Source: Candidatus Hadarchaeales archaeon (GTDB taxonomy: Archaea; Hadarchaeota; Hadarchaeia; Hadarchaeales; WYZ-LMO6). From it: 64,000 nucleotides of DNA. The stretch's first letter is position 1, and every line of letters begins with the position of its first letter. The notes under the pieces were generated by a model that saw only the letters and a list, made by a program, of their open reading frames with translations, was not told where the DNA came from and did no database searches. The position numbers and the translations under genes are program-made. The DNA is taken from NCBI GenBank assembly GCA_038736355.1, contig JAVYML010000003.1:302397-366396 (forward strand), read 5' to 3'. Of the stretch, positions 1-64,000 are shown piece after piece.

Positions 1-416
1 TCCCTCCGCCTGCAATGTCCCAGACCGAAGGTATGACCCAGTTCGTGAACGGCTTCCTTTACCAGTCTCTCGAGGAAAAGATCTTCCCTCCCCTCCTCCC
101 CGTAAAAACTGGGACTCAACCTACGGAGGGAAACCAAGGCCCCCCGACCTGGACACTGGGCCAACCCGAAGACGAAGTTAAGACCTGGCGTATACAAATC
201 GACTTCCGTTATGGCCAGAATTCTTCCTTGGCATTGCCTCAGTACCTCCTTCAACACGATGGAAGCCTCGTATTGCCCCCTCTCCTTGCGGTAAGCCATT
301 CTCGGCACCTCCACTCGGGAAGAGGGAAGAAGCCTGAGCCTACCCCGGAAGGATTCCGATAGGGTGGGGCCCAATCCCAAAAGAATTCGGGGGGAAAGAT
401 CACCCACCGGAACCAT
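1..416 (-). CDS. amzA: Archaemetzincin, zinc metalloprotease (partial, C-terminus off the left edge)
   Basis: This minus-strand reading frame runs off the left edge of the window. The start is ATG at 416, preceded by a GGAGGT ribosome site at 421-426. The protein begins MVPVGDLSPRI and contains the zinc-binding motif HELGHTFGLGHC close to the edge, which is diagnostic of archaemetzincins (HExxHxxGxxHC plus downstream cysteines). About 138 residues are visible of the family's usual 170-190, so the remaining cysteines of the second zinc site are missing here. It diverges from the gene at 496 across an 80-base intergenic region. Family assignment rests on the motif and the N-terminal architecture; the physiological substrate of archaeal members is not known. 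Confidence 0.88.
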   Translation of the reverse strand, partial: MVPVGDLSPRILLGLGPTLSESFRGRLRLLPSSRVEVPRMAYRKERGQYEASIVLKEVLRQCQGRILAITEVDLYTPGLNFVFGLAQCPGRGALVSLRRLSPSFYGEEGREDLFLERLVKEAVHELGHTFGLGHCRRR

Positions 417-463
417 TTTGACCTCCAGGGTTTTCAAAGTACCCCCACCTCACTTTAGTCATC

Positions 464-474
464 TTTTTAAAAGG
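464..474 (+). promoter_or_regulatory. TATA box, divergent region between amzA and gene 496
   Basis: The A/T run TTTTTAAAAGG sits about 27 bases before the ATG at 496, the spacing expected for a leaderless archaeal transcript. It is nearly palindromic and could also serve the amzA gene on the other strand, which has its own Shine-Dalgarno and would then carry a short leader. Confidence 0.5.
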
Positions 475-495
475 TGCTTCCCCTCTCCCTTCGGA

Positions 496-1068
496 ATGGG
501 ACTGGAAGTCCTCATCCTCCTTCGCGGGCGGTGGGAACCGGAAGAGCTTGAGCTCCCAGAAACCATGGTCTGCAACGTGATGGAGGAAAACACCCTCCTC
601 GTCCCCCTTCCCCTGAGGGGGCCGAGATATTATCCCTGCGAGAACCCTCCACTGGAATATGCCGTTCCGGGCAAGGTTCCCCAGCTGGAGTTCGAGGTAA
701 TCCTGAGTGACTGGGAAAGTGGGGGTTTGGAAAAGGGAAGAGCAACCATCCTGTGTGGATGGAGGGGAGAGAGGCTTAAACCAGAATACGTGAGAAGAGT
801 TCCCCTTCCCTGTCAAGAAAACGCCCTTTTCTACTCCAAAGGACACGTAAGAATCACCGCCTATGCTTCTGGGGAGGTTCTCCTGGAAAAGTTCACCCCC
901 CTCCTCGATGAGGAGAAAAGAAGGATAGAGGTGAAGAGGGAAGTCCTCTGGAAGGGCTTTCCTCCCCTTCCCCCTCAACTCAAGGGGTTTGAAGAGGCGG
1001 TGAAAGCGGCCATGGAGAAGGCCAGATGTCAAGGTTGCAGGGAAATTCATTACGCCGACTTCGGATAA
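496..1068 (+). CDS. Hypothetical protein upstream of a corrinoid protein
   Basis: A 190-residue protein that I do not recognise. I start it at ATG 496 (MGLEVLILLRGRW) rather than at in-frame codons further upstream, because those would overlap amzA and its promoter and add a low-complexity leader. It has no signal peptide or membrane span, is rich in Glu/Arg/Pro, and ends with a CxxC pair (ARCQGC) followed by a short acidic tail. The corrinoid-binding protein follows after 31 bases on the same strand, so the two may share a function in methyl transfer. That link is inferred from position only. Confidence 0.6.
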   Translation: MGLEVLILLRGRWEPEELELPETMVCNVMEENTLLVPLPLRGPRYYPCENPPLEYAVPGKVPQLEFEVILSDWESGGLEKGRATILCGWRGERLKPEYVRRVPLPCQENALFYSKGHVRITAYASGEVLLEKFTPLLDEEKRRIEVKREVLWKGFPPLPPQLKGFEEAVKAAMEKARCQGCREIHYADFG

Positions 1069-1099
1069 AGTAAATAACTGCACTTCCCCCAATTTTTGG

Positions 1100-1750
1100 A
1101 TGCCCGAGAAAAAGGAAGTACTTGAAGCCCTCCTCGACTTCAAAGGAAGGAAAATCAGGGATTTTTGCCTGAAGAGGCTGGAAGAGGGAAAAAAGGCCTA
1201 CGAAATTTTGGAGGAACTCAACCAAGGATTGGAGGAAATAGGAAAGGGATACGAGAGCAAGGAGTTCAAGAGGTACTTCGAATCCGATCTCATCGTTTCT
1301 GGAGCCAACATGAAAAGGGCGATAGAATTGTTGAGGCCCTATCTCTCGGGAGGGGTTACTAAGGAAAGGAGAGGAAAAATCCTGCTCGGAACGGTTAAGG
1401 GGGACGTGCACGACATAGGAAAAACCGTGCTCTCCATCCTCCTCCAATCCAGCGGTTTTGAGGTGGTGGATTTGGGGGTAAATGTGGACAAGGAAACCTT
1501 CGTGAAGGGGGTGAAGGAGCATTTACCCCAGATAGTGGGGATGTCCGCCCTTCTCACCTCCACTGCCCCATACATGGAGGAAGTGGTGAAGGAGCTGGAA
1601 AGGGAAGGAATAAGGGAAAGGGTAAAGGTGATCGTTGGGGGAAGAGCAGTCACCGAAGAATTTGCCAGGAAAATAGGGGCGGACGCCTATGGGAAAGACG
1701 CCGTGGAGGGTGTGAGGAGATGCCTGGAGTTGGTAGGGAAAAGGGAATGA
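1100..1750 (+). CDS. Methyltransferase-cognate corrinoid protein
   Basis: A 216-residue cobalamin-binding protein of the MtaC/MtbC/MetH-like class. Residues 1-90 form the helical B12-binding cap. Residues 95-216 form the Rossmann-like domain with the DxHxxG motif at D102, H104 and G107, whose histidine is the lower axial ligand of cobalt. Such proteins carry a methyl group between a substrate-specific methyltransferase and an acceptor. No MtaB/MttB-type partner is visible, so its methyl donor is unknown. The stop overlaps the next start (ATGA). The reductive activator encoded at 2616-4217 is a plausible partner for reactivating its cobalt. Confidence 0.9.
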   Translation: MPEKKEVLEALLDFKGRKIRDFCLKRLEEGKKAYEILEELNQGLEEIGKGYESKEFKRYFESDLIVSGANMKRAIELLRPYLSGGVTKERRGKILLGTVKGDVHDIGKTVLSILLQSSGFEVVDLGVNVDKETFVKGVKEHLPQIVGMSALLTSTAPYMEEVVKELEREGIRERVKVIVGGRAVTEEFARKIGADAYGKDAVEGVRRCLELVGKRE

Positions 1751-2619
1751 GGATCTTCATACTTTACCGGGGACCCTTTGGGGAACAGATGGTAAACAAC
1801 TTGGTGTTGGGAGGGTTGGGTAGCTCTACCGTGGGGACCTTCGAACTCACACCGGAACTCTTGGAGGAAGAACACCCGGAGGAGAAGGACCTATGGAACA
1901 GGCTCTGGGAGGAGCCTCACCGCTACCTTCCCAAAAGCCTTCCCCACGTTAAGTGCGATTTGCTCTTGGTATTGGGGATCCATTCAAAACTCGGAGACCT
2001 GGTCCCACCCATCGCAGAGAAGATGGGGGCGAAAAGCATCCTTTACCCCATCGACGACCGTCAGCATCTCCCGGAGGGAAGGAAGACCATGGAAGAGGAA
2101 CTGGAGAAGAAGGGAATTCACATAGAATTCCCGGAGCCCTTCTGTGCCCTCGAAAGGAGCGAGGACCCCTTCGTCCAGGAGTTCTGCGAACGCTTCGGCA
2201 AGCCAAGGTTCAAGGTGAAGAGGGAAGGGGATAGGATAAAGGAGGTGAGGGTTCTGAGGGATACCCCATGTGGTTCCGCTCATGCTGTGGCGAAAAAAAT
2301 GCCCGGCTTTTCCTGCGGAGATCCCAGGGCCCTGAAGGAAAAACTCTTCTTCGAACACCACAACGAAGAAAACGAAAACTATTGCCTGGCGGAGATGGAT
2401 CCCCTCGCCCCCTACATGCAGGAGGCAGGGGATATCCTCGTGGATTCCTTCTTCGAAGCCTGCGGCCTCCCCACCACCAAGGACCTCATCCTCCAGGAGC
2501 TCAAGAAAGGAAGGGTAGATTTCCAGGAACTGAAAAGGAAGCTAGTGGAGGAGGAGAAGAGGTGTGAAACGGATAGGACCATAAGGAGAATCCTCAAAGA
2601 GCTTGGTTGGAACATCTAG
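1747..2619 (+). CDS. DUF166 family protein
   Basis: A 290-residue protein beginning MRIFILYRGPFGEQ, started at the ATG that overlaps the corrinoid protein's stop (ATGA at 1747-1750). The N-terminal sequence and the Cys/Asp-rich middle (DTPCGSAHAVAK, then GFSCGD) match my recollection of DUF166, a family found mainly in methanogens and acetogens. Its biochemical function is not established. Translational coupling to the corrinoid protein suggests a role in the same methyl-transfer or corrinoid-handling unit. The 3' end overlaps the convergent RACo-like gene by a few bases. Confidence 0.75.
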   Translation: MRIFILYRGPFGEQMVNNLVLGGLGSSTVGTFELTPELLEEEHPEEKDLWNRLWEEPHRYLPKSLPHVKCDLLLVLGIHSKLGDLVPPIAEKMGAKSILYPIDDRQHLPEGRKTMEEELEKKGIHIEFPEPFCALERSEDPFVQEFCERFGKPRFKVKREGDRIKEVRVLRDTPCGSAHAVAKKMPGFSCGDPRALKEKLFFEHHNEENENYCLAEMDPLAPYMQEAGDILVDSFFEACGLPTTKDLILQELKKGRVDFQELKRKLVEEEKRCETDRTIRRILKELGWNI

Positions 2620-4217
2620 ACACAGGGTGAGAAGGAAAGTTCCCCAACCAACCTGTACATCAGGTCGCTTTCGCTCTCCAAATTCAGGTACTCCACCCTC
2701 CTCGCCACTTCCTCCCCCTCCCTCCTCCTCCCTTTGGAAACGAGGGCCTGCCTAGCCCCCTCCAAGGCGGAGTTTCCAACCTTCTCCACCTTGTCGAGAG
2801 GGACGGAGGGAAGAAGACCTATGGCGTAGGCGTTTTCCACCCTTATATAGGTACCAAAGGCTCCTGCCAAGTAAACCTTCTCCACCTCCTCCACCCCAAT
2901 TCCATATTTTTCCAGCAGAACCTTTGTTCCCACACAAATGGCGGCCTTTGCCAGCTTCAGCTTGTCCACATCTTCCTCATCGATCTTGATCTCCCTTTCC
3001 CCTTTCGCTATCACCACTTCCTTTCTCCCTCCGGTGAACTTTCCGGTTTCATCCATGAAACCTTTGTTGAGCATTTCCGCCAGCACATCTATCAGGGCCG
3101 AACCGCAGAGCCCCACGGGTGGGAGATCGTCTATCGTTTCGTAAGCCACCCTCCCGCTCCCATCCATCTCCACCCTGCTTATCGCTCCCGAAATTGCACC
3201 CACCCCGCATTTTATGCCACTTCCCTCGAAGGCTGGGCCGGAAGCGCAGGAAGTGGAAATCATTCTTTCCCTGTTCCCCACGACTATTTCGGTGTTTGTT
3301 CCTATGTCCACGAGCAAACCTATTTCCTCCTTCCGGTGAAGGTCCGTGGCCAAAATACCCGCTACGGTATCGGCCCCTACAAAACCTCCTATCAAGGGCA
3401 GGGCATAGACATTGCCCATAGGGTTCATCTTGAGACCGAGCTCGGTCGGTTTCCTGTTCTGGGCCTCCAGGGTGAAGGGCTGGAAGGGAAAGACCCCCAG
3501 AGAAGCCACAGGATGGCCCAAGAAGAGATCCCTCATGGTGGAATTACCCACCACCACCATCTCGTATACATGTTCCGGCTTCACTCCCAGTCTCTCCACC
3601 ATACCGTTTACGGCCCTTCTCACCGCTTCCTCCAGCTCCCTCTGTCCCTCCTTCCTGGCATAGGCAATCCTGCTTATCACATCCCCCCCGTAAACCTCCT
3701 GAGGATTTTTCATGGAGGTTACTCCCAAAATCCTCCCCGTCTCCAAATCCACTGCATAGGCCACCAACGTGGTGGTGCCCACATCCAAGGCCAAGCCTAC
3801 TATCTCCCCCTCATATTCCCCCATTTTCCTCCTTTCTTCTTTCCATTCCCAAACCACCTCCCTTCCCTCCCTCCTCACTGCGGGTTCCAGCTTTACCGGC
3901 AGGATCTTTCCCTTCTCCAGGATTTTGTATCTCCTTTCCGGCACTTCCACGATGATCCTGCCTTCCTCTTCCTCCACCCTTGCCTGACAGGCAAGTCTCT
4001 CACCGGGTTTTACGAACTTGAGCTCGGCTTCGGTGAGGGGATTGAGACCCTCCCCCTCCACCTTCAAAAGGCATTGCCCGCAAACCCCTATTCCCCCACA
4101 GAGGGAAGGGAGTTCTATTCCAAGCTCCTGGCAGTAGGAGAGAAGACTCCTCCCCCTTTCCAACTTGACCTTTTTACCGTAATTCCTGAAGAAGAGCTCT
4201 CCCCTCTCCATGACCAC
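2616..4217 (-). CDS. RACo-type ATP-dependent reductive activator of corrinoid proteins (2Fe-2S, DUF4445/ASKHA)
   Basis: A 533-residue protein with an N-terminal [2Fe-2S] ferredoxin domain (C40, C46, C49, C77), a linker, and a large ASKHA-fold domain carrying phosphate-binding glycine motifs such as ALDVGTTTL and LLVDIGTNTE. This order is that of RACo, which uses ATP to reduce the inactive Co(II) state of the corrinoid iron-sulfur protein of acetyl-CoA synthesis. Methanogen RamA proteins instead carry C-terminal [4Fe-4S] clusters, so this is the RACo layout. It is the last gene of the cdh operon, 39 bases after cdhE, which fits activation of CdhDE. M3 is an alternative start. Confidence 0.88.
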   Translation of the reverse strand: MVMERGELFFRNYGKKVKLERGRSLLSYCQELGIELPSLCGGIGVCGQCLLKVEGEGLNPLTEAELKFVKPGERLACQARVEEEEGRIIVEVPERRYKILEKGKILPVKLEPAVRREGREVVWEWKEERRKMGEYEGEIVGLALDVGTTTLVAYAVDLETGRILGVTSMKNPQEVYGGDVISRIAYARKEGQRELEEAVRRAVNGMVERLGVKPEHVYEMVVVGNSTMRDLFLGHPVASLGVFPFQPFTLEAQNRKPTELGLKMNPMGNVYALPLIGGFVGADTVAGILATDLHRKEEIGLLVDIGTNTEIVVGNRERMISTSCASGPAFEGSGIKCGVGAISGAISRVEMDGSGRVAYETIDDLPPVGLCGSALIDVLAEMLNKGFMDETGKFTGGRKEVVIAKGEREIKIDEEDVDKLKLAKAAICVGTKVLLEKYGIGVEEVEKVYLAGAFGTYIRVENAYAIGLLPSVPLDKVEKVGNSALEGARQALVSKGRRREGEEVARRVEYLNLESESDLMYRLVGELSFSPCV

Positions 4218-4256
4218 CTTTTCTCCTCCTTCTTCCCTAATAAGAAGCGAAGGGGA

Positions 4257-5651
4257 TTACTTCCAGTGCTCGGCCAAGAACTTGGGGATGCCCGAGGAAT
4301 CCCTGGGCCCTATCATGACCTCCCACTCGAATCCCAACAGCTCCTCCAGTTCCCCCTTGTACCTGGCCGCCATTCCAGGTAGGATGACCTTCCTGTGCTT
4401 GACCTTTTCTTTCACGTTGGAGGCTTTGATGGCATCGGCTATGGTCTGGGCCGTCATCTTCCTTCCGGCGATGGAGGACTCCACGCTGAGACCACCCGTA
4501 TCCACCACGATGAGATAGGAGGGAACCTTCGAGTTTTCTATGTCACTTGCCACGGTGAAATAGGTGAGGGCAAAATTGGAGGTGACCATGACGGGAGAAT
4601 TCTCGTTCACTTCCCCGATGGCCCTCATCCCTGGCTCCACGCTGACGGGCTTCCTCGGATCCGTATAGATGTTCTCCCTCAGGATGATGAGGGGAAGCCA
4701 GGTCCAGATTTCTTCAGATTTCAGGATAATGAGGTCCGCATATCTGACCATCAAGATGGTGGCTAGGGCCGTTTCTTCCCAAGCCAATTCCTCGGGCTTC
4801 CTTCCCCCGTCCTCCCAGACCCTGGCGACGGAAGCTATCAAGGGAAAGCCCACTTCCGGATCTTCCCCCCTGATGGCAGTGTTCCTCAGAACGGTGAAAC
4901 AGTTCACCGTCTCCTTCAGCATCTCGCCGAAACCCGCCCCAGGATCCAAGAGGAGATCCTGGAGACCCCAGTTCATCATGGTCTTGGCCATCGACTTCAG
5001 GGTCTTCAGATCGAAGGGAGAATAGAGGGCAAGAGGACACTGGTACTTCAAAGCCAGTTCTCCCATTTCCTTCCAGTTCTCCTTGGTGGCGGCGTAAAGG
5101 AGTGGTCTTCTATCCTTCACGAGGGAAACTGCCTTTTCCATCACTCCTGGGTCGGTACACCAGAGCACCAGCGGAAATTTGGTGAGGGAAGCCTTTCTGA
5201 CGGTGGCCTCGAACTTGGAGGGGTCTCCCGAGACATACCTTGGAGCCAGCATGTCCAGCCTCAGGGTCTTCCCTATGTAGGAGTATCCGTATTCCTCCAC
5301 CTTCTTGATCCTCTTGAGCAGATCTACCTCGGAAAGGGTGTCCTCCAAGGTTAGGGCCAAAGGAACGGGGTTGAAATACCTGTATTCGTGCCTTCTCACC
5401 ACCAGCTGCCCACCCACCTTGATATCTCCTATTTTTACTTCCTTCACGGGAGGTTTCAGCATTTCCTGCAGTTTTTTAAGGTTGGCCTCCTGTCCCTTTT
5501 CCCACAGAGGAGGACATTCTTCAAGTGAAATGGTCCTCTCCGCCAACCTGGCGGCAAAAGCCATACAAACACCCGGTTCACACTTACCACAGTTGGTTTT
5601 GGGGAGGAGGGCATAGATGTCCAAAGGTCCAATCTTCTTTTTGGCTGCCAT
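4257..5651 (-). CDS. cdhE: CODH/ACS gamma subunit, large subunit of the corrinoid iron-sulfur protein
   Basis: A 464-residue protein. The N-terminal four-cysteine motif (C21, C24, C29, C46, in KTNCGKCEPGVC) binds the [4Fe-4S] cluster. A TIM-barrel domain follows that binds methyl-H4MPT, then a C-terminal corrinoid domain. It pairs with CdhD and carries the methyl group from the pterin to the A-cluster of CdhC. The start abuts the cdhD stop, and a GGGGTGA ribosome site lies within the cdhD end. Length and motif are normal for the archaeal subunit. Confidence 0.96.
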   Translation of the reverse strand: MAAKKKIGPLDIYALLPKTNCGKCEPGVCMAFAARLAERTISLEECPPLWEKGQEANLKKLQEMLKPPVKEVKIGDIKVGGQLVVRRHEYRYFNPVPLALTLEDTLSEVDLLKRIKKVEEYGYSYIGKTLRLDMLAPRYVSGDPSKFEATVRKASLTKFPLVLWCTDPGVMEKAVSLVKDRRPLLYAATKENWKEMGELALKYQCPLALYSPFDLKTLKSMAKTMMNWGLQDLLLDPGAGFGEMLKETVNCFTVLRNTAIRGEDPEVGFPLIASVARVWEDGGRKPEELAWEETALATILMVRYADLIILKSEEIWTWLPLIILRENIYTDPRKPVSVEPGMRAIGEVNENSPVMVTSNFALTYFTVASDIENSKVPSYLIVVDTGGLSVESSIAGRKMTAQTIADAIKASNVKEKVKHRKVILPGMAARYKGELEELLGFEWEVMIGPRDSSGIPKFLAEHWK

Positions 5652-6818
5652 TCACTTCACCCCTATCCAGGGCATGAAGGTAGGCTCACCCTTTTCTCCC
5701 ATGAGCCACTTTATCACATCCTTCATCGTCCTGATGGCTGCGGGATGCAGGGTGATGTAGAGATCGTTTCCAGCCATGAGCATGGCGAGGGCCATCGCCG
5801 TTTCCCACATGGGACCCCTGTACTCCCTGGGACCCATTTCCGGATTGTGTAACCAGGCCTCCCTCGCCCCCCAAGCATTGGCGGTGGCCGAACCCATGGG
5901 ACATTGGAGTTCTGCATCTCCCATGAGGGCTGCCAGCCTAATTCTTTCCATAATGGAGAAGGCATATTCTATCCCATACCCAAGGGGGGCAGAGGTGGGA
6001 TCGATCACTATCTGTTCCTTGGGTAGATACTCGTACAACCTACGGTTCAGTTCCTTCGCCTGGGCCATGTCTATGGAAGTCCAGGCCAAAACCACGTGAC
6101 CGTATTGCTTGGCAGCCTTCGCCACGGGTTCCCACATGTCCAAGTTGGCCGAGCTCAAAAGTACCCTCTCCCCCTCGCAGACCTCTGCTATTTTGGGAAG
6201 GAGCTTTGCATCCTTCTCGGGGTTCCCCGATCCTCCCACGATCAGTGGAACATCCACGGCCTGCAAGATGTTCTCCACCAGCTTGCAGGATTCTTCTATG
6301 GGAGTGTTCTTGGAATAGGGATCGCTGCTGACGAGCTCTATGTCCACCAGATCCGCACCGAACTTCTCCACCGCCAGCTTTGCCCACTTGATGGGATCTT
6401 CTATGGCATCCCCCAGTACCGCCCTAACGGGTCCTGGCAAGGGAACAGGCATGTCAAAGACATCACCTGCAATGGCTGGAGGATTGGGAAACTTTCCTTC
6501 CAGGAAGTGCCAAGGTGGAGCCGTTTCTCCCCCTATTTTCACAACCTTCCTCCTCGTTCCTCCATCGGCACTGGTCGCTCCCAGTGTAACCTCCGCTATG
6601 GAGCCTGGATATTCTTGCACGAAGGGAGAGAACTCGGCCTCCAACAGGGAAAGGGGCTTGGCTGGGACAGCCTCTTTGACCGGTGGTGGGACCACGGTCA
6701 TCAAAGGCCTGAAAATGAACCTTAGTTCTTCTAGAGTGAGATCCACCTTCTCCAGCTCGAGTTCATTCATTTCCCCCAACAGCCTCAGGATCTCATCAAG
6801 TGGGGAACCTTCCGTCAC
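5652..6818 (-). CDS. cdhD: CODH/ACS delta subunit, small subunit of the corrinoid iron-sulfur protein
   Basis: A 388-residue TIM-barrel protein of the CdhD/AcsD family, with characteristic stretches such as LGATSADGGTRRKVVKIGG and the region around VDIELVSSDP. It forms the heterodimer with CdhE that presents methyl-cobamide to acetyl-CoA synthase. It lies 12 bases after cdhC and directly abuts cdhE, so the two halves of the corrinoid protein are coupled. Nothing unusual was seen in the sequence. Confidence 0.95.
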   Translation of the reverse strand: MTEGSPLDEILRLLGEMNELELEKVDLTLEELRFIFRPLMTVVPPPVKEAVPAKPLSLLEAEFSPFVQEYPGSIAEVTLGATSADGGTRRKVVKIGGETAPPWHFLEGKFPNPPAIAGDVFDMPVPLPGPVRAVLGDAIEDPIKWAKLAVEKFGADLVDIELVSSDPYSKNTPIEESCKLVENILQAVDVPLIVGGSGNPEKDAKLLPKIAEVCEGERVLLSSANLDMWEPVAKAAKQYGHVVLAWTSIDMAQAKELNRRLYEYLPKEQIVIDPTSAPLGYGIEYAFSIMERIRLAALMGDAELQCPMGSATANAWGAREAWLHNPEMGPREYRGPMWETAMALAMLMAGNDLYITLHPAAIRTMKDVIKWLMGEKGEPTFMPWIGVK

Positions 6819-6830
6819 CCTCTTCCTCCT

Positions 6831-8276
6831 TTATCCCTTTTTCTTCTCCACCCTTCTGATGATCATCTTCTCGGCGAAGATCTTGGCATTCTTCAGCACG
6901 ATTTCGAACTCCATCCCACCAGCACCCGGCACTCCCACGGTAAGGGTGGGGGCCAACATGGGCGCACCTTCCGCAGGCGCTTCGGGAGCAGGTGCGGCGG
7001 CGGCTTCCTCGGCCTCCACCCCTTTCAATCCCTTTACACCCAATTTCTTCAGCTCCTCACTGGGCTCGACGATGGGATGATTATGGGCTTTTAAAAAGGC
7101 CTTGAGCTCTTCAATGTTCTTCACCTCTTCTTCGGTGGGTATCTTGTCCACCACATCCTTTGGTATGAAGTCCTTCACCCTTTCTTTGGCCTCCTTGGGA
7201 ATCCAAACCACCCTCTTCCATCCACCATCTGCCTGGAGGAACTTCGGAGATCTCATGTATTCGAACGAGATACCATGAAAGCCATCCACCTGCCTCCCTC
7301 CTGCCGTGGAATCCGCCATGGTAGAGAAAGGAACCCCGTTAACGGCGGGGCCCTTAAAGTCCCTGTGCACGATTCCCAATCCATCCACTTCTGGAATGTA
7401 GAAGGCGATAGCCTCAAAACACCCACAGGAAGTGTGCGGATAACCGAAGGCCGTGTAAAGCTGTACCCTTTGCACTGCCCCCAGGCTCTTGGCTTTAACA
7501 GATTCATTGGCCCCCTCCCACTCCCCCTTGAAGGGATCTATAACTTTCCCTATCTTGACTTCGTAGATGGGGCCCTTAGGATCTATCTTGGAGGCCGCCC
7601 TCCCATCGAACCAACTTATAGCACCGCAATTGGCATACCTTTGGGGTGTGATCACGCACACATGGGTAGGGGCGAAGGATTGACAGAGGGTACATCCATA
7701 GAAAACATCCACTTCTTCGTCCTTTAGGCCCCTTGCCCTCGCATCCCTAGCCTCATAAACTTTGAGGGCCTCAGGATAGAGCTTAGCCACTTCGGCCGGA
7801 TCCGTATAGAAAGTAACTTGAACTCTCTCGATGATGGGACACTCGCTGTGGTAGAGCCTGATGATCACCGCTCCCAGATGCTTCAGGGTGAAACCTTTCT
7901 GCACCGTCTTTTTGCTCACTCTGCACCAGATCGTGTTCCTTTGGTTGAGGTGCATGAAGCCCTCCACCCAGTTGGTGAAGTAGTGGATTCTCCTCTCGAA
8001 AACACCCTCCATCTCTTCCTCTAGGTCCTTTCCACCCACCTCCACCAAGATGGCAAAAGGAGTCTTGGTTCCTTCTGGCATGTCCTTGAAGTCTGGACCC
8101 ACTACCGTTACCTTTCCATCCTCCACCTGCTCTAGAGGTCTCACCCTCAAAAGTTCAAACTTGTGGGGAACATCCGGTCCACCCAGCTCCGCATGCATGT
8201 CCCCCTTCCTTATTCTCTCTCCCTCGTACACCACCCCTACGTCCACGGGGATGTCCGCGAACATTCCCGACTTCAT
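6831..8276 (-). CDS. cdhC: CODH/ACS beta subunit, acetyl-CoA synthase
   Basis: A 481-residue archaeal-type acetyl-CoA synthase, lacking the N-terminal CODH-docking domain of bacterial AcsB. The A-cluster ligands are in place: C195, C198, C207 and C217 for the [4Fe-4S] part, and the CGC motif (C284, C286) for the distal nickel. It joins CO, the methyl group from CdhDE and CoA into acetyl-CoA. An Ala/Pro-rich linker (about residues 410-445) separates a short C-terminal extension, as in methanogen CdhC. It overlaps the cdhB stop by 4 bases. Confidence 0.97.
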   Translation of the reverse strand: MKSGMFADIPVDVGVVYEGERIRKGDMHAELGGPDVPHKFELLRVRPLEQVEDGKVTVVGPDFKDMPEGTKTPFAILVEVGGKDLEEEMEGVFERRIHYFTNWVEGFMHLNQRNTIWCRVSKKTVQKGFTLKHLGAVIIRLYHSECPIIERVQVTFYTDPAEVAKLYPEALKVYEARDARARGLKDEEVDVFYGCTLCQSFAPTHVCVITPQRYANCGAISWFDGRAASKIDPKGPIYEVKIGKVIDPFKGEWEGANESVKAKSLGAVQRVQLYTAFGYPHTSCGCFEAIAFYIPEVDGLGIVHRDFKGPAVNGVPFSTMADSTAGGRQVDGFHGISFEYMRSPKFLQADGGWKRVVWIPKEAKERVKDFIPKDVVDKIPTEEEVKNIEELKAFLKAHNHPIVEPSEELKKLGVKGLKGVEAEEAAAAPAPEAPAEGAPMLAPTLTVGVPGAGGMEFEIVLKNAKIFAEKMIIRRVEKKKG

Positions 8277-8800
8277 TTTTCCAGCTCCTCCGCTATTTTT
8301 TCCAGGTTTTTATACCATTCCTCCGCGGAGAGGTTGGGGAAGGACCAACTACAATGAGGCTGATAAAATCTATTTAAAGATATCGTTCGCAGGTGGGGTG
8401 CAAAGGACTTCAAACCTGAACCCATCAGCCACTCCATGTAATAGGGACCCAAGCCCAGCATCAGCACTAGATCGTGGGGCTGCCCGTCCCCATGCAGGCT
8501 CCACTTGGGATCCGTGAGTCTCGAGCATATCTCCACCATGGCCATTCTAGCGGCCGGTTGTAATCCCCTCTTCTTGAGCTCCATGGCCATTTGTGCCGTC
8601 GCCACCACCGGCACCTTTCCTGCCTTGGCTATCCTCACGGCGTAATCCAACGGTTTTCCTCCCTCTTCCTTCAGCGCCTCCGTCCCTACCACGAAGAGGG
8701 GCCGCTTGGCCCTTTTGATGAGAACTGCTACTACCTCAGGCCTGGTGATGAGCACCGCCTTCACGGGTCCTGGAATCTCAGCCTTCTGCCACGGCTCCAC
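8273..8800 (-). CDS. cdhB: CODH/ACS epsilon subunit
   Basis: A 175-residue protein with the Rossmann-like fold signature of CdhB (RPLFVVGTEAL, and VATAQMAMELKKRG). The subunit forms the alpha2-epsilon2 CO dehydrogenase component with CdhA. Its exact role is unsettled; an electron-transfer or cofactor-binding role has been discussed for methanogens. It sits between cdhA (1 base away) and cdhC (4-base overlap), the standard archaeal order. Confidence 0.93.
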   Translation of the reverse strand: MEPWQKAEIPGPVKAVLITRPEVVAVLIKRAKRPLFVVGTEALKEEGGKPLDYAVRIAKAGKVPVVATAQMAMELKKRGLQPAARMAMVEICSRLTDPKWSLHGDGQPHDLVLMLGLGPYYMEWLMGSGLKSFAPHLRTISLNRFYQPHCSWSFPNLSAEEWYKNLEKIAEELEK

Positions 8801-8801
8801 T

Positions 8802-11156
8802 TCATCCCTCCTTTACCCTGATGAGCCTGGGAACTAGGGTGGGATCGGGATTGGGATTTTCAAATTCCTTCCACCCTTTCTCTTTGAGGAAGGCCATTAC
8901 CTCCTCCTTCATGGTCACTGGGATGTCGGCCACCGTCCTCACGAAAAGATGGAGATCATCCGGAAGGTCTCCGAAAAGCCTGCGGTGCAGGTCTATGTAA
9001 TGGTTCAGCTTAATGGACCTGCCCTTGGTGGTATCGCTGGCCCTCATACAAAGCTTGGGAATGGCCACCATGGCCTCTTCCACCGTTTCCGCCATGAAGA
9101 AGAGGTGCTCGGGAACGGGACCCACATAGGCCTCCTTTCCCGTTCTAGCATCTATCACCTTCCAAACCTCTCGATCTTCCTTCCTACCCAGCAAGGCCCT
9201 CCTGTATTTCGAGCCATGAGGTCCTACGATTACAGGGATTCCCAGTCTCCAGAATCCGCTGGCTATGGAGGAGGCCTTCTGGGAGTAAGCTCCCCAGGCC
9301 ACGCCCACCGCTCCCACCCTGTTATGGATGTAATCCGCTATTTCCTCGTAGTTGGCCCTCAGCCTGCGTTTGGCGAAGATGCTGGCGATTTTGATGGCGG
9401 CACCGGCTATGTGGGAATTGGAGACACAGGAGCCACAGTTCACGATTCCTCCCGCATCAAAGACCCCGGGATAGGTCTCGTAAAGGCTTTGCCCGTTTTC
9501 ATCCCTGTACATCCCTATGGCCATCGCCGAGCATCCTGTCGTACAGATGATGTACTTCCTCCTCGCAAACTCCTCCGCCATCCTGGCCACTTCCTTCCAG
9601 CTCCCCGGAAAGTTGGAGCAACCCACGAAAGCTACTACTCCTGGGATCTCGCCCATGACGATGGGTTGACCCACCCTTCTTATTTCGATGTCCTGAATGG
9701 CTCCCCTCCCCGTCCTCATCTTGAACTTCTCTTCCGCAATTTCTCTCCGATGGGCCCCTACGATAAGGGTATGGGGCTTTATCCCGACGGGACAAACCCC
9801 CTCCTGCTCGCATTTCCCACATCCGACACAGGGCTCGTAGAGGTCTGAGAGGGGTTTGAGGTTCCCCCTCCCCGCCTCCGCTAAAGCTTCGGGAATGGGA
9901 AGGGTGTTCGGGCATGACCTCACACAAGAGAAACAGGAAGTACATCTTCTAGACTCCTCCATGAGCCTCTCCTCCGTGGGGATAAGGCCCATCTTTCTCC
10001 TCTTGGGGGCTATCTGCATCGCTACCTTCACCGCTACCTCTCCAGCTTTTTCAGGATCCAGGATGGCAGCCCCAGGAAGTTTGCCTTCCACCAAGTCCTC
10101 TACGATTTGATCCACGGGATCTTTGGTCCTGTCCGGAAGTCCCTGCAGGTTCTTGTAGTGGGTAGTGATGAGGACTGCATTCACCTTTTGGGCCTCTTGC
10201 AGAATGTCCGTCCTTATGCATTGCTCATCCACCATGATCACATCCGCCACACCGGACCTCACGAACCTAAGCTGAAAGGAAATGGGCCCCACGATCTTGG
10301 CCTTTCTGGAATACCTGCTGAGATCGATGGCCGTACAGCAGATCCCGCAGACCTCTACCTTGTCCTCCAGGCCTGCCTTGGCCAAGTAATCAGCCACCCC
10401 TATCGCGGGTGGTACATTGTGTCCTATCACCAAAATCACGGGTTTGGAAGAGTCTATTACCCCCATCCCCAATTCCACCAAATGAGCCTCTGGATCGGCC
10501 TTCGGAAAACCGAAAGCCGAAACCTGGGCGATGTCCGCCACCTCCATCACAACGTGGTCTATCATACCAGCGTGGAAGACCTTGGACTCAAAGTCTAGGT
10601 TGTCTCCCTCCTGCCCCGTATGAACACAGGAGAGGAGATGGACGAGTTCCGTTTCACAATAATCCAGCACGTCCTCCAAGTCCCCCAGGGTCCTGGGCTT
10701 TATTCCCGTAACCAGTCTGATGATGGGGGCTTCCAAATACACGTTTTCCCCACCCACATCCAAGGGATAATCTCTCCCGTACTTCTCTATGAGTTCATCC
10801 AACATGTGCCTCGCATGCCCACAGTGGGTAGAGGCTCCTATGCAACAGGAGAGGAGAACGATCCTGGAGAGTTGACCTCCCATGTCTATACCACAAGCTC
10901 CCCTCTTGCCCTTGCTGAGATCACACTTTCCGAAGGTACAGAGACAACAGAGATCACAAAAGGGGAGGTAGAAGGGCTTGTACCTCTTGAGGAGTCTTTT
11001 ATCCCACTCCCGGAGGGAGGCTATGTCCGGCATTGGGGTGGGACCCTCTTCCTCCTCCCACTCTCTGGCCACTCTCCCCAGACTCAGTTCGAAACCCTTT
11101 GCTTTCAGCCAAGGAAGCTGGAGTTCATCCGCTCTGATCCGAAGTTTGGAACCCAA
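8802..11156 (-). CDS. cdhA: CODH/ACS alpha subunit, nickel CO dehydrogenase
   Basis: A 784-residue archaeal CO dehydrogenase. The cysteine set at C67-C88 forms the D/B clusters. A two-cluster ferredoxin insert (C405, C408, C411, C415 and C443, C446, C449, C455) is typical of the archaeal enzyme and absent from bacterial AcsA. C-cluster cysteines and histidines follow in the C-terminal half. It interconverts CO2 and CO and passes CO to CdhC. The start codon is TTG at 11156, supported by a strong GGGAGGGGGG site just before it. As first gene of the operon it carries the promoter at 11211-11225. Confidence 0.96.
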   Translation of the reverse strand: MGSKLRIRADELQLPWLKAKGFELSLGRVAREWEEEEGPTPMPDIASLREWDKRLLKRYKPFYLPFCDLCCLCTFGKCDLSKGKRGACGIDMGGQLSRIVLLSCCIGASTHCGHARHMLDELIEKYGRDYPLDVGGENVYLEAPIIRLVTGIKPRTLGDLEDVLDYCETELVHLLSCVHTGQEGDNLDFESKVFHAGMIDHVVMEVADIAQVSAFGFPKADPEAHLVELGMGVIDSSKPVILVIGHNVPPAIGVADYLAKAGLEDKVEVCGICCTAIDLSRYSRKAKIVGPISFQLRFVRSGVADVIMVDEQCIRTDILQEAQKVNAVLITTHYKNLQGLPDRTKDPVDQIVEDLVEGKLPGAAILDPEKAGEVAVKVAMQIAPKRRKMGLIPTEERLMEESRRCTSCFSCVRSCPNTLPIPEALAEAGRGNLKPLSDLYEPCVGCGKCEQEGVCPVGIKPHTLIVGAHRREIAEEKFKMRTGRGAIQDIEIRRVGQPIVMGEIPGVVAFVGCSNFPGSWKEVARMAEEFARRKYIICTTGCSAMAIGMYRDENGQSLYETYPGVFDAGGIVNCGSCVSNSHIAGAAIKIASIFAKRRLRANYEEIADYIHNRVGAVGVAWGAYSQKASSIASGFWRLGIPVIVGPHGSKYRRALLGRKEDREVWKVIDARTGKEAYVGPVPEHLFFMAETVEEAMVAIPKLCMRASDTTKGRSIKLNHYIDLHRRLFGDLPDDLHLFVRTVADIPVTMKEEVMAFLKEKGWKEFENPNPDPTLVPRLIRVKEG

Positions 11157-11210
11157 CTGCCCCCCTCCCGTCTTTTTCTTCCAAGCTCACGAAATCTTTT
11201 CCTTTGAATA

Positions 11211-11225
11211 GTTTTTTATAAAAAC
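11211..11225 (-). promoter_or_regulatory. TATA box of the cdh operon
   Basis: On the minus strand this reads as an uninterrupted AT run centred on TTTTTATAAAA. It lies about 60 bases before the TTG start of cdhA, leaving a leader of roughly 30-35 bases that ends in a Shine-Dalgarno. The rest of the 172-base gap up to 11328 holds the metV promoter and no visible gene. Confidence 0.6.
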
Positions 11226-11295
11226 TTATCGGGGGGAGGCTTCTCCCAAACGTTGGTTTCCCCTAAGACTTTGGTTCTCTTCCTTTTACCGAAAT

Positions 11296-11305
11296 CTTAA
11301 AAAGG
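11296..11305 (+). promoter_or_regulatory. TATA box of the metVF operon
   Basis: CTTAAAAAGG is centred about 29 bases before the metV ATG at 11329, with an A-rich BRE-like stretch just upstream. There is no ribosome site at the start, so a leaderless transcript is likely. Confidence 0.6.
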
Positions 11306-11328
11306 AGAAACTTCATTCCATCATCGTT

Positions 11329-12003
11329 ATGATAATCACGAGAGAGAAACCTTTGCAGGAAATTTTGGGTTTTCTACAACCTTATAAAAAGGTCTTGGTC
11401 GTGGGTTGTGATGGCTGTGTACAACCCCCCCGTAGCCTCAGGGAAAGCGAAAGGATGGCCTCCCTTATAGAGCTGGCTAGGAGTTCCTCCGGAAACCCCA
11501 TTCAGATAAGTGCCACCACCGTCAGCAGACAGTGCTGTGCGGAGGGATTGCAAAACCAGCTGAAGGTGGAGGGCTACGAGGCCCTTCTCTCGATGGCTTG
11601 CGGGGTAGGTGTGCAGGTCATGAACTCCGTTTTTCCCTCCCTTCCCACCTTCCCCGCCCAGAACACGCTCTTCATAGGTTACGAGACGAAGAGGGAGGGA
11701 GAGATGTTTGAAAATTGCAGGGCTTGCGGGGAGTGTATGCTGGGCGAGACGGGAGGGATTTGTCCCGTGGCTAGGTGTGCCAAAGGACTCATGAACGGAC
11801 CCTGTGGAGGGTGTGTGGAAGGGAAATGTGAAGTGCCTGTGGAGATAAGGAACTGGAAGGGGGAGGTAGTACAGACCCTCAAAAACGACTGTGCTTGGTA
11901 CCTGATTTACCAGAGGTTGAAGGAACTGAACCGTCTGGATCTCTTCCGGAAGCTCCGGCTACCCAAGAACTGGGGGATAGCCGGATACCCCAGGAGGCTC
12001 TGA
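11329..12003 (+). CDS. metV: MetV-type zinc/iron-sulfur subunit of methylenetetrahydrofolate (pterin) reductase
   Basis: A 224-residue protein of the MTHFR C-terminal (MetV) family. The N-terminal part (LVVGCDGC; then a CC pair in SRQCCAEG) precedes a cysteine-rich region, NCRACGECMLGETGGICP with further PCGGC and KCE cysteines, that binds metal or Fe-S clusters. In acetogens MetV forms the MetVF core of the methylene-to-methyl reductase and wires it to electron carriers. Here it lies one gene before metF and the tandem ferredoxin/MvhD protein, so the same role is likely. Confidence 0.88.
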   Translation: MIITREKPLQEILGFLQPYKKVLVVGCDGCVQPPRSLRESERMASLIELARSSSGNPIQISATTVSRQCCAEGLQNQLKVEGYEALLSMACGVGVQVMNSVFPSLPTFPAQNTLFIGYETKREGEMFENCRACGECMLGETGGICPVARCAKGLMNGPCGGCVEGKCEVPVEIRNWKGEVVQTLKNDCAWYLIYQRLKELNRLDLFRKLRLPKNWGIAGYPRRL

Positions 12004-12930
12004 ATGAAAAAAGCCTTCTCCAACCTGATGAAGGCCATTTCCGAAGGAAAGTTCGTGTACACGGGCGAGCTGGAACCCCACAGGAGCATAGACCTCTCGG
12101 AAGTGGAGAGCTGGGCCAGAACCCTCAAAGAGGCTGGTATCGTGGCAGCCAACGTGACCGACAATCCCAGAAGCGACTCAGCCATAAGCAGCATGGTGGC
12201 CTCCTATCTCATCCAGAGGAACACCGGATTGGAAACCATCTACCAACTGAGGACGGCCGACCGCAACAGGTTGGCCCTGCTCTCGGACGTGCTGGGTGGA
12301 GCAGCCCTGGGGCTAAGAAACATCCTAGCCCTGACCGGAGACCACACGAGGATAGGCACCACACCTTCCTCCAAACCCGTTTTCGACCTAGATTCCACCG
12401 GTCTCATCGCCCTCATCCACAAGCTGGTTTACGAGGGCAAAGACCTCGACGGCAACGAGTTGAAGGGTCCAAGGCCCGAGATCAACGTGGGCGCGGCAGC
12501 TAATCCCAACATGGACCCCCTGGAAATAGAAATCCTCAAGCTGGAACGCAAGGCGGAGGCTGGGGCTGACTTCTTCCAGACCCAAGTGGTCTTCGACGTG
12601 GAAGTGGCCAGGCGCTTTCTGAGGGAGATAGAGCATATCAAGGTTCCCACCCTCGTGGGGATCTTCCCCCCACGCTCTTATGGACAGGCCGAATTCTTTG
12701 ACAAATATGTCCCGGGAGTGAGAGTGCCCAAGGAATTCATGGAGGCCTTCGCCCGCTTCAGGACCATAGAGGACAAACAGAAAAGGAGCGAGAAGATCAA
12801 CGAGTATAACGTGGAATACTTCTCCAACTTCATCAGGGAAGTGAAAAAGGAGAGGGCCTGCGCCGGCATTCACATCATGGCAGTGGGATATCCAGAGGTG
12901 ATAAAGCCCCTCATGGAGAGTGTAAAGTAG
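12004..12930 (+). CDS. metF: Methylenetetrahydrofolate reductase-family protein, probable methylene-H4MPT reductase
   Basis: A 308-residue MetF-family TIM-barrel flavoprotein: TGELEPHRSID at the N-terminus, the TADRNR segment, NILALTGDH and the FFQTQVVFD region are all family hallmarks. It starts directly after the metV stop. MetF reduces the methylene to the methyl pterin. Its neighbours are H4MPT-pathway genes and no F420-dependent Mer is seen in the window, so I infer that it works on methylene-H4MPT or a related pterin. The pterin specificity cannot be read from sequence. Confidence 0.9.
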   Translation: MKKAFSNLMKAISEGKFVYTGELEPHRSIDLSEVESWARTLKEAGIVAANVTDNPRSDSAISSMVASYLIQRNTGLETIYQLRTADRNRLALLSDVLGGAALGLRNILALTGDHTRIGTTPSSKPVFDLDSTGLIALIHKLVYEGKDLDGNELKGPRPEINVGAAANPNMDPLEIEILKLERKAEAGADFFQTQVVFDVEVARRFLREIEHIKVPTLVGIFPPRSYGQAEFFDKYVPGVRVPKEFMEAFARFRTIEDKQKRSEKINEYNVEYFSNFIREVKKERACAGIHIMAVGYPEVIKPLMESVK

Positions 12931-12937
12931 TGGGAGG

Positions 12938-14062
12938 ATGTCCACTACTCTTCTTCAGACCCTCGAGGTGAATCCAGAACTTTGCTCCGAATGCCACTTT
13001 TGTCGTTGGGCCTGTCCCTATGAGGCCATCCAGCTGGAGGTGGGAAAGAAGGAGGGAGCAAAGATAGACTTGGAAAAGTGCAGGACCTGTGGTCTGTGCT
13101 CCTCCACCTGTCCTTCTGGGGCCATTCGCGCCCTTTACTATCCCGAAGAACTCCTCCTCTCGCGTGCGCGGGTGGTGGAAACCCTCATCCTGACCTGCAG
13201 GGGGAGTTCTCCTCCCGACCTCGAGAAGGCCGTGAGGGAGAGCGGGGTCAAAGGCAGGCCCTTGGAAATCAGGCTCCCCTGTCTGGGAAGGCTGGATGCC
13301 GGAACCATGATGAAACTCCTCTCCCAGGGGATAAGGGAACTCGTGGTGATGCCTTGCGAGGAGGAGTTCTGCCGCTTCGAAAGGGGCAGCAAGGCCCTGG
13401 AGAGGAGGTTCCTCCTCCTCAGGAAGGTCCTGTCGGAAATGGGAAGGAAGGAAGTTCTGATCCTGCGGGAAAGGTCTAGGAAGGTGATTTTCAACAAGGA
13501 CAGGTGCATATGGTGTGGAACTTGTGTGGACCTCTGTCCCTACGATGCCGTGAAGCTCCTCCCCTCCCAGAGAGTGGCGGAATTCGATCTTTCTAAGTGC
13601 ATGGGATGCGGGATATGCGTGGCCAGATGTCCTGCCTTCGCCATAGAGCTGGAGGGCTTCGAACGAAGTTCCTTCCTCTCGAAGGTGGGGAAGGGTGCGG
13701 GAATTTTGGTGCTCGCTTGCCAGTGGGCGGAGTTCGCATGGGGGGATGAACTGGCTGGAATGGAGCGCAGGCTTCCCGAAGGGGTGGAACTGGTCTATCT
13801 CCCTTGTCTGGGTCTCTCGGACCAGCTTTTCGTGTTGGAGGCTCTCAGGAGGGGAAGAAAGGGGGTCCTGGTTTTGGGTTGTCCTGAAGAGGAGTGCAAG
13901 CTGGAGGAAGGAAGCAAGGCTGCTTCTCGTTACCTGAAGGAATTGGAGGAAAAATTGGAACAGGTGGGGCTCTCGGGGAAGGTGAGGTTCTCCACAGCTT
14001 CCCCGCGGGATCCCACCCTCCTAGAGAAGGAGATCCTTGAATTCTCCAAACAGCTCGAGTGA
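12938..14062 (+). CDS. Tandem ferredoxin-MvhD iron-sulfur protein (internally duplicated)
   Basis: A 374-residue electron carrier built as two copies of one unit: two [4Fe-4S] ferredoxin motifs followed by an MvhD-like [2Fe-2S] domain. Copy one has ferredoxin cysteines C16/19/22/26 and C48/51/54/58, then MvhD cysteines C87, C115, C140, C145. Copy two has C190/193/196/200 and C221/224/227/231, then C261, C290, C315, C320. MvhD normally links hydrogenase to heterodisulfide reductase and occurs with MetVF in some acetogens. Position right after metVF suggests that it feeds electrons to that reductase. No HdrA is present nearby. Confidence 0.88.
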   Translation: MSTTLLQTLEVNPELCSECHFCRWACPYEAIQLEVGKKEGAKIDLEKCRTCGLCSSTCPSGAIRALYYPEELLLSRARVVETLILTCRGSSPPDLEKAVRESGVKGRPLEIRLPCLGRLDAGTMMKLLSQGIRELVVMPCEEEFCRFERGSKALERRFLLLRKVLSEMGRKEVLILRERSRKVIFNKDRCIWCGTCVDLCPYDAVKLLPSQRVAEFDLSKCMGCGICVARCPAFAIELEGFERSSFLSKVGKGAGILVLACQWAEFAWGDELAGMERRLPEGVELVYLPCLGLSDQLFVLEALRRGRKGVLVLGCPEEECKLEEGSKAASRYLKELEEKLEQVGLSGKVRFSTASPRDPTLLEKEILEFSKQLE

Positions 14063-14834
14063 AAAGATCGTGCTGGCCGTTTCGGGGAAAGGGGGAGTGG
14101 GGAAGAGCACCCTCTCCGCCCTCATGATAAGGATCCTCTCGGAAAGGGGAAAGGGTCCCCTGCTGGCGGTGGATGCCAACCCGGATTCCAATCTTCCCCA
14201 TCTTTTGGGGATCCAGGTGGATCGAACGGTGGCCGACCTCACCTCCGAGCTGAAGGAAGAAATAGAGGAGGGCAGGCTCCCCCCCACCCTCCCAAAGAAG
14301 GACTTGCTGGAATACCGCGTGATCAAGATCTTGAAGGAAACTCCTTCCTTCGATTTGCTGGTGATGGGGAGGGGGGAAGGGGAGGGATGTTACTGCATGG
14401 TAAACAAGCTCCTCACGGATATCCTGGACACCCTCAGCAGCAACTACAGGATCACCATCATAGACGAGGATGCGGGGTTGGAACACTTAAGCAGGAGGAT
14501 GGATAGGGATGTGGACGTGATGCTCGTCGTCACCGACCCAAGCTCCATGGGCTTCAGGACGGCCTCCAGGATAAAGGAGGTGGCCAAAGAAGTGCACTTG
14601 GAGTTCAAGAAGATGTATTTGGTGGGGAACCGCTTTTCCCCCGAACAGGTCCCCCTGTTGGAGGAAAAAGCCGCGGAAATAGGGCTTGAAGTGGGTGGAG
14701 TCCTACCCCAAGATGAAAACGTCTTCCTTTTGAACCTCGCCGGCAAACCCCTTTCCGAGCTACCCCCAGACAGTCCCTCCCTCAAAGCCACCGAAAAACT
14801 CTTACAGAAATTGGGTCTCCTCGACCAAGGATGA
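14037..14834 (+). CDS. cooC: CooC-type nickel-insertion ATPase for CO dehydrogenase
   Basis: A 265-residue MinD-like ATPase with the deviant Walker A motif VSGKGGVGKST near residue 16 and the CxC pair C118/C120 (GCYC), the nickel-binding dimer motif of CooC. It matures the C-cluster of CdhA. I keep the TTG start at 14037 because a clear AAGGAG site lies 5-6 bases upstream; GTG at 14070 is the alternative. The gene overlaps the preceding one by 26 bases and is transcribed away from the cdh operon, but belongs to it functionally. Confidence 0.9.
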   Translation: MNSPNSSSEKIVLAVSGKGGVGKSTLSALMIRILSERGKGPLLAVDANPDSNLPHLLGIQVDRTVADLTSELKEEIEEGRLPPTLPKKDLLEYRVIKILKETPSFDLLVMGRGEGEGCYCMVNKLLTDILDTLSSNYRITIIDEDAGLEHLSRRMDRDVDVMLVVTDPSSMGFRTASRIKEVAKEVHLEFKKMYLVGNRFSPEQVPLLEEKAAEIGLEVGGVLPQDENVFLLNLAGKPLSELPPDSPSLKATEKLLQKLGLLDQG

Positions 14835-15415
14835 AGCTGGCCCTGTTGATCCTGGCCGGAGGAAGGAGCGAGAGGTGGGGGAAGGAAAAGGCGCTGGTGG
14901 AGGTGGAGGGTAAGCCCCTCCTCCTCCATGTACTGGAGAGACTGGAGGGACTTTCGGAGGAAAGGATCATCTCCTCCAAACCTGGTTTGGGGTTGGAGGT
15001 AAGGGGGGTAAAATTGGTGGAGGACTTTTCGGAAGAGAAGGGGGCCGTGATAGGTCTTCTGAGTTCCCTACCCCAAGTACGCTCCGAGTACGTGGCGGTG
15101 GTGGCCTGTGATCACCCCAGGGCCAACAGGGAGGTACTCGAGAAGTTGGCGGAAAGGGCTGAAGGGCGCGACGGGGCAGTGCCTCGCTGGCCCAACGGCT
15201 ACATAGAGCCCCTGTACGCCGTCTACAAAACCGAAAGCCTCCTGAAGGCGGTGAGGGAAGCTGGAGGTGAAAAGAGGCTGAGGAAGGTACTGGAGAAACT
15301 GGATATAGTTTACGTGCCCGTGGAAGAGCTGAGGGAAGCCGATCCACAGCTCGATTGCTTCTTCAACCTCAATTCCCCCGAGGACCTCCCCCTCCTTCCC
15401 CCACGCAGATCCTGA
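14831..15415 (+). CDS. mobA: Molybdenum cofactor guanylyltransferase
   Basis: A 194-residue nucleotidyltransferase starting MKLALLILAGGRSERWGKEK, the nucleotide-binding GG-R-MG-K motif of MobA. It attaches GMP to molybdopterin to make the bis-MGD cofactor. The neighbouring formylmethanofuran dehydrogenase (FwdB/FwdD) needs exactly that cofactor with W or Mo, which explains the location. ATGA overlap with cooC; the 3' end overlaps the convergent mfnA gene by 47 bases. Confidence 0.88.
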   Translation: MKLALLILAGGRSERWGKEKALVEVEGKPLLLHVLERLEGLSEERIISSKPGLGLEVRGVKLVEDFSEEKGAVIGLLSSLPQVRSEYVAVVACDHPRANREVLEKLAERAEGRDGAVPRWPNGYIEPLYAVYKTESLLKAVREAGGEKRLRKVLEKLDIVYVPVEELREADPQLDCFFNLNSPEDLPLLPPRRS

Positions 15416-16490
15416 GGTCTTTGAGGAAGGAAGCGAGATGGGAGGGACGATGGTGGGGCATCACCACCAGCCTTATCCCCTCGGGAAAATCCGAGCGGGA
15501 GACCACCCATCCCCTTTCCCTCAACCTCCCTTCGAGTTCCGCGCAACTGAGCTTCTCGTGCCTGAAGACCACCACGTTCAGTTCGGGCTCCACCACTAGG
15601 CTCAGTCCCTCCACCCTCCCTATTCCCCTAGCCAACTCCTTGGCCAATTCCACACATCTTCTGGCCTCCCTTCCATCCATGAGCTTCAGGGCCATCCAAG
15701 CAGCGGCCACCGAAGCCCCAGGCCTCGTTCCCAACAAGGTGAAGGTTTTACCACCGAGATAGGAAACCTCCTCCTCCACCTCCCCCAACCATTTCCTCTC
15801 CCTGAAGAGGAGGATACCACAGGGAATGGGAGCACCCCCCATCTTGTGGAAATCCGCCGTAAGGGAAGAAACCCCTTCCACCCCAAAATCCCATCCCTTC
15901 CTCCCCAAGAAGGGGAGCATGAAACCACCGAGGGAAGCATCCACATGCAGAAAGCATCCCCTCCTCACCGCCACTTCAGCCATTTCCCCTATGGGGTCAA
16001 CCACCCCGAGGGAAGCGGTTCCGGCCGTGGCCACCAACGCTGCCGTTTTCCCATCCGTCTTTTCCTCCACTTCTTCCACATCCGCCCTGTAGTCCCTTCC
16101 CAGCCCTACCTGAACCAGCTTCAGACCCAAGAGGGAACAGGCTTTCCTGATGGAATAATGGGCGGAAAGGGGGGCCACCACCTTCCTCCTCCCCGTCACC
16201 TCCCTTGCCACCCAAAGGGCCATCAAATTTCCTTCCGTCCCCCCTGAGGTCACATAACCGCAAGCCCCTTCATGGGAAAAGAACTTGCCCGCTTCCCTCA
16301 CCACCTCCTCCTCCAGCTCCCCCACACTGGGAAAGACCCTGGGATCCAGGGCGTTGGTCTCGAGGAACCTCAGATAGGCCTTCACCACTTCCTTCCGAGG
16401 AAGGGTACACATGGAAGAGAAGACCCTGCCAGAGCGGTATCCCGGATCCTTCTTCCTCTTTTCCTCGAGGTATCGGAAGTATTCCTTCAT
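15369..16490 (-). CDS. mfnA: L-tyrosine/L-aspartate decarboxylase for methanofuran synthesis
   Basis: A 373-residue PLP-dependent decarboxylase of the MfnA family. TSGGTEGNLMAL is the cofactor phosphate site, HVDASLGG precedes the aspartate that contacts the PLP ring, and DFHKMGG contains the Schiff-base lysine. MfnA makes tyramine for methanofuran (and, in some archaea, beta-alanine for CoA). As last gene of the fwd/ftr/mch/mptN operon, a methanofuran role is the natural reading. Confidence 0.92.
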   Translation of the reverse strand: MKEYFRYLEEKRKKDPGYRSGRVFSSMCTLPRKEVVKAYLRFLETNALDPRVFPSVGELEEEVVREAGKFFSHEGACGYVTSGGTEGNLMALWVAREVTGRRKVVAPLSAHYSIRKACSLLGLKLVQVGLGRDYRADVEEVEEKTDGKTAALVATAGTASLGVVDPIGEMAEVAVRRGCFLHVDASLGGFMLPFLGRKGWDFGVEGVSSLTADFHKMGGAPIPCGILLFRERKWLGEVEEEVSYLGGKTFTLLGTRPGASVAAAWMALKLMDGREARRCVELAKELARGIGRVEGLSLVVEPELNVVVFRHEKLSCAELEGRLRERGWVVSRSDFPEGIRLVVMPHHRPSHLASFLKDLRICVGEGGGGPRGN

Positions 16491-17350
16491 TCCTTCACCA
16501 GATGATCCAAGAGCATCGCCGCCACATTTTCCTTTCTCACCGACTGCAGTCCCTTCCAGCCTGGAATGGCATTCACCTCCACCACATACTTCTCACCCCC
16601 CTCCCCCACGAGTAAGTCAACCCCTGCGTAAACGCATCCCGTGACTTCCCTCGCCTTGAGGGCCATTTCCCTGCTCTCCTCATCCGGCTCCCAAGCTTGG
16701 GGGTTCGCCCCGGCCGAAACGTTGGTCTTCCATCCCTCCCCCACCCTCCTCATGCCCAGGATCCTTTCGCCTATCACGAAGAGCCTGAAGTCCCAGTTCC
16801 CATGGGGAACGAACTTCTGCACGTAGAAAACCGATCTCCCGTATTCGAGCACGGAGAAAAGACGATAGGCCAAGTCCTTCTCCCCCACCCTCACCATTCC
16901 CGCCCCCAGGGAACCGAAAAGGGGTTTCACCACCACTTCCCCATACCTCTCAAAGGCCTTCCTCGCCTCCGATCTCTTCTCCGTCACCACCGTGGGTGGA
17001 ACCGGGAGACCCGCATCCTCGAGCAGGGAATTGGTATAGAATTTGTCCGCACACTTTTCTATCGCAGAGGGTGGATTCACCACCCTTACCCCCAAGTTTT
17101 CCAGCCTGTGGAGGACGTCCATCCTGAAAACGAGCTGTTCCGCAGAGCCCTTGGGCACCCACCTCACCAACAGGAGATCGAATTCCTCCAAGTCCCTTCC
17201 GAGACAGGTTACCCTCGGTCTTTCCCCCAGCCTCGCCACCACCTCCTGGAGGGGGAACTCAAAACATTCCCATCCCCTCCTCCTCGCTTCCTCCTTCAGC
17301 CTTTCCACGTTCCAATCGGGTCTTCCTGAAGTGAAGATGCCCAACTTCAA
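16487..17350 (-). CDS. mptN: ATP-grasp alpha-glutamate ligase, probably MptN
   Basis: A 287-residue RimK-like ATP-grasp enzyme: VVKPLFGSLGAGMVRV is the nucleotide-binding segment, and YVVEVNAIPGWKG holds the metal-binding E/N pair. The closest functional match is tetrahydromethanopterin:alpha-L-glutamate ligase (MptN), which converts H4MPT to tetrahydrosarcinapterin. The F420 ligase CofF is a close relative and cannot be excluded from sequence alone. Context between mch and mfnA favours a pterin role. It overlaps mfnA by 4 bases. Confidence 0.75.
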   Translation of the reverse strand: MKLGIFTSGRPDWNVERLKEEARRRGWECFEFPLQEVVARLGERPRVTCLGRDLEEFDLLLVRWVPKGSAEQLVFRMDVLHRLENLGVRVVNPPSAIEKCADKFYTNSLLEDAGLPVPPTVVTEKRSEARKAFERYGEVVVKPLFGSLGAGMVRVGEKDLAYRLFSVLEYGRSVFYVQKFVPHGNWDFRLFVIGERILGMRRVGEGWKTNVSAGANPQAWEPDEESREMALKAREVTGCVYAGVDLLVGEGGEKYVVEVNAIPGWKGLQSVRKENVAAMLLDHLVKE

Positions 17351-17369
17351 GCGTGCTCCCTCAGGGGAA

Positions 17370-18323
17370 TCAAGGCCTGAGGCCCAAAGATTTTTCCAGC
17401 ACCTCTTCGTTGATCTTACCCGCGTGGAACACCCTACCCGTTTTGAGGTTGTTCACGAAGATCTCCGCGGGGGAGAAGAGTTTAGGATCTATTTTGAAGA
17501 AGTCCCTCTGGTATCTCTCGAAGAGTTCTAGGAAGGGGACTCCGTAGTCCCTGGAGGAACTGGAGGGAACCTGCTCTATCACCCTCTCCACCTCCTCGTC
17601 CTCCGCTTCAACGAAATAGACCGTTCTCCCACCGTAAAGCACACAATCGTTGGTCTTTCCCATGGCCTCGAGATCGTTCTTGGCCACGGGTGCGATGGGG
17701 GCCTTACCCAACCCGCTCACGATCTTTTGGAGCGGGAAACCCACTTCATGGAGCTTGTGGACTCCCGTCTCCACCACCCTTGCGGAGATCTGGATGCTCC
17801 CAACCAAACTGGCCGTGGGTGCCACGACCAACGTAAGGTTCTCGGGTTTCACACCGCAGCGCTGAGCCACTACCTCCGCCACCCTCTCGTCCGGGAGTTT
17901 CCTGGTTTCGAGGGTGAGCACCGCCACCTCACTCTCATCTTTATAACCGAGCTCCTCGAAGAGCTTCTCCACCCTGGCCAAGGCCCTGGCAGGGCCAGAA
18001 CCCATGGCGAAGTACTTCTCCACCTTCACCGCCCATCCAGCGTATTGGGAAGCCATGCAGGAGATGAGGGGAAAGTCCGTCCTCACGAAGACCCAGGGGA
18101 TTCTTTCCACCCTCACTTCCACTTTTCCCAGTCCGCCCATACAAATCTCCGAGAAGGCTATTCCCGCTTCCACGCTTCCGGGAACTTCCACCCCAGCATC
18201 GATTACCGTCGCACCGTTTCCCAACTTCTTTACCCTTATCTTCAGCTCCTCTTCCCTCCTCACCATCTCTTCCACTATCCTTTGGGCCCTCCTGTTCACG
18301 CTCAGCAAGTTCCTTCCCTCCAC
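17370..18323 (-). CDS. mch: Methenyl-H4MPT cyclohydrolase
   Basis: A 317-residue Mch, which reversibly hydrolyses methenyl-H4MPT to N5-formyl-H4MPT in the second pterin step. Family segments include VEAGIAFSEICMGGLG and VLYGGRTVYFVE. Length is normal (315-320). The coding start at 18323 overlaps the fwdC stop by 22 bases; an in-frame TTG a few codons in (before LSVNRRAQ) would also give a good N-terminus. Part of the fwd/ftr operon. Confidence 0.95.
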   Translation of the reverse strand: MEGRNLLSVNRRAQRIVEEMVRREEELKIRVKKLGNGATVIDAGVEVPGSVEAGIAFSEICMGGLGKVEVRVERIPWVFVRTDFPLISCMASQYAGWAVKVEKYFAMGSGPARALARVEKLFEELGYKDESEVAVLTLETRKLPDERVAEVVAQRCGVKPENLTLVVAPTASLVGSIQISARVVETGVHKLHEVGFPLQKIVSGLGKAPIAPVAKNDLEAMGKTNDCVLYGGRTVYFVEAEDEEVERVIEQVPSSSSRDYGVPFLELFERYQRDFFKIDPKLFSPAEIFVNNLKTGRVFHAGKINEEVLEKSLGLRP

Positions 18324-19120
18324 ACCAAGATTTCACCCTTTCCAGAACAGGCTAAATCCCCATCGTATCTCTCGTATTTCCCTTTTAGATGTTCTTCCCT
18401 TACGGGCAATCCCTCGCGTTGGAGGTACCGGAGGAGGAGGGGAAGGAAGGAGGGGAGATAGAGACAGCTGTACTGAAAGGTGGGAAGGAGGGGGGGTCTC
18501 TTGAAAGCCAGGATGGTTCCCCTCTCCATTCCTCCTCCCGCCCCCTCACCCATTTCTCCAAAACAAACGATCGTTCCTCCCGTCATGAGGGCGCCGGCAA
18601 AATCTCCCATTCTTCCCTCCACCACTATTATTCCCCTCCTCATCTTTTCTCCCACCTCCCTCCCGGCTTCTCCCCTCACGATGATCGTCCCTCCCTTCAT
18701 CCCCACCTTGGATCCACGATAGGCTGCCCCCACCAAGTTTCCCGCCTTACCCCTCACCTCTATCCTCCCGCCACTCATCTCCGCCCCCATCCAGTCACCC
18801 ACTTCCCCCTCCACGAAGATTTCACCTCCCTTCATCTCCCTTCCCAAATGCATTCCCACCTTTCCCTTTACCTCAATCCTTCCCCTCGTCATCCCGGCTC
18901 CCACATGCTTCACCCTGCCGAAATCACCCTCCAACCTCAGGACCTCCCCCTCCCCCCTCTCCTCCACCGAGAAGAGCTCCTCCACCCTTTTCCTCCTCCT
19001 TCCGTAGAGCACCTCCATCCTCCCTATTTCCCCCGCCGACTTACCACACAGGTGCTCAGGACTCAGGATTTCCGCTTCCACCGGAACCTTGAAGGGGCCC
19101 TTTGGTCTGAGAACGATCAC
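18302..19120 (-). CDS. fwdC: Formylmethanofuran dehydrogenase subunit C
   Basis: A 272-residue protein dominated by the right-handed beta-helix repeats of FwdC, visible as recurring GGxIxVxGxxGxxxGxxM units between about residues 75 and 215 (GRIEVKGKVG, GEIFVEGEVG, GRIEVRGKAG, GTIIVRGEAG, GIIVVEGRMG). FwdC is the scaffold that interfaces FwdA and FwdB in the CO2-reducing complex. Coupled to ftr upstream and mch downstream. Confidence 0.94.
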   Translation of the reverse strand: MIVLRPKGPFKVPVEAEILSPEHLCGKSAGEIGRMEVLYGRRRKRVEELFSVEERGEGEVLRLEGDFGRVKHVGAGMTRGRIEVKGKVGMHLGREMKGGEIFVEGEVGDWMGAEMSGGRIEVRGKAGNLVGAAYRGSKVGMKGGTIIVRGEAGREVGEKMRRGIIVVEGRMGDFAGALMTGGTIVCFGEMGEGAGGGMERGTILAFKRPPLLPTFQYSCLYLPSFLPLLLRYLQREGLPVREEHLKGKYERYDGDLACSGKGEILVWREGTC

Positions 19121-20004
19121 TTCATCACCTCCCTCAGGTAAAAGAGGTACTTGCCCAGCTTGCCCCCGTAGTTACCGGCCGAAATCCTCTTTATACCCTT
19201 AACCGAACATGCCCCCTCTATTCCCACCCTCATCGCCCTCCTCACACTCTCCTCATCCAAGCCATTGATCACTATCTCGAGCACGCAGTTAACCCCTTCC
19301 GGGACTTTGCTCTTCACCAACGGCCTCAGGGTGGGACAGTACTCGGTGTTGGTGGAAGCCCTCAAAAATTTGTACTTGGAACCCACCTTACTCCCACTCC
19401 TCACCACCCCGCCGGGGAAGGGGGCCACCACCCCTTCCACCTTCCTTATCCTCTCGACGGCCCTTTCCGCGGCCTCCAGCGTACAATCCTCATCCTCACC
19501 CAAGATGAGGAAATTCCCCCCTCCCACCGCCCTCTTTATTCCGAACTCCTCCTCAACCAAGAACTCCCCCTCCATCACGGGAATCCTCCAGAACCTTTTT
19601 CCCTCCAACCTCTTGGAGAGCTGGAAGCCATCCCCAAAGAACCTCAGCTTGGCCCCTACCTTGACGCTCTTTTCTCCCTGCAAACCGTTGAAACAGGAAG
19701 TGGTGGGACAGGTCATGATGCACTGCCCTATCCTGCGGAGGAGCTGATCCTCCAAATCCTTCTCCGACATGGCGAAGAGGAGGAGGCTCGCTCCCGGCCT
19801 GCCATCGGGGGTTTCCTGCGGACTCAGCCACCTCTCCACCCCTGCCTCCGCCCCGCAGGCTATCACGGAAGTGGCAAAGCCCGTGGCGGTGAGGGCGGCG
19901 TTTCTCACCCACTCCTCGTTCTTGGCCGTTACGATTACCCTCGCAGCCCTCATGCCGAAAGCCTCGGCGAAGGTATCTTCTATCTCCACCCCATTCACCT
20001 GCAA
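19117..20004 (-). CDS. ftr: Formylmethanofuran:H4MPT formyltransferase
   Basis: A 295-residue Ftr, starting MQVNGVEIEDTFAEAFGM, with family segments TCPTTSCFNG and KLRFFGDGFQ. It moves the formyl group from formyl-methanofuran to H4MPT. Normal length (about 297). It is inserted between fwdA and fwdC, overlapping both, so it is made together with the dehydrogenase that supplies its substrate. Confidence 0.96.
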   Translation of the reverse strand: MQVNGVEIEDTFAEAFGMRAARVIVTAKNEEWVRNAALTATGFATSVIACGAEAGVERWLSPQETPDGRPGASLLLFAMSEKDLEDQLLRRIGQCIMTCPTTSCFNGLQGEKSVKVGAKLRFFGDGFQLSKRLEGKRFWRIPVMEGEFLVEEEFGIKRAVGGGNFLILGEDEDCTLEAAERAVERIRKVEGVVAPFPGGVVRSGSKVGSKYKFLRASTNTEYCPTLRPLVKSKVPEGVNCVLEIVINGLDEESVRRAMRVGIEGACSVKGIKRISAGNYGGKLGKYLFYLREVMK

Positions 20005-21611
20005 GGTATCACCTCGCTCTTCGGGAGGTACTCCAGCTCAACGGGATAGTTTTCTAGGGAAACGGTGTAATATTTCTCGAAGTCCTGCTTGGCATCCTCG
20101 GGCAGTTCGCCGGGGGGACTCACCCAGAAGGTTCTTCCCCACACCTCCTTCACCACCTTCCCATCCTTCACCACCACTTCCCCATCCTTGATCACGTATT
20201 TGGCCCTGGAGAAGGAACCCTCGATGTCCTCCTCCTTGAATTCGTAGATGGCCACGTCCGCATCGGCCCCCACTCCCAGGTGTCCCTTTCTCTTCAAGCC
20301 GAGCAACTTGGCAGGTCCCGCCCTGGTGACGATGGCTATCTCGTAAAGGGAGTATTCCCTGTCCAAGCTTGGGAGGGTGGAGCGGGAGGAGGCTGCCCTG
20401 TGGATCTCGGAGAGGGTTTTCTCCCTAGCCCTCTTGCTCATCAGCCACTCGATCACCTTTGGATAATGGTAAAAGGGTCCGGCGTTGGGATGATCGGTAG
20501 TGAGCACCACTTTCCAGGGATCCTTCACCAAAAGGGCTACTTCCAGACCTATGGTCCATTGGACGGCATTCACCAGGGACTTGGGTTTGAAGGTATAGGG
20601 AACGATCCCAGCCCCTACCTCCATCTCCACGTCGGAATTGTACCATTTGTTTCCCGTGAGCTTGAAGAGGTTGTACTGCCAGGGACCATCCGCAGTCATG
20701 GTAGTGGCCTCCCCGAAGATGACTTGCCCCAAGTCACAGGTGGCGTTGGGCGATTCATCGATGGCCTTAGCCACCTCCGGCGCGGCGGAGGAAAGGGTGG
20801 CCCAATTTTCCCCCCCATAGGAGTTGAATTGGATGTGGGTGATGTGGACCCTTCCCCCCTGGGCCACCACCGTCTTCACCGTATCGATCACTATCCCGAA
20901 TTTCCCCGGCGTTCCCAGTTTGTTACAATGGACATGGATGGGATGGGGGAGTCCCAGTTCCTCGTTCACCCTACTCAGACCCTTTATGATCTCCCTGGGA
21001 GTCACCCCATAATTCTCCACCCTATCATCCAACCCCTCCACGTTCTTACCCCACTTCCAATTCTCCACCCCACCCGGATTCACCAGCTTGATGGCATAAC
21101 CTTTGGTGGCCTTGAGAAGCCAACCCACATAATTCCTGAGCTTCTCCCAGTTACCTTCCGCTATGTACTTCATCACGAAGTGGTTGTTGCCCATCAGGGT
21201 ATAGGCCCCCTTATCCACCATGGGTATATCGCAGAGCTCCTCGTGTACGTGTCTGGCGGTGAGGGGTGGCATGGCCGCCTCCATCACGGTGGTATAACCC
21301 AAAATGGCATACCTGTAACCCGTGACATAGGTGGTGGGGACCGTATATCCCGTCCCGCTCCTCGTCACCTCCGTCCTGGGCACGGGATCCCTGCGATGAT
21401 CCTCAGGCCTCATCAACCTTCCCAGGTTCACCTTGGACCCGGCGATATGGCTGTGGAGATCCACCCCTCCCGGAAAAACGATCATTCCGGAGGCGTCTAT
21501 GACCTCCCCCCTCGCCTCCTCCACGATTTTCCCATCTTCGATGAAGAGGTCCATTTTTTCTCCTTCGATTCCGTTGAGGGGATCGTAAACCGTTCCGTTT
21601 TTGATGATCAT
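19995..21611 (-). CDS. fwdA: Formylmethanofuran dehydrogenase subunit A, amidohydrolase
   Basis: A 538-residue binuclear-metal amidohydrolase. The metal-binding residues are visible as DLHSH, a carboxylated-lysine candidate in AIKLVNPGG, HVHCN, and TTDHPNAG near residue 385. FwdA condenses formate, made in FwdB, with methanofuran. It is slightly shorter than methanogen FwdA (about 570), with a compact C-terminus. It overlaps ftr and fwdB at both ends. Confidence 0.96.
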   Translation of the reverse strand: MIIKNGTVYDPLNGIEGEKMDLFIEDGKIVEEARGEVIDASGMIVFPGGVDLHSHIAGSKVNLGRLMRPEDHRRDPVPRTEVTRSGTGYTVPTTYVTGYRYAILGYTTVMEAAMPPLTARHVHEELCDIPMVDKGAYTLMGNNHFVMKYIAEGNWEKLRNYVGWLLKATKGYAIKLVNPGGVENWKWGKNVEGLDDRVENYGVTPREIIKGLSRVNEELGLPHPIHVHCNKLGTPGKFGIVIDTVKTVVAQGGRVHITHIQFNSYGGENWATLSSAAPEVAKAIDESPNATCDLGQVIFGEATTMTADGPWQYNLFKLTGNKWYNSDVEMEVGAGIVPYTFKPKSLVNAVQWTIGLEVALLVKDPWKVVLTTDHPNAGPFYHYPKVIEWLMSKRAREKTLSEIHRAASSRSTLPSLDREYSLYEIAIVTRAGPAKLLGLKRKGHLGVGADADVAIYEFKEEDIEGSFSRAKYVIKDGEVVVKDGKVVKEVWGRTFWVSPPGELPEDAKQDFEKYYTVSLENYPVELEYLPKSEVIPCR

Positions 21612-22873
21612 CCTCCCACCCTTTCGATGATCTTCTCCAGGATTTCCCTATCCGGCAGATAGGGGGAAGCCACGAGCTTCTTCAGCCTGAGCGGGATCCC
21701 ATCCATTCTGTAAGCCGTTCCGTCGCACTCTATACCCACTATGGCGGAAGGAATAACCACCTTCGCAAGCTTGGTGGTCAGACTCACCTTGGGATCTATT
21801 ACGATGGTGGGTATGGAAGCGAGATGACGTACGGCCCCAGCGGGGAAGTGGGCCGCAGGATCCGAAGCCAAAATGAGGGCCGCATCACACTCCCCCCTGT
21901 AAAGGAGGTCCACTGCCGAAAATTCTCCGGGATTGTAAACGGGATAACCCCTGCTGAAATTTATGGCAAAGGGATAACCGGTAAGCCAGGTGAGTACCTC
22001 ATTGGCCCCGGCGACGTTGAAGTGGCCCCTCATGGGCATGATGAGGAACTTCGTGTAATCGTTCAGATCCCTCACCAGACGGAGGGCTGCATCTATGTTG
22101 AGGTTTTTGCCCTTCGACATGGTGAGACCCATCCCGAAGAAGATGATGCCGAACTTACACCCCTTCATCCGCTCCGCCAGCTCCTTTATCTTCTCCCCCG
22201 GTACTCCCGCCGCCTCCTTCACCTCATACCCCCTCACGGCCGCCCTCAGGGCGGAAAGGAGTTCGTAATCCTTTCCTTCCTTTACCCTGATGAATTGGTT
22301 CACCATCTTCGAAGTCCTGGTTTCCCTCACGTCCACGTGAACCGTGAACCTCTCCTTCTTCCCCTGCCTGTACATCCCCAGGGGGGTAATGGAATACCTC
22401 ACGGGATGGCGGATGTGGGCCTCTGCCGGATTACAGCCCCAGAAGACCACTAGATCCGCTCTGTTCTTAACCTCGCCGAGGGTACATTTGACCGCCCCAC
22501 ATTCTTGAGCTGCCAAGACCGTGGGTCCATGACAGGTGGAAGAGGTATTGTCCAGGCTGGCACCCGTCAGCTCGGCGAGCCTGACGGCGAGCCTCTGGGC
22601 CTCCGCCTCCGTGGAGCTCAAACCGTAAATGAGGGGGAAATCTGCCTCCCTGAGGATGCGGGCGGCTTCCTCTATGGCTTCCTCCACCCTTACTTCCCTC
22701 CCATCCACCATGGGCTTGGCCCTGTCCTCGGCATGGGAAAGGAACTTCGATCTGGAAACGGGGCAAGCGTTCTTCGTGGAAAGGATTTTTCCATCCTCCA
22801 CTTCCACTTCCAGATCGTCGCAAAGGCAACCGCAGAAGGGACAGACCACGCCCTTATACAGAACCAAGCTCAC
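21608..22873 (-). CDS. fwdB: Formylmethanofuran dehydrogenase subunit B, W/Mo catalytic subunit
   Basis: A 421-residue molybdopterin oxidoreductase. C11, C14, C18 and C37 (CPFCGCLCDD and NACP) bind a [4Fe-4S] cluster. C114 in SSTCHGP lies where the cysteine ligand of tungsten sits in characterised FwdB, so this is a cysteine rather than a selenocysteine form. FwdB reduces CO2 to formate. The FwdF/FwdG polyferredoxins of methanogens are not in the window, so its electron supply is not visible here. Confidence 0.95.
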   Translation of the reverse strand: MSLVLYKGVVCPFCGCLCDDLEVEVEDGKILSTKNACPVSRSKFLSHAEDRAKPMVDGREVRVEEAIEEAARILREADFPLIYGLSSTEAEAQRLAVRLAELTGASLDNTSSTCHGPTVLAAQECGAVKCTLGEVKNRADLVVFWGCNPAEAHIRHPVRYSITPLGMYRQGKKERFTVHVDVRETRTSKMVNQFIRVKEGKDYELLSALRAAVRGYEVKEAAGVPGEKIKELAERMKGCKFGIIFFGMGLTMSKGKNLNIDAALRLVRDLNDYTKFLIMPMRGHFNVAGANEVLTWLTGYPFAINFSRGYPVYNPGEFSAVDLLYRGECDAALILASDPAAHFPAGAVRHLASIPTIVIDPKVSLTTKLAKVVIPSAIVGIECDGTAYRMDGIPLRLKKLVASPYLPDREILEKIIERVGG

Positions 22874-23246
22874 CCCTCCATCTCTTCACCAATTCCTCCA
22901 GGGGGGTGGGCTTCTCCCCCGGGGCCTTCGTAAGGCGGGCCTTCAAGCCCTTCAGGGAAGGCATGCCCGTTCCCTCCGTGAGGGGACTGGTAAGGAAGTT
23001 GGCCCAGGGACCCATCGGCATGAAAACCGTTCCCCTCTCCGTATTACCAAAAACGCATCTCACCACCACGGAACCGAACTCCGTGCTCACCCTGACCGTC
23101 TCCCCCTCCTTCACCCCTATGAGACTGGCATCCTCCGGATGGACAAAGACCACTGCCACTTTCTCAGAATATTCCGGAGAGGTTTTCCCCTTCTCCATGC
23201 TCACGCCTTGGTCCACCGTTCTACCGGTGTTCAGAAAGACTTCCAA
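22854..23246 (-). CDS. fwdD: Formylmethanofuran dehydrogenase subunit D
   Basis: A 130-residue molybdopterin-dinucleotide-binding domain (ADC-like fold), starting EVFLNTGRTVDQG and containing MPMGPWANFLTS, a signature of FwdD. It completes the catalytic unit with FwdB; in some archaea the two are fused. The start is TTG at 23246, after a weak GAGAAGG site. First gene of the eight-gene operon fwdD-B-A-ftr-fwdC-mch-mptN-mfnA. Confidence 0.93.
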   Translation of the reverse strand: MEVFLNTGRTVDQGVSMEKGKTSPEYSEKVAVVFVHPEDASLIGVKEGETVRVSTEFGSVVVRCVFGNTERGTVFMPMGPWANFLTSPLTEGTGMPSLKGLKARLTKAPGEKPTPLEELVKRWRGELGSV

Positions 23247-23270
23247 GGAAACCTTCTCTTTCCTTTCCCC

Positions 23271-23286
23271 AAAAATTTAAATGTTT
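23271..23286. promoter_or_regulatory. Bidirectional TATA element between fwdD and mtd
   Basis: AAAAATTTAAATGTTT is the only strong AT run in the 59-base gap between the divergent genes. Its centre is about 27 bases from the mtd ATG (23306) and about 32 from the fwdD TTG (23246). One near-palindromic core may therefore start both halves of the C1 pathway, or two overlapping TATA boxes may compete. Confidence 0.55.
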
Positions 23287-23305
23287 TCCCATCTCATTTT
23301 GGCCG

Positions 23306-24139
23306 ATGTTTTCAAAGGTGAGGATAGGAGTGGTGAAAGTAGGGAACATAGGCACCTCCACCATGATAGATCTCCTCTTGGATGAGAGGGCGGAAAGGGA
23401 GGACATCGACTTCAGGATAGTCGGATCGGGTCCCAAAATGCAGGAAGAGGATTGTAAGGAATGCGCCCAGAAGATTTTGGAGTTCAATCCCCACCTAGTC
23501 CTGATCGTGAGCCCCAATCCTGCCCTGCCCGGACCAACCGCTGCCAGGAGAATAGTGGCTGGGGCGGGGAAGCCCGTGATAGTGATAGGGGATGCCCCCG
23601 GGAAGAAAGCGGTTCCGGACCTGGAAAAGGAGGGAATGGGCTACCTGCTGATCGAGGCCGATGCCATGATAGGGGCGAGAAGGGAATTCCTGGATCCGGC
23701 CGAGATGGCCCTCTTCAACGCCAACGTAATAAAGGTCCTAGCCGCCACGGGTGCCTTCAACGTGATCTGTGAGGAAGTGGAAAAGGCCATAGAGGGGATA
23801 AAGAAGGGTTCACCCTATTTGCCCAGGGTGGTGATCACGAGGCAAAAGGCGGTGGAAGCGGCGGGTTTCCAGAACCCGTATGCGCTGGCCAAGGCCATGG
23901 CTGCCTACGAGATGGCCAAGAAGGTGGCGGATCTTTCGGTGGAGGGATGCTTCAAGATGAAGGAGATGAAGGAGTATGTTCCCACGGTGGCTTCCTCCCA
24001 TGAAATGATGGAAACCGCGGCGAAGTTGGCGGGTGAAGCTAGGGAACTGGAAAAGGCCACGGACTCCCTCCTGAGGAGGCCCCATGCCGACGACGGCAAA
24101 CTGCTCTCCAAGAGGAAATTGATGGAAAAACCAGGTTAA
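23306..24139 (+). CDS. mtd: F420-dependent methylene-H4MPT dehydrogenase
   Basis: A 277-residue Mtd with the N-terminal VRIGVVKVGNIGTSTMIDLLLDE-type nucleotide segment (begins at residue 4) and family stretches VVIGDAPGKK-like (IVIGDAPGKK) and PHADDGKLL. It oxidises or reduces methylene/methenyl-H4MPT using coenzyme F420. Its presence shows that the host makes F420. Transcribed divergently from the fwd operon, probably leaderless. Confidence 0.95.
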   Translation: MFSKVRIGVVKVGNIGTSTMIDLLLDERAEREDIDFRIVGSGPKMQEEDCKECAQKILEFNPHLVLIVSPNPALPGPTAARRIVAGAGKPVIVIGDAPGKKAVPDLEKEGMGYLLIEADAMIGARREFLDPAEMALFNANVIKVLAATGAFNVICEEVEKAIEGIKKGSPYLPRVVITRQKAVEAAGFQNPYALAKAMAAYEMAKKVADLSVEGCFKMKEMKEYVPTVASSHEMMETAAKLAGEARELEKATDSLLRRPHADDGKLLSKRKLMEKPG

Positions 24140-24145
24140 GGGGAC

Positions 24146-25087
24146 TTGAAAGAGATTTTGGTAAGTGCCCCATCGAGATTGCATCTGGGAATCCTCGATC
24201 CCTCGGGAAGGAATGGAAGGATTTACGGTGGTTTGGGGGTTGCCCTACTGAAACCGAGGGTGAGGGTGAGGATTTCCCCCTCCTCCTCTTTAGAAATTTC
24301 TGGACCCTCGGCCAAAACCGCCAGGGAGAAGCTCTCCCCCCTCTTGAGAAGGCTGGGAGAGAGGGGGGCGAGGATAGAAATCTTGGAAAGTATTCCCGAA
24401 CATTCCGGACTGGGCTCCACCACCCAGCTCTCCTTGGCGGTGGGGATGGGACTGGTCAAGCTCTTCGGATCCAAGCTTTCGGTGGAGGAAGTGAGCGAAG
24501 TGATGGGGAGGGGATGGTTTTCGGGAGTGGGAACCCATCTCTTCAAACGGGGCGGTTTCGTGCTGGAAGGGGGAAGAAAAAAGGAGGGTGGTCTTCCGCC
24601 CCTTCTCTTCCACTCCCCCTTCCCAGAGGAATGGAAGTTCGTGGTGGCCCTTCCCCCCTCAAGGGGTTTGGATGAGAGGGAGGAACGGAAGGTCTTCGAG
24701 AGGATCTCCCCTCCCCCGGAAGAAGTGGGAAGGGCTTGCAGGCTTGTCTTGATGAAGATGCTTCCGGCCTTGGTGGAAAGGGACCTTTTGGCCTTTGGTT
24801 CCTCCCTCACCGAGCTTCAGCGGGTGGTGGGAGGCTATTTCAAAGAAGTGCAGGGGGGAATCTTTGGAAGTCCCCTCCTCGAAGAAACGATAGAGTTCAT
24901 GCTGGAGGAAGGAGCGGTGGGGGGAGGGCAGAGCTCTTGGGGACCAGCAGTTTACGGTCTGGTGGGTGGGGAAGAAAGGGCCAAAGCCTTGGAGGAAAAG
25001 GTCGAAAGGTTTTTGGAAAAAAGGGGAGGGGGAAAAGTCTTCAGCTCGGGAGTGGACAACAAAGGGGCCAGATTTTTAAGGCGCTGA
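24146..25087 (+). CDS. Beta-ribofuranosylaminobenzene 5'-phosphate synthase (GHMP-like)
   Basis: A 313-residue GHMP-superfamily protein starting MKEILVSAPSRLHLGILDPSGRNGR, with HSGLGSTTQLSLAVG as the glycine-rich loop. The family is beta-RFAP synthase (often called MptG), which condenses p-hydroxybenzoate or p-aminobenzoate with PRPP in the first committed step of H4MPT assembly. TTG start at 24146 after an AAGGGG site, 6 bases past the mtd stop, so it is an mtd operon member. The 3' end overlaps the convergent MFS gene. Confidence 0.9.
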   Translation: MKEILVSAPSRLHLGILDPSGRNGRIYGGLGVALLKPRVRVRISPSSSLEISGPSAKTAREKLSPLLRRLGERGARIEILESIPEHSGLGSTTQLSLAVGMGLVKLFGSKLSVEEVSEVMGRGWFSGVGTHLFKRGGFVLEGGRKKEGGLPPLLFHSPFPEEWKFVVALPPSRGLDEREERKVFERISPPPEEVGRACRLVLMKMLPALVERDLLAFGSSLTELQRVVGGYFKEVQGGIFGSPLLEETIEFMLEEGAVGGGQSSWGPAVYGLVGGEERAKALEEKVERFLEKRGGGKVFSSGVDNKGARFLRR

Positions 25088-26437
25088 ATCCTTCGAATGC
25101 ACCTTCCCCCTAGCCAGGGAGAAGAAGATTCCGAGGAAACAGAGGAGGGAGAAGAGGAGGAAGAGGACTCTGGCCGTATCCATGAAGGAGGGATAGACCT
25201 CGGGCTCAAGCTTCTTCCTTCCCAAGCTCAGGGAGAGGACCATGGTGGTTATTCCCATGCTCATGGTTTGTCCCACCTGCCTCATCGTTCCCAGGGTGGC
25301 AGAAGCAACACCGTAGAACTCCCTTTCCACGGAACTCATCACCGCATTGGTGTTGGGGGAAGAGAAGAGGGCGAATCCCAGTCCCAAAAGGGAAAGACTG
25401 AGTATTACTTGGAGCAGAGGAGTTTCTCCTCCCAAGAAGATGAGGGAAAAGAGTCCAAGGGAGGTGAGGCCCATTCCCAGGGAGGCTACTAGCTGCGGCT
25501 CCACCCTGTCCGACCATTTTCCAGCGAGGGGAGAAAGGAGGGTTTGAAGGAGGGGCTGTACCATCATAACCGTTCCCGCTTCACCCGCGGAGAGGGAACG
25601 GGGATGTTGGAGGTAAAGACTCAGGAGAAAGGTTACGGCATAGGTAGCGCTGTAGTTGATGAGGGCTGCCAAGTTGGAAAAGAGGAAAACCCTATTGTCC
25701 CTGAAGAGGAGGGGGTTTATCATGGGTTCCTTTCTGATCCTTTCGAGGAAAAGGAAGAGGAGGAGGAAGAGAGAGCCGAGGAAGAGGGAGGAAAAACCGA
25801 GAGGGGAAGGGAGGGAGGAAAGTCCATAGATGAGGAGGACGAGCGTAACCACGTAAGCGAGGGAGCTGGGGAGGTCAAAACTTCCCTTGCTTCCGGCCTC
25901 CTCCTCCAACCTGAGGGAAAGGAGGAGGATGGAAAGGGAGAGGAGGGAAGAGAAGAAGAAGAGGCTCCTCCATCCAAGGCTCTGGGTCATGATTCCTCCC
26001 AAAAAGGGACCCAAGAGGAGCCCCGAATAAACGGCAGCCGTGTTTATTCCCAAAACCCTTCCCCTCTCCTCGGGAAAGGCCGAGGAGAGGAGGGCCACGG
26101 TCGTGGACAACACCATTGCGCTTCCCACTCCCTGAAGTACCCTCGAGGAGAGGAAGAAGGGAAAGGAGGGGGAAAGGGAAGAGAAAAGGGTGGAGAAAAA
26201 GAGAAGGGCGAGCCCTACCAGGAAGAATTTTTTCCTACCTTTGAGGTCCGCCAATCTTCCGAAGGGAAGGAGGAGGGCCGCAGAACTGAGGAGGAAGGAA
26301 GTGTTGACCCAGCCCAAGAGGACCGCATCCACCTGGAATTCCCTCTGAAGGGAGGGGAGGGCGAGGTTAACGGAAGAACCCAAGAAGGGGGTAAGGAAGG
26401 AGGCGGCCGCCACCGTCGCCAGCAGGCCCAGGCGCAT
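25076..26437 (-). CDS. MFS transporter (drug:H+ antiporter-like)
   Basis: A 453-residue membrane protein with about 12-14 hydrophobic segments. The MFS A-motif appears as GRLADLKGRKK between TM2 and TM3, and a C-motif-like GLLLGPFLGG lies in TM5. Closest in layout to the DHA2/EmrB-type multidrug antiporters. ATG at 26437 follows a GGTGAAGC site. Substrate unknown; no regulator sits next to it. Confidence 0.88.
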   Translation of the reverse strand: MRLGLLATVAAASFLTPFLGSSVNLALPSLQREFQVDAVLLGWVNTSFLLSSAALLLPFGRLADLKGRKKFFLVGLALLFFSTLFSSLSPSFPFFLSSRVLQGVGSAMVLSTTVALLSSAFPEERGRVLGINTAAVYSGLLLGPFLGGIMTQSLGWRSLFFFSSLLSLSILLLSLRLEEEAGSKGSFDLPSSLAYVVTLVLLIYGLSSLPSPLGFSSLFLGSLFLLLFLFLERIRKEPMINPLLFRDNRVFLFSNLAALINYSATYAVTFLLSLYLQHPRSLSAGEAGTVMMVQPLLQTLLSPLAGKWSDRVEPQLVASLGMGLTSLGLFSLIFLGGETPLLQVILSLSLLGLGFALFSSPNTNAVMSSVEREFYGVASATLGTMRQVGQTMSMGITTMVLSLSLGRKKLEPEVYPSFMDTARVLFLLFSLLCFLGIFFSLARGKVHSKDSAP

Positions 26438-26520
26438 GCTTCACCTTCCTGAGAAAGACCGGCTAGATAAAAGTTAAATATCGGGTGTGTTTCAATTAGC
26501 CGTTAAATCCGGGTGAACTC

Positions 26521-27591
26521 ATGGAAGCGAAGCCCAAGGTCTTCGGCCATCTCCTCAAGGAGGTGGTGAGGGCAGGGTTTTGTGCCGGATGTGCAGCTTG
26601 TGTGGTTTCCTGTGAGCCGGGCGTGCTGGGTTTCGAAAGGGAACCCAAGATTTTAGGGAAGTGCACTTCCTGTGGTCTTTGCTACTCCGTTTGTCCCCAA
26701 ACCCCCACCTCCAAATCCCTGTTCGAGCCCTTAACCGGAGCCCAATGCGATCCTTCCGTGGGCAGCTTCAAGGAAGCCCTTTCCGTACGCTCGACCGATG
26801 AGGAGGTTCTGAAGAGATGTCAGGATGGGGGGGCGGTTTCCTCCCTCCTCCTCTCCCTGCTCGAGGGAGGCCACATCGATGGAGCCCTGCTGATGGGAGT
26901 GGGCAAGGAACCCTGGAAACCCGAAGCCAGACTGGCAAAAACGAGGGAAGAAATCCTGGAAGCGGCCGGCACGAAGTATACGCGCGGTCCCCTCTTCCTT
27001 CCCTTAAAGAATGCCGACGGCTTCCAGCGCCTGACCGTGGTGGGCGTACCCTGCCAGGTGAAAGCGGTCAGGAAAATACAGAGGGGGGAACTTCCCTACC
27101 CAAAGCTGGGGGAAAAGATCTGGTTGGTGATCGGTCTCTTCTGTATGGAATCCTTCGACCATTCGAAACTGGGTGAGTTCCTGAAGGAGAGGATGGGGGT
27201 AAGTTTCGAGGAGGTGGCGAAGTTCGACATAAAGAAGGGCAAGTTCATCTGCAGGCTGAAAAACGGCGAAAGCAGGGAAATTGAAGTGAAGGCCCTTCAC
27301 GATTGCGTCAATCCTTCCTGCTTCCTTTGCACCGACTTCACTTCCGAGCTGGCCGACCTCTCGGTGGGTGCGGTGGGTTCACCCTTGGGCAGGTCCACCG
27401 TTCTCGTCAGGACCCAGCGGGGTGAAGAAGCCTTGGAAATCCTGCGCCGCTCCGGAAAGGCCGAAATCAAGCCCCTAGCCGACTTCAAGCCCGGAATAGA
27501 GGGAGTGAAGAAGGTGGCTGGGGTGAAGAGGACGAGTGCGGAAAAGGAAAGGGAAAAAAGGAAGGAAGAGGGCAAGTCTCCTTCTCCCTAA
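26521..27591 (+). CDS. FrhB-like coenzyme F420 oxidoreductase beta subunit
   Basis: A 356-residue protein of the FrhB/FpoF family. An N-terminal pair of ferredoxin motifs (CAGCAACVVSC and CTSCGLCYSVC) precedes the FrhB N- and C-terminal domains (RCQDGGAVSSLLL, VVGVPCQVKAVRKI, NPSCFLCTDFTSELADLSVG). FrhB proteins bind FAD and an Fe-S cluster and exchange electrons with F420. There is no adjacent hydrogenase, so it may couple F420 to ferredoxin or another acceptor such as the metVF system. The C-terminus is a charged Lys/Glu tail. Start ATG has a GGGTGA site. Confidence 0.88.
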   Translation: MEAKPKVFGHLLKEVVRAGFCAGCAACVVSCEPGVLGFEREPKILGKCTSCGLCYSVCPQTPTSKSLFEPLTGAQCDPSVGSFKEALSVRSTDEEVLKRCQDGGAVSSLLLSLLEGGHIDGALLMGVGKEPWKPEARLAKTREEILEAAGTKYTRGPLFLPLKNADGFQRLTVVGVPCQVKAVRKIQRGELPYPKLGEKIWLVIGLFCMESFDHSKLGEFLKERMGVSFEEVAKFDIKKGKFICRLKNGESREIEVKALHDCVNPSCFLCTDFTSELADLSVGAVGSPLGRSTVLVRTQRGEEALEILRRSGKAEIKPLADFKPGIEGVKKVAGVKRTSAEKEREKRKEEGKSPSP

Positions 27592-27596
27592 ACAAG

Positions 27597-27606
27597 CTTT
27601 TTTGAT
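27597..27606 (+). terminator. Poly-T terminator after the FrhB-like gene
   Basis: A run of six T in AAGCTTTTTTG lies a few bases after the stop at 27591 and before the next gene, fitting an archaeal U-tract terminator. Confidence 0.4.
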
Positions 27607-27630
27607 TGACCGAGAAAAGTTTCGGGAAAC

Positions 27631-27942
27631 ATGGTAGTGGCCGAGATTTCCGTCCTTCCCTTGGGAACGGGGAGTCCCTCCCTCAGTGATTACGTGGCCA
27701 AAGCCGTGGAAGTGCTGAGGAAGAGGGGGCTCAAATATCAAGTAACGGCCATGGGCACCCTCGTGGAGGGAGAACTGGGTGAAATCCTAGAAGCCGTGAG
27801 GGAAATGCACGAGGCGGTGCTGGAAGCCGGGGCCCAGAGGGTGATCACCACCCTCAAGGTGGATGAGAGGAGGGACAAACCCCTCTCCCTCGAGGGCAAG
27901 GTGGAGGCCGTCAGGAAGAGGCTGGAGGAAGGTAGGACATGA
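27631..27942 (+). CDS. MTH1187-family thiamine-binding protein
   Basis: A 103-residue ferredoxin-fold protein of the MTH1187/YkoF family, which in crystal structures binds thiamine or related small molecules. VAEISVLPLGTGSPSLSDYVAKAV and the VTAMGTLVEGE segment are typical. It overlaps the DUF89 gene by 4 bases. Role in vivo not established. Confidence 0.85.
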   Translation: MVVAEISVLPLGTGSPSLSDYVAKAVEVLRKRGLKYQVTAMGTLVEGELGEILEAVREMHEAVLEAGAQRVITTLKVDERRDKPLSLEGKVEAVRKRLEEGRT

Positions 27943-28778
27943 AGATGGATTTGGAGTGTTTTCCCTGCCTCTTGAGGCAGGCAGTGGAAGCCGCCTGCCT
28001 AGCCACGGAAGAGGAAGGGAAGAGGAGAGAAGTGGTGAGGGAAGTCCTCAGGATTTTGAGGGAAGTATCTCCCGAGAGCTCTCCACCACAGGTCTGTTTG
28101 AAGGTGCACGAGGAAGTGAAGAGGATCACGGGTAACGCCGATCCCTACAGGGAGGTGAAGAGGAACTTCAACCTTCTCGCCAAGGAGATGTATCCGGAGC
28201 TCAGGAGGATGGTGGAAAACTCCCAAGACGGTTTCCTAACTGCCGTAAAGCTAGCCATAGCGGGAAACGTGATAGATGTGGGTCCAGGTATGGTTTTCGA
28301 TCTCAGGAGGGTGGTCTCGGAGGTGATGGCCAAGGATTTCAAGACAAATCATGTGGAGTTCCTCAGGGAAGAGCTGAAGAAGAGCAAAACCGTGCTCTAT
28401 CTTGCCGACAATGCGGGGGAGGTCCTCTTCGACAGGCTTCTGATAGAAACCCTCCAAAACAAGCATGTGATTTATGTGGTGAAAAAGGATCCCCTTCTCA
28501 ACGATGCCTCCAGGGAAGATGCGGAGTTTGCGGGCATCCAAGAACTGGCGGAAATCTTGGAAATAGAACTCGATCCCGAAACCATCTACACCCCTTCTCA
28601 GGCAGAGTTCCTGAAGAAGGCGGAAGTGGTGGTGAGCAAGGGCCAGGGAAATTACGAGACCCTGGAAGGAACGGGAGCCAACCTCTTCTACCTCCTCATG
28701 ATAAAGTGCCCCGTAGTAGCCAAGAGACTCGGGGGAAAGGTGGGAGACCTGGTGGTAAAGGGTGAGAGATTTGGGTGA
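27939..28778 (+). CDS. DUF89/ARMT1-like metal-dependent phosphatase
   Basis: A 279-residue DUF89 protein. The N-terminal CFPCLLRQA motif is typical of the archaeal subfamily. The catalytic core carries the DNAGE motif in LADNAGEVLFDRLL and the VSKGQGNYETLEG metal-site region. DUF89 enzymes remove damaged or overflow sugar phosphates. It sits beside the NAD(P)HX-repair fusion gene and overlaps its start, which supports a shared metabolite-repair theme. Confidence 0.85.
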   Translation: MKMDLECFPCLLRQAVEAACLATEEEGKRREVVREVLRILREVSPESSPPQVCLKVHEEVKRITGNADPYREVKRNFNLLAKEMYPELRRMVENSQDGFLTAVKLAIAGNVIDVGPGMVFDLRRVVSEVMAKDFKTNHVEFLREELKKSKTVLYLADNAGEVLFDRLLIETLQNKHVIYVVKKDPLLNDASREDAEFAGIQELAEILEIELDPETIYTPSQAEFLKKAEVVVSKGQGNYETLEGTGANLFYLLMIKCPVVAKRLGGKVGDLVVKGERFG

Positions 28779-29844
28779 AATCGATTCCGAGGAAATGGGG
28801 AGGTTGGATGAGGAGACGGAAAAGTTTGGAGTTCCCAGGCTTCTCCTGATGGAAAATGCGGGAAGCTCGGTAGCCAAGTTCATCCTCAGAACCTTTGGAA
28901 AGAGAAGGGTGCTCATCTTCTGCGGAACAGGAAACAATGGGGGAGATGGTTTGGTGGCGGCCAGGCATCTAGCCTCCTATGGTGTGAAGGTGGGAGTGGT
29001 GATGGTGGGGGATCCTTCCAAGATCAGGACCCCAGAGGCCCGTCTGAATTGGGAAGTGGTGAGGAAGATGGAAAGCGTGGAGAAGATCCTCCTGGAGGAG
29101 CTGGAGAAGAGGGAGGGAAAGGGGTGGGAAGTGATAGTGGATGCCATGCTCGGAACGGGAGTGAGGGGAAGCCTGAGGGAACCCTACCTTTCGGCCGTAA
29201 GATGGATCAATCGGTCCGGTCTTCCGGTGGTGGCCGTGGATACTCCCACAGGCCTCGACCCTTCCACGGGAGAGATATGCGGGGAGGCCGTAAAGGCCAC
29301 CTTCACCCTGACCTTCCACAGGATGAAGAAGGGACTCCCCAAGGCCCCCCATTACACGGGTAACCTCTTGGTGGAGGGAATAGGTATCCCTCCTGAAGCG
29401 GAAAAAATGGCGCTGGGCTCCCTCCCCCCTCCTCCCTCCCCAGAACCCGCCTGCCTGGTGAGTGCCTGTTTGCTTGGTGTGAGATGCAGGTGGGACGGGA
29501 AGGAAAAGGAGGAGCCAAAGGTGAGGGGACTGGTGGGAAGAAGGATGATGGTTCCCATCTGTCCGGAGGTGCTGGGAGGATTGGGTATTCCCAGAGAACC
29601 CATGAAGTTGACCGGGAAGGGTGAAGAGGTGTGGGAGGGAAAGGCCAAGGTCCTGACGGAGGGGGGAAGGGATGTGACGGAGGAAATGAAGAGGGGGGCA
29701 AAGGAAGTTCTGAAGGTAGCCGAGATCCTGGGGATAAGGGAGGCACTGCTGAAGGAAAGGAGTCCCTCCTGCGGTAGGGAGGGTGTGACGGCCACCCTCC
29801 TCCGGAGGGAAGGTTTCCTCCTGAGGTGGGAGGATGAACTTTGA
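28762..29844 (+). CDS. NAD(P)HX epimerase (YjeF-N) fused to DUF523
   Basis: A 360-residue two-domain protein with a GTG start at 28762, overlapping DUF89 by 17 bases. Residues 1-215 are a YjeF-N/NnrE epimerase domain (FCGTGNNGGDGLVAARHL, DAMLGTGVRG, VVAVDTPTGLDPSTG). A Pro-rich hinge (220-229) leads to a DUF523 domain from about 230, with SACLLGVRCRWDG, VPICPEVLGGLG and SPSCG, containing C236, C242, C267 and C337. NnrE is normally fused to the NnrD dehydratase, which is absent here. DUF523 enzymes include a thiouracil desulfurase with a [4Fe-4S] cluster. Confidence 0.87.
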   Translation: MRDLGEIDSEEMGRLDEETEKFGVPRLLLMENAGSSVAKFILRTFGKRRVLIFCGTGNNGGDGLVAARHLASYGVKVGVVMVGDPSKIRTPEARLNWEVVRKMESVEKILLEELEKREGKGWEVIVDAMLGTGVRGSLREPYLSAVRWINRSGLPVVAVDTPTGLDPSTGEICGEAVKATFTLTFHRMKKGLPKAPHYTGNLLVEGIGIPPEAEKMALGSLPPPPSPEPACLVSACLLGVRCRWDGKEKEEPKVRGLVGRRMMVPICPEVLGGLGIPREPMKLTGKGEEVWEGKAKVLTEGGRDVTEEMKRGAKEVLKVAEILGIREALLKERSPSCGREGVTATLLRREGFLLRWEDEL

Positions 29845-31168
29845 CATCGTCGTGGTGGGTGGAAGCTCCAGCGGGATAGCCGCTGCCCTCACCGCCGCCC
29901 GCAGACATCCGGATAAAAACATTGCCGTCGTGAGGAGGGAGGAAAAGGCTCTTGTTCCCTGTTCCCTCCCCTATCTCTTCCACACCCTTGACTCCCCCCT
30001 CAAGGCCCTCATCTCCGATGAGGTCCTCTCGAAGGTTGGGGTGGAGCTCCTGATCGCCGAGGTCACTTCCCTGAAGAGGGAGGAACAAAAACTCCTAACC
30101 TCGGAGGGGGAAGTGAGGTACCAGCGCCTCATTTTGGCCACGGGTTCCCTTCCCCTCCCTCCCCCCTTCCCCGGAGGGGAGAAGGAAAGGGTCTTCGTGA
30201 TGAGGAAGGAACTGGAATACGTGGAGAAGATGAGGGCCTCCCTCCGGAAGGCGGGGGAAGTGGTAATCGTGGGGGGAGGCTTCGTGGGAGTGGAGCTGGC
30301 GGAAGAATTGGCCAAAGCTGGGAAAAAAGTGAAAGTGGTGGAGCTCCTGCCCCGCTGTCTTTCCTCGGGCTTCGATGAAGAGGTGAGCATGGAAGTGGAG
30401 AGGGTCTTGAGGGAAAGGGGGGTAGAGATCCTCACGGGAAAAAGGGTGAAAGAGGTGATGGGAAAGGAAGAGGCCGAAGGAGTAAGGCTGGAGAGCGGGG
30501 AGGAACTATCCGCCGACATGGTGGTGGTTTCCACCGGTCTCTCCCCTGAAGTAAAACTGGCGAGGGAAGGTGGATTGGTCCTCGGCCCCACGGGTGGAAT
30601 CGCGGTGGACGAATACCAACGTACCTCCGATCCCCACATCCTCGCCTGTGGGGACTGCGCGGAGAAGAGGTCTTTTTTTACCGGTAAACCCGTTAAACTC
30701 ATGCTCGCCTCCATCGGGGCCTTGGAGGGGAGAATTGCCGGCTCCAACCCCTTCCATAACCGAAGGAAAAATCCTGGGGTGATAGGAACTTTCCTGACCA
30801 CGGTGGGTGAAACCGTCTTTGCCTCCACGGGTTTGACGGAAGAAATGGCAAAAAGGGAGGGCTTCCGTGTCCTGGTGGGAAGGGCCTCTTCCTCCACCAG
30901 ACATCCCAAACATCTTCCCGGGGCCTCCACCCTGAAGGTCAAGCTAGTGTGCGAAGAAGGAACAGGTCTGCTCCTCGGAGGACAGGTGGTGGGGGGGAGG
31001 GAAACGGCGGAACTCATCAACCTCCTCGGCGCCTACCTTCTCCAAAGGGCCAAGGTGGAAGATCTCTCCCTCCTCCAGCACGGCACCCATCCCCTCCTCA
31101 CCCCCTCTCCCGTAGCCCATTCCCTCCACCAGGCCGCGGAAGAGGTGATGGATAGAATGCATTTTTAG
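29834..31168 (+). CDS. CoA-disulfide reductase / NADH oxidase-like flavoprotein
   Basis: A 444-residue pyridine-nucleotide-disulfide oxidoreductase. FAD-binding motif VVVGGSSSGIAAAL lies at the N-terminus, the catalytic cysteine is in VPCSLPYL (CoADR/Nox type), the NAD-binding GGGFVGVELAEEL is near residue 150, the second FAD motif is ILACGDCAEKR, and a C-terminal dimerisation domain follows. Such enzymes act as CoA-disulfide, polysulfide or oxygen reductases; sequence alone does not decide. It overlaps the preceding gene by 11 bases. Confidence 0.87.
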   Translation: MNFDIVVVGGSSSGIAAALTAARRHPDKNIAVVRREEKALVPCSLPYLFHTLDSPLKALISDEVLSKVGVELLIAEVTSLKREEQKLLTSEGEVRYQRLILATGSLPLPPPFPGGEKERVFVMRKELEYVEKMRASLRKAGEVVIVGGGFVGVELAEELAKAGKKVKVVELLPRCLSSGFDEEVSMEVERVLRERGVEILTGKRVKEVMGKEEAEGVRLESGEELSADMVVVSTGLSPEVKLAREGGLVLGPTGGIAVDEYQRTSDPHILACGDCAEKRSFFTGKPVKLMLASIGALEGRIAGSNPFHNRRKNPGVIGTFLTTVGETVFASTGLTEEMAKREGFRVLVGRASSSTRHPKHLPGASTLKVKLVCEEGTGLLLGGQVVGGRETAELINLLGAYLLQRAKVEDLSLLQHGTHPLLTPSPVAHSLHQAAEEVMDRMHF

Positions 31169-31191
31169 AAGGGGAGGAAGAGTTCTACTCG

Positions 31192-31923
31192 ATGGAACCC
31201 ATCTTGGAAGTTAGGGGACTCAGGGCGGTAGTGGATGGAAGGGCGGTACTCAGGGGAGTGGATTTAACCATACCGAAGGGGGAAATCCATGCCCTGCTCG
31301 GACCCAACGCTTCGGGTAAGTCCTCCTTGGCCCAAATCCTGCTTGGCATGCCCACTTTCCAGGTGGTTTCTGGAACGATAAGGTTCAAGGGAAGGGAAGT
31401 GACCCATGAGCCCATGGAAGAAAGGGTGAAGATGGGGATGGCCCTGATGTTCCAGAATCCACCCGTGGTGAGGGGGGTGAAACTCGGAGACATCCTTAGG
31501 ATCCTGAGCAAAAAAACGGGAAACACCCACATAGCTAGGCTCGCCTCCCAGCTGCAGGTTGGGGAGGAACTCCTCCATCGAGACCTCAACTACGGCTTCT
31601 CCGGTGGGGAAAGGAAAAAGGCTGAGGCCCTCCAGGTGCTGGCCATGAACCCGGATTTCCTCATCCTCGACGAACCGGATTCGGGGGTGGATGTGGAGAA
31701 CCTGGAGCTCATGGGAAGGGAACTCTCCAAGGCCCTGGAGGGAAAGTCCGCCCTCGTGATCACCCATACCAGCTATATCTTGAAGTACCTCAAACCAACG
31801 CAGGCCCACGTGATGATAGAGGGAAGGATTGCCTGCCACGGAGATCCAGAAAAAATCCTGGAAACCATCCAAAGCAAGGGATACGAGTGGTGTAAGAGAT
31901 GTCCGTCCGCGATGAGGAGCTGA
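31192..31923 (+). CDS. sufC: Fe-S cluster assembly ATPase SufC
   Basis: A 243-residue ABC ATPase: Walker A GPNASGKSSL, Q-loop MFQNPPVVRG, signature FSGGERKKAE, Walker B FLILDEPDSGVDV and the H-loop VITHTS are all present. It powers the SufB scaffold. It overlaps sufB by 25 bases. This two-gene SufC-SufB set is the usual minimal archaeal Suf system. Confidence 0.95.
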   Translation: MEPILEVRGLRAVVDGRAVLRGVDLTIPKGEIHALLGPNASGKSSLAQILLGMPTFQVVSGTIRFKGREVTHEPMEERVKMGMALMFQNPPVVRGVKLGDILRILSKKTGNTHIARLASQLQVGEELLHRDLNYGFSGGERKKAEALQVLAMNPDFLILDEPDSGVDVENLELMGRELSKALEGKSALVITHTSYILKYLKPTQAHVMIEGRIACHGDPEKILETIQSKGYEWCKRCPSAMRS

Positions 31924-33095
31924 GGGAAGCCCTCAGGAAACCTTCCCCTTACGGACCCGATTTGGATCTCTCCTCTTATCTCGTGGAAGCTGGAGAACCG
32001 GAAAAACCGGGGGAAGAGGTTTCTTCCGTGGGGGTAGACCCCAGGGGGGAAGGGAGGGCGGGAAGTTTCATACAGGTGGATCACTCCACCCTCTACGCCC
32101 AGATCCACAGGATGTACGAGGATAGCTTGGAGATTCTGAGCTTCGAGGAAGCCCTGAGGAGGCACGACTGGCTCCAAGAGTACGTGTGGAAGGCCGTGAG
32201 CCCCACGGCGGACAAGTACACCGCCTTCACCGCCTTGAAGGGAAAGGGGGGATACTTCATACGGGTGCTGGAGGGAAAAGAGGTGGTGCTACCCCTTCAG
32301 GCCTGTCTTTACCTCCGCACCAAGAACCTGCTACAGGCCGTCCACAACATCATCCTCATGGAAAGGGACTCCTCCGCCCAGCTCCTCACGGGCTGCCTCA
32401 CCCATCCTCAGGTCGAGAGGGGCTTTCACATAGGAGTCTCCGAGTTCTACTTGAAAAGGGGATCCAAGCTCACCTTTACCATGGTCCACAACTGGGGACC
32501 AAAAGTAGATGTGAGACCAAGGACGGGGGTGATAATGGAGGATGAGAGTACCTTCGTGAGCAACTACATTTGCCTCACTCCCGTAGCCTCCCTTCAGGCC
32601 TTCCCCAGGGTGAGGATGATGGGAAAAAAAGCCTCCGCCTCCCTCAACTCCATCGTTTACGGAAGGGGAACTTCCCTGTACGACTTGGGTGGATGGATAG
32701 AGATGATAGGGTCTTCCAACAAAGGAGAAATTCTGGGAAGAACGGTCACGGCAGAGGAGGCCAAGGTGGTGATGAGGGCCAGGCTCACCAGCTTGGGAGG
32801 AGACAATGTGGGGCATGTAGAGTGCAACGGACTCATGCTTTCACCCCAGTCGGAGATCTCCGCCACTCCGGAGCTCGTCTCCAAGAGTTCCACTTCCACC
32901 CTCACCCACGAAGCCGCGGTGGGAAAGCTCAACGAAGAACAGGTGCTCTACCTCATGTCGAGGGGGCTGGAAAGGAAGGAAGCGGAGGATCTCCTCATCA
33001 GGGGCTTTCTGGACGTGAGGATCCTTAAGCTTCCCGAGTTCCTCCAGCAACAGGTGGAACGCATCGTCCAGCTGGCCATGGGAAGGGGGCTGTAG
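31899..33095 (+). CDS. sufB: Fe-S cluster scaffold SufB/SufD family protein
   Basis: A 398-residue SufB/D protein. The beta-helix core includes TMVHNWGPKVDVRPRTG and SFVSNYICLTP-like strands, and the C-terminal LTHEAAVGKLNEEQVLYLMSRGL with RGFLD helix is the SufC-binding end. A glutamate in THEAAVGKLNEEQ corresponds to the family's conserved C-terminal signature. No separate SufD or cysteine desulfurase is seen in the window. Confidence 0.93.
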   Translation: MSVRDEELREALRKPSPYGPDLDLSSYLVEAGEPEKPGEEVSSVGVDPRGEGRAGSFIQVDHSTLYAQIHRMYEDSLEILSFEEALRRHDWLQEYVWKAVSPTADKYTAFTALKGKGGYFIRVLEGKEVVLPLQACLYLRTKNLLQAVHNIILMERDSSAQLLTGCLTHPQVERGFHIGVSEFYLKRGSKLTFTMVHNWGPKVDVRPRTGVIMEDESTFVSNYICLTPVASLQAFPRVRMMGKKASASLNSIVYGRGTSLYDLGGWIEMIGSSNKGEILGRTVTAEEAKVVMRARLTSLGGDNVGHVECNGLMLSPQSEISATPELVSKSSTSTLTHEAAVGKLNEEQVLYLMSRGLERKEAEDLLIRGFLDVRILKLPEFLQQQVERIVQLAMGRGL

Positions 33096-33098
33096 CCC

Positions 33099-33299
33099 AT
33101 GAAGGTAAGGGTCAGGTTCGAGGGAAGGGAGAGGGAGATGGAGGTAAAAGAAGGAACAACCGTGGAGGAGCTTCTGGAGAGGTTGGGATACGACAGGGAG
33201 AGCGTGCTGGTCAGGAAAGGGAAAAAGCTGGTCGTGGAGGAGGAGGAGCTTTCCGAAGGGGATGAGCTGGAAATCATCAGGGTGGTCACGGGGGGCTGA
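33099..33299 (+). CDS. MoaD/ThiS-like ubiquitin-fold sulfur carrier
   Basis: A 66-residue beta-grasp protein ending in the Gly-Gly tail (VVTGG) needed for adenylation and thiocarboxylate formation. It starts 3 bases after sufB and its stop overlaps the likely start of the tRNA thiolase. It is therefore probably the sulfur donor (SAMP2/TtuB-like) for tRNA 2-thiouridine. A molybdopterin role is possible, but that is less consistent with the neighbour. Confidence 0.88.
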   Translation: MKVRVRFEGREREMEVKEGTTVEELLERLGYDRESVLVRKGKKLVVEEEELSEGDELEIIRVVTGG

Positions 33300-34225
33300 G
33301 GACGCCACGCTGCACCCTCTGCGGACGCTCTGCCGTTTATCACAGGAGGTACGCGGGGGTTTTCCTCTGTGACAGGTGCTTCGTGAGGAGCGTGGAGGGG
33401 AGGTTCAGGAGGGCGGTTTACGAGGGGAGGATGGCCCTTCCCGGGGAAAGAATAGGAGTGGCCGTTTCAGGAGGAAAAGACAGTGTCTCCCTCCTCTATC
33501 TCATGACCGAGCTGGGGAGGATGAAGAAGTTCAGGGTGGTGGCACTCTCGGTGGATGAGGGGATAGGAGGATACAGGGAAGAATCCCTTCTCTGCGCGAG
33601 GGAGGCTTCCTCTTCCCTGGGGGTGGAGCACAGGATCCTGAGCTTCAGGGAGAGCTTCGGGGCCACGCTGGACGAAATGGTGGAACTGGCTGAGGAAAGG
33701 AAAACTGGACTCGACCCCTGCACTTACTGCGGGGTGATGAGGAGATACCTGCTGAACAAGATGGCCAGGGAAGCCGGGGTGACGAGGGTGGCCACGGGAC
33801 ACAACCTCGACGATGAAGTGCAGACCATCCTCCTCAACTACCTCAGGGGTGACCTCTCCAGGCTCCTCAGGTTGGGGCCAGCCTATTCCTCTAGGGAGGG
33901 TTTTGTTCCAAGGGTTAAGCCGCTGAGGGAGATTCCGGAAAGGGAGGTGGCCGCGTATGCCCTCCTTCGTGGACTCAAAGTCCATCTGGGACAATGCCCC
34001 TACGCGAGGGGAATCCACGCGGAGGTGAGGGATTTCCTGAACAGGCTCGAGAGCAGGCACCCGAACTGCAAGTTCGGGATTCTCAGGACCTTCGAGAAGT
34101 TGAAGGCAAGCATGATCGGGGATAAACCGGAAGTGGAACTGGGGGAATGCGAGGTGTGTGGGGAACCCACGCCAGCGAAGGTATGTAGGACCTGCGAGTT
34201 GCTGAGGGGACTGGGACTGAGATGA
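33296..34225 (+). CDS. tRNA 2-thiolation protein of the NcsA/TtuA family (TIGR00269)
   Basis: A PP-loop ATPase (AVSGGKDSVSLLYL) with zinc fingers at both ends: N-terminal CTLCGRSAVYH... LCDRC and C-terminal CEVCG...CRTC. Catalytic cysteines lie in DPCTYCGVMRR. It activates U34/U54 of tRNA for sulfur transfer from the ubiquitin-like partner. The first ATG/GTG/TTG codon is GTG at 33383, but that would cut off the N-terminal finger. The frame is open back to a stop at 33263-33265 with no canonical start. CTG at 33296, overlapping the carrier's TGA as CTGA, is the best candidate, giving about 309 residues. Confidence 0.82.
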   Translation: MRTPRCTLCGRSAVYHRRYAGVFLCDRCFVRSVEGRFRRAVYEGRMALPGERIGVAVSGGKDSVSLLYLMTELGRMKKFRVVALSVDEGIGGYREESLLCAREASSSLGVEHRILSFRESFGATLDEMVELAEERKTGLDPCTYCGVMRRYLLNKMAREAGVTRVATGHNLDDEVQTILLNYLRGDLSRLLRLGPAYSSREGFVPRVKPLREIPEREVAAYALLRGLKVHLGQCPYARGIHAEVRDFLNRLESRHPNCKFGILRTFEKLKASMIGDKPEVELGECEVCGEPTPAKVCRTCELLRGLGLR

Positions 34226-34267
34226 TGAGACTGAATGAGTTAAAAATGGGATGGGAGAGGAGGAAGG

Positions 34268-34867
34268 ATGTTTGCCCAGGAAAGATGGAGCTGGGAAAAC
34301 TGTAAGGAAGAGCTGAGGAGATTGAAGGGGAGAATGGGCTTCGGGGAAGAGATAAGGTTCCTAGGACTTCGCCTCTCCCTTGAGGACGGAACCATCTACG
34401 ACGAGCTCAGGGGCCGTCCCTATCCCAGGGGACAGTTGAGGTGGGAGAGGATCTACTGCTTTCTAACCTACTACAGCAAGGCCGAACCCGTACCTGAAAC
34501 CTCCAAACTCATCACCTCCAAGCAGCTGAAGGGGGGAGAGTATTGTCCGGACATGACCATCGAACGCTGCAAATCCCTCCTCTTGGAGAGGTTCGGCTCA
34601 AGGGGGGAAGAACTGGTGAAGGCGGCAAAAATCTTGGGTGGATCGGAAGTAAAGGTGGGATACGGGGATTATGCGGTGAGGATCAGATCCCTTCCCCTCG
34701 TTCCCGTCACCATCGTGCTCACGCTGGGAGATGAAGAGTTTCCCGCCTCGGTGGAGATCCTCTTCGACGAATCCGTCTCCAGCTATCTGGGGGCGGAGCA
34801 GGTCGGGATGCTCGCGGGAATTACCGTCGAGAGGTTGAGAGATGCGGGCGAACTCTTGAATCTTTAG
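34268..34867 (+). CDS. DUF3786 domain protein
   Basis: A 199-residue protein resembling DUF3786: the DGTIYDELRGRPYPRGQLRWERI segment (begins near residue 39), SLPLVPVTIVLTLGDEEFPA and EILFDESVSSYLGAEQ are characteristic. The family is common in anaerobes with corrinoid metabolism, but its function is not known. The start has a purine-rich GGAGAGGAGGAAGG site and a TTAAAAA TATA-like run 27-30 bases upstream. Convergent with rnhB, overlapping by 4 bases. Confidence 0.75.
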   Translation: MFAQERWSWENCKEELRRLKGRMGFGEEIRFLGLRLSLEDGTIYDELRGRPYPRGQLRWERIYCFLTYYSKAEPVPETSKLITSKQLKGGEYCPDMTIERCKSLLLERFGSRGEELVKAAKILGGSEVKVGYGDYAVRIRSLPLVPVTIVLTLGDEEFPASVEILFDESVSSYLGAEQVGMLAGITVERLRDAGELLNL

Positions 34868-35490
34868 GGTCTCCTCAGCCTCCTGCAGGTCTCCCAGGAT
34901 TTCCTGGCGAAAGGGGGCAGTTCCCCATGTTCCTCCACCCACCTTCGGAGGAAGCTGACGGTCAGGGGATCATGGCTATAGCCTGAGCCCACTTCCCCGT
35001 ACTTCTTCTTGAGCTCGGCCAGCCTCGCATCCCTCCTCACCTTCGCCAGGATGGAAGCCGCCCCCACCACCGTGTACTTCCTGTCCGCGGAGTTCTCTAC
35101 CTTCAGTTCCACTTCTATCCTCAGATACCTTTCAAGTCTTTTCCGGAAGAGCTCGGGATTGGGATCGGGTGAGTCCACATATGCCACCTCTGGCTTCAAC
35201 TCGTTCAGGATGCGGGCGAACTCCCTGGCCTCCAGTTCGTTGAGGTTCATCCCCTTTTGTAGGGAAGCATCTATCTCGGCTGGCTGGAGTTCCACCAACC
35301 TCACCTTCTTACACAGGGAGAGGATGAGGGGGGCCAGCCTTTCCCTTCTGGCTGGGGAGAGGAGTTTGGAGTCCCTCACACCCATCCCTTTCATCTCCTC
35401 CAGAACCCCTTCCTCCACCACCAAGCCGCAGAGGACCATCGGACCCAGCACGGGACCCCTTCCAGCCTCGTCCAATCCGGCCACTTCCAC
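34864..35490 (-). CDS. rnhB: Ribonuclease HII
   Basis: About 208 residues. I start it at GTG 35490 (VEVAGLDEAGRGPVLGP), because the open frame further upstream is an unrelated low-complexity extension. The acidic active-site residues are in GLDEAGRG (D, E), DSKLLSP, and the AYVDSPDPN region. It removes RNA from RNA-DNA hybrids. No ribosome site is visible. An AT run at 35511-35518, about 25 bases upstream, suggests a leaderless message from a promoter shared with the divergent NTPase gene. Confidence 0.93.
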   Translation of the reverse strand: MEVAGLDEAGRGPVLGPMVLCGLVVEEGVLEEMKGMGVRDSKLLSPARRERLAPLILSLCKKVRLVELQPAEIDASLQKGMNLNELEAREFARILNELKPEVAYVDSPDPNPELFRKRLERYLRIEVELKVENSADRKYTVVGAASILAKVRRDARLAELKKKYGEVGSGYSHDPLTVSFLRRWVEEHGELPPFARKSWETCRRLRRP

Positions 35491-35510
35491 GGGAAAAGGA
35501 GGGAGGGAGA

Positions 35511-35520
35511 AGGCTAAATC
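35511..35520. promoter_or_regulatory. Shared TATA-like element between rnhB and the THEP1 NTPase gene
   Basis: GGCTAAATCC is the only AT-rich spot in the 51-base gap. It lies about 27 bases before the NTPase ATG (35542) and about 25 before the rnhB GTG, both spacings expected for leaderless genes. Confidence 0.4.
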
Positions 35521-35541
35521 CTTCCCTTCCGAACCTCGAGG

Positions 35542-36087
35542 ATGAAGAATTTCCTCCTCACGGGAAGACCCGGGAGTGGGAAGAGTACGGTGATAAGCAA
35601 AACGGTTTCCCTCCTGAGGGAAAAGGGGGTGAAGGTGGGAGGAATCTATTGTCCGGAAGTGAGGGAGGGTGGAAAGAGGGTGGGTTTTGAAATAAGGGAT
35701 TTGATGACCGGAGAAAGGGGTATCCTCGCCCACGTGGACCTACAAACCGAACCTCACGTGGGAAAGTATGGAGTGAACCTCGAGACCTTGGAGAGGATGG
35801 GAAGGGAAGGGATAAGGAGGGCCCTGGAAGGGGCGGAGGTGGTGGTGGTGGACGAAATAGGTCCCATGGAAGTACTAAGCAAGGGGTTCAGGGAAGCCGT
35901 GCTCCAAGCCCTTTCCTCCCCCCTTCCCGTCTTGGCCGCGGTACACTTCAAAACCCAGGGGGGCTTCATAGGGGAGGTGAAGAAGAGAAAGGACGTGAAG
36001 CTCCTGGAGGTTTCCCCCTCCAATCTTTCTTCCCTCCCTTCTCTCCTAGCCGGGGAAATCCTCGGGCTGGTAAGGGCTAAAGGCTGA
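35542..36087 (+). CDS. THEP1-family nucleoside-triphosphatase
   Basis: A 181-residue NTPase starting MKNFLLTGRPGSGKSTVISK (Walker A). GGIYCPEVREGGKRVGFE and VVVDEIGPMEVLS (Walker B) are hallmarks of the THEP1/NTPCR family. These enzymes hydrolyse NTPs slowly; their physiological substrate is unsettled. The next gene, thiI, follows by 17 bases. Confidence 0.92.
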   Translation: MKNFLLTGRPGSGKSTVISKTVSLLREKGVKVGGIYCPEVREGGKRVGFEIRDLMTGERGILAHVDLQTEPHVGKYGVNLETLERMGREGIRRALEGAEVVVVDEIGPMEVLSKGFREAVLQALSSPLPVLAAVHFKTQGGFIGEVKKRKDVKLLEVSPSNLSSLPSLLAGEILGLVRAKG

Positions 36088-36104
36088 AGCTCCCATCCCC
36101 ATCG

Positions 36105-37190
36105 ATGCTCTACCTCCTGAGGTACGGTGAACTGGCCCTTAAGTCCGAACCAGTGAGGAAGAGATGGGAGGAAAGTCTGATCAGACAACTCAAGGCCCTT
36201 CCCGGGGTGGAGGAGGTGAGGAGGGAGAGGGGAAGGATATGGGTGGAAGGAGAAGTCCCCGAGGAAAAACTGAAGAAGGTCTTCGGGATAGTTTCCTTTT
36301 CTCCATGCGAGAAATGCGGGCTGGGAGAATTGGAAGAAAGGGTGGTGGAGTTTTGTAGGAGGGAAGGTTTTGGAGAGGGGGGAACCTTTGCGGTGAGGGT
36401 GAAGAGAACGGGGGACCATCCCTTCACCTCCCCCCAGAAGGCTGCCGAACTGGGCTCCCTCCTCCAGCGAACCTTTGGGCTCAAGGTGGATCTGGAACAT
36501 CCGACGAGGGAGCTCTTCGTGGAGATAAGGGGGGAGGAATGCTTCCTCTTCACAAAGGTGATAAGGGGCGCGGGGGGAATCCCGCTGGGGGTGGAGGGGA
36601 AAGTGGTTTCCCTCTTCTCGGGAGGAATAGACTCGCCCGTAGCCTCCTGGATGGTGATGAAGAGGGGATGTGAGGTCCTTCCCCTTTACTTCGATTCCCA
36701 TCCCTTCATCCCCCGCGGAGCGAGGGAGAAGGCTGAAAGGGTGGTGAGGATTCTCTCCGAATACCAGCCCGGATTGGAGTTGGAGGTGAGGGAACATGGG
36801 GAGTTCCTCCAGAGGGCGAGGGAATTCCTCTGGAGGAGGGGGGAGGAGGGGTACCTCTGTCTCCTGTGCAAGAGGAGGATGTACAGGGTGGGGGAGGAAG
36901 TGGCCAGGGAAAGGGGTGCCTTGGCACTGGTGACGGGGGAAAGCCTGGGACAGGTGGCCTCCCAAACACTGGGGAACCTCAGGGTGCTCGAGGAGGCCTG
37001 TTCCCTGCCCGTTCTGAGGCCGCTCATAGGTTTTGACAAGGTGGAGATCGAGGAACTGGCGAGGAAAATAGGGACCTGGGAAGAATCCTCCAGGGAGGTG
37101 GGAAAGTGTGGTGCGGTGCCCCGCCATCCCGTAACCATGGCCAGCCTTGAAAAGGTAAAGAGACTCGAGGAAGAACTGGAAAAGGAATGA
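36105..37190 (+). CDS. thiI: tRNA 4-thiouridine synthase ThiI (archaeal, no rhodanese domain)
   Basis: A 361-residue protein with an N-terminal ferredoxin-like/THUMP region (about 1-165) and a PP-loop ATPase domain with SLFSGGIDSPVASW. It lacks the C-terminal rhodanese domain of E. coli ThiI. The CLLC pair plus a downstream cysteine (VGKCGAVP) match the three-cysteine cluster site described for archaeal ThiI, which would allow a sulfide-based mechanism. ATGA overlap with the GDT1-like gene. Confidence 0.93.
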   Translation: MLYLLRYGELALKSEPVRKRWEESLIRQLKALPGVEEVRRERGRIWVEGEVPEEKLKKVFGIVSFSPCEKCGLGELEERVVEFCRREGFGEGGTFAVRVKRTGDHPFTSPQKAAELGSLLQRTFGLKVDLEHPTRELFVEIRGEECFLFTKVIRGAGGIPLGVEGKVVSLFSGGIDSPVASWMVMKRGCEVLPLYFDSHPFIPRGAREKAERVVRILSEYQPGLELEVREHGEFLQRAREFLWRRGEEGYLCLLCKRRMYRVGEEVARERGALALVTGESLGQVASQTLGNLRVLEEACSLPVLRPLIGFDKVEIEELARKIGTWEESSREVGKCGAVPRHPVTMASLEKVKRLEEELEKE

Positions 37191-37747
37191 GCCATCTCCC
37201 CTTCCTCGCCTCCCTCTCGATAGTCCTCCTGACCGAATTGGGGGACAAGACCCAACTGGCCGTCATCGCCCTTTCCACCCGCTACGGACGCCTGGCGGTC
37301 TTTTCCGGTTCCCTTCTCGCCGTCTGCCTGGTGGATGGGCTGGGTATCCTGGCGGGTACGGCCTCGGGTACCATCCTACCGGGGAAGATCCCCTCCCTCC
37401 TAGCCTCCTTTCTCTTCTTGACCTTTGGCTTCTGGATCCTCCTCCGAAAGGAGGAGGGGGAAAGGCTCAAGGCGGGAGGATCGGCCTTCCTTTCCTCCTT
37501 CCTCCTGATCTCCCTCATGGAAGTGGGGGACAAAACCCAGATCTCCACCTTCGCCCTTTCGGTGGAATATCGAGAACCCCTCTGGATCCTCCTCGGGACC
37601 ATGATAGCTTATTCCCTCTTGATGGGGGTGGGTGTAACGATTGGAAGTTATTTGGGAAGGCGTTTGCCCGAAAGAATCCTGAGGAAGGCTTCGGCAGCCC
37701 TCTTCCTGCTCTTGGGTTTCTTGCTCCTCCTCAGAACCCTGGGGTAA
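37187..37747 (+). CDS. GDT1/TMEM165 (UPF0016) family cation transporter
   Basis: A 186-residue membrane protein with six predicted hydrophobic helices in two inverted halves, each opening with the family motif: TELGDKTQLA near residue 16 and MEVGDKTQIS near residue 111. Members move Mn2+ or Ca2+. The two E-x-G-D-K-T motifs provide the acidic metal path. Coupled to thiI by a 4-base overlap, with no obvious functional link. Confidence 0.92.
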   Translation: MSHLPFLASLSIVLLTELGDKTQLAVIALSTRYGRLAVFSGSLLAVCLVDGLGILAGTASGTILPGKIPSLLASFLFLTFGFWILLRKEEGERLKAGGSAFLSSFLLISLMEVGDKTQISTFALSVEYREPLWILLGTMIAYSLLMGVGVTIGSYLGRRLPERILRKASAALFLLLGFLLLLRTLG

Positions 37748-37780
37748 CAAGGTTAAAGGGGGGAAAGAGGAAAAAAGGAG

Positions 37781-38320
37781 ATGCCTCGGGCCCTTCTGAT
37801 CGTGGACATGCTGAACGATTTCGTCACGGGGAAGTTCGGTTTTCAGGGGGCCAAAAGAATCGTTCCCAGGCTGAAGGAATTCCTGGAAGAATGGAGGAAA
37901 GGGGGGGAGCCCGTGATTTATGTCTGTGATTCCCACCCGCCCGAGGATGGTGAATTCGCCCTCTGGGGTCCGCATGCGGTAAAGGGCACGGAAGGTGCAA
38001 GGGTGATCCCGGAGCTGGAACCCAAGCCTGGGGAGAAAATGGTGGAGAAGAGGAGATACAGCGGTTTCTTCGAAACGGAACTGGAAAAGGTATTGAAGGA
38101 GAAGGGGGTGGAGGAGGTAGTGCTCACGGGAGTCCTCACGGACTTCTGCATCCTCCACACCGCCGCCGACGCCTTCTTCAGGGGTTACAGGGTTACCGTG
38201 TTGAGGGATTGCGTGGCTTCCACCAGCCAAAAGGCCCACCATTGGGCCCTGAAGTACATGAGAAAAGCCTACGGGGCTAGGATAACGAGTTCCAAGAAGC
38301 TCCTGGGGGGAAAGGGGTGA
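37781..38320 (+). CDS. Isochorismatase-family cysteine hydrolase, probable nicotinamidase
   Basis: A 179-residue cysteine hydrolase. The catalytic triad can be placed at D in LIVDMLNDF, K in EKRRYSGFF, and C in LTGVLTDFCILHTA. It overlaps the nicotinate phosphoribosyltransferase gene (GTGA), so deamidation of nicotinamide to nicotinate is the likely reaction. Start ATG follows AAGGAG; a GGTTAAAGG TATA-like run lies about 30 bases upstream. Confidence 0.88.
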   Translation: MPRALLIVDMLNDFVTGKFGFQGAKRIVPRLKEFLEEWRKGGEPVIYVCDSHPPEDGEFALWGPHAVKGTEGARVIPELEPKPGEKMVEKRRYSGFFETELEKVLKEKGVEEVVLTGVLTDFCILHTAADAFFRGYRVTVLRDCVASTSQKAHHWALKYMRKAYGARITSSKKLLGGKG

Positions 38321-39507
38321 GACTCTTCCACATCGCCTCGGACGAGGAGATAAGGGCCGGAGAAACCACCGATGTCTACTTCAGGAGAACCATGCAGGTC
38401 CTGAGGGAGAAGGGACTGGAGCGGAAGAGGGTGGTGGCCGAAGTGACCACCCCTTCCCTTCCCAAGGGATGGGAATGGGGCATCCTCTGCGGGGTGGAAG
38501 AGGTGGCGAGGCTCTTCGAGGGAAGGGGGGTCAACCTCTTTTCCCTCCCCGAGGGAACCGTCTTCCATCCGGAAGACGTGAACGGGGTGAGGATACCCGT
38601 GATGGTGATCGAGGGACCCTACGGAGAATTCTGTGAGCTGGAAACCCCCCTCTTGGGACTCCTCTGCCAGGCTTCGGGAATAGCCACGATGGCTGGAAGG
38701 CTGAGGAAGCTCGTGGGGAATAAGCTCTTGATAGGGTTTGGGATAAGGAGGATCCATCCGGCCTTAGCTCCGATGGTGGATAGGGCTTCCTACATAGGGG
38801 GAATGGATGGGGTTTCGAGTTTGGCTGGAGCGAGGGCCATAGGAAAGGAACCCATGGGTACCATGCCCCATGCCCTCATCATCGTGATGGGGGATCAGGT
38901 GAGGGCCTGGAAGGCCTTCGATGAGGTCATCCCTCCCGAGGTCCCCAGGATAGCCCTGGTGGATACCTATTTCGACGAGAAGACCGAGGCCATCATGGCA
39001 GCGGAAGCCTTGGGGGAGAAGCTTTGGGGGGTGAGGCTCGACACCCCTTCCTCGAGGAGGGGCAACATGGCCTCCATCATCAAGGAAGTGAGGTGGGAGC
39101 TCGACGTGAGGGGATACTCCCACGTGAAAATCATCGTCTCGGGAGGCATCAACGAAGAGAACATAAGAGAACTCTCGAAGGCGGGGGCGGATGGCTTCGG
39201 GGTGGGGACCTCCCTGAGCAACGCCCCCACGATAGACTTTGCCCTCGACATCGTGGAGATGGAGGGAAAACCCGTGGCGAAGAGGGGAAAGCTGGGGGGA
39301 AGGAAGGAAGTGTGGAGGTGTGAGAAATGTTTGAGGGAAAAGGTCCTACCCTTTGGGAGGGGACCTCCCACCTGCCCTTCCTGTGGTTCCCCCTGCTCAC
39401 CCCTCCTCCAACCCCTGATCTCTGAGGGGAAGATAACCCCCCTTCCCTCGGTGGAGGAGATAAGGAAAAGGGTGCTCGAACAGCTGGAGAAGCTGCCCCC
39501 CCTTTGA
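38317..39507 (+). CDS. pncB: Nicotinate phosphoribosyltransferase
   Basis: A 396-residue archaeal-type NAPRTase, GTG start overlapping the nicotinamidase stop. VVSGGINEENIRELSKAGADGFGVG is the phosphate-binding TIM-barrel end (given here as IVSGGINEENI then GADGFGVGT), and a C-terminal zinc ribbon is formed by CEKC and CPSC. It makes nicotinate mononucleotide for NAD salvage. Together with the upstream gene it is a two-step nicotinamide recycling operon. Confidence 0.92.
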   Translation: MRLFHIASDEEIRAGETTDVYFRRTMQVLREKGLERKRVVAEVTTPSLPKGWEWGILCGVEEVARLFEGRGVNLFSLPEGTVFHPEDVNGVRIPVMVIEGPYGEFCELETPLLGLLCQASGIATMAGRLRKLVGNKLLIGFGIRRIHPALAPMVDRASYIGGMDGVSSLAGARAIGKEPMGTMPHALIIVMGDQVRAWKAFDEVIPPEVPRIALVDTYFDEKTEAIMAAEALGEKLWGVRLDTPSSRRGNMASIIKEVRWELDVRGYSHVKIIVSGGINEENIRELSKAGADGFGVGTSLSNAPTIDFALDIVEMEGKPVAKRGKLGGRKEVWRCEKCLREKVLPFGRGPPTCPSCGSPCSPLLQPLISEGKITPLPSVEEIRKRVLEQLEKLPPL

Positions 39508-39543
39508 AGAAAAAACCAAATAGTTCCCCGGAGAGGTGAGGGG

Positions 39544-41016
39544 ATGGAACTGGACGCACAGGAAGCCAAGCTCCTTCTCTTCTTGAAGGAGAAGGGGGAA
39601 GCCTGGCTGGAGGAAGTGGAAAGGGGAACGGGTCTCGACCCCTCCAGCCTGCTCAGGGCCCTCTCAACCCTTAACCGGAGGGGTTACCTCTCCGTCAAGG
39701 AAGAGAGATCCTTCCTCCTTTCGGCCACGGAGGAGGGAAGGAAGTACGGCAGGGAAGGGCTACCGGAGAGGAGGCTGCTCAGAAGCTTGGCGGAGGGGGA
39801 AAGGGGGGTGGAGGAACTTGGTGGCAAGGAAGAGATCACCATAGCGTTGGGATGGCTGAGGAAAAAGGGACTGGCCGAAGTAACGGGTGGAAAGGTCAGG
39901 CTCACCCAGAAGGGTCGGGAGGCCCTTTCCGGGGAATGGCCGGAGGAAGAACTCCTCCGAAGGCTTTCCGAAGGGATGCTCACCCTTTCCGAACTTCCCC
40001 CCCATGTCGAAACCCTGAAGAGAAGGGGGCTGGTGGAGGTAAGGGAAAAGGTCAGGAGACTCCTCTCCCTCACGGAGGAGGGGGGGAAGATAGCTACCCA
40101 AGTGAGGGTGCAGGAGGAGGTCACGGAACTCACCCACGAGATGTTGGTAACGGGGAAATGGAAGGAGGTGAAGTTCAAGAAATACGATCCCTCCGAAACC
40201 GTTCCCTCCCTCTATCCCGGAAAAATCCATCCCCAACAGAGGATCATCCAGGAGGTGAGGGAAATCCTGCTCGCCATGGGTTTCGTGGAGATAAAGGCAA
40301 GAGTCGTGGAATCGGAATTCTGGAACTTCGATGCCCTCTTCCAGGCACAGGACCATCCAGCCAGGGAGATCCACAGCAACTTTACCCTCTCCCGTCCCTC
40401 CATCACCAAGCTCCCACCCAGGGAACTCCTGAGGAAGGTGGCAAGGGCCCACGAAAGGGGGGTGGAAGGGTCCACCGGATGGGGCTACAGGTTCAATCCG
40501 GAGATAAGCAGGAGGGCCGTCCTCTGCTCCCAGACCACCGCCGCCACCGTGAGGTATCTCTCCACCCATCCCCATCCCCCGCTCAAGGTCTTCTGCATAG
40601 ATAGGGTGTACAGGCACGAGAGGATAGACTACAAGCATCTGGCGGAGTTCTACCAGTGCGAAGGGATCGTGATGGACGAGGGGCTTACCTTCAGGGACAT
40701 GCTCGGATACCTAAAGCTCATCCTCAACCAGCTGGGCTTCGAAGAAGTGAGGTTTCGCCCCGGTTACTTCCCCTTCACCGAACCCTCCGTGGAGGCTGAG
40801 GTCTACCACTCCAAGAGGGGGGAGTGGGTGGAGGTACTGGGGGCGGGGATGTTCAGACCCGAACTCCTGAGACCCCTCGGTGTGAAGCATCCCGTGCTCG
40901 CGTGGGGAATAGGACTCTCCAGGCTCGTGATGATGAAGCTGGGACTGGAAGACATAAGGGACCTCTTCTGTAACGACTTGGAAACCCTCTGGAAGTGGGG
41001 AATGGGGGGAAAGTAG
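39544..41016 (+). CDS. pheS: Phenylalanyl-tRNA synthetase alpha subunit
   Basis: A 490-residue class II synthetase subunit. The N-terminal 200 residues form winged-helix domains, as in archaeal/eukaryotic PheS. The catalytic domain shows motif 2 (VYRHERIDYKHLAEFYQ) and motif 3 (LAWGIGLSRLVMM). Start has a GAGGTGAGGGG site. PheT follows immediately without a gap. Confidence 0.96.
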   Translation: MELDAQEAKLLLFLKEKGEAWLEEVERGTGLDPSSLLRALSTLNRRGYLSVKEERSFLLSATEEGRKYGREGLPERRLLRSLAEGERGVEELGGKEEITIALGWLRKKGLAEVTGGKVRLTQKGREALSGEWPEEELLRRLSEGMLTLSELPPHVETLKRRGLVEVREKVRRLLSLTEEGGKIATQVRVQEEVTELTHEMLVTGKWKEVKFKKYDPSETVPSLYPGKIHPQQRIIQEVREILLAMGFVEIKARVVESEFWNFDALFQAQDHPAREIHSNFTLSRPSITKLPPRELLRKVARAHERGVEGSTGWGYRFNPEISRRAVLCSQTTAATVRYLSTHPHPPLKVFCIDRVYRHERIDYKHLAEFYQCEGIVMDEGLTFRDMLGYLKLILNQLGFEEVRFRPGYFPFTEPSVEAEVYHSKRGEWVEVLGAGMFRPELLRPLGVKHPVLAWGIGLSRLVMMKLGLEDIRDLFCNDLETLWKWGMGGK

Positions 41017-42666
41017 ATGCCCACCCTTTCCGTGAACTTGGAGGATTTCTATTCCCTGCTGGGGGAGAGAAGGGAGGGAAAGGAGCTTTGTGAGAACCTG
41101 GCCCTCATGGGGGTGGAGGCGGAACTGTCGGGGGAAGAACTCAGGATGGAAATCCTACACAACCGACCCGACCTCCTGAGTCCGGAAGGGGTGGCAAGGG
41201 CTCTGAAGGGTTTTCTGGGAAGGGAGAGGGGGCTGCCCTCCTATCACCTCTCCCGTTCCGGGATCGTCGTGAAGGTGGACAGGAGTGTGGGGAAGGTTAG
41301 ACCCTTCATAGCCGCAGGGGTGGTGAGGGGAGTGAAACTCACCGAAAGGGTGCTGGTCTCCCTCATGCAGACCCAGGAGAAGCTCCATGAGTTCCTCGGA
41401 AGGAGGAGGAAGGGCTCCATAGGTGTATATGACCTGGACAAGGTAGAACCTCCCTTCACCTATACCACCGTTGGTCCGGAAGAGCTTTCCTTCGTTCCCC
41501 TCGATTTCAGGGAAAGCCTCACTCCCTCCCAGATCCTTAACCTCCACCCGAAGGGAAGGGAATATGGGTGGATCCTGGAGGGAAAGGAGAGGTATCCCAT
41601 CCTCCTCGATTGCAGGGGAAGGGTCCTTTCTCTACCCCCGATCATCAACAGCGAGGAAACGAGGGTTACGGAAGCCACCACCAACCTCTTCATAGACGTC
41701 ACGGGGGAGAAGGAAGAACTGGTACAACTCGGTCTGGTGCTCATGATGACCTCTCTGGCGGAGAGGGGCTTCGACCTCCAAACCGTCAGGATCCAGTATC
41801 CGAACAGGAAGTTGGAGACCCCTTCCCTGAAGCCGCGTAGGTTCGAACTGGAAGAGGATCGGGTAAGGGAAGTGCTGGGGCTGGACCTGAAGGCCGGAAG
41901 GATAGCGGGGATCCTCAGGAGGATGAGATACGGAGTGGAAGTGAAGGGAAAGCGCTTGGTCGTGCTCGCCCCACCCTTCAGGGCCGACCTCCTCCATCCG
42001 GTGGATCTGCTGGAGGACGTGGCCATAGGATACGGATACGATAGGATACCCCCCCGCGTGAAGGGGGTGAACACCGTGGGGAAGAAGGCGGAGGTGGAGA
42101 GGCTCTCGGATCTCGTGCGCTTGGTCATGGTGGGATTGGGTTTCACGGAAGTGATGACCTATACCCTCACCAATCCCAAGATGAACTTCGAAATGATGAG
42201 GACAAAGGGAGAAGCGGTGGAGGTGGGAAACCCCATCTCCGAAGAATTCACCATCCTCAGGACTTGGCTCCTCCCCTCCCTGCTGGCGGTGTTGCGCTCC
42301 AACAAAAAACATCCCCTCCCCCAGAGGATTTTCGAAGTGGGAAACGTGGTGTTGCTGGATGAGGGGGCGGAAACGGGGGCCAGGGAGGTGCGCAGGCTCG
42401 GTGCCTGTGTGATAGGGAAGGGGGCTGGATGGAACCTCATCAAGGCTGTGGCCGAGGCCCTCCTGAGGGAATTCGGCATCCTCCCCGAAATCAAGCCCCT
42501 GAACCATCCGAGCTTCCTAGAGGGGAGGGCGGCGGAGTTCTTTTGGAAGGGCAAGAGGCTTGGGATGGCGGGGGAGGTGCATCCGGAAGTGCTGCTGGCC
42601 TTCGAGCTGGAGCATCCGGTGGCTTCCCTGGAGCTCGACGTGGAAGCCTTGGCAGGAGATAAATAG
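41017..42666 (+). CDS. pheT: Phenylalanyl-tRNA synthetase beta subunit
   Basis: A 549-residue archaeal-type PheT, shorter than the bacterial subunit because it lacks the N-terminal OB-fold and the C-terminal anticodon-binding domain. The B5 domain (PPFRADLLHPVDLLEDVAIGYGYD, from about residue 325) and the catalytic-like core (GLGFTEVMTYTLTN) are clear. It begins on the base after the pheS stop. A structured RNA candidate follows its stop. Confidence 0.95.
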   Translation: MPTLSVNLEDFYSLLGERREGKELCENLALMGVEAELSGEELRMEILHNRPDLLSPEGVARALKGFLGRERGLPSYHLSRSGIVVKVDRSVGKVRPFIAAGVVRGVKLTERVLVSLMQTQEKLHEFLGRRRKGSIGVYDLDKVEPPFTYTTVGPEELSFVPLDFRESLTPSQILNLHPKGREYGWILEGKERYPILLDCRGRVLSLPPIINSEETRVTEATTNLFIDVTGEKEELVQLGLVLMMTSLAERGFDLQTVRIQYPNRKLETPSLKPRRFELEEDRVREVLGLDLKAGRIAGILRRMRYGVEVKGKRLVVLAPPFRADLLHPVDLLEDVAIGYGYDRIPPRVKGVNTVGKKAEVERLSDLVRLVMVGLGFTEVMTYTLTNPKMNFEMMRTKGEAVEVGNPISEEFTILRTWLLPSLLAVLRSNKKHPLPQRIFEVGNVVLLDEGAETGAREVRRLGACVIGKGAGWNLIKAVAEALLREFGILPEIKPLNHPSFLEGRAAEFFWKGKRLGMAGEVHPEVLLAFELEHPVASLELDVEALAGDK

Positions 42667-42689
42667 GTGGAACCATAGAATGAATTTGG

Positions 42690-42880
42690 CCATGAAGGAC
42701 TTTCCGCGGTCGAAAGGGCTGGCGGGATCCGTGAACGCCGGTGCATCGCCGCGGGTACACCGGAGCCACTGCCGGGAAAGCCGTACCATTTGGGTCCTCC
42801 CGCGAGTTCAGGGCGGGAACACCCTGCGATGAGCGGGTAGCCAACCCTGGTACGCAACACCGGCAGGCCCCGTCTTCCCA
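42690..42880 (+). ncRNA. Candidate structured RNA downstream of pheT
   Basis: The gap after pheT carries nested base-pairing. One arm has consecutive stems 42769-42775/42860-42866, 42783-42788/42848-42853, 42792-42795/42844-42847, 42799-42803/42833-42837 and 42809-42813/42822-42826, about 27 pairs. A second hairpin pairs 42738-42743 with 42758-42763. Outer stems pair 42716-42719 with 42867-42870 and 42696-42700 with 42872-42876. The last includes a G-U pair that only works on the plus strand, and unpaired loops are purine-rich on that strand. GATAAATA at 42658-42665 could be a TATA box. No family recognised; limits approximate. Confidence 0.55.
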
Positions 42881-42889
42881 CCACGAGGG

Positions 42890-43144
42890 TTAGCGGGTGG
42901 AGAGCGCCGGAAGGCGTACGAGGAAACCCGTGGTTAGTGTGTTGGGAAGCGGGGCACCTCTGAAAAGGCTAAGGGCGGAGAGACTTGGGAGGATCTCGTT
43001 CTCCAGGACATTATCCAGTTGCTGACGCACGGTGGAGAAGAGGGAGGAGGAAGAATAGTAAAGAATACTGACCACCCCCGCCACGGTGATGAGTACCGCT
43101 GCTAGGATGAGGAGGTATTCCAGCGCTCCCTGGGCCCTGTTCAT
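42890..43144 (-). CDS. Class III signal peptide pilin-like protein
   Basis: An 84-residue type IV pilin-like protein. MNRAQGALEYLLILAAVLIT shows the archaeal class III signal: a short charged leader, then Q-x-x-x-E at the start of the hydrophobic helix, cleaved after the A/G before Q by an EppA-type peptidase. After the 20-residue helix there is a short Ser/Leu-rich region. Leaderless from the TATA at 43164-43173. It points away from the larger pilin operon, with which it shares a mirror-image promoter. Confidence 0.8.
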   Translation of the reverse strand: MNRAQGALEYLLILAAVLITVAGVVSILYYSSSSLFSTVRQQLDNVLENEILPSLSALSLFRGAPLPNTLTTGFLVRLPALSTR

Positions 43145-43154
43145 CTTTCCTTTA

Positions 43155-43211
43155 GGTTTGCCAGGAGTATTAACTTACCGTGAGAAGGGTTTGCCAATTT
43201 CTTAATACTCC
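43155..43211. promoter_or_regulatory. Mirror-image divergent promoters of the pilin genes
   Basis: A perfect 10-base inverted repeat, GGAGTATTAA at 43164-43173 and TTAATACTCC at 43202-43211, places the same core TTAATACTCC about 26-27 bases before both starts (43144 on minus, 43230 on plus). A 9-base direct repeat GGTTTGCCA occurs at 43155-43163 and 43188-43196. The layout suggests matched leaderless promoters with a common regulator site. Confidence 0.7.
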
Positions 43212-43229
43212 CCTCACCCTCTCTTCTCG

Positions 43230-43826
43230 ATGGAGGAGGGGCAGGTGGGTCTGGAGTTCCTCATCATTTTCAGTAGCCTAATGGTGCTCCTGGCCGCCCT
43301 CACCCTTCCCCTGTACCAAGAGGCGAGGGACAAGGCACGGAAATTCTCCGTCCTCGCTGAGACAAGGGAAACTGCTGGGAAGATAGCGGCCGCCATAAAC
43401 GCGGTATATGGAGCGGGACCGGGAGCGAGGACCCAGACAGAGGTTTGGTTCCCCAAAGAGGTGGTTGGAATCCAAATAGGTGGATACGGCAACCTGGATG
43501 TGGATGGACTCGTGGCTTCGGACGGGGAAATCCGGAAGAATGGGAGAGCGGATGTGAGGATTCTGCTCGATTTCGATGGAGATGGAAAGTGGGACAACAA
43601 ATTGGGCTCCACCGTGGTGGTGGATACCCTTCTTCCCAGTAGATGGTGGGAAAATGGGGAAGAGAGGGGAGGAAGATGGGTGAGGGAAAATGGGGTTCAC
43701 GTAGAGGAAAACTTCTTCCTTCTCCCTGGCATGAGGACCAAGCATAAACTCACCTTCACCTTCGTATACGACCCCTTCCATACCTATCCGCGCAGGATCT
43801 TACTCTTAGACGAGGTGATGGGATGA
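43230..43826 (+). CDS. Class III signal peptide pilin-like protein with C-terminal domain
   Basis: A 198-residue protein starting MEEGQVGLEFLIIFSSLMVL, a class III signal (G-Q-x-x-x-E) followed by one hydrophobic helix. The exported remainder has a helical stalk (to about residue 60), then a domain with DFDGDGKWDN, which resembles a calcium-binding loop, and an aromatic, charged C-terminus. First gene of a seven-gene pseudopilin operon; overlaps the next gene by 4 bases. Confidence 0.82.
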   Translation: MEEGQVGLEFLIIFSSLMVLLAALTLPLYQEARDKARKFSVLAETRETAGKIAAAINAVYGAGPGARTQTEVWFPKEVVGIQIGGYGNLDVDGLVASDGEIRKNGRADVRILLDFDGDGKWDNKLGSTVVVDTLLPSRWWENGEERGGRWVRENGVHVEENFFLLPGMRTKHKLTFTFVYDPFHTYPRRILLLDEVMG

Positions 43827-44263
43827 AGGGACAAACCTCGGTCGAATACCTGGTGCTCTTTTCCGCCATCTTGGTGCTGATAGCCACCTTCTCCTACTCT
43901 CTGCTCGGAACCTCCGAGAGGAAGGCCAAAGAGACCCTCTATCTTTCCCAGGCGGGATCCGCTTCCCAACTCATAGCCTCGGCCCTCGAGGGGGTGGTCT
44001 CGGAGGGAGAGGGGAGCGTGAGGACCATAACCGTGAAGTTCGACCAGCAATGGAACCTGAAGCTGAGGGAAAACGAGGTGAGGGTGGAGGTCCTGTGGGA
44101 AAAGGTGCTGGTGGCGGTGCGTCCTTGCAGGTACGGCTTCCAAGCCGAAGTATCCCGCCTCCAACCCGGGACCTATCCCGTGATCGTGGGATGGCCGGGA
44201 GATATGGAGAACCTCTGGCTGGAAAACGGAAGGATTTACCTGTACATAGAACCGAGGGAATGA
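43823..44263 (+). CDS. Class III signal peptide pilin-like protein
   Basis: A 146-residue protein. MKGQTSVEYLVLFSAILVLIA is the canonical class III signal (K-G-Q-x-S-x-E-Y). After the helix comes a beta-rich domain of about 110 residues with no recognised family. ATGA overlap upstream; the next start is 1 base after its stop. Confidence 0.85.
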   Translation: MKGQTSVEYLVLFSAILVLIATFSYSLLGTSERKAKETLYLSQAGSASQLIASALEGVVSEGEGSVRTITVKFDQQWNLKLRENEVRVEVLWEKVLVAVRPCRYGFQAEVSRLQPGTYPVIVGWPGDMENLWLENGRIYLYIEPRE

Positions 44264-44264
44264 G

Positions 44265-44666
44265 ATGAGGGGTTTTTTCTCCCTTGATGCCATTTTCGCC
44301 CTGACCCTCCTGATGATCGTGTGTTCCTCCTTCCTCCACGTTTACCAGGCGAGGATGGAGGGTGCTAGGGAAGGAATAGAGGAACTGGAGATGAGGATGG
44401 CTGGGGAAGAGCTGGCGGGAGCCATCAACACCGTCTACTCCAACGGAGCTGGGTTGGAGCTCAAACTCATGCTTCAGGCGAGATCCTCCTTCACCCTGAG
44501 CTTCGATCCCTCCACGGGAAGGGTAGTGGTGAAGAAGGGTGGGAAGAGTCTGACGGTGGGAACGGTGTGTAACAACGTAGAGGCCTTTCTCCTCACACCC
44601 GAAAACTTGGAGAGACCCCTGAAAATCTACTGGAGGGAGAATCGGATAAGCGTGGTGAGTTCGTGA
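44265..44666 (+). CDS. Pseudopilin-like protein, variant signal
   Basis: A 133-residue protein with the N-terminus MRGFFSLDAIFALTLLMIV. The G-F-F-S-L-D leader is a variant of the class III signal, with Asp in place of Glu at the +5-like position, so cleavage is likely but less certain. The hydrophobic helix is followed by a stalk and a small beta domain. It overlaps the next gene by 4 bases. Confidence 0.75.
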   Translation: MRGFFSLDAIFALTLLMIVCSSFLHVYQARMEGAREGIEELEMRMAGEELAGAINTVYSNGAGLELKLMLQARSSFTLSFDPSTGRVVVKKGGKSLTVGTVCNNVEAFLLTPENLERPLKIYWRENRISVVSS

Positions 44667-45061
44667 AGGGACAAGTAAGCCTGGAGGCACTGGTGCTTTT
44701 CGCCACCATCCTCTTGATCCTCTCCTCCCTCCTCTATCTGGGGGAAGGAACGAATGAGACCCAGCTCATCCTGGCCTCCGCTAGGGATGGGACCGAAAAC
44801 GCCCTCTCGAGGCTTCAATGGGAATACGGGGGTACCGGTAGGATCAGGGAGGTGAAGATGGTGAGGGGAACGGTGAAGATCTCGGTGATGGTTTGGGGGA
44901 TGAATTGTCCGGAGAACTTGGTGAAGGAAGAAGTGAGGAGGGATGCCCTAGGTTTCATGTGGAAGGCCGTGGGGGGAGTTTTTCCCTCCCTCACCCAGCC
45001 CCTTCGAACCTCGAGGGGAACCTACGACGTGGAGGTCTCGGTAGAAGTGGTGGGGAGATGA
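44663..45061 (+). CDS. Class III signal peptide pilin-like protein
   Basis: A 132-residue protein, GTG start at 44663. M-KGQVSLEALVLFATILLIL is a class III signal (K-G-Q-x-S-x-E). It resembles the 43823 product in the leader and helix, suggesting gene duplication, but the globular domain has diverged. Coupled on both sides by 4-base overlaps. Confidence 0.83.
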   Translation: MKGQVSLEALVLFATILLILSSLLYLGEGTNETQLILASARDGTENALSRLQWEYGGTGRIREVKMVRGTVKISVMVWGMNCPENLVKEEVRRDALGFMWKAVGGVFPSLTQPLRTSRGTYDVEVSVEVVGR

Positions 45062-46224
45062 AGGAAAGGGGACAAGTTCTGACGTTGGACATGTTCCTCG
45101 CCCTCTCCCTCACCGCCTTGCTCTTGGGCTATTCCGGATTGGTAATGGAACACGTACAAACAAGGGCTCGGGAAGAAATCTCCCGATACTCTCTGGAGAG
45201 GATGGCTAACGATGCCGTGGAAGCTCTGGTGAAGACGAAGGGCCTCCCCGAGAACTGGGAAGATCAACCCTCCTCCCTCCAGGTGCCCGGATTGGCCGAT
45301 AAACCCAACCTCCTCAACCTAAGGAAGCTGGTATACTTGAGGGAACTGTGCAGGTGGGAGAACTGGACCTCTTCGAGACCAGAAATAAAGGCGGTGGAAA
45401 GATTCTTCGGAGGTCAGAACTTCGAGGTAAGGGTCCTTTACAGGCAACTCCTCCTGAGGGCCAAAGTGGCAGGCTTGAACTCCACGCTCAATACTATCAT
45501 CCAAGGGGTAAAGGTTTATTCGAGACTGGAGAACTTGGGAGCCCAGCTCAGGGTTAGGGTAAGGTTGGAGAAAAACAACCTGGTGAAAGAACAGGTGGCG
45601 CAAGGGAAAACCTTCTCGATGGTGGTCTCCCTCTATCCCCTCACGGTGGAGGTGGTGTCGGACGGAAAGACGGTTGGGGTTTGGTGTGAAGGGGTGATCT
45701 GGGACTTTTGGCCGGGATGGGACCTGGGAGGAAAACCCGGGGCAGAGAACTCGGTGGAAGTAACAGTGGCCAAGCGCTTCCTCGTCCTTCCTGCGGGAGA
45801 ATTGAGAAACGCGGTGGAGAACCGCAGACATCATGCCAGGCCAGATCCCTACACTCTGCCCTTCCTCGTCCGACCCGGGGAGTTGGACTTTTTCGACTGG
45901 TATGTGGTGCTCTCACCTAGTTCCCCCAACAAGCCCGTCACAGACGTTTGGGTCAACCGCTCCAGCGGAAATCCTGATTACCACTTTCCGTGGGATACCC
46001 TCTTTGCCATCAGATCCCATGGACAGGACTATTCGAAGGTACCCCTCACCGAAACCGAAAACGGTGGAAATCCAAACAATTATCTGATCTTGAAGGTGAC
46101 CGGGAACCCGGCCGAATACGTGGATGTGGCGATAGTGGCCGTTCCCCGTTGTTCTCCCCAAGAATTGTGTATACAGGCTGGAACCCTTCTTTCCGGTATC
46201 CTAGAGGTGAGGATTTGGAGATGA
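45058..46224 (+). CDS. Large pseudopilin-like exported protein
   Basis: A 388-residue protein started at the ATG overlapping the previous stop (ATGA, 45058). MKERGQVLTLDMFLALSLTALLLGY gives a charged leader, R-G-Q-x-x-x-x-D and a hydrophobic helix. The exported part of about 350 residues is far larger than a normal pilin and has no recognised domain; it includes paired cysteines in CSPQELC and many Trp/Pro residues. It could be a tip or adhesin subunit. That role is inferred from size and operon. Confidence 0.75.
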   Translation: MKERGQVLTLDMFLALSLTALLLGYSGLVMEHVQTRAREEISRYSLERMANDAVEALVKTKGLPENWEDQPSSLQVPGLADKPNLLNLRKLVYLRELCRWENWTSSRPEIKAVERFFGGQNFEVRVLYRQLLLRAKVAGLNSTLNTIIQGVKVYSRLENLGAQLRVRVRLEKNNLVKEQVAQGKTFSMVVSLYPLTVEVVSDGKTVGVWCEGVIWDFWPGWDLGGKPGAENSVEVTVAKRFLVLPAGELRNAVENRRHHARPDPYTLPFLVRPGELDFFDWYVVLSPSSPNKPVTDVWVNRSSGNPDYHFPWDTLFAIRSHGQDYSKVPLTETENGGNPNNYLILKVTGNPAEYVDVAIVAVPRCSPQELCIQAGTLLSGILEVRIWR

Positions 46225-47507
46225 AGGATGGTGGTTTCATCTTCAGCCTGGATGCGTGCCTGGCGACGGTGGTGATGATGATCGCCGTGGCGGGCTTGGC
46301 CCATTTGGAGGTTGAGGGACCGGGACATGGTTACTTGAAGTTGGAGAGGTATGCACAGGACACTCTGAGCGTGATGGATGGAAGGGGAATAACAAGATAC
46401 GTGATCGACAGCCTGAACAACCTCCAGTACGCCGAGGCTGCCAGAGCGGTGAGGGAGAACCTGCTCCTCCTCCTTCCCTCGACCGTGAACTTCAGATACG
46501 TGATAGGAACGGGGGAAAACCTCCTGTTGGAAGTCTACAAAGATAACGGGGAGAACTGGAGGGAAAGATGGGAAAATACGAGAGAAAGGGCCTTGGCCCT
46601 ACACCTCACCTGCGAGTTCATACATACGGTGGAAAACCTGGACGTTCTGATATGGGCGGATGATCCCCAAGACCTTTGGTTCGCCTCCCAAGTGGTCAAA
46701 CCTGGATGGACCTACAGGGTAGTCAGTAACGAAAACACCTTTGTGGCCTACTTGGAAAACAAAATAGAACCCAACTGGTATCCCGACGTGGTTTTCCTTC
46801 CCGACGTGAGTGTGTATTGGAGTGATGAGACCCTCCGCAAACTGGTGGATTACAACATGTTCAAGCTCATCGTGGGGGGTAGGGAGGTAGGGGGAGGGGT
46901 GGTGGCGGGAGGGGATACCCTCTGGTCCAACCGGAGGGACCCTTGGAGGAGATTCTTAGACATACCCATTTGGTTAAGTCCTTACGGGGAGTTCCTGCTG
47001 ATATTCGGAATCTCCCCCAACCCCTTCTCCTCCGATCCGGGCATCCAAAGGGTGATAGGATCGGAATATTCCCCCTCCCAACGCACGATGGAACTGGTAG
47101 ACCGCACCCATTACGTAACCACCGGTTTGCCCTTCCAAGACGTTCCTTACCAGGGTGACGATTACTACCAATACGTCTACTCCACCTCTTGGTTCCTCAA
47201 CCCTTGGCTGAGAACACTGGGAAGATGGGAGAACTGGGAAAACGAAAACCTCACCTGGCCCGGCCTGTTGGTGAGGGAAGCCGTGGTAAACTTGGGAGTA
47301 CCTTGGTTTGGAGGAATTACCTTTAGGTTCATGGAGAGGACCGTCCTCTTCAACGTCAGGATGGCCCAGAGCTCCTTCGACTACAGCTTCGACCACGTGG
47401 AGGCCCAGAGATGGATCGTGCTCGTTCAAAGGGCCATAGAGTGGGCCTCCAGACAAAAAGCCGAACTGCAACCCATCGTGCTCTATGTGTGGAGGGAGAG
47501 AAAATGA
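46221..47507 (+). CDS. Large pseudopilin-like exported protein
   Basis: A 428-residue protein from the ATGA-coupled start at 46221. The leader MKDGGFIFSLDACLATVVMM resembles the F-S-L-D leader of the 44265 product. The globular part contains a segment reading like a receiver/GATase-like beta-alpha fold (VLIWADDPQDLW, VVFLPDVSVYWSDETLRKLVDY) and a Tyr/Trp-rich end. No family recognised. It is likely displayed outside the cell through its N-terminal helix. Confidence 0.73.
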   Translation: MKDGGFIFSLDACLATVVMMIAVAGLAHLEVEGPGHGYLKLERYAQDTLSVMDGRGITRYVIDSLNNLQYAEAARAVRENLLLLLPSTVNFRYVIGTGENLLLEVYKDNGENWRERWENTRERALALHLTCEFIHTVENLDVLIWADDPQDLWFASQVVKPGWTYRVVSNENTFVAYLENKIEPNWYPDVVFLPDVSVYWSDETLRKLVDYNMFKLIVGGREVGGGVVAGGDTLWSNRRDPWRRFLDIPIWLSPYGEFLLIFGISPNPFSSDPGIQRVIGSEYSPSQRTMELVDRTHYVTTGLPFQDVPYQGDDYYQYVYSTSWFLNPWLRTLGRWENWENENLTWPGLLVREAVVNLGVPWFGGITFRFMERTVLFNVRMAQSSFDYSFDHVEAQRWIVLVQRAIEWASRQKAELQPIVLYVWRERK

Positions 47508-47860
47508 GGGAAGAAAGGGGATTCGTGCTCACTGGGATGGCCCTCCTCCTGATGCTCCCCTCCTTTCTTTTGGCCTCCTGCATGCTGGTGGTGATGGAAA
47601 GGGGGGAGGAGGGACTCTCCACCAAAGCCATAGCGGATAAGGTTTGGTTCACGGGTAGGGATGCGGAGAACTTGATACGTCAGATGCATCTCTACCGCAT
47701 GCAGCTGGACAACACGATCCTGGGGGGAATAGCCAGGACCTACGAGAGATACACGGGGCTCCTCGTCAGCCTCAACCTGGAGAATTCTCTCGTGAGGTTG
47801 GAAGTGAGGGATCCTGGGGGGACGGCGAAATACTCTTCCTGCTGGCAACTGGAGGGATAG
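47504..47860 (+). CDS. Small pseudopilin-like membrane-anchored protein
   Basis: A 118-residue protein starting MREERGFVLTGMALLLMLPSFLL: a charged R-G-F leader and a hydrophobic helix, a degenerate class III signal without the acidic residue. A short helical and beta region follows. ATGA overlap with the gene before and a 2-base gap to the DUF2101 gene. Confidence 0.7.
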   Translation: MREERGFVLTGMALLLMLPSFLLASCMLVVMERGEEGLSTKAIADKVWFTGRDAENLIRQMHLYRMQLDNTILGGIARTYERYTGLLVSLNLENSLVRLEVRDPGGTAKYSSCWQLEG

Positions 47861-47862
47861 GG

Positions 47863-48558
47863 ATGAGGAAATTCTTCAGAAAGGTGGGAGAAGCCGTGCT
47901 CTATCCAAGACTTCCGAGACTCCGTCCGAGGAAGAAGACCAAGAAAAAGGAAATTCCGGGTTTCTTGAAAGACTTCTTCGAGAAAAGACATGCCGGCTGG
48001 CCAGAATACGTCATGCTCAAGCTTCAGCTCTCCCTCATCCTCCTCTTCCTCTTCTCCGTGCTTTACCTCCTCCTCTCCCATATCCCCCTCCTCTTCTTCA
48101 TGATCTTCCTTACCCTTTACCTCCTCCATCTCTCCCTCACCCAACTCAAGAGGGCCTTCCGGGAAGACTATCCCGCTTACCTTTCCTTCACCCTCCTCGT
48201 TCTCTCCTTCGCCTGGCTTCTCCTCCTCCTCCGCCTCCTGCCTCCCCGTCCCCTCACGGATTCCTCCTCCCTTTTCCTTCCCCTGGGTTTGATCCTCCTC
48301 TTCCTCCTCTCCTATTCCCTTCACCGCTGGAAGTATGGAAGGGATTTTACTTACGGGAGGGTGGAAGGGGTAAGGGGTGGGAAGGTCCTGGTGAGGGTGG
48401 GATACGATCTCAGGAGCAACGTGAAACCCGGCCTTTACTTGGTGGAAAGCTTGGTTACCGTTAGGAGGGGGGAAAGGGTAAAGGTGGGCGTGGAAAGGGA
48501 CCTCCTCGGGATGAGGGGTTCCGTCCCGAGGGTGGTGATGGGGAGGGAAAGGGCATGA
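47863..48558 (+). CDS. DUF2101 family membrane protein
   Basis: A 231-residue protein with a basic N-terminus (residues 1-35), about four hydrophobic helices (residues 50-155), then a soluble C-terminal domain with GRDFTYGRVEGV and YDLRSNVKPGLYLVESLV, which matches the archaeal DUF2101 family. Function unknown. Its place at the end of the pseudopilin operon suggests a membrane partner of the pilus-like assembly, because no PilB/PilC-type ATPase or platform protein is nearby. Overlaps the GMC gene by 4 bases. Confidence 0.8.
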   Translation: MRKFFRKVGEAVLYPRLPRLRPRKKTKKKEIPGFLKDFFEKRHAGWPEYVMLKLQLSLILLFLFSVLYLLLSHIPLLFFMIFLTLYLLHLSLTQLKRAFREDYPAYLSFTLLVLSFAWLLLLLRLLPPRPLTDSSSLFLPLGLILLFLLSYSLHRWKYGRDFTYGRVEGVRGGKVLVRVGYDLRSNVKPGLYLVESLVTVRRGERVKVGVERDLLGMRGSVPRVVMGRERA

Positions 48559-50462
48559 GCCTCCTTCCCCTCCTCCGCTTCCTCCTGCCAGGTCATGGAG
48601 AACTGAAGTCGCCCGAGGAAGTAGGGGCGGAGGAAGAGGTGAAGAAATTTACGGAAGAAGTCTTCCGCTGGCTCCCCTTCCCCTTCCTAGAAGTCCTGTG
48701 GAGGGTCCTGGGCCTCCTCGGCCTTCTCTTGGAGAGACTTCCCCCCTCCTTCCTCACGGAGCTCAACCACCGTTCCTCCCTCTTCCGCACCCTCCTCTCC
48801 CTGCTCAAGACGATGACCGTACTTCCCTACACCTCCAGACCCCAGGTGAAAGAGGTTCTTGGAACGGTGGTGGAGAAGGGAAAACCCAGGGTTCCCTGTC
48901 CTTCCCTGGTGAAGGAGAACCTTTTGGAGTTCGAGAAGAGGGCGGGAACGGTGGAGATAGAGTGTGATGTCCTCGTGGTGGGGTCGGGAGCGGGTGGAGC
49001 AGTGGTGGCCAAGGAACTGGCGGAGAAGGGCCTGAGGGTGGTGGTGGTCGAGAGGGGTTTCGAACATGGAGCGGGGGAATTCACGGGGGAACCGAGGGAG
49101 ATGATCCCCATGCTCTACCGCAACTCCGGCTCCCTCTTCGCCTTTCCCCTCCCTCCCCTTTCCGGCCCTCCCATCCTCCTTCCGGTGGGAAACTGCTTGG
49201 GCGGAACCACCGTGATCAACTCCAGCACCTGTTTCAGGACCCCCGACGAACTGCTCGAAAGGTGGACGGAGTGGGGACTGGAGGGTCTCTCCCCGGCGGA
49301 GATGAGACCCTATTTCGAGAGGGTGGAGAAGATCCTCTCCGTCCATCCTGTCTCCTTGGAACTGATGGGGGAAGCCCATGCGAAGGTGGCCGAGGGTGCG
49401 AGGAAACTGGGATACAGGGGCATGCCTCTCGAGAAGAACGCGAGGGGATGCGATGCCACGGGGGTTTGCCAATACGGATGTCCCATAGATGCCAAGCAGG
49501 ACATGCGTCTGACCTACCTGCCCCTCGCCACCCTGGCGGGTGCCAAGATCTATACCGGCTTTGAACTCCAACAGCTCGAAGTAAGGGATGGAAGGGTGGT
49601 GAAGGCAGGGGGAGTCATCTACAACAGGAAGGGAGAAAGAGTGGGGAGGTTCATCGTGAGGGCCCAAGTTTATGTGCTGGCAGCCGGTGCCCTCTATACC
49701 CCCGTGCTCCTTTTGGCCAACAGAATTGCCAACTCGAGTGGAATGGTGGGACAGAACCTGAGGATCCATCCCTGTGTCCTCGTGGCAGGTTTTTTCCCCG
49801 AGGCCCTCTATGGATGGAGAACCGTTTCCCAGTCCTATGGAATAGATTTCAGGGAGAGGGGATTCGTGCTCGAGTCAACCACCGTCCCACCCGGAATAGG
49901 GGCTCTCTCCACACCCTTCTGGGGAAGGGAACTGATGAAGGTGATGGGGGAATGGAGGAAGGTGAGTTCCATAGGGGTGATGGTGAACGATTCCGATTCC
50001 GTGGGAAGGGTTCTTCCTCTTTTCCCCTTTCCGTACGGTCTTCCGAAACTTGGAATGGAGGCGCTGGTTTTCTACAGACTGGGGAAGAGGGATGTTGGGG
50101 CGGCACTGGAAGGAACCATCGAAGCCTGTAGAATCTTGCTGGAAGGTGGTGCCGAGAAGGTTTGCACGGGAATAGCTAGGATGCCTTGGGTGAGGGGACC
50201 CAAGGACCTGGAAGAACTGGAGAGGCTCAGAGCCAAGAGCGCCGACTTCATCTGGTCCGCCTACCATCCCCAGGGTACCTGTAGGATGGGTCCGGATCCC
50301 AAGCAGGGGGTGGTTGACTCCTATGGGAAATGCCACGATCTGGAGAACCTCTATGTGGCCGACGCCAGTATCTTCCCCGAGTGCGTGAAGGTGAACCCCC
50401 AGATCTCCATCATGGCCTTCGCCACGAGATGTGCGGATCACCTTTGGGAGGAATGGGGATAA
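48555..50462 (+). CDS. GMC-family FAD oxidoreductase with N-terminal helical extension
   Basis: A 635-residue protein. Residues 1-130 are a helical, Leu-rich extension. The FAD motif LVVGSGAGGAVVAKEL is near residue 140, and the GMC signature GNCLGGTTVINSSTC near residue 215 is typical. The C-terminal GMC domain ends with YHPQGTCRMG and NPQISIMAFATRCADHL; H and N there are the expected catalytic pair. A CQYGC motif near residue 310 is of the kind found in long-chain alcohol oxidases. Substrate is probably a large alcohol or lipid. The stop overlaps the next start. Confidence 0.88.
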   Translation: MSLLPLLRFLLPGHGELKSPEEVGAEEEVKKFTEEVFRWLPFPFLEVLWRVLGLLGLLLERLPPSFLTELNHRSSLFRTLLSLLKTMTVLPYTSRPQVKEVLGTVVEKGKPRVPCPSLVKENLLEFEKRAGTVEIECDVLVVGSGAGGAVVAKELAEKGLRVVVVERGFEHGAGEFTGEPREMIPMLYRNSGSLFAFPLPPLSGPPILLPVGNCLGGTTVINSSTCFRTPDELLERWTEWGLEGLSPAEMRPYFERVEKILSVHPVSLELMGEAHAKVAEGARKLGYRGMPLEKNARGCDATGVCQYGCPIDAKQDMRLTYLPLATLAGAKIYTGFELQQLEVRDGRVVKAGGVIYNRKGERVGRFIVRAQVYVLAAGALYTPVLLLANRIANSSGMVGQNLRIHPCVLVAGFFPEALYGWRTVSQSYGIDFRERGFVLESTTVPPGIGALSTPFWGRELMKVMGEWRKVSSIGVMVNDSDSVGRVLPLFPFPYGLPKLGMEALVFYRLGKRDVGAALEGTIEACRILLEGGAEKVCTGIARMPWVRGPKDLEELERLRAKSADFIWSAYHPQGTCRMGPDPKQGVVDSYGKCHDLENLYVADASIFPECVKVNPQISIMAFATRCADHLWEEWG

Positions 50463-51544
50463 TGGACTTCGAACTCAAGGAGGAGGAAGAATTGATAAGA
50501 AAGCTGGCGAGGGACTTCGCCTCCAAGGAGTTTCCTGAGCTGAAGGCGGGAGTGGAAGAGGGGACCTTCCCCTTCGAGCTATGGAGAAAGGCGTGCGCAG
50601 CCAAACTGGTAGGGCCGAGAATCCCGGAGGAATACGGTGGGGCAGGGGTGAGCATGCTGGCGAGCATCCTCATCCAAGAGGAGTTCTGCAGGGTGAACCC
50701 GAGGCTCGGGGAGGCCCTAGCTTCAGCCACCCTGGGGAGCGACCTCCTGATAAGGTTTGGGACGAGGGAACAGAGGGAAAGGTATCTGCCTCCCCTAGCG
50801 GGGGGAAGGGCCAGGATGGGGGTGGTGGGAATAGAGGAGGGAAGGATGTTCAAGGCTTGCGGGGAGAGGATGGAGGGAGAGGTGGAACTCCCTTCAAGTC
50901 CTCCCCCCGAATATCTCGTGGTGGCTGGATGGTTGGGCGGAGAACCTTCTCTGGTGCTGGTCGAAACCGAAGGTAAACTGAGGGGAAGGAAGCTCCTCTT
51001 GGAGGGAGAGATGGGGGAGGTGATAGGGGAGAAGGGCCAGGCCCCCACCATGATAAGGGACTTCCTCACCCTCCATAGGATAGAGAGGTCGGGACAGGCG
51101 CTGGGAACTGCGGAAGGTGCCTTGGAGAGGGCCCTTCGGTATCTGGAAGAAAGGGAGGGATTGGGCAAGCCGGCTTGGGATTACTCCCAAACCCTGCGCA
51201 AGTTGGCCGAAATAAAGACGGAAATAGAGGCCTCGAGATGGCTGGTTTATCGGGCTGCTCTTTCCGTGGATGAGGGAAAATGTGACCAAGTGCTCGCCAC
51301 CATGGCCGAATGGAAGGCCGGAAGAACGGCGGTGATGGCAGCGGAAGAGGCGGCCATGCTCCACGAGGGAACTTGGGGCCACCTGGAGGATTACGGGGTG
51401 GAACGCTTCCAGTCCTTTTCCCTCCTCCATCCCCGTTTTCCACCCTTTTCAGCCCAAAAGTTCACACCTTCTCGCTTTCTTTCGGAAGGGCTGGAGGAGG
51501 TGGAAAGGTTCCTCAGGAAGAGCGGGACTCGAGGGGTGTCTTGA
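50462..51544 (+). CDS. Divergent acyl-CoA dehydrogenase-like protein, probably non-canonical
   Basis: A 360-residue protein from the ATG that overlaps the GMC stop. The N-terminal helical domain is typical (IPEEYGGAGVSMLASILIQEEF), as is part of the C-terminal helical domain. The middle beta domain is shortened and lacks the T-E-P-G-x-G-S-D flavin motif (GIEEGRMF in its place), and the EGT region with the catalytic glutamate is missing near the end. It may be a structural partner of the GMC enzyme or have lost catalysis. Compare the intact copy at 57557-58756. Confidence 0.8.
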   Translation: MDFELKEEEELIRKLARDFASKEFPELKAGVEEGTFPFELWRKACAAKLVGPRIPEEYGGAGVSMLASILIQEEFCRVNPRLGEALASATLGSDLLIRFGTREQRERYLPPLAGGRARMGVVGIEEGRMFKACGERMEGEVELPSSPPPEYLVVAGWLGGEPSLVLVETEGKLRGRKLLLEGEMGEVIGEKGQAPTMIRDFLTLHRIERSGQALGTAEGALERALRYLEEREGLGKPAWDYSQTLRKLAEIKTEIEASRWLVYRAALSVDEGKCDQVLATMAEWKAGRTAVMAAEEAAMLHEGTWGHLEDYGVERFQSFSLLHPRFPPFSAQKFTPSRFLSEGLEEVERFLRKSGTRGVS

Positions 51545-51905
51545 AGAGCTTCTCCCCGACTCCGATCCCCAACCAAAGGTAGAGGGGATAGAGAACGAAC
51601 ATGAAGATACTGAGGAACATACCCCCCGAGGAGAGGGTTTGGAAGGAGGAGCCGGGAGATACCAAGGAGAAGATACCACCGTTGATCATCCACTCCGTTC
51701 CGCTCTGGGCCCCGCATCCCTTCCAAGCCCATTCCAAAAAGTTCAGGTTGCAAAACATCCCGATGGAAACTACCCAGAAGAGGAAGATTACCAGAACGAA
51801 AAGGAGGGGGGTGAAAAGACGGCTGTTGAAGAAGAGTTTCTTCCTCACCAAGGCCACCGCCAAACCACAGAGGAAGAGCAAGAAGGGATCCATCCAGAAA
51901 GCCAT
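51513..51905 (-). CDS. Small integral membrane protein, unknown
   Basis: A 130-residue protein with three hydrophobic stretches (about residues 5-20, 30-50 and 95-115), with aromatic-rich helices and two cysteines in the central loop. The strand was chosen because the hydrophobic pattern is coherent and a TTTAAAAG box lies about 28 bases before its ATG at 51905. The open frame on the other strand is a charged, low-complexity mirror. The 3' end overlaps the convergent gene by 32 bases. No family recognised. Confidence 0.65.
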   Translation of the reverse strand: MAFWMDPFLLFLCGLAVALVRKKLFFNSRLFTPLLFVLVIFLFWVVSIGMFCNLNFLEWAWKGCGAQSGTEWMINGGIFSLVSPGSSFQTLSSGGMFLSIFMFVLYPLYLWLGIGVGEKLFKTPLESRSS

Positions 51906-51926
51906 ACCTACTAATTTTTCTTTTCC

Positions 51927-51940
51927 TCTTTTAAAGGAAG
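51927..51940. promoter_or_regulatory. TATA region between the membrane protein and the FAD oxidoreductase
   Basis: CTCTTTTAAAGGAA gives TTTAAAAG on the minus strand, about 28 bases before the 51905 start. The plus-strand gene at 51944 is too close to use it; it has an AAGGAAGGGG ribosome site, and an AT run (ACTAATTTTT) near 51908-51917 is a better TATA candidate for it. Confidence 0.45.
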
Positions 51941-51943
51941 GGG

Positions 51944-53203
51944 ATGGAGCGGAGGGATGTGGTGGTGCTTGGCGGGGGACCGGCCGGGGTCTCCGCCGCC
52001 CTAGCCGCCAAACGACTCGGGGCGAAGGTCCTCCTCGTGGAGAGGTATGGTTTTTTGGGGGGTACTGCCACTTCCGGTCTCTACGGTTCCCTCTGCGGTT
52101 TCTACACTTCCGGTCCAGAACAGGTACAGGTGGTAAGGGGAATAGCGTGGGAAATGGTGGAGCTCCTTTCCTCGAGGGAGGCGGTGATGGGTCCGGTGAG
52201 AGCGGGGGCCATGGTGGTCCTGCTCTACGATCCCCCCATCCTCAGGCTGGTGCTAGACGAAATGGTGTTGAAGGAGGGAGTGGAACTCCTCCTCCACTCC
52301 ACCGTGGTGGGGGTGAAGAGGGAAGGGAGCAGGATAGCCTCGGTGAAAGTCTGCACCAAATCCGGTCCCCTAGAGCTTGAGGGGAAGGTCTATGTGGATG
52401 CTACGGGGGATGCCGATGTTTGTTATCTCTCCAAGGTGCCCGTGGAAAAGGCGGAAACCCTACAGGCAGGGTCCATGATGTTCAGGGTTTCGAACGTGCG
52501 CATGGAGGAAGTGATTCCCCTCCTCCTTTCGGGAGAACTGAGGGAAAGGATGAAAGAAGCCATAGCCTCTGGAGAGTATGACCTGCCCAGGGAAGACGGG
52601 AACCTCATCCCCCTCCCCCGCGAAGGAAATCTCGTGGTGGGCTTCTCCAGGGTAGCCGTGGACGGAACGGATGTTTTTTCCCTCACGAAGGCAGAGCTCG
52701 AAGGTAGGAGACAGGTAAAGGAATGCTTCAGGTTCCTGAAGGAGAGAATTCCCGGTTTCGAAAACGCTTACCTCTCCGAAATAGCCTTCCACGTGGGGAT
52801 AAGGGAGACTAGGAGGGTGAAGGGAAGATACGTGTTAACGGAGGAAGAGGTTCTCTCCGGTGCGAAGTTTCAAGACGCCATCGCGAGGTGCGCCTGGCCC
52901 ATCGAACGCCATCTCCCCGGTCTCAAGACCACGGAACTCAGGACCCTAGAAGGTGACAACTGGTACGAAATCCCCTATCGCTGCTGCCTCCCGCAGGAAG
53001 TGGACAACCTACTCGTCGGTGGGAGGTGTCTCTCCACCTCTTCCGTGGCCCAAGCCTCCACAAGGGTCATTGCACCTTCGATGGCCACGGGGCAAGCTTG
53101 CGGGACGGCTGCCGCCCTTTCCGCCCTTCAAGGACTTCCCGCCCCCCAACTCCCCGTGGAGGAACTCAGGGAAGAGCTGAGGAAGGGTGGAGCCCTCCTC
53201 TAG
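51944..53203 (+). CDS. FAD-dependent oxidoreductase (FAD_oxidored family)
   Basis: A 419-residue flavoprotein: VVVLGGGPAGVSAALAAKRLGA is the N-terminal FAD motif (starting residue 5). It is followed by ERYGFLGGTATSG, the YVDATGDADVCYLSK motif near residue 150, and a C-terminal VGGRCLSTSSVAQASTRVI (GGRC... region) with ATGQACGTAAAL. This is the PF12831-type FAD-dependent oxidoreductase, related to HdrA-like and succinate-dehydrogenase-like folds. Substrate unknown. Confidence 0.87.
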   Translation: MERRDVVVLGGGPAGVSAALAAKRLGAKVLLVERYGFLGGTATSGLYGSLCGFYTSGPEQVQVVRGIAWEMVELLSSREAVMGPVRAGAMVVLLYDPPILRLVLDEMVLKEGVELLLHSTVVGVKREGSRIASVKVCTKSGPLELEGKVYVDATGDADVCYLSKVPVEKAETLQAGSMMFRVSNVRMEEVIPLLLSGELRERMKEAIASGEYDLPREDGNLIPLPREGNLVVGFSRVAVDGTDVFSLTKAELEGRRQVKECFRFLKERIPGFENAYLSEIAFHVGIRETRRVKGRYVLTEEEVLSGAKFQDAIARCAWPIERHLPGLKTTELRTLEGDNWYEIPYRCCLPQEVDNLLVGGRCLSTSSVAQASTRVIAPSMATGQACGTAAALSALQGLPAPQLPVEELREELRKGGALL

Positions 53204-53934
53204 GTCAAATCACCGCAGGCGCAGAAGACCTCGTGGACCAGATCGTAGAGTCTCTCCATTCCCTCTCCCCTTTTCGCGCTCACCCCCACCACCCTGCTGG
53301 GTGGAAGGAACTCGCGAAGGAGGGTGACGAGTCTTCCAGCCAACTCCGCCTCCACCCCAGGCATCCCCTCCAGCTTCGGCAGACCTTCCTCCAGACCCTC
53401 CCATCCACCCTCGAGCAGGTCCACTTTGTTCACCACGCAAAGGGTGGGAACCCCCAGCCTGAGTTGAACGGAGAGGTTGAGGAGCCTTGCCAGGGTGAGG
53501 CCAGCTGGATCCCCGAGGAGGGAGGCATCGAAGAGGAAGAGGGAGAGGCTGGTCCCATCGAGGAGGGAAAGGAGCTTTCTCCCGCCGTGGAAGAGAAAGA
53601 CCTCAAGCTGACCCGGAGTGTCCAACAGCCTCACCTCGGCCTTCACCTTCCTTATCTCCTCGGCGAAGCCCTTGGCCCTCCTCTCGAGAAGGGAGGAGGC
53701 CTTCACCATGGCCCCGTTGGGCCCCAGCCCATATTCTTTCATCAAACCGGAAAGGGTGAAGTACCTGCGCAGGTCGAAAGAGGGTCTGAAGGGGAGCCTC
53801 TCGCAGCCGGGATCGAGATTCAGGAAGGCCACCTTCATTCCCCTCCTCTTCATCCACCTCCCAAAGGCATGTGTGAGGGTGGTCTTACCCGAACCCGCGG
53901 TCCCCAACACCGCTAGGTTGAGAGGATAGGGCAA
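53200..53934 (-). CDS. GPN-loop GTPase
   Basis: A 244-residue GTPase with Walker A GTAGSGKTTLTHA and the diagnostic Gly-Pro-Asn loop in YGLGPNGAMVKA. DTPGQLEVF (G3), VVNKVDLL (G4) and VSAKRGEG (G5) complete it. Archaeal GPN proteins are homodimers; eukaryotic relatives assist RNA polymerase assembly. Convergent with the preceding gene (4-base overlap), 2 bases after the end of the minus-strand gene upstream. Confidence 0.93.
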   Translation of the reverse strand: MPYPLNLAVLGTAGSGKTTLTHAFGRWMKRRGMKVAFLNLDPGCERLPFRPSFDLRRYFTLSGLMKEYGLGPNGAMVKASSLLERRAKGFAEEIRKVKAEVRLLDTPGQLEVFLFHGGRKLLSLLDGTSLSLFLFDASLLGDPAGLTLARLLNLSVQLRLGVPTLCVVNKVDLLEGGWEGLEEGLPKLEGMPGVEAELAGRLVTLLREFLPPSRVVGVSAKRGEGMERLYDLVHEVFCACGDLT

Positions 53935-53936
53935 GC

Positions 53937-55409
53937 CTAGTCCACCTTCTTTCCCATCTTCCTATCGGCCAGCCTGCTGTAGTACTCCACATTCTTCCCC
54001 GAGCCGTCGTAACCTTCCTCCACCATTATCTCCAGTTTTTCCCTCGTCAGGTCGAAGGGCCAAATCTGTCCCTTATTCCAGTCCATCGGGGGAAAGTCGG
54101 AAGGTCTGAGGAGCTCCACGGAGGGATCTAGGATGAAGTGATGCCTGGAGGTTTCCTCCAAGGGAAGCAATTCCCCCGTCTCCCTGTTCAAACCCGCCTC
54201 ACTCTCCAGTACCTCAAGGAACTCCTTGTTGGGAGGAGTCTCCAAATATTGCCTGAGGTTGATGGGTTCCAAGGAAGGGGGAATGACCCTCGCCATGACG
54301 AAGGGGGGAACCAGTCCCTTGGAATGGGGATAGAAGGGGCCCTTCTCGAAGAAGAATTTCTTGATCCTGAAGAGGTGGGGGACCTTCTTCTTGCTACAGG
54401 CATACTTGTGAAAGGCATCGTATCCTCCAAGGAAGAGCTGAACCATGCGCTTCACGAAGGTCTCTTGGGGAAGGTTGAGGAGGGTCCGGAAGAGGGGAGG
54501 GGCAGGGACTTGGGAAAAGAGGTTGTATTTGACCCCTAGGGCCCTCGTGTTCAGACCATAATAAACCCAAAGGAAGAACTCGGTGCTGGTGAGGGCGTTC
54601 TGGGCTATCATGCTGATGTAGGCTGAAACACAGGAAAGGTAAAGGGTGGAGTGGGGATACTGGGGAAGGTAGCGGGCCTTCATCCTCTCCAGCTCCCCCC
54701 TCAGGATCATGCCCCAATCGTACGTATCCCAATAATGCCTGGGAACCTCCTTCAACCTGATGCCGAGGGTCTGGTGTCTGAGGTTGAGGTTCTCCTCCAG
54801 TTCCCTTTTGTTCGAAGCCGTGGTCCTCGTGGGAGAGGAGGTGAGAAAGGCCTCCTCGTCCTCTCCATCGAAGAGGGAGGAGAGCTCACTGGAAACTCCC
54901 ACCGTCCACCTGTGTATGGGGATACCATCCTCGTTGTGGTATCCATTGATCCAGTATACTTCACCCGTGAAATCGTCCGCATGAACATACTCCACGGTGG
55001 CGTATTTACCGTAGAGGAGCTCACAGGTGCTCTTCCCTATGTCCGGTCTGCAGAGATAGGCGGGGGGATGGCTCAGATAGCAGAGGTTGTCTACGTGGTA
55101 GAGTTCCTCCCTCCGAGGAGGATGCTTGAGCAGACGAGCGGAGGTCTCCACCGCTTGGTCTACCCTGTAAGACCACTCCACGAAGTTTTCGTACTTCAAC
55201 TTCCTCCACATCCTCTCGTTCATCCCCAGCCCCTTGAAGAGATGGAGCCAAGGTGGTCTCACCAAGAAGATCTCCAGGTTCCTTGGTATCTTACCGGGAA
55301 AGGGGCTCACTCCCTTCACCCTCTTCCAGATCTCCACCAGTCCGCTCTCCTCCAGCCATCTCCTCCATTCCTCCTCCTGTCTCCTGCTCCTCTCCTCCAC
55401 CTTCTCCAT
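53937..55409 (-). CDS. Large hypothetical protein, 490 residues
   Basis: A 490-residue soluble protein that I do not recognise. It has a charged coiled N-terminus (first 25 residues), no signal peptide, and is rich in Tyr/Trp/His with scattered acidic residues (YVHADDFTGEVYWINGYHNEDG; here only the first part YVHADDFTGEVYW is conserved-looking). Basic stretches (CSKKKVPHLFRIKK) and multiple His/Glu could form a metal site. It sits between a GPN GTPase and an SCP2-like gene, all on the minus strand with gaps of 2-4 bases, so it is part of a three-gene operon. Confidence 0.75.
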   Translation of the reverse strand: MEKVEERSRRQEEEWRRWLEESGLVEIWKRVKGVSPFPGKIPRNLEIFLVRPPWLHLFKGLGMNERMWRKLKYENFVEWSYRVDQAVETSARLLKHPPRREELYHVDNLCYLSHPPAYLCRPDIGKSTCELLYGKYATVEYVHADDFTGEVYWINGYHNEDGIPIHRWTVGVSSELSSLFDGEDEEAFLTSSPTRTTASNKRELEENLNLRHQTLGIRLKEVPRHYWDTYDWGMILRGELERMKARYLPQYPHSTLYLSCVSAYISMIAQNALTSTEFFLWVYYGLNTRALGVKYNLFSQVPAPPLFRTLLNLPQETFVKRMVQLFLGGYDAFHKYACSKKKVPHLFRIKKFFFEKGPFYPHSKGLVPPFVMARVIPPSLEPINLRQYLETPPNKEFLEVLESEAGLNRETGELLPLEETSRHHFILDPSVELLRPSDFPPMDWNKGQIWPFDLTREKLEIMVEEGYDGSGKNVEYYSRLADRKMGKKVD

Positions 55410-55413
55410 CTTT

Positions 55414-55773
55414 TCACCTCCTCAAGTTTGAAGCGAGGAAAGGCAGGAGTTTGGCCCAAAGGGGAAGATTCTTGGAAAAGAACCTGAACTTCCCCTTCAC
55501 CTTCACCTCCCTGTTGACCACCATCCACACGAGTTCCTCCTCCCCCCTCATCCTCCTCAGGCGAGAGAGGGGTCCGGAGAGAACCACCTCTACTCCTTCA
55601 CCCGAGGGTGGGGCCAAGCGGACCATCTTCCATCCCTCCATCTCCAACAGGACACCCCTTCCGTCCAAAACCACCAACGCTCTTCCCCTGAAGCCTCCCC
55701 TTTCCCCGAACCTGCGTGAATTCCACTTATCCCTGACTTTCTCGTACCAGTCCGCTCTCACCCGTCGGGACAC
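55414..55773 (-). CDS. Small protein resembling SCP2 sterol-carrier domain
   Basis: About 119 residues from GTG 55773 (VSRRVRADWYEKV); GTG a few codons later is an alternative, and the longer open frame upstream is antisense to the AIR-synthase-like gene. The pattern GRALVVLDGRGVLLEMEGWKM, then VEVVLSGPLSRLRRM, then VVNREVKVKGKFRFF recalls SCP2 domains, which bind lipids or acyl chains in a hydrophobic tunnel. The match is from memory of the fold pattern and is moderate. First gene of the minus-strand operon with the 490-residue protein and the GPN GTPase. Confidence 0.6.
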   Translation of the reverse strand: MSRRVRADWYEKVRDKWNSRRFGERGGFRGRALVVLDGRGVLLEMEGWKMVRLAPPSGEGVEVVLSGPLSRLRRMRGEEELVWMVVNREVKVKGKFRFFSKNLPLWAKLLPFLASNLRR

Positions 55774-55854
55774 ATAAAATTTTGGAAATCTTTGTATTAA
55801 CCTTGATGGGCACGATAAGGTTAAATCCGTGGGGAGGGAAACGGATTGTTTCGG

Positions 55855-56790
55855 ATGCCCGCCCTTCGATCCCTCATCCAGAAGTTGAAAACCTTTAAAC
55901 CCCTCCTCAGGAAGTCCTACATCTTCGAACTGATGGGAATCGTGGGAAGCCGTTCGCTGGAGGATGCCGGCTTCGTGGAGGTGGGTGGAAGAACCGTGGT
56001 GGTCTCCTGTGATGGTATCCTGGAGGAAGTGGTGAAGACCTTTCCCAAGTTGGCGGGCTATTACTCCGTACTGGTCAACGTTCAAGACGTGGTCTCGAAG
56101 GGTGCCAAACCCGTAGGCTTTCTCTACGTCCTTTCCTCCTCCTCGGCAAGGGTGAGAAAGGAGATAACGGAGGGAATAAGGGAGGGTCTGGGGAAGTTCG
56201 ACTTGGAGTTCCTAAAGGCGCATACCCACCCGGATACTTCCTACGATGCGATAGACGGGATGTGCGTGGGGCTGGCCAAAAAGGTGCTAAGGAGCAACAC
56301 GGCAAGGGTAGGGGAAGACCTGCTGCTCGCCGTGGATCTCGAAGGGACCTTCAGAAGGGGGAAACTCTTCAATGCTCTGGATTCGGTGGGGAAGAGGAGT
56401 AGAAAGGAGGTCCTGAGGCAGGTGGAGGGAATGGTAAAAGTAGCCGAGAGGGGACTGGCCTCCTCCTCCAAGGATGTGAGTGCCCCAGGCATCGTGGGCA
56501 CGGCCGCCATGCTCTGTGAATACAGCAGGGTGGGGGCCGTGCTGGAGCTCGATCGCCTCCCCCTTCCCAAGGGGGTGGGGCTGGAGGAATGGCTCCTCAC
56601 CTATCCCAGCACCTGCTATCTCCTCACCTCCAGCCGTCCGGAGGAATGTCTTGAGACCCTGAGGGCCCATGGGTTGGAAGCGGAGAGGGTGGGAAGGATC
56701 CTGCGGGAGAAGAAGGTGATCCTGAGACTCGGGGAAGAGGAGGGAACCTTCCTGGACCTCTCAAGGGAATCCGTTTTCGGCTTCAGGTGA
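55855..56790 (+). CDS. AIR synthase-related protein (PurM/SelD/ThiL-like)
   Basis: About 311 residues. VVVSCDGILEEVVKTF carries the metal/ATP-binding aspartate, and the VNVQDVVSKGAKPVGFLYVL segment with the following helix is the PurM-like ATP fold; ARVGEDLLLAVDLEG and VSAPGIVGTAAMLCE are in the C-terminal half. It resembles the AIR-synthase-like family that includes methanogenesis marker 2. The reaction is unknown. ATG 55855 was chosen; TTG 55846 is in frame. TTAAAT at 55821-55826 is a TATA candidate. Confidence 0.8.
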   Translation: MPALRSLIQKLKTFKPLLRKSYIFELMGIVGSRSLEDAGFVEVGGRTVVVSCDGILEEVVKTFPKLAGYYSVLVNVQDVVSKGAKPVGFLYVLSSSSARVRKEITEGIREGLGKFDLEFLKAHTHPDTSYDAIDGMCVGLAKKVLRSNTARVGEDLLLAVDLEGTFRRGKLFNALDSVGKRSRKEVLRQVEGMVKVAERGLASSSKDVSAPGIVGTAAMLCEYSRVGAVLELDRLPLPKGVGLEEWLLTYPSTCYLLTSSRPEECLETLRAHGLEAERVGRILREKKVILRLGEEEGTFLDLSRESVFGFR

Positions 56791-57520
56791 ACCTCACCCC
56801 AAAAACCCTCTCGGCGTTCTCCGTGGTGAGGCGGGCAACCTCCTCCCCATCCATCCCCTTCAGCTCCGAGAGGGCCTTCAGACTCCTCACCACGTCCTTG
56901 GGCCTGGCCTCCTTCCCACCGTACTTAACCGGGGAGTCCGTCTCCAAAAGGATCCTCTCCACCGGACAAACCTTGAGGGCGGAACGATGGGGTGGACTGT
57001 ACTCCAGTGCGGGGGTGACGGAAAGGTAGTGACCCTGGTCCAAGATTTCGGCCACGAGCTCCTCCGGTCCGGAATACCAGTGAAAGACGGAGGGTGGGAG
57101 GTCCTTTCCCCTCACTTCCTCCAACACTTCCTTCCAAGCCCACCTCGCATGGAGGAGGAGGGGCTTTTCCCACTCCTCTGCTATCTTCACCACCTCCCTC
57201 AGCACCGCGCGCTGGAGTTCCGGTGGCTTCGGTATCTTCAGGTCCATCCCCACCTCTCCCAAAGCCACCACCCCTTCCACATGTTCCCTCAGGAACTCCA
57301 GCTCCCTTTCCGGTTCCCTTGGAAGGGACCAGGGATGAAGACCTATGGCCGGAAGGACGAAGTTCCTATGCTCCCTCGCCAACTGCAGGATCTTTCCATT
57401 GGATTCCCTCTCCATGCCCACCCCCACTACCGCCACCACTCCACATTCCCTCGCCTCCTGCAGCTCGCGCTCCAGCTCCGGAAGTTCGTCCAGATGGGAG
57501 TGGGTATCCACCAGCCTCAA
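56783..57520 (-). CDS. TatD-family metal-dependent hydrolase
   Basis: A 245-residue TIM-barrel hydrolase with the full set of TatD metal ligands: DTHSHLD at the N-terminus, GEVGMD, LLLHAR, VFHWYSG and LLETDSP. Members are 3'-5' DNA exonucleases or general phosphodiesterases. Convergent with the AIR-synthase-like gene (8-base overlap). Confidence 0.92.
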   Translation of the reverse strand: MRLVDTHSHLDELPELERELQEARECGVVAVVGVGMERESNGKILQLAREHRNFVLPAIGLHPWSLPREPERELEFLREHVEGVVALGEVGMDLKIPKPPELQRAVLREVVKIAEEWEKPLLLHARWAWKEVLEEVRGKDLPPSVFHWYSGPEELVAEILDQGHYLSVTPALEYSPPHRSALKVCPVERILLETDSPVKYGGKEARPKDVVRSLKALSELKGMDGEEVARLTTENAERVFGVRFT

Positions 57521-57556
57521 CGGGAAGAGATAAGAAAGAAGGGGAAAAAAGTTACG

Positions 57557-58756
57557 CTAGAAGGTCTTCGTTATTTCCCTCCCCAACATCAACCTGGCAA
57601 TGGCGTTCTTCTGAACCTCCTTCGTGCCCTCGATGATTTCCAAACACTTCGCAAACCTGTACCAGCGGTCGATATCACTTTCCACGTACCCATATCCAGC
57701 CAACACATCCATGGCCAGATCGCAGGCCTGGACCGCCGTCCTTGCCCCGAACCATTTCGCCATCGAAGCCATCTTCACCGATTCCTCCCCGTAGACCGCA
57801 GGGTTCTCCCTCGCCTTCTGTACCAGCCAGGCGGTGCGGAAGCAGTGGGCCCTCAGCATTTCGATCTGCGTGGCCATCTCCACCAGCCTAAAGGCCAAGC
57901 CCTGGAAGCCCCCTATCTTCCTCCCGAAGGCCTCCCTTTCACCGCAGTAGGAAAGGGCTCTTTCGAAGGCGGCGTCCGCGGTGGCCAGACCCTGCCATCC
58001 GACGGCTGCCCTCGTGACATCCAAGAACATGAGCCCCAGGTAAAAGCCCCTGTTCAGGTTTGAGGGACCTCCGAGGATGTCGTCATCCGTGGCCCTCACA
58101 TCGTTGAACCTCACCTCACAGGTGGGGGAAGCCAGCCAACCCATCTTGTCCTCGTACTTCCTAGCCTCGATAGCCTCGGACTTCTCTATCACGAACTCCG
58201 TCTGTCCCCTGTAGGGCCTATCCACCTTGGTATCCGTCTGGACTAGCGTCACAAAAACGGAAGCGGTGGTTCCGTTGGTGATGAACTGCTTCGTTCCGTT
58301 GATGATCCACTCATTCCCCCTCCTCTCAGCCCTCGTATCGAGGGTACGGGCGATGTCGCTCCCTCCCCCCGGCTCCGTAAAGCATCCGGCGGAGGTGATC
58401 TCACCCCTCGCCAGCTTGGGCAACCACTTGGCCTTTTGCTCGTGGGTCCCAAACTCCGCGATCATGTCCGCCCCAAAGATCCCGGCCAGAGTGGCCGCAC
58501 CCACGGGAGGATCCGCCTTCACGATTTCGTACGTTACCAGCATGGCATCCAAAAAGGAAACACCCTGCCCCCCATACTCCTGGGGCCAGGTCATCCCCAA
58601 AAAGCCCTGCTGACCACATTTCCTGTACAGTTCCCAGGGAAATTCGTGTTTTTGCTCGTACTCCTTCGCCTTCGGCTTGATCTCCTTTAAGGCAAACTCC
58701 CTCGCCGTCTGCTGTATGAGTTTCTGTTCCTCCGTGAGCTCGAAATCCAAAGGCAC
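57557..58756 (-). CDS. Acyl-CoA dehydrogenase
   Basis: A 399-residue canonical enzyme. CFTEPGGGSDIA is the flavin motif, NGTKQFITNG the beta-domain signature, and IEGTKEVQKNAIAR contains the catalytic glutamate region. GTG start at 58756 (VPLDFELTEEQ), with a strong TATA 26 bases upstream and no ribosome site, so probably leaderless. It oxidises acyl-CoA to enoyl-CoA. No electron-transfer flavoprotein genes or other beta-oxidation genes are nearby. Confidence 0.95.
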   Translation of the reverse strand: MPLDFELTEEQKLIQQTAREFALKEIKPKAKEYEQKHEFPWELYRKCGQQGFLGMTWPQEYGGQGVSFLDAMLVTYEIVKADPPVGAATLAGIFGADMIAEFGTHEQKAKWLPKLARGEITSAGCFTEPGGGSDIARTLDTRAERRGNEWIINGTKQFITNGTTASVFVTLVQTDTKVDRPYRGQTEFVIEKSEAIEARKYEDKMGWLASPTCEVRFNDVRATDDDILGGPSNLNRGFYLGLMFLDVTRAAVGWQGLATADAAFERALSYCGEREAFGRKIGGFQGLAFRLVEMATQIEMLRAHCFRTAWLVQKARENPAVYGEESVKMASMAKWFGARTAVQACDLAMDVLAGYGYVESDIDRWYRFAKCLEIIEGTKEVQKNAIARLMLGREITKTF

Positions 58757-58774
58757 GTTCTTTTTCCTCTCCTC

Positions 58775-58805
58775 TTTTTAAAAAATTTTCGATGGGTTTC
58801 CCATC
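58775..58805 (-). promoter_or_regulatory. Promoter and palindrome upstream of acyl-CoA dehydrogenase
   Basis: The AT run at 58775-58790 reads as a TATA box for the minus-strand gene (centre 26 bases from GTG). Immediately upstream lies a perfect palindrome, GATGGG-TTT-CCCATC at 58791-58805, where a transcription factor would sit over the BRE. It could be an operator for fatty-acid control. Confidence 0.5.
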
Positions 58806-58823
58806 CTGCCCAATCCGGCTTGA

Positions 58824-58871
58824 CCTATCTACCCATCCTCGGTAGGTAACGACTCGATAGGTTAAATAAGG
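58824..58871 (+). promoter_or_regulatory. Promoter and interrupted inverted repeat upstream of nifU-like gene
   Basis: GTTAAATAAGG at 58861-58871 is the TATA candidate about 28-30 bases before GTG 58894. Just upstream, CCTATC (58824-58829) and TACC (58830-58833) pair with GGTA (58841-58844) and GATAGG (58856-58861), an interrupted inverted repeat that may be an operator. Confidence 0.4.
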
Positions 58872-58893
58872 AGAAAGGGGGAAGGAAATTCAC

Positions 58894-59118
58894 GTGAAGA
58901 GAAGGATTGAAGAAGTCTTAAACCAGCTGCGCCCCGAGCTCCAAGCCCATGGAGGAGACGTGGAGCTAGTGGAGGTTACTGAAGACAAGGTGGTGAAGGT
59001 GAGGCTCACTGGGGCGTGTGCGGGATGTCCCATGTCCGCCCTCACGCTGGCGATGGGTGTGGAGAGGGCCCTGAGGAGGGAAATCCCGGAGATAAAGGGA
59101 GTGGTGGCCGTTCCTTGA
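58894..59118 (+). CDS. NifU-family Fe-S scaffold protein
   Basis: A 74-residue stand-alone NifU C-terminal domain with the GACAGCPMS cysteine pair (CxxC) that holds a transient [4Fe-4S] cluster. VLNQLRPELQAHGGDVELVEV is the typical start of the fold. GTG start. Coupled to the zinc ribbon (TTGA overlap), then the Mrp/NBP35 ATPase, so it likely passes clusters to or with Mrp. Confidence 0.92.
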   Translation: MKRRIEEVLNQLRPELQAHGGDVELVEVTEDKVVKVRLTGACAGCPMSALTLAMGVERALRREIPEIKGVVAVP

Positions 59119-59276
59119 AGGGCTTATCCAAGGAAGTACTGATCTGCCCAAGGTGCGGGTTCAGGTTCAGCAAGTCCTATGCCAGGATAACGGCCTGCCG
59201 TGGTTGTACCCTTTCCGTCTCCTCCTGCTCGAGCATCAAATGTCCCAGCTGCGGACATGAATTTCCCGTGAGATGA
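59115..59276 (+). CDS. Small zinc-ribbon protein
   Basis: A 53-residue protein from TTG 59115, which overlaps the nifU-like stop as TTGA. It carries CPRCG, CRGC, a Cys/Ser stretch (SSCSSIKC) and CPSCGHEF, enough for one or two zinc sites. It ends 3 bases before the Mrp gene. The start could not be confirmed by a ribosome site. It may be a regulator or a metal-handling partner of the cluster machinery. Confidence 0.7.
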   Translation: MKGLSKEVLICPRCGFRFSKSYARITACRGCTLSVSSCSSIKCPSCGHEFPVR

Positions 59277-59279
59277 GGG

Positions 59280-60086
59280 GTGGTTTTGGAAAGCAGGACT
59301 GAGGATCGTTCCAAGGAAAAAAGGTCTAGGATTGGACGCAGGATAGCGGTGTTGAGCGGAAAGGGAGGGGTGGGAAAGAGCACCTTCACCGCCAACCTAG
59401 CCCTTGCCTTTTCGGTGAAGGGCTACAGGGTAGGAGTGCTGGATGCCGACCTACACGGCCCAAGTATTCCCAAGCTCTTGGGGATGAGGGGAAGGAGGAT
59501 GGAGGGCATCTTTCCCGTGGAGGGTCCGGCTGGGGTGAGGGTGGTCTCCCTCGACTTCCTCCTCCCGAGCGACGATACCCCCCTCATCTGGAGGGGGCCA
59601 ATAAAAACCGTTGCCATCAAGCAACTGCTGGAGGAGGTGGAGTGGGGAGAGCTCGACCTCCTTCTCATCGACCTTCCACCAGGGACCGGGGACGAACCCC
59701 TGACCGTGATACAGGAACTCCCGGAGATGGATGGAGTCCTTCTCCTCACCTCCCCCTCCGAACTCTCCACCCTTGTGGTGGGAAGGGCGGTCGGTTTTTC
59801 CAAGAAAATGGGGGTGAAAATTCTAGGGGTGGTAGAAAACATGAGCGGATTCACCTGCCCCAAATGCGGGGAGACCCTAAGGATTTTCGGGGAGGGTGGG
59901 GGAAGGAGGATGGCCGAAGAGTTCGGAATACCCTTTCTCGGTGAAATCCCCCTTGACCCCAAGCTCTCCGAGGATTCCGATCGGGGGGAGCCCTTCATCC
60001 TGAAGAGACCCGAGGCCCCCGCAGCCAAGGCCTTCCTAGAACTGACCAGAAAACTCGAACAAGAACTGGACCTCAAGAAAATTTAG
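59280..60086 (+). CDS. Mrp/NBP35-family Fe-S cluster carrier ATPase
   Basis: A 268-residue P-loop ATPase (AVLSGKGGVGKSTF, the deviant Walker A) with DADLHGPSIPKLLG, IDLPPGTGDEPLT and FTCPKCGE, the CxxC that binds a bridging cluster in the dimer. GTG start. It delivers [4Fe-4S] clusters to target proteins, of which this window encodes many. Convergent with polB, overlapping by 4 bases. Confidence 0.94.
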   Translation: MVLESRTEDRSKEKRSRIGRRIAVLSGKGGVGKSTFTANLALAFSVKGYRVGVLDADLHGPSIPKLLGMRGRRMEGIFPVEGPAGVRVVSLDFLLPSDDTPLIWRGPIKTVAIKQLLEEVEWGELDLLLIDLPPGTGDEPLTVIQELPEMDGVLLLTSPSELSTLVVGRAVGFSKKMGVKILGVVENMSGFTCPKCGETLRIFGEGGGRRMAEEFGIPFLGEIPLDPKLSEDSDRGEPFILKRPEAPAAKAFLELTRKLEQELDLKKI

Positions 60087-62509
60087 AAAAACCTTCCCAA
60101 TTTGGTCTGTTCTCCGCCCGGTGAGCGCAAATCCTCCTCTCTGTATCCCAGCACCTCCATGATCCTCATCACGGCCGGAAGGACCTGATGCTCTATGTAG
60201 TAGTTGGCGTCGTATTCCATCCTTTCCGGATCGAAGTCCTCCACGGGTGTCGCCCTGTCGCTTATGCTTCCAGGACCCTTCACTTCCACATAGGCTATCA
60301 TGGCCCCCGGCTCCACCGGGTATCCCTTCTGTCTGAGCTTCTTGGCCGCCACCACGTGGGGTCCTATCGCCCTATAGCTTTCTATGGGCATCTTCAGCTG
60401 GGTATAGATCACGAGGTCCTGCAGATCCACCCTCCCCTGCTGCAGCTCCCTCACCACCCTCTTGATGACCTCCGCGGCCTTCTTGGGTGATCCCTCCCTC
60501 AGGATGGCATCCAGCACCTCCTGCTGGGTGCGCTTGGCCACGGCTGCCCAGTCCCTGCGCACGAACTCCAAACCCTTCACAATGAGCCTCCCTTCCTCGT
60601 CTATCAGGGCATACCTCTTCTTGGTGATGAAGACTCCCCTCGGATAGAAACCCTCCAGTTCCAGTTCCATCACCCCGGGAAGTTCTCTGTTCACCTCCTC
60701 CAAGAACCTCAGGATCTCCCCCCTGCTCTTTTCCCCCATTTTACAGTACAGCCCATCGGTATCCGCATAAACCACCTCCATTCCCTCCCTCTCCGCCCTC
60801 GCTATGGTCTGATGGATGTAGTGCCTCCCCAAGCTGGTGATGCTCTCCGCACATTCCTTCGAATACCACCTGGCTCCGGCGTAACCGAACATCCCGTAAA
60901 AGGAGTTGGAGACGATCTTGAGGGCCATCTGACGGCTGTCCAGTTCCAAGTATTCTGGAGTCCCTGGTTTCAGCCTCTTCAGTTCTTTCTTGAGCTCTGC
61001 CCTCCTCTCTATCAGACGCTCCAGGATGGAGGGGACGAAACCTTTCCTCTTCCTACAGAACCTGTATCCCAGCTCCGGCACCACCGTGGCCTCTTCCGGT
61101 CCGCAGCAATCGCAGTTCAGGGTGGAGGGATCTATGTTGTGGGAGACGATGATGCTGGGATAAAGGGACCTGAAGTCGAAGGCCACCAGGTTCTCGTGGA
61201 GCCCGCGCTTGGGTTCCATCACATAGGCCCCCACATAGGTCTCCTCCATCCTCTCATCGAGCTCCTCACGCTTCGGCCTGGGCGGGACCAGCTCCCCCCA
61301 CCCAAAGGCCTCCCTCACGAGCAACCATTCCACCAACTGTCCTGGCGTCATCCTGGTCACGTCGAAGAGGGTTTGTCCCACGAGCTTCGTCAGCTCGCGG
61401 AAGAGGGGAAGGAAGACCTGACCCAGCTCCAGGGTGGCCTGGGCATCGGAAAGGGAATATTCGAGCAAACGCTTCAGTTCCTCTCCCCCCTTCTCCCAGG
61501 CCCTCGCTATTCCTCCCATCTCGAAGTCCGGTTTTTCCTTCCCCAGCACGTGCCTGTACACGTCCTCTAGCGTGTAGTGGATGAGCCTGATGGCTCCTAT
61601 GGTGGCCAGAAAGTTCACCATGGCATAAACATCCACGTGTACCCTTCCGGGCAAACGGGTGGCCGTGGCGAACTTCCTCCTCCTAGTTTTTGCCCCCCCA
61701 CCCTCCCTCCCCAATCCCAGCTCCACCCCCAGCCTCCTCGCCCTCTCCCTCAGATAGGGGAAGTCGAAGAAGTCGGTGTTGTATCCCAACAGCAGATCCA
61801 CCCCCCTTTCCCCCACGAGCTCCACGAACCTCTCCAGCATCTCCCTCTCACTCCCCAGAACCTCCACGAAGTCGGGTGCACCCTCCACCTCCTTCCACGT
61901 CAGGACCTTCCTGAAACCATCGGGAGCCGCCAGGCTCACCATGATCACCGGATCCCTGTCCGATCTGGGAATGCCACCTGGATTGTAGACCTCGATGTCG
62001 AAGCTCATCATCTCCAGTTCCTCCTGGAAGCCCGACCTGTGCTCCGGCGGAAGGGTGGCGATCAAAGTTCCTTCCCTTTCTTCCCCTTCCACCCTAACCC
62101 CCTCGAGGGGAACCAGGCCCCTCTCGATGAGGTACTGTCTCGTGAGGGGGAGGTCGAAGCCGTAGAACTCCTTCACCCCGGGAAGCTCGCGAATGGCATG
62201 CCTGAGGGGGGTGAGATCCCTTGGACCTTCCAGTACCACCCTCACCACCTCCATTTCCCTCCCCAGCTTCCTCCTCCTCACCACCTCCACCCCCTTCGGC
62301 CTGATGATCCTCCCCTTCTCCTGAACCTCCACCTTCGAAATCATCCTGGCCGCCCTGTGCGGATCCTCGGCGATGAGGTAGAAGGAGGGTTCGAAGGCCC
62401 GATCCAAAATCGCTTCCACCCTTCCCCCACGCTTGAGATAGAGGGTTACGAAGGGGAGTCCCTCCTCCGCCTGGTCCACATCCAGGAGGAGTCCCTCAAC
62501 GATCATCAC
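60083..62509 (-). CDS. polB: B-family DNA polymerase
   Basis: An 808-residue archaeal replicative-type polymerase. Exonuclease motifs: I FDIE at 170-173, II around GYNTDFFDFP (241-250), III YSLSD at 350-354. Polymerase motifs: A DFRSLYPSI (444-452), B ALKIVSNSFYG (528-538), C YADTDGLY (580-587). All catalytic acidic residues are kept, so both activities are expected. A cysteine cluster after motif A (NCDCCG and FCRK) may hold a metal. No intein interrupts it. It follows the structured RNA on the same strand. Confidence 0.96.
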   Translation of the reverse strand: MMIVEGLLLDVDQAEEGLPFVTLYLKRGGRVEAILDRAFEPSFYLIAEDPHRAARMISKVEVQEKGRIIRPKGVEVVRRRKLGREMEVVRVVLEGPRDLTPLRHAIRELPGVKEFYGFDLPLTRQYLIERGLVPLEGVRVEGEEREGTLIATLPPEHRSGFQEELEMMSFDIEVYNPGGIPRSDRDPVIMVSLAAPDGFRKVLTWKEVEGAPDFVEVLGSEREMLERFVELVGERGVDLLLGYNTDFFDFPYLRERARRLGVELGLGREGGGAKTRRRKFATATRLPGRVHVDVYAMVNFLATIGAIRLIHYTLEDVYRHVLGKEKPDFEMGGIARAWEKGGEELKRLLEYSLSDAQATLELGQVFLPLFRELTKLVGQTLFDVTRMTPGQLVEWLLVREAFGWGELVPPRPKREELDERMEETYVGAYVMEPKRGLHENLVAFDFRSLYPSIIVSHNIDPSTLNCDCCGPEEATVVPELGYRFCRKRKGFVPSILERLIERRAELKKELKRLKPGTPEYLELDSRQMALKIVSNSFYGMFGYAGARWYSKECAESITSLGRHYIHQTIARAEREGMEVVYADTDGLYCKMGEKSRGEILRFLEEVNRELPGVMELELEGFYPRGVFITKKRYALIDEEGRLIVKGLEFVRRDWAAVAKRTQQEVLDAILREGSPKKAAEVIKRVVRELQQGRVDLQDLVIYTQLKMPIESYRAIGPHVVAAKKLRQKGYPVEPGAMIAYVEVKGPGSISDRATPVEDFDPERMEYDANYYIEHQVLPAVMRIMEVLGYREEDLRSPGGEQTKLGRFF

Positions 62510-62529
62510 TCCCTGATGACCCTGGAAAC

Positions 62530-62537
62530 AAAAAAAA
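62530..62537 (-). terminator. Poly-T terminator of the minus-strand RNA gene
   Basis: Eight consecutive A on the plus strand give T8 on the minus strand, directly after the 3' arm of the closing stem (62540-62548). This is a strong archaeal termination signal between the RNA and polB. Confidence 0.65.
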
Positions 62538-62770
62538 GTGGCGGGGACTTCGACCCGTCCGCTACTCCTTGGACAGGCCCTGAACCTCGACCACTTTCAG
62601 GGACCCGCCCCTTTTTCGCGTCCCGGGTCTTTTTCCCGCGATAGGTGCATCGCACCGAACTCCCCGGTGCTTATCCGCTGCCTTCCCGGGTTTTTCGCCC
62701 CGGTTTTTCAGCGGCTCCCCGTTGCCCGTAGGCTCCGGTTCTGCCCCTCTCGCGGGCTTCCGTCCCCGCC
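62538..62770 (-). ncRNA. Structured non-coding RNA with own promoter and terminator
   Basis: About 233 bases on the minus strand. The ends pair perfectly (62762-62770 with 62540-62548, 9 pairs). Internal hairpins include 62709-62714/62675-62680, enclosing 62699-62703/62685-62689; 62665-62670/62652-62657; 62596-62602/62578-62584; and 62571-62577/62554-62560. Unpaired loops are A-rich on the minus strand (four GAAAAA loops), fixing the strand. TATA at 62791-62800 and T8 at 62530-62537 frame it. SRP RNA or RNase P RNA are obvious candidates, but I could not find their signature motifs. Confidence 0.72.
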
Positions 62771-62790
62771 AATCTTCTTTCTTTTTCGCT

Positions 62791-62800
62791 TTCTTTTAAG
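62791..62800 (-). promoter_or_regulatory. TATA box of the structured RNA gene
   Basis: CTTAAAAGAA on the minus strand, centred about 26 bases before the first G of the closing stem at 62770. The rest of the 62771-62852 stretch is AT-rich upstream sequence with no gene. Confidence 0.65.
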
Positions 62801-62852
62801 ACTTGTTCACCTAGATTGGGATATTCCAGAACAAGAGATATCTCCAACCCAA

Positions 62853-63485
62853 TTATATGGAAGATTTTGAGGAATGACCCACCTCATACGCCGAGGGGAA
62901 AACTCCCATCGGACCCTCGGGTGGGATCTTCCCGGTGGGACAAACCTTCGAGCAATAACCACAAACCTTACAGTACGCCGTTTTGTCCGGGAAAAGGGCC
63001 ACCGAACGGTTTACCCCCCTCCCCACGAAGGTCAGCACCCCATCCTGGGTAACCGAGAAGCAGGTCCTCACGCAGAGGCCACACAGAATGCACTGTTCTT
63101 CCTTCTTCCCCACCCTGCCCGTGAACCTGAGGGGATCGGCACCATATTCCTTCACCAACTTCCAGAACTTGCTCCCTTCCCTGAGGGGGAGACCGGTCAG
63201 GAAAACCAGTTCGAGGAGACTCTTCCTCAGGGAACGCAGCTCCTGGGTTTGGGTCCTGACCTTGAGTCCCTCCTCCGCGGGATAAGCACAGGAAGCCACG
63301 ATCCTCTTCCTCCCCTCCCTCTCTATCTCCACACTGCATATCCTGCAGCCCCCGTAGGGATCCAGTCCCTCCTCCCAACACAGCGTGGGGATTTCTATTC
63401 CCGCTTCCCTGGCGGCTTCCAAGAGGCTCTTCCCTTCCCTAACCCTCACCACCTTCCCATCCACCTCTAGGGTAACCTCCTTCAT
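62853..63485 (-). CDS. NuoG/HoxU-like iron-sulfur subunit
   Basis: A 210-residue protein with an N-terminal [2Fe-2S] ferredoxin (LCWEEGLDPYGGCRICSVE, then SCAYPAEEG), a short NuoG-type middle segment that has lost the usual HxxxC motif region, and a two-cluster [4Fe-4S] ferredoxin (CILCGLCVRTC and CKVCGYCSKVCP). The length is that of HoxU or the N-terminal part of HndD/NuoG. It accepts electrons from the NuoF-like subunit encoded just upstream (4-base overlap) and passes them to a hydrogenase or other module that is not in the window. Confidence 0.85.
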   Translation of the reverse strand: MKEVTLEVDGKVVRVREGKSLLEAAREAGIEIPTLCWEEGLDPYGGCRICSVEIEREGRKRIVASCAYPAEEGLKVRTQTQELRSLRKSLLELVFLTGLPLREGSKFWKLVKEYGADPLRFTGRVGKKEEQCILCGLCVRTCFSVTQDGVLTFVGRGVNRSVALFPDKTAYCKVCGYCSKVCPTGKIPPEGPMGVFPSAYEVGHSSKSSI

Positions 63486-64000
63486 CCTGCCCTCCTCCTA
63501 GGCTTTGTACCGGGAGATGGGGGCGGGGGAATGGGCTCCCCGGAAAGCTTCCTCACGGCCCCAAACGTGCAAACCTCAAAGCAAGTGCCACACTTCGTGC
63601 ACTTCCCTTGATCCACCACATGTACTTCCTCCTTGCCCCCCCTGATAGCCCCTACCGGGCATCGGGTGAGACAGAGCCCACATGCCTGACAGAGTTCCGG
63701 ATCTATGTAATAGGTAACCAGGTACCTGCAGACCTTCGCAGGACATCTTCCCTTCAGATGGGCCTCATACTCCTCCCCGAAGTACCTCATGGTCGTGAGG
63801 ACGGGATTCACGGCCGTGGTGCCCAAGGCACAGAGGGAAGCTTTCCTCATCAGCTCCATGACCTCCTCCATCATCTTCAGATCCTCCTCCTTCCCCTTAC
63901 CCAAGCAGAGGTCCGTGAGGATCCTGTCCAGCACCCTCAGTCCCTCCCTGCACGGAATGCACTTCCCACAGGATTCCTCCAGGAGGAAGTGGATGAAGAA
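63482..64000 (-). CDS. NuoF/HndC-like NADH-binding subunit (partial, N-terminus off the right edge)
   Basis: The frame is open to the last base of the window, so only the C-terminal 172 residues are seen. ESCGKCIPCREG is the N3-cluster motif of NuoF/HoxF. A C-terminal two-cluster ferredoxin follows (CQACGLCLTRCP and CTKCGTCFEVC), the HndC-type extension found in electron-bifurcating hydrogenases and related complexes. The FMN and NADH domains lie outside. A Pro-rich tail ends the protein. Confidence 0.88.
   Translation of the reverse strand, partial: FFIHFLLEESCGKCIPCREGLRVLDRILTDLCLGKGKEEDLKMMEEVMELMRKASLCALGTTAVNPVLTTMRYFGEEYEAHLKGRCPAKVCRYLVTYYIDPELCQACGLCLTRCPVGAIRGGKEEVHVVDQGKCTKCGTCFEVCTFGAVRKLSGEPIPPPPSPGTKPRRRAG

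Follow-up and report, generated by a model that had tools for sequence, protein, structure and literature searches.

It has been shown that a culture of Ca. Cerberiarchaeaceae forms hexadecyl-CoM and releases 13CO2 from hexadecane, using a Wood-Ljungdahl pathway without Mtr (PMC10811742). Several archaeal lineages have also been reported in which the H4MPT-dependent Wood-Ljungdahl pathway is otherwise nearly complete and Mer is missing. For example, Ca. Methanomixophus hydrogenotrophicum is devoid of both mer and metF (PMC7380581), and Bathyarchaeia TB1 represents another Mer-less case (PMC7886697). Such gaps have been read as a bypass or as loss of the pathway. MetV and MetF lie beside an Fe-S protein bearing MvhD/FlpD, with no canonical Mer, in the MetFV-HdrA-MvhD clusters of Ca. 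Syntrophoarchaeum and the MetVF-HdrABC-MvhD complex of Moorella (PMC9012536). Earlier work already placed the metF genes of Jinze and Yellowstone Hadarchaeota next to those of Ca. Syntrophoarchaeum and Ca. Alkanophaga (PMC10322722).

The window analyzed here, a 64,000-nucleotide stretch of a Hadarchaeon contig, belongs to a genome (G000) whose closest named loci are those of Hadesarchaea MAGs and one other archaeal MAG, with Mch identities of 69-88%. Common to this genome and Ca. Cerberiarchaeaceae, which include Ca. Cerberiarchaeum oleivorans, are a predicted Acr, beta-oxidation, CODH/ACS and an Mtr-free H4MPT branch, a combination confined to one Hadarchaeota family (PMC10811742). The metabolism is already known and the island is a variant of it; what seems to be novel is a slot of variable content between cdhA and cooC. 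The accessible part of that paper does not describe gene order, or a slot occupied by MetVF or by the protein here called p241.

A conserved Wood-Ljungdahl island

The 21-kb archaeal Wood-Ljungdahl (acetyl-CoA) block carries cdhABCDE, metVF, cooC, mobA, mfnA, an mptN-like gene, mch, fwdABCD, ftr, mtd and the gene for RFAP synthase (Table 1). Profile searches with NCBIfam and Pfam found every gene class that the original prediction had listed for this island in its place, with one shift, in that the corrinoid activator lies just outside the proposed start at 4257, and one addition, the Fe-S/FlpD electron-transfer protein. All five CODH/ACS subunits, as well as FwdA, FwdB, FwdC, Ftr, Mch, Mtd and MfnA, passed their NCBIfam cut-offs, so that Fwd, Ftr, Mch and Mtd of the H4MPT pathway are all present; FwdD (104 of 175 bits), MptN (257 of 350 bits) and MobA (115 of 164 bits) matched these families best yet remained under the cut-off. 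No FwdE, FwdF or FwdG turned up in the scan of the island ORFs, and a literature search for links between DUF166 and corrinoid proteins returned nothing useful. The FrhB/FpoF-like protein downstream is a putative F420H2 outlet.

Table 1. Coordinates in the window of the island genes, their neighbors and supporting profile evidence.
Feature	Coordinates	Strand	Evidence
Methyltransferase-cognate corrinoid protein (MtaC/MtbC/MtgC-like)	1100..1750	+	Pfam B12-binding domains; TIGR02370 151 bits, under cut-off; syntenic in G025, G027
DUF166 protein	1720..2619	+	Pfam PF02593; syntenic in G025, G027
RACo/AcsV-like reductive activator of corrinoid proteins	2616..4217	-	Pfam RACo domains and Fer2; NCBIfam AcsV 362 bits, under cut-off
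CdhE, CODH/ACS gamma subunit (corrinoid protein)	4257..5651	-	NF003195 540 bits, cut-off 306
CdhD, delta subunit	5652..6818	-	TIGR00381 408 bits, above cut-off
CdhC, beta subunit (acetyl-CoA synthase)	6831..8276	-	TIGR00316 642 bits, above cut-off
CdhB, epsilon subunit	8273..8800	-	TIGR00315 135 bits, cut-off 101
CdhA, alpha subunit (CO dehydrogenase)	8802..11156	-	TIGR00314 1173 bits, cut-off 781
MetV, first gene of cdhA-cooC slot module	11329..12003	+	Pfam PF12225 (DUF5981)
MetF, MTHFR-family methylene-tetrahydropterin reductase	12004..12930	+	Pfam MTHFR E 4e-31; NF006396 MTHFR domain 218 bits, under cut-off
Fe-S protein, C-terminal FlpD/MvhD domain (like HdrA2 C-terminal part)	12938..14062	+	Pfam Fer4 repeats and FlpD; HdrA2 model positions 574-768
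CooC-like nickel-insertion ATPase of CODH	14037..14834	+	CbiA/MinD-type P-loop domains; adjoins cdh also in G025, G027, G011
MobA-like molybdenum cofactor guanylyltransferase	14831..15415	+	NF001457 E 3e-33, under cut-off
MfnA, tyrosine decarboxylase (methanofuran synthesis)	15369..16490	-	TIGR03812 350 bits, above cut-off
MptN-like H4MPT glutamate ligase (ATP-grasp)	16487..17350	-	NF040720, under cut-off
Mch, methenyl-H4MPT cyclohydrolase	17370..18323	-	TIGR03120 456 bits, above cut-off
FwdC	18302..19120	-	TIGR03122 274 bits, above cut-off
Ftr	19117..20004	-	TIGR03119 454 bits, above cut-off
FwdA	19995..21611	-	TIGR03121 802 bits, above cut-off
FwdB	21608..22873	-	TIGR03129 572 bits, above cut-off
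FwdD	22854..23246	-	NF042908 E 5e-30, under cut-off
Mtd, F420-dependent methylene-H4MPT dehydrogenase	23306..24139	+	NF002162 403 bits, above cut-off
Beta-RFAP synthase (H4MPT synthesis)	24146..25087	+	TIGR00144 187 bits, cut-off 113.5
FrhB/FpoF-like F420 oxidoreductase subunit	26521..27591	+	NF006807 271 bits, cut-off 269; syntenic in G025
Acyl-CoA dehydrogenase	57557..58756		

The island is real and conserved within one Hadarchaeota family. A 104-kb contig of the independent MAG S4B3_HD70 has this set of genes in unchanged order and orientation all the way from the corrinoid protein to FrhB, which disposes of the concern that the arrangement might be an assembly chimera, and gene order is likewise preserved in relatives' independent assemblies. 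Among the Hadarchaeota genomes compared (n = 28; four of the family and 24 others), cdhA exceeded its cut-off in the four family members and in G011, and the joined island was seen only in this family, all of whose members are mcrA-positive (4/4, as against 0/24 of the other Hadarchaeota).

Divergent mcrABG-type genes and the probable direction of the pathway

Divergent mcrABG-type genes occur on two other contigs of the genome, their A and B products falling under the methanogen cut-offs; for McrA the profile search gave 519 bits against a cut-off of 767.75, which two methanogen controls passed. A second acrA fragment sits with mcrB and mcrG, so that acrA appears duplicated around acrBG, in contrast to the single complete Acr operon of Ca. 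Cerberiarchaeaceae in the accessible part of PMC10811742. Judging from its HMM scores together with the pattern published for the family, the enzyme is predicted to be of the alkyl-CoM reductase type (Acr). The gene for MtrH, the sole Mtr subunit searched, is absent from the genome while giving a signal in both methanogen controls, and canonical mer was not found in it either (best score 141.5 bits, cut-off 348.7); over the cut-off, mer occurs in none of the four family genomes and in 13 of the 24 other Hadarchaeota. Just upstream of the island lie genes for a thiolase, a MaoC hydratase, an SDR protein and a NiFe hydrogenase, an acyl-CoA dehydrogenase gene is also present in the window, and beside acrA there are an AOR gene and an ADP-forming acyl-CoA synthetase-like gene.

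The original prediction that methyl-CoM reductase is lacking therefore holds for the scanned island and fails for the genome, and its absence could not be deduced from the window alone, given the mcrA found elsewhere. Nor is an intact island a sign that mcr is missing, as in this phylum every genome with the joined island is mcr-positive; an intact island without mcr nearby need not mean a genome without mcr. The presence of mcr together with mtr operons elsewhere in the genome had been named as the finding that would overturn the proposal of a non-methanogenic acetyl-CoA-pathway archaeon, and of these mcr was found and mtrH was not: the organism is probably no methanogen, although the ground originally given was wrong.

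Available evidence makes an oxidative use of the island likely as a whole. Beta-oxidation would yield acetyl-CoA either from fatty acids or from alkanes that Acr has activated, and CODH/ACS would split this acetyl-CoA into CO2 and methyl-H4MPT. The MetV-MetF-FeS/FlpD module would then act instead of canonical Mer, oxidizing methyl- to methylene-H4MPT and passing electrons towards Hdr, while Mtd, Mch, Ftr and Fwd would complete the oxidation to CO2. The presence of mcr without mtrH or canonical mer, together with the beta-oxidation genes and the family-restricted distribution, argues for Acr-based alkane oxidation rather than CO2-fixing autotrophy, and the match to the published alkane-oxidizing Ca. 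Cerberiarchaeaceae suggests that the pathway is most likely oxidative. Of the two directions first considered, autotrophy or its reverse, the latter is thus plausible and the former disfavored.

A reductive island serving autotrophic CO2 fixation, with Acr put to another use, could draw on the reversibility of the same enzymes, on the cofactor synthesis genes within the cluster, on the upstream hydrogenase and on two Acr-free Hadarchaeota thought to fix CO2 by this route (PMC10811742). However, the restriction of the joined island to the mcr-positive family, the flanking beta-oxidation genes and the conversion of 13C-hexadecane to 13CO2 by a cultured family member (PMC10811742) render this improbable. 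The mcrABG-type genes, along with a methanogenesis marker 2-like gene, might speak for methanogenesis or methanotrophy through canonical Mcr. With McrA and McrB far under their family cut-offs and neither mtrH nor canonical mer found, such a metabolism is very improbable.

The variable slot between cdhA and cooC

In G000 and one congener the slot is filled by metV-metF-FeS/FlpD, metV being present in two of the 28 Hadarchaeota genomes (G000 and G026), whereas in two relatives it holds p241, an unnamed protein of 241 residues. Two other members of the family have no metV, indicating that this lifestyle can do without the MetVF module. MetF is, from its sequence, a putative Mer substitute acting on H4MPT. 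Compared with the systems of PMC9012536, the MvhD-like domain of G000 is carried on a ferredoxin-FlpD fusion without the flavin part of HdrA, and the module is placed inside the CODH/Fwd island. The available text of PMC10322722 mentions neither the genomic slot nor the alternative protein of sister genomes. A conserved-operon slot that holds either MetVF or the MTHFR-like p241 points to a specific candidate for one way in which Mer may be replaced.

Distribution and possible function of p241

The protein p241 may be an unrecognized Mer substitute. That it forms a new methylene-H4MPT reductase family, replacing Mer in Hadarchaeota and some Archaeoglobi and itself swapped for MetVF-FeS/FlpD within one genus, is a tentative proposal whose chances we place just short of even; if true, the methyl-H4MPT step would use a different electron carrier from case to case. 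There is an even chance that p241 is instead a CODH/ACS accessory protein or else a cofactor enzyme, its pairing with Mer loss being a phylogenetic coincidence. Consistent with such a non-reductase role, G011 carries both p241 and Mer, and G032 (WYZ-LMO2), the Ca. Methanomixophus genome tested, neither, which also rules out p241 as the filler of the Ca. Methanomixophus gap. Moreover, p241 occurs in five of 59 Archaeoglobi genomes, four of which share a local gene order, pointing to few independent events; the carriers belong partly to one lineage, and no cdh gene was found in the examined stretch of four of these five. It was absent from two Bathyarchaeota, two Methanocellales, one Helarchaeota and two further Archaeoglobi genomes, and from the viral contigs searched.

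On the other hand, canonical Mer is missing from all five Archaeoglobi carriers, and the operon slot is identical to that of metVF, both of which argue for the reductase. Searches against Pfam, NCBIfam and PDB sequences gave no match, and an AlphaFold model from two sequences had a mean pLDDT of 42.7, too low to be usable, its Foldseek matches being mostly TIM barrels, all weak (E > 0.01). The profile of p241 bears a distant resemblance to MTHFR that exceeds what 300 shuffles and 20 control families gave; its comparison with MetF was negative with few sequences and significant only with more on both sides. Unlike Mer, MTHFR and Mfr (PMC11094777), p241 matches no family model, is shorter and lacks the position C Gln at the aligned FFMR stretch, where the alignment is weak. 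It does possess the catalytic Glu at the end of strand 1 and the Asp/Glu at position D by which methylene-tetrahydropterin reductases are defined (PMC11094777): Glu6, matched by motif only, lies near the N terminus like jMer Glu6, eMTHFR Glu28 and hMfr Glu9, and Asp92 aligns to the MTHFR GD motif and is comparable to eMTHFR Asp120 (PMC11094777). Both residues, which tell against a non-reductase role, are invariant in all eight p241 sequences.

Gene content and conservation of the island

Scans against NCBIfam and Pfam identified the genes named in the original prediction of an archaeal Wood-Ljungdahl island, including the corrinoid activator, which falls just beyond the range then assigned to the block. 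Ahead of this activator in the window come a corrinoid protein of MtaC-like type and a member of DUF166; the trio (1100-4217) adjoins cdhE and is conserved in three genomes. The published relative is reported to be missing mtaAC (PMC10811742). No tRNA genes were found by ARAGORN in window 1-64000.

Genes of the island and its adjoining activator, by position in the window
Feature	Position	Strand
Corrinoid activator (RACo/AcsV-like)	2616-4217	
cdhE, cdhD, cdhC, cdhB, cdhA	4257-11156	minus
metV, metF, Fe-S/FlpD protein, cooC-like gene, mobA	11329-15415	plus
mfnA, mptN-like gene, mch, fwdC, ftr, fwdA, fwdB, fwdD	15369-23246	minus
mtd, beta-RFAP synthase	23306-25087	plus

Gene order was compared across three relatives of the host genome (G000). 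In G025 (MAG S4B3_HD70, contig JAPDJF010000003) order and orientation are those of the window from the corrinoid protein to FrhB, with a few insertions, and the same order is kept up to the contig ends in G027 (contig CALJER010000014, corrinoid protein to fwdC) and in G026 (acsV to cooC). The synteny that had been proposed as a check is thus confirmed in relatives, and a chimeric assembly is excluded because independent assemblies agree. One insertion in G025 (L085:6095-9779), a trio of FlpD, formate dehydrogenase alpha (over cut-off) and an FrhB-like protein between acsV and cdhE, is another variable electron module of the island. In G011, a Hadarchaeon outside the family of these four genomes, cdh and mch lie on separate short contigs and the order near mch differs, with mtd between mfnA and mptN. 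On this comparison the joined island appears confined to a single family, but the G011 assembly is itself fragmented. Partial clustering of these pathway genes is ordinary, since fwd, ftr and mch also cluster in Methanocellales, and fwd and mch in one Bathyarchaeote.

Host genome and direction of the pathway

The closest named records to the window are Hadesarchaea MAGs, and the host genome comprises 1.27 Mb in 4 contigs (~96% complete). A non-methanogenic lifestyle had been proposed on the ground that mcr was absent, which does not hold for the genome: an McrA-type gene is present at C1:55064-56746 (519 bits, cut-off 768), and contig C4 (5.6 kb) carries an mcrA-type fragment followed by mcrB, at 404 bits for a cut-off of 516, and mcrG, at 280 bits for one of 172. 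The absences expected elsewhere in the genome were upheld for MtrH, the Mtr subunit looked for, which was not found in a search where both methanogen controls were positive, and for canonical Mer, whose top match, at 141 bits, stayed below the cut-off of 349. A methanogenesis marker 2-like protein of the AIR-synthase family (window 55846-56790; 227 bits, cut-off 365) is encoded in this genome lacking mtrH.

Across 28 Hadarchaeota genomes, mcrA was detected in all four members of the family and nowhere among the remaining 24, cdhA over cut-off in the four and in G011 (there split across two contigs), and Mch in G011 and three of the four, it being not found in the fragmented G026. Canonical Mer is missing from the whole family, G025 having a less closely related Mer-like protein (202 bits), and is over cut-off in 13/24 other Hadarchaeota; in 12 of these 13, Mch was not found though canonical Mer is kept.

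Directly upstream of the window lie genes for a thiolase, a MaoC hydratase and an SDR, and four for a NiFe hydrogenase that includes NAD-binding and Fe-S subunits. An acyl-CoA dehydrogenase gene is located within the window, and an AOR gene near acrA, which would encode a subunit of an alkyl-CoM reductase (Acr). This gene profile is that given for Ca. Cerberiarchaeaceae in PMC10811742, where a cultured member has been shown to form hexadecyl-CoM and to oxidise hexadecane to CO2. On the basis of this profile and the cultured relative, the island would run oxidatively, and the non-methanogenic reading is probably right, on these grounds and not on that of a missing mcr. What is conserved here is a genuine Wood-Ljungdahl island, belonging to an alkane-oxidising family already known, in which the reductase slot varies.

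The variable slot and the protein p241

The slot between cdhA and cooC is filled by metV, metF and an FeS/FlpD gene in G000 and its congener G026, metV being not found in the remaining 26 of the 28 Hadarchaeota genomes searched. The genus-mate G027 and the family member G025 instead carry there a gene on the cooC strand for a 241-residue protein, p241, ~25 bases from cooC in G027. Among Hadarchaeota p241 is confined to G025, G027 and G011. Five genomes have cdhA, namely these three and the two with metV, and neither gene is present in any Hadarchaeota genome without cdhA over cut-off. A transposase-like ORF, judged by eye, adjoins p241 in the slot of G025 (L085:17520-17942). MetF of Hadarchaeota (PMC10322722) and MetFV-HdrA-MvhD clusters of Ca. 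Syntrophoarchaeum (PMC9012536) have previously been described; no description of the slot exchange or of p241 itself was found in open-licence literature.

No Pfam or NCBIfam match and no credible PDB sequence match was obtained for p241. Alignment by hhalign of a profile of eight p241 proteins with six MTHFR proteins gave a score of 32.1 (E 7.5e-4, 148 collinear columns), which was reached by 0/300 column shuffles (maximum 25.4) and compares with 13.4 for the reversed profile, 15.1 for a Mer profile and at most 19.8 for other families, including CdhD, CdhE and an old-yellow-enzyme-like family. As the hhalign probability is only 25%, this similarity points to distant kinship, short of proof. 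Common to Mer, MTHFR and Mfr, according to PMC11094777, are a catalytic Glu that ends strand 1 and, at position D, an acidic residue. In p241, Glu6 is invariant within MKILHEFVP (VEFVP stands early in the Mer sequence of these Hadarchaeota) and the invariant Asp92 aligns with the MTHFR GD motif, while the Gln of position C is absent from the aligned place; the predicted structure was of too low quality for use. Judged from sequence, p241 is a candidate methylene-H4MPT reductase, and this candidacy is the most useful product of the analysis.

Among eight further genomes searched, p241 was found only in the Archaeoglobales MAG JZ-3_D_bin_138 (G033), 80% identical and ~5.6 kb from a cdhE-cdhD-cooC-cdhC cluster. 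For G025 and G033 the p241 proteins share ~80% identity against 51% for Mch, pointing to either interphylum transfer or unusual constraint. Within Archaeoglobi, the class of G033, p241 is present in 5/59 genomes and Mer over cut-off in 48, all five p241 genomes falling among the 11 without Mer (hypergeometric 9e-5, relatedness of genomes ignored); local gene order is common to four of the five, indicating few independent events. Two cases speak against the idea that p241 replaces Mer: G011 holds both proteins, and WYZ-LMO2 (G032), assigned to Ca. Methanomixophus hydrogenotrophicum (PMC7380581), lacks p241 as well as Mer over cut-off, so that other solutions or gaps exist.

The acr locus

The acrA gene is apparently duplicated around acrBG (G000:C4; L005:9055-10878; L091, i.e. 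G026:C133:1568-9258; L092-L097). A single contig of G026 carries the C-terminal part of acrA1, orf203, acrB, acrG, orf525, acrA2 and orf194. Since both ends of C4 in G000 match the C1 acrA identically (~120 bases each) and 652 core bases are present once, the C1 gene probably represents two copies collapsed into a chimera; the G025 and G027 assemblies also break within acrA. For the published relative a single complete Acr operon is given (PMC10811742). Immediately 3' of acrG lies orf525, which has no Pfam match. A paralogue (~46% identity) is found near the orphan acrA, beside genes for an SCP2-domain protein and an aldehyde:ferredoxin oxidoreductase; the loci concerned are L006:3701-5278 (on G000:C4) and L005:4987-6459. 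As a gene of the acr cluster, orf525 is a possible candidate for the unknown step from alkyl-CoM to acyl-CoA.
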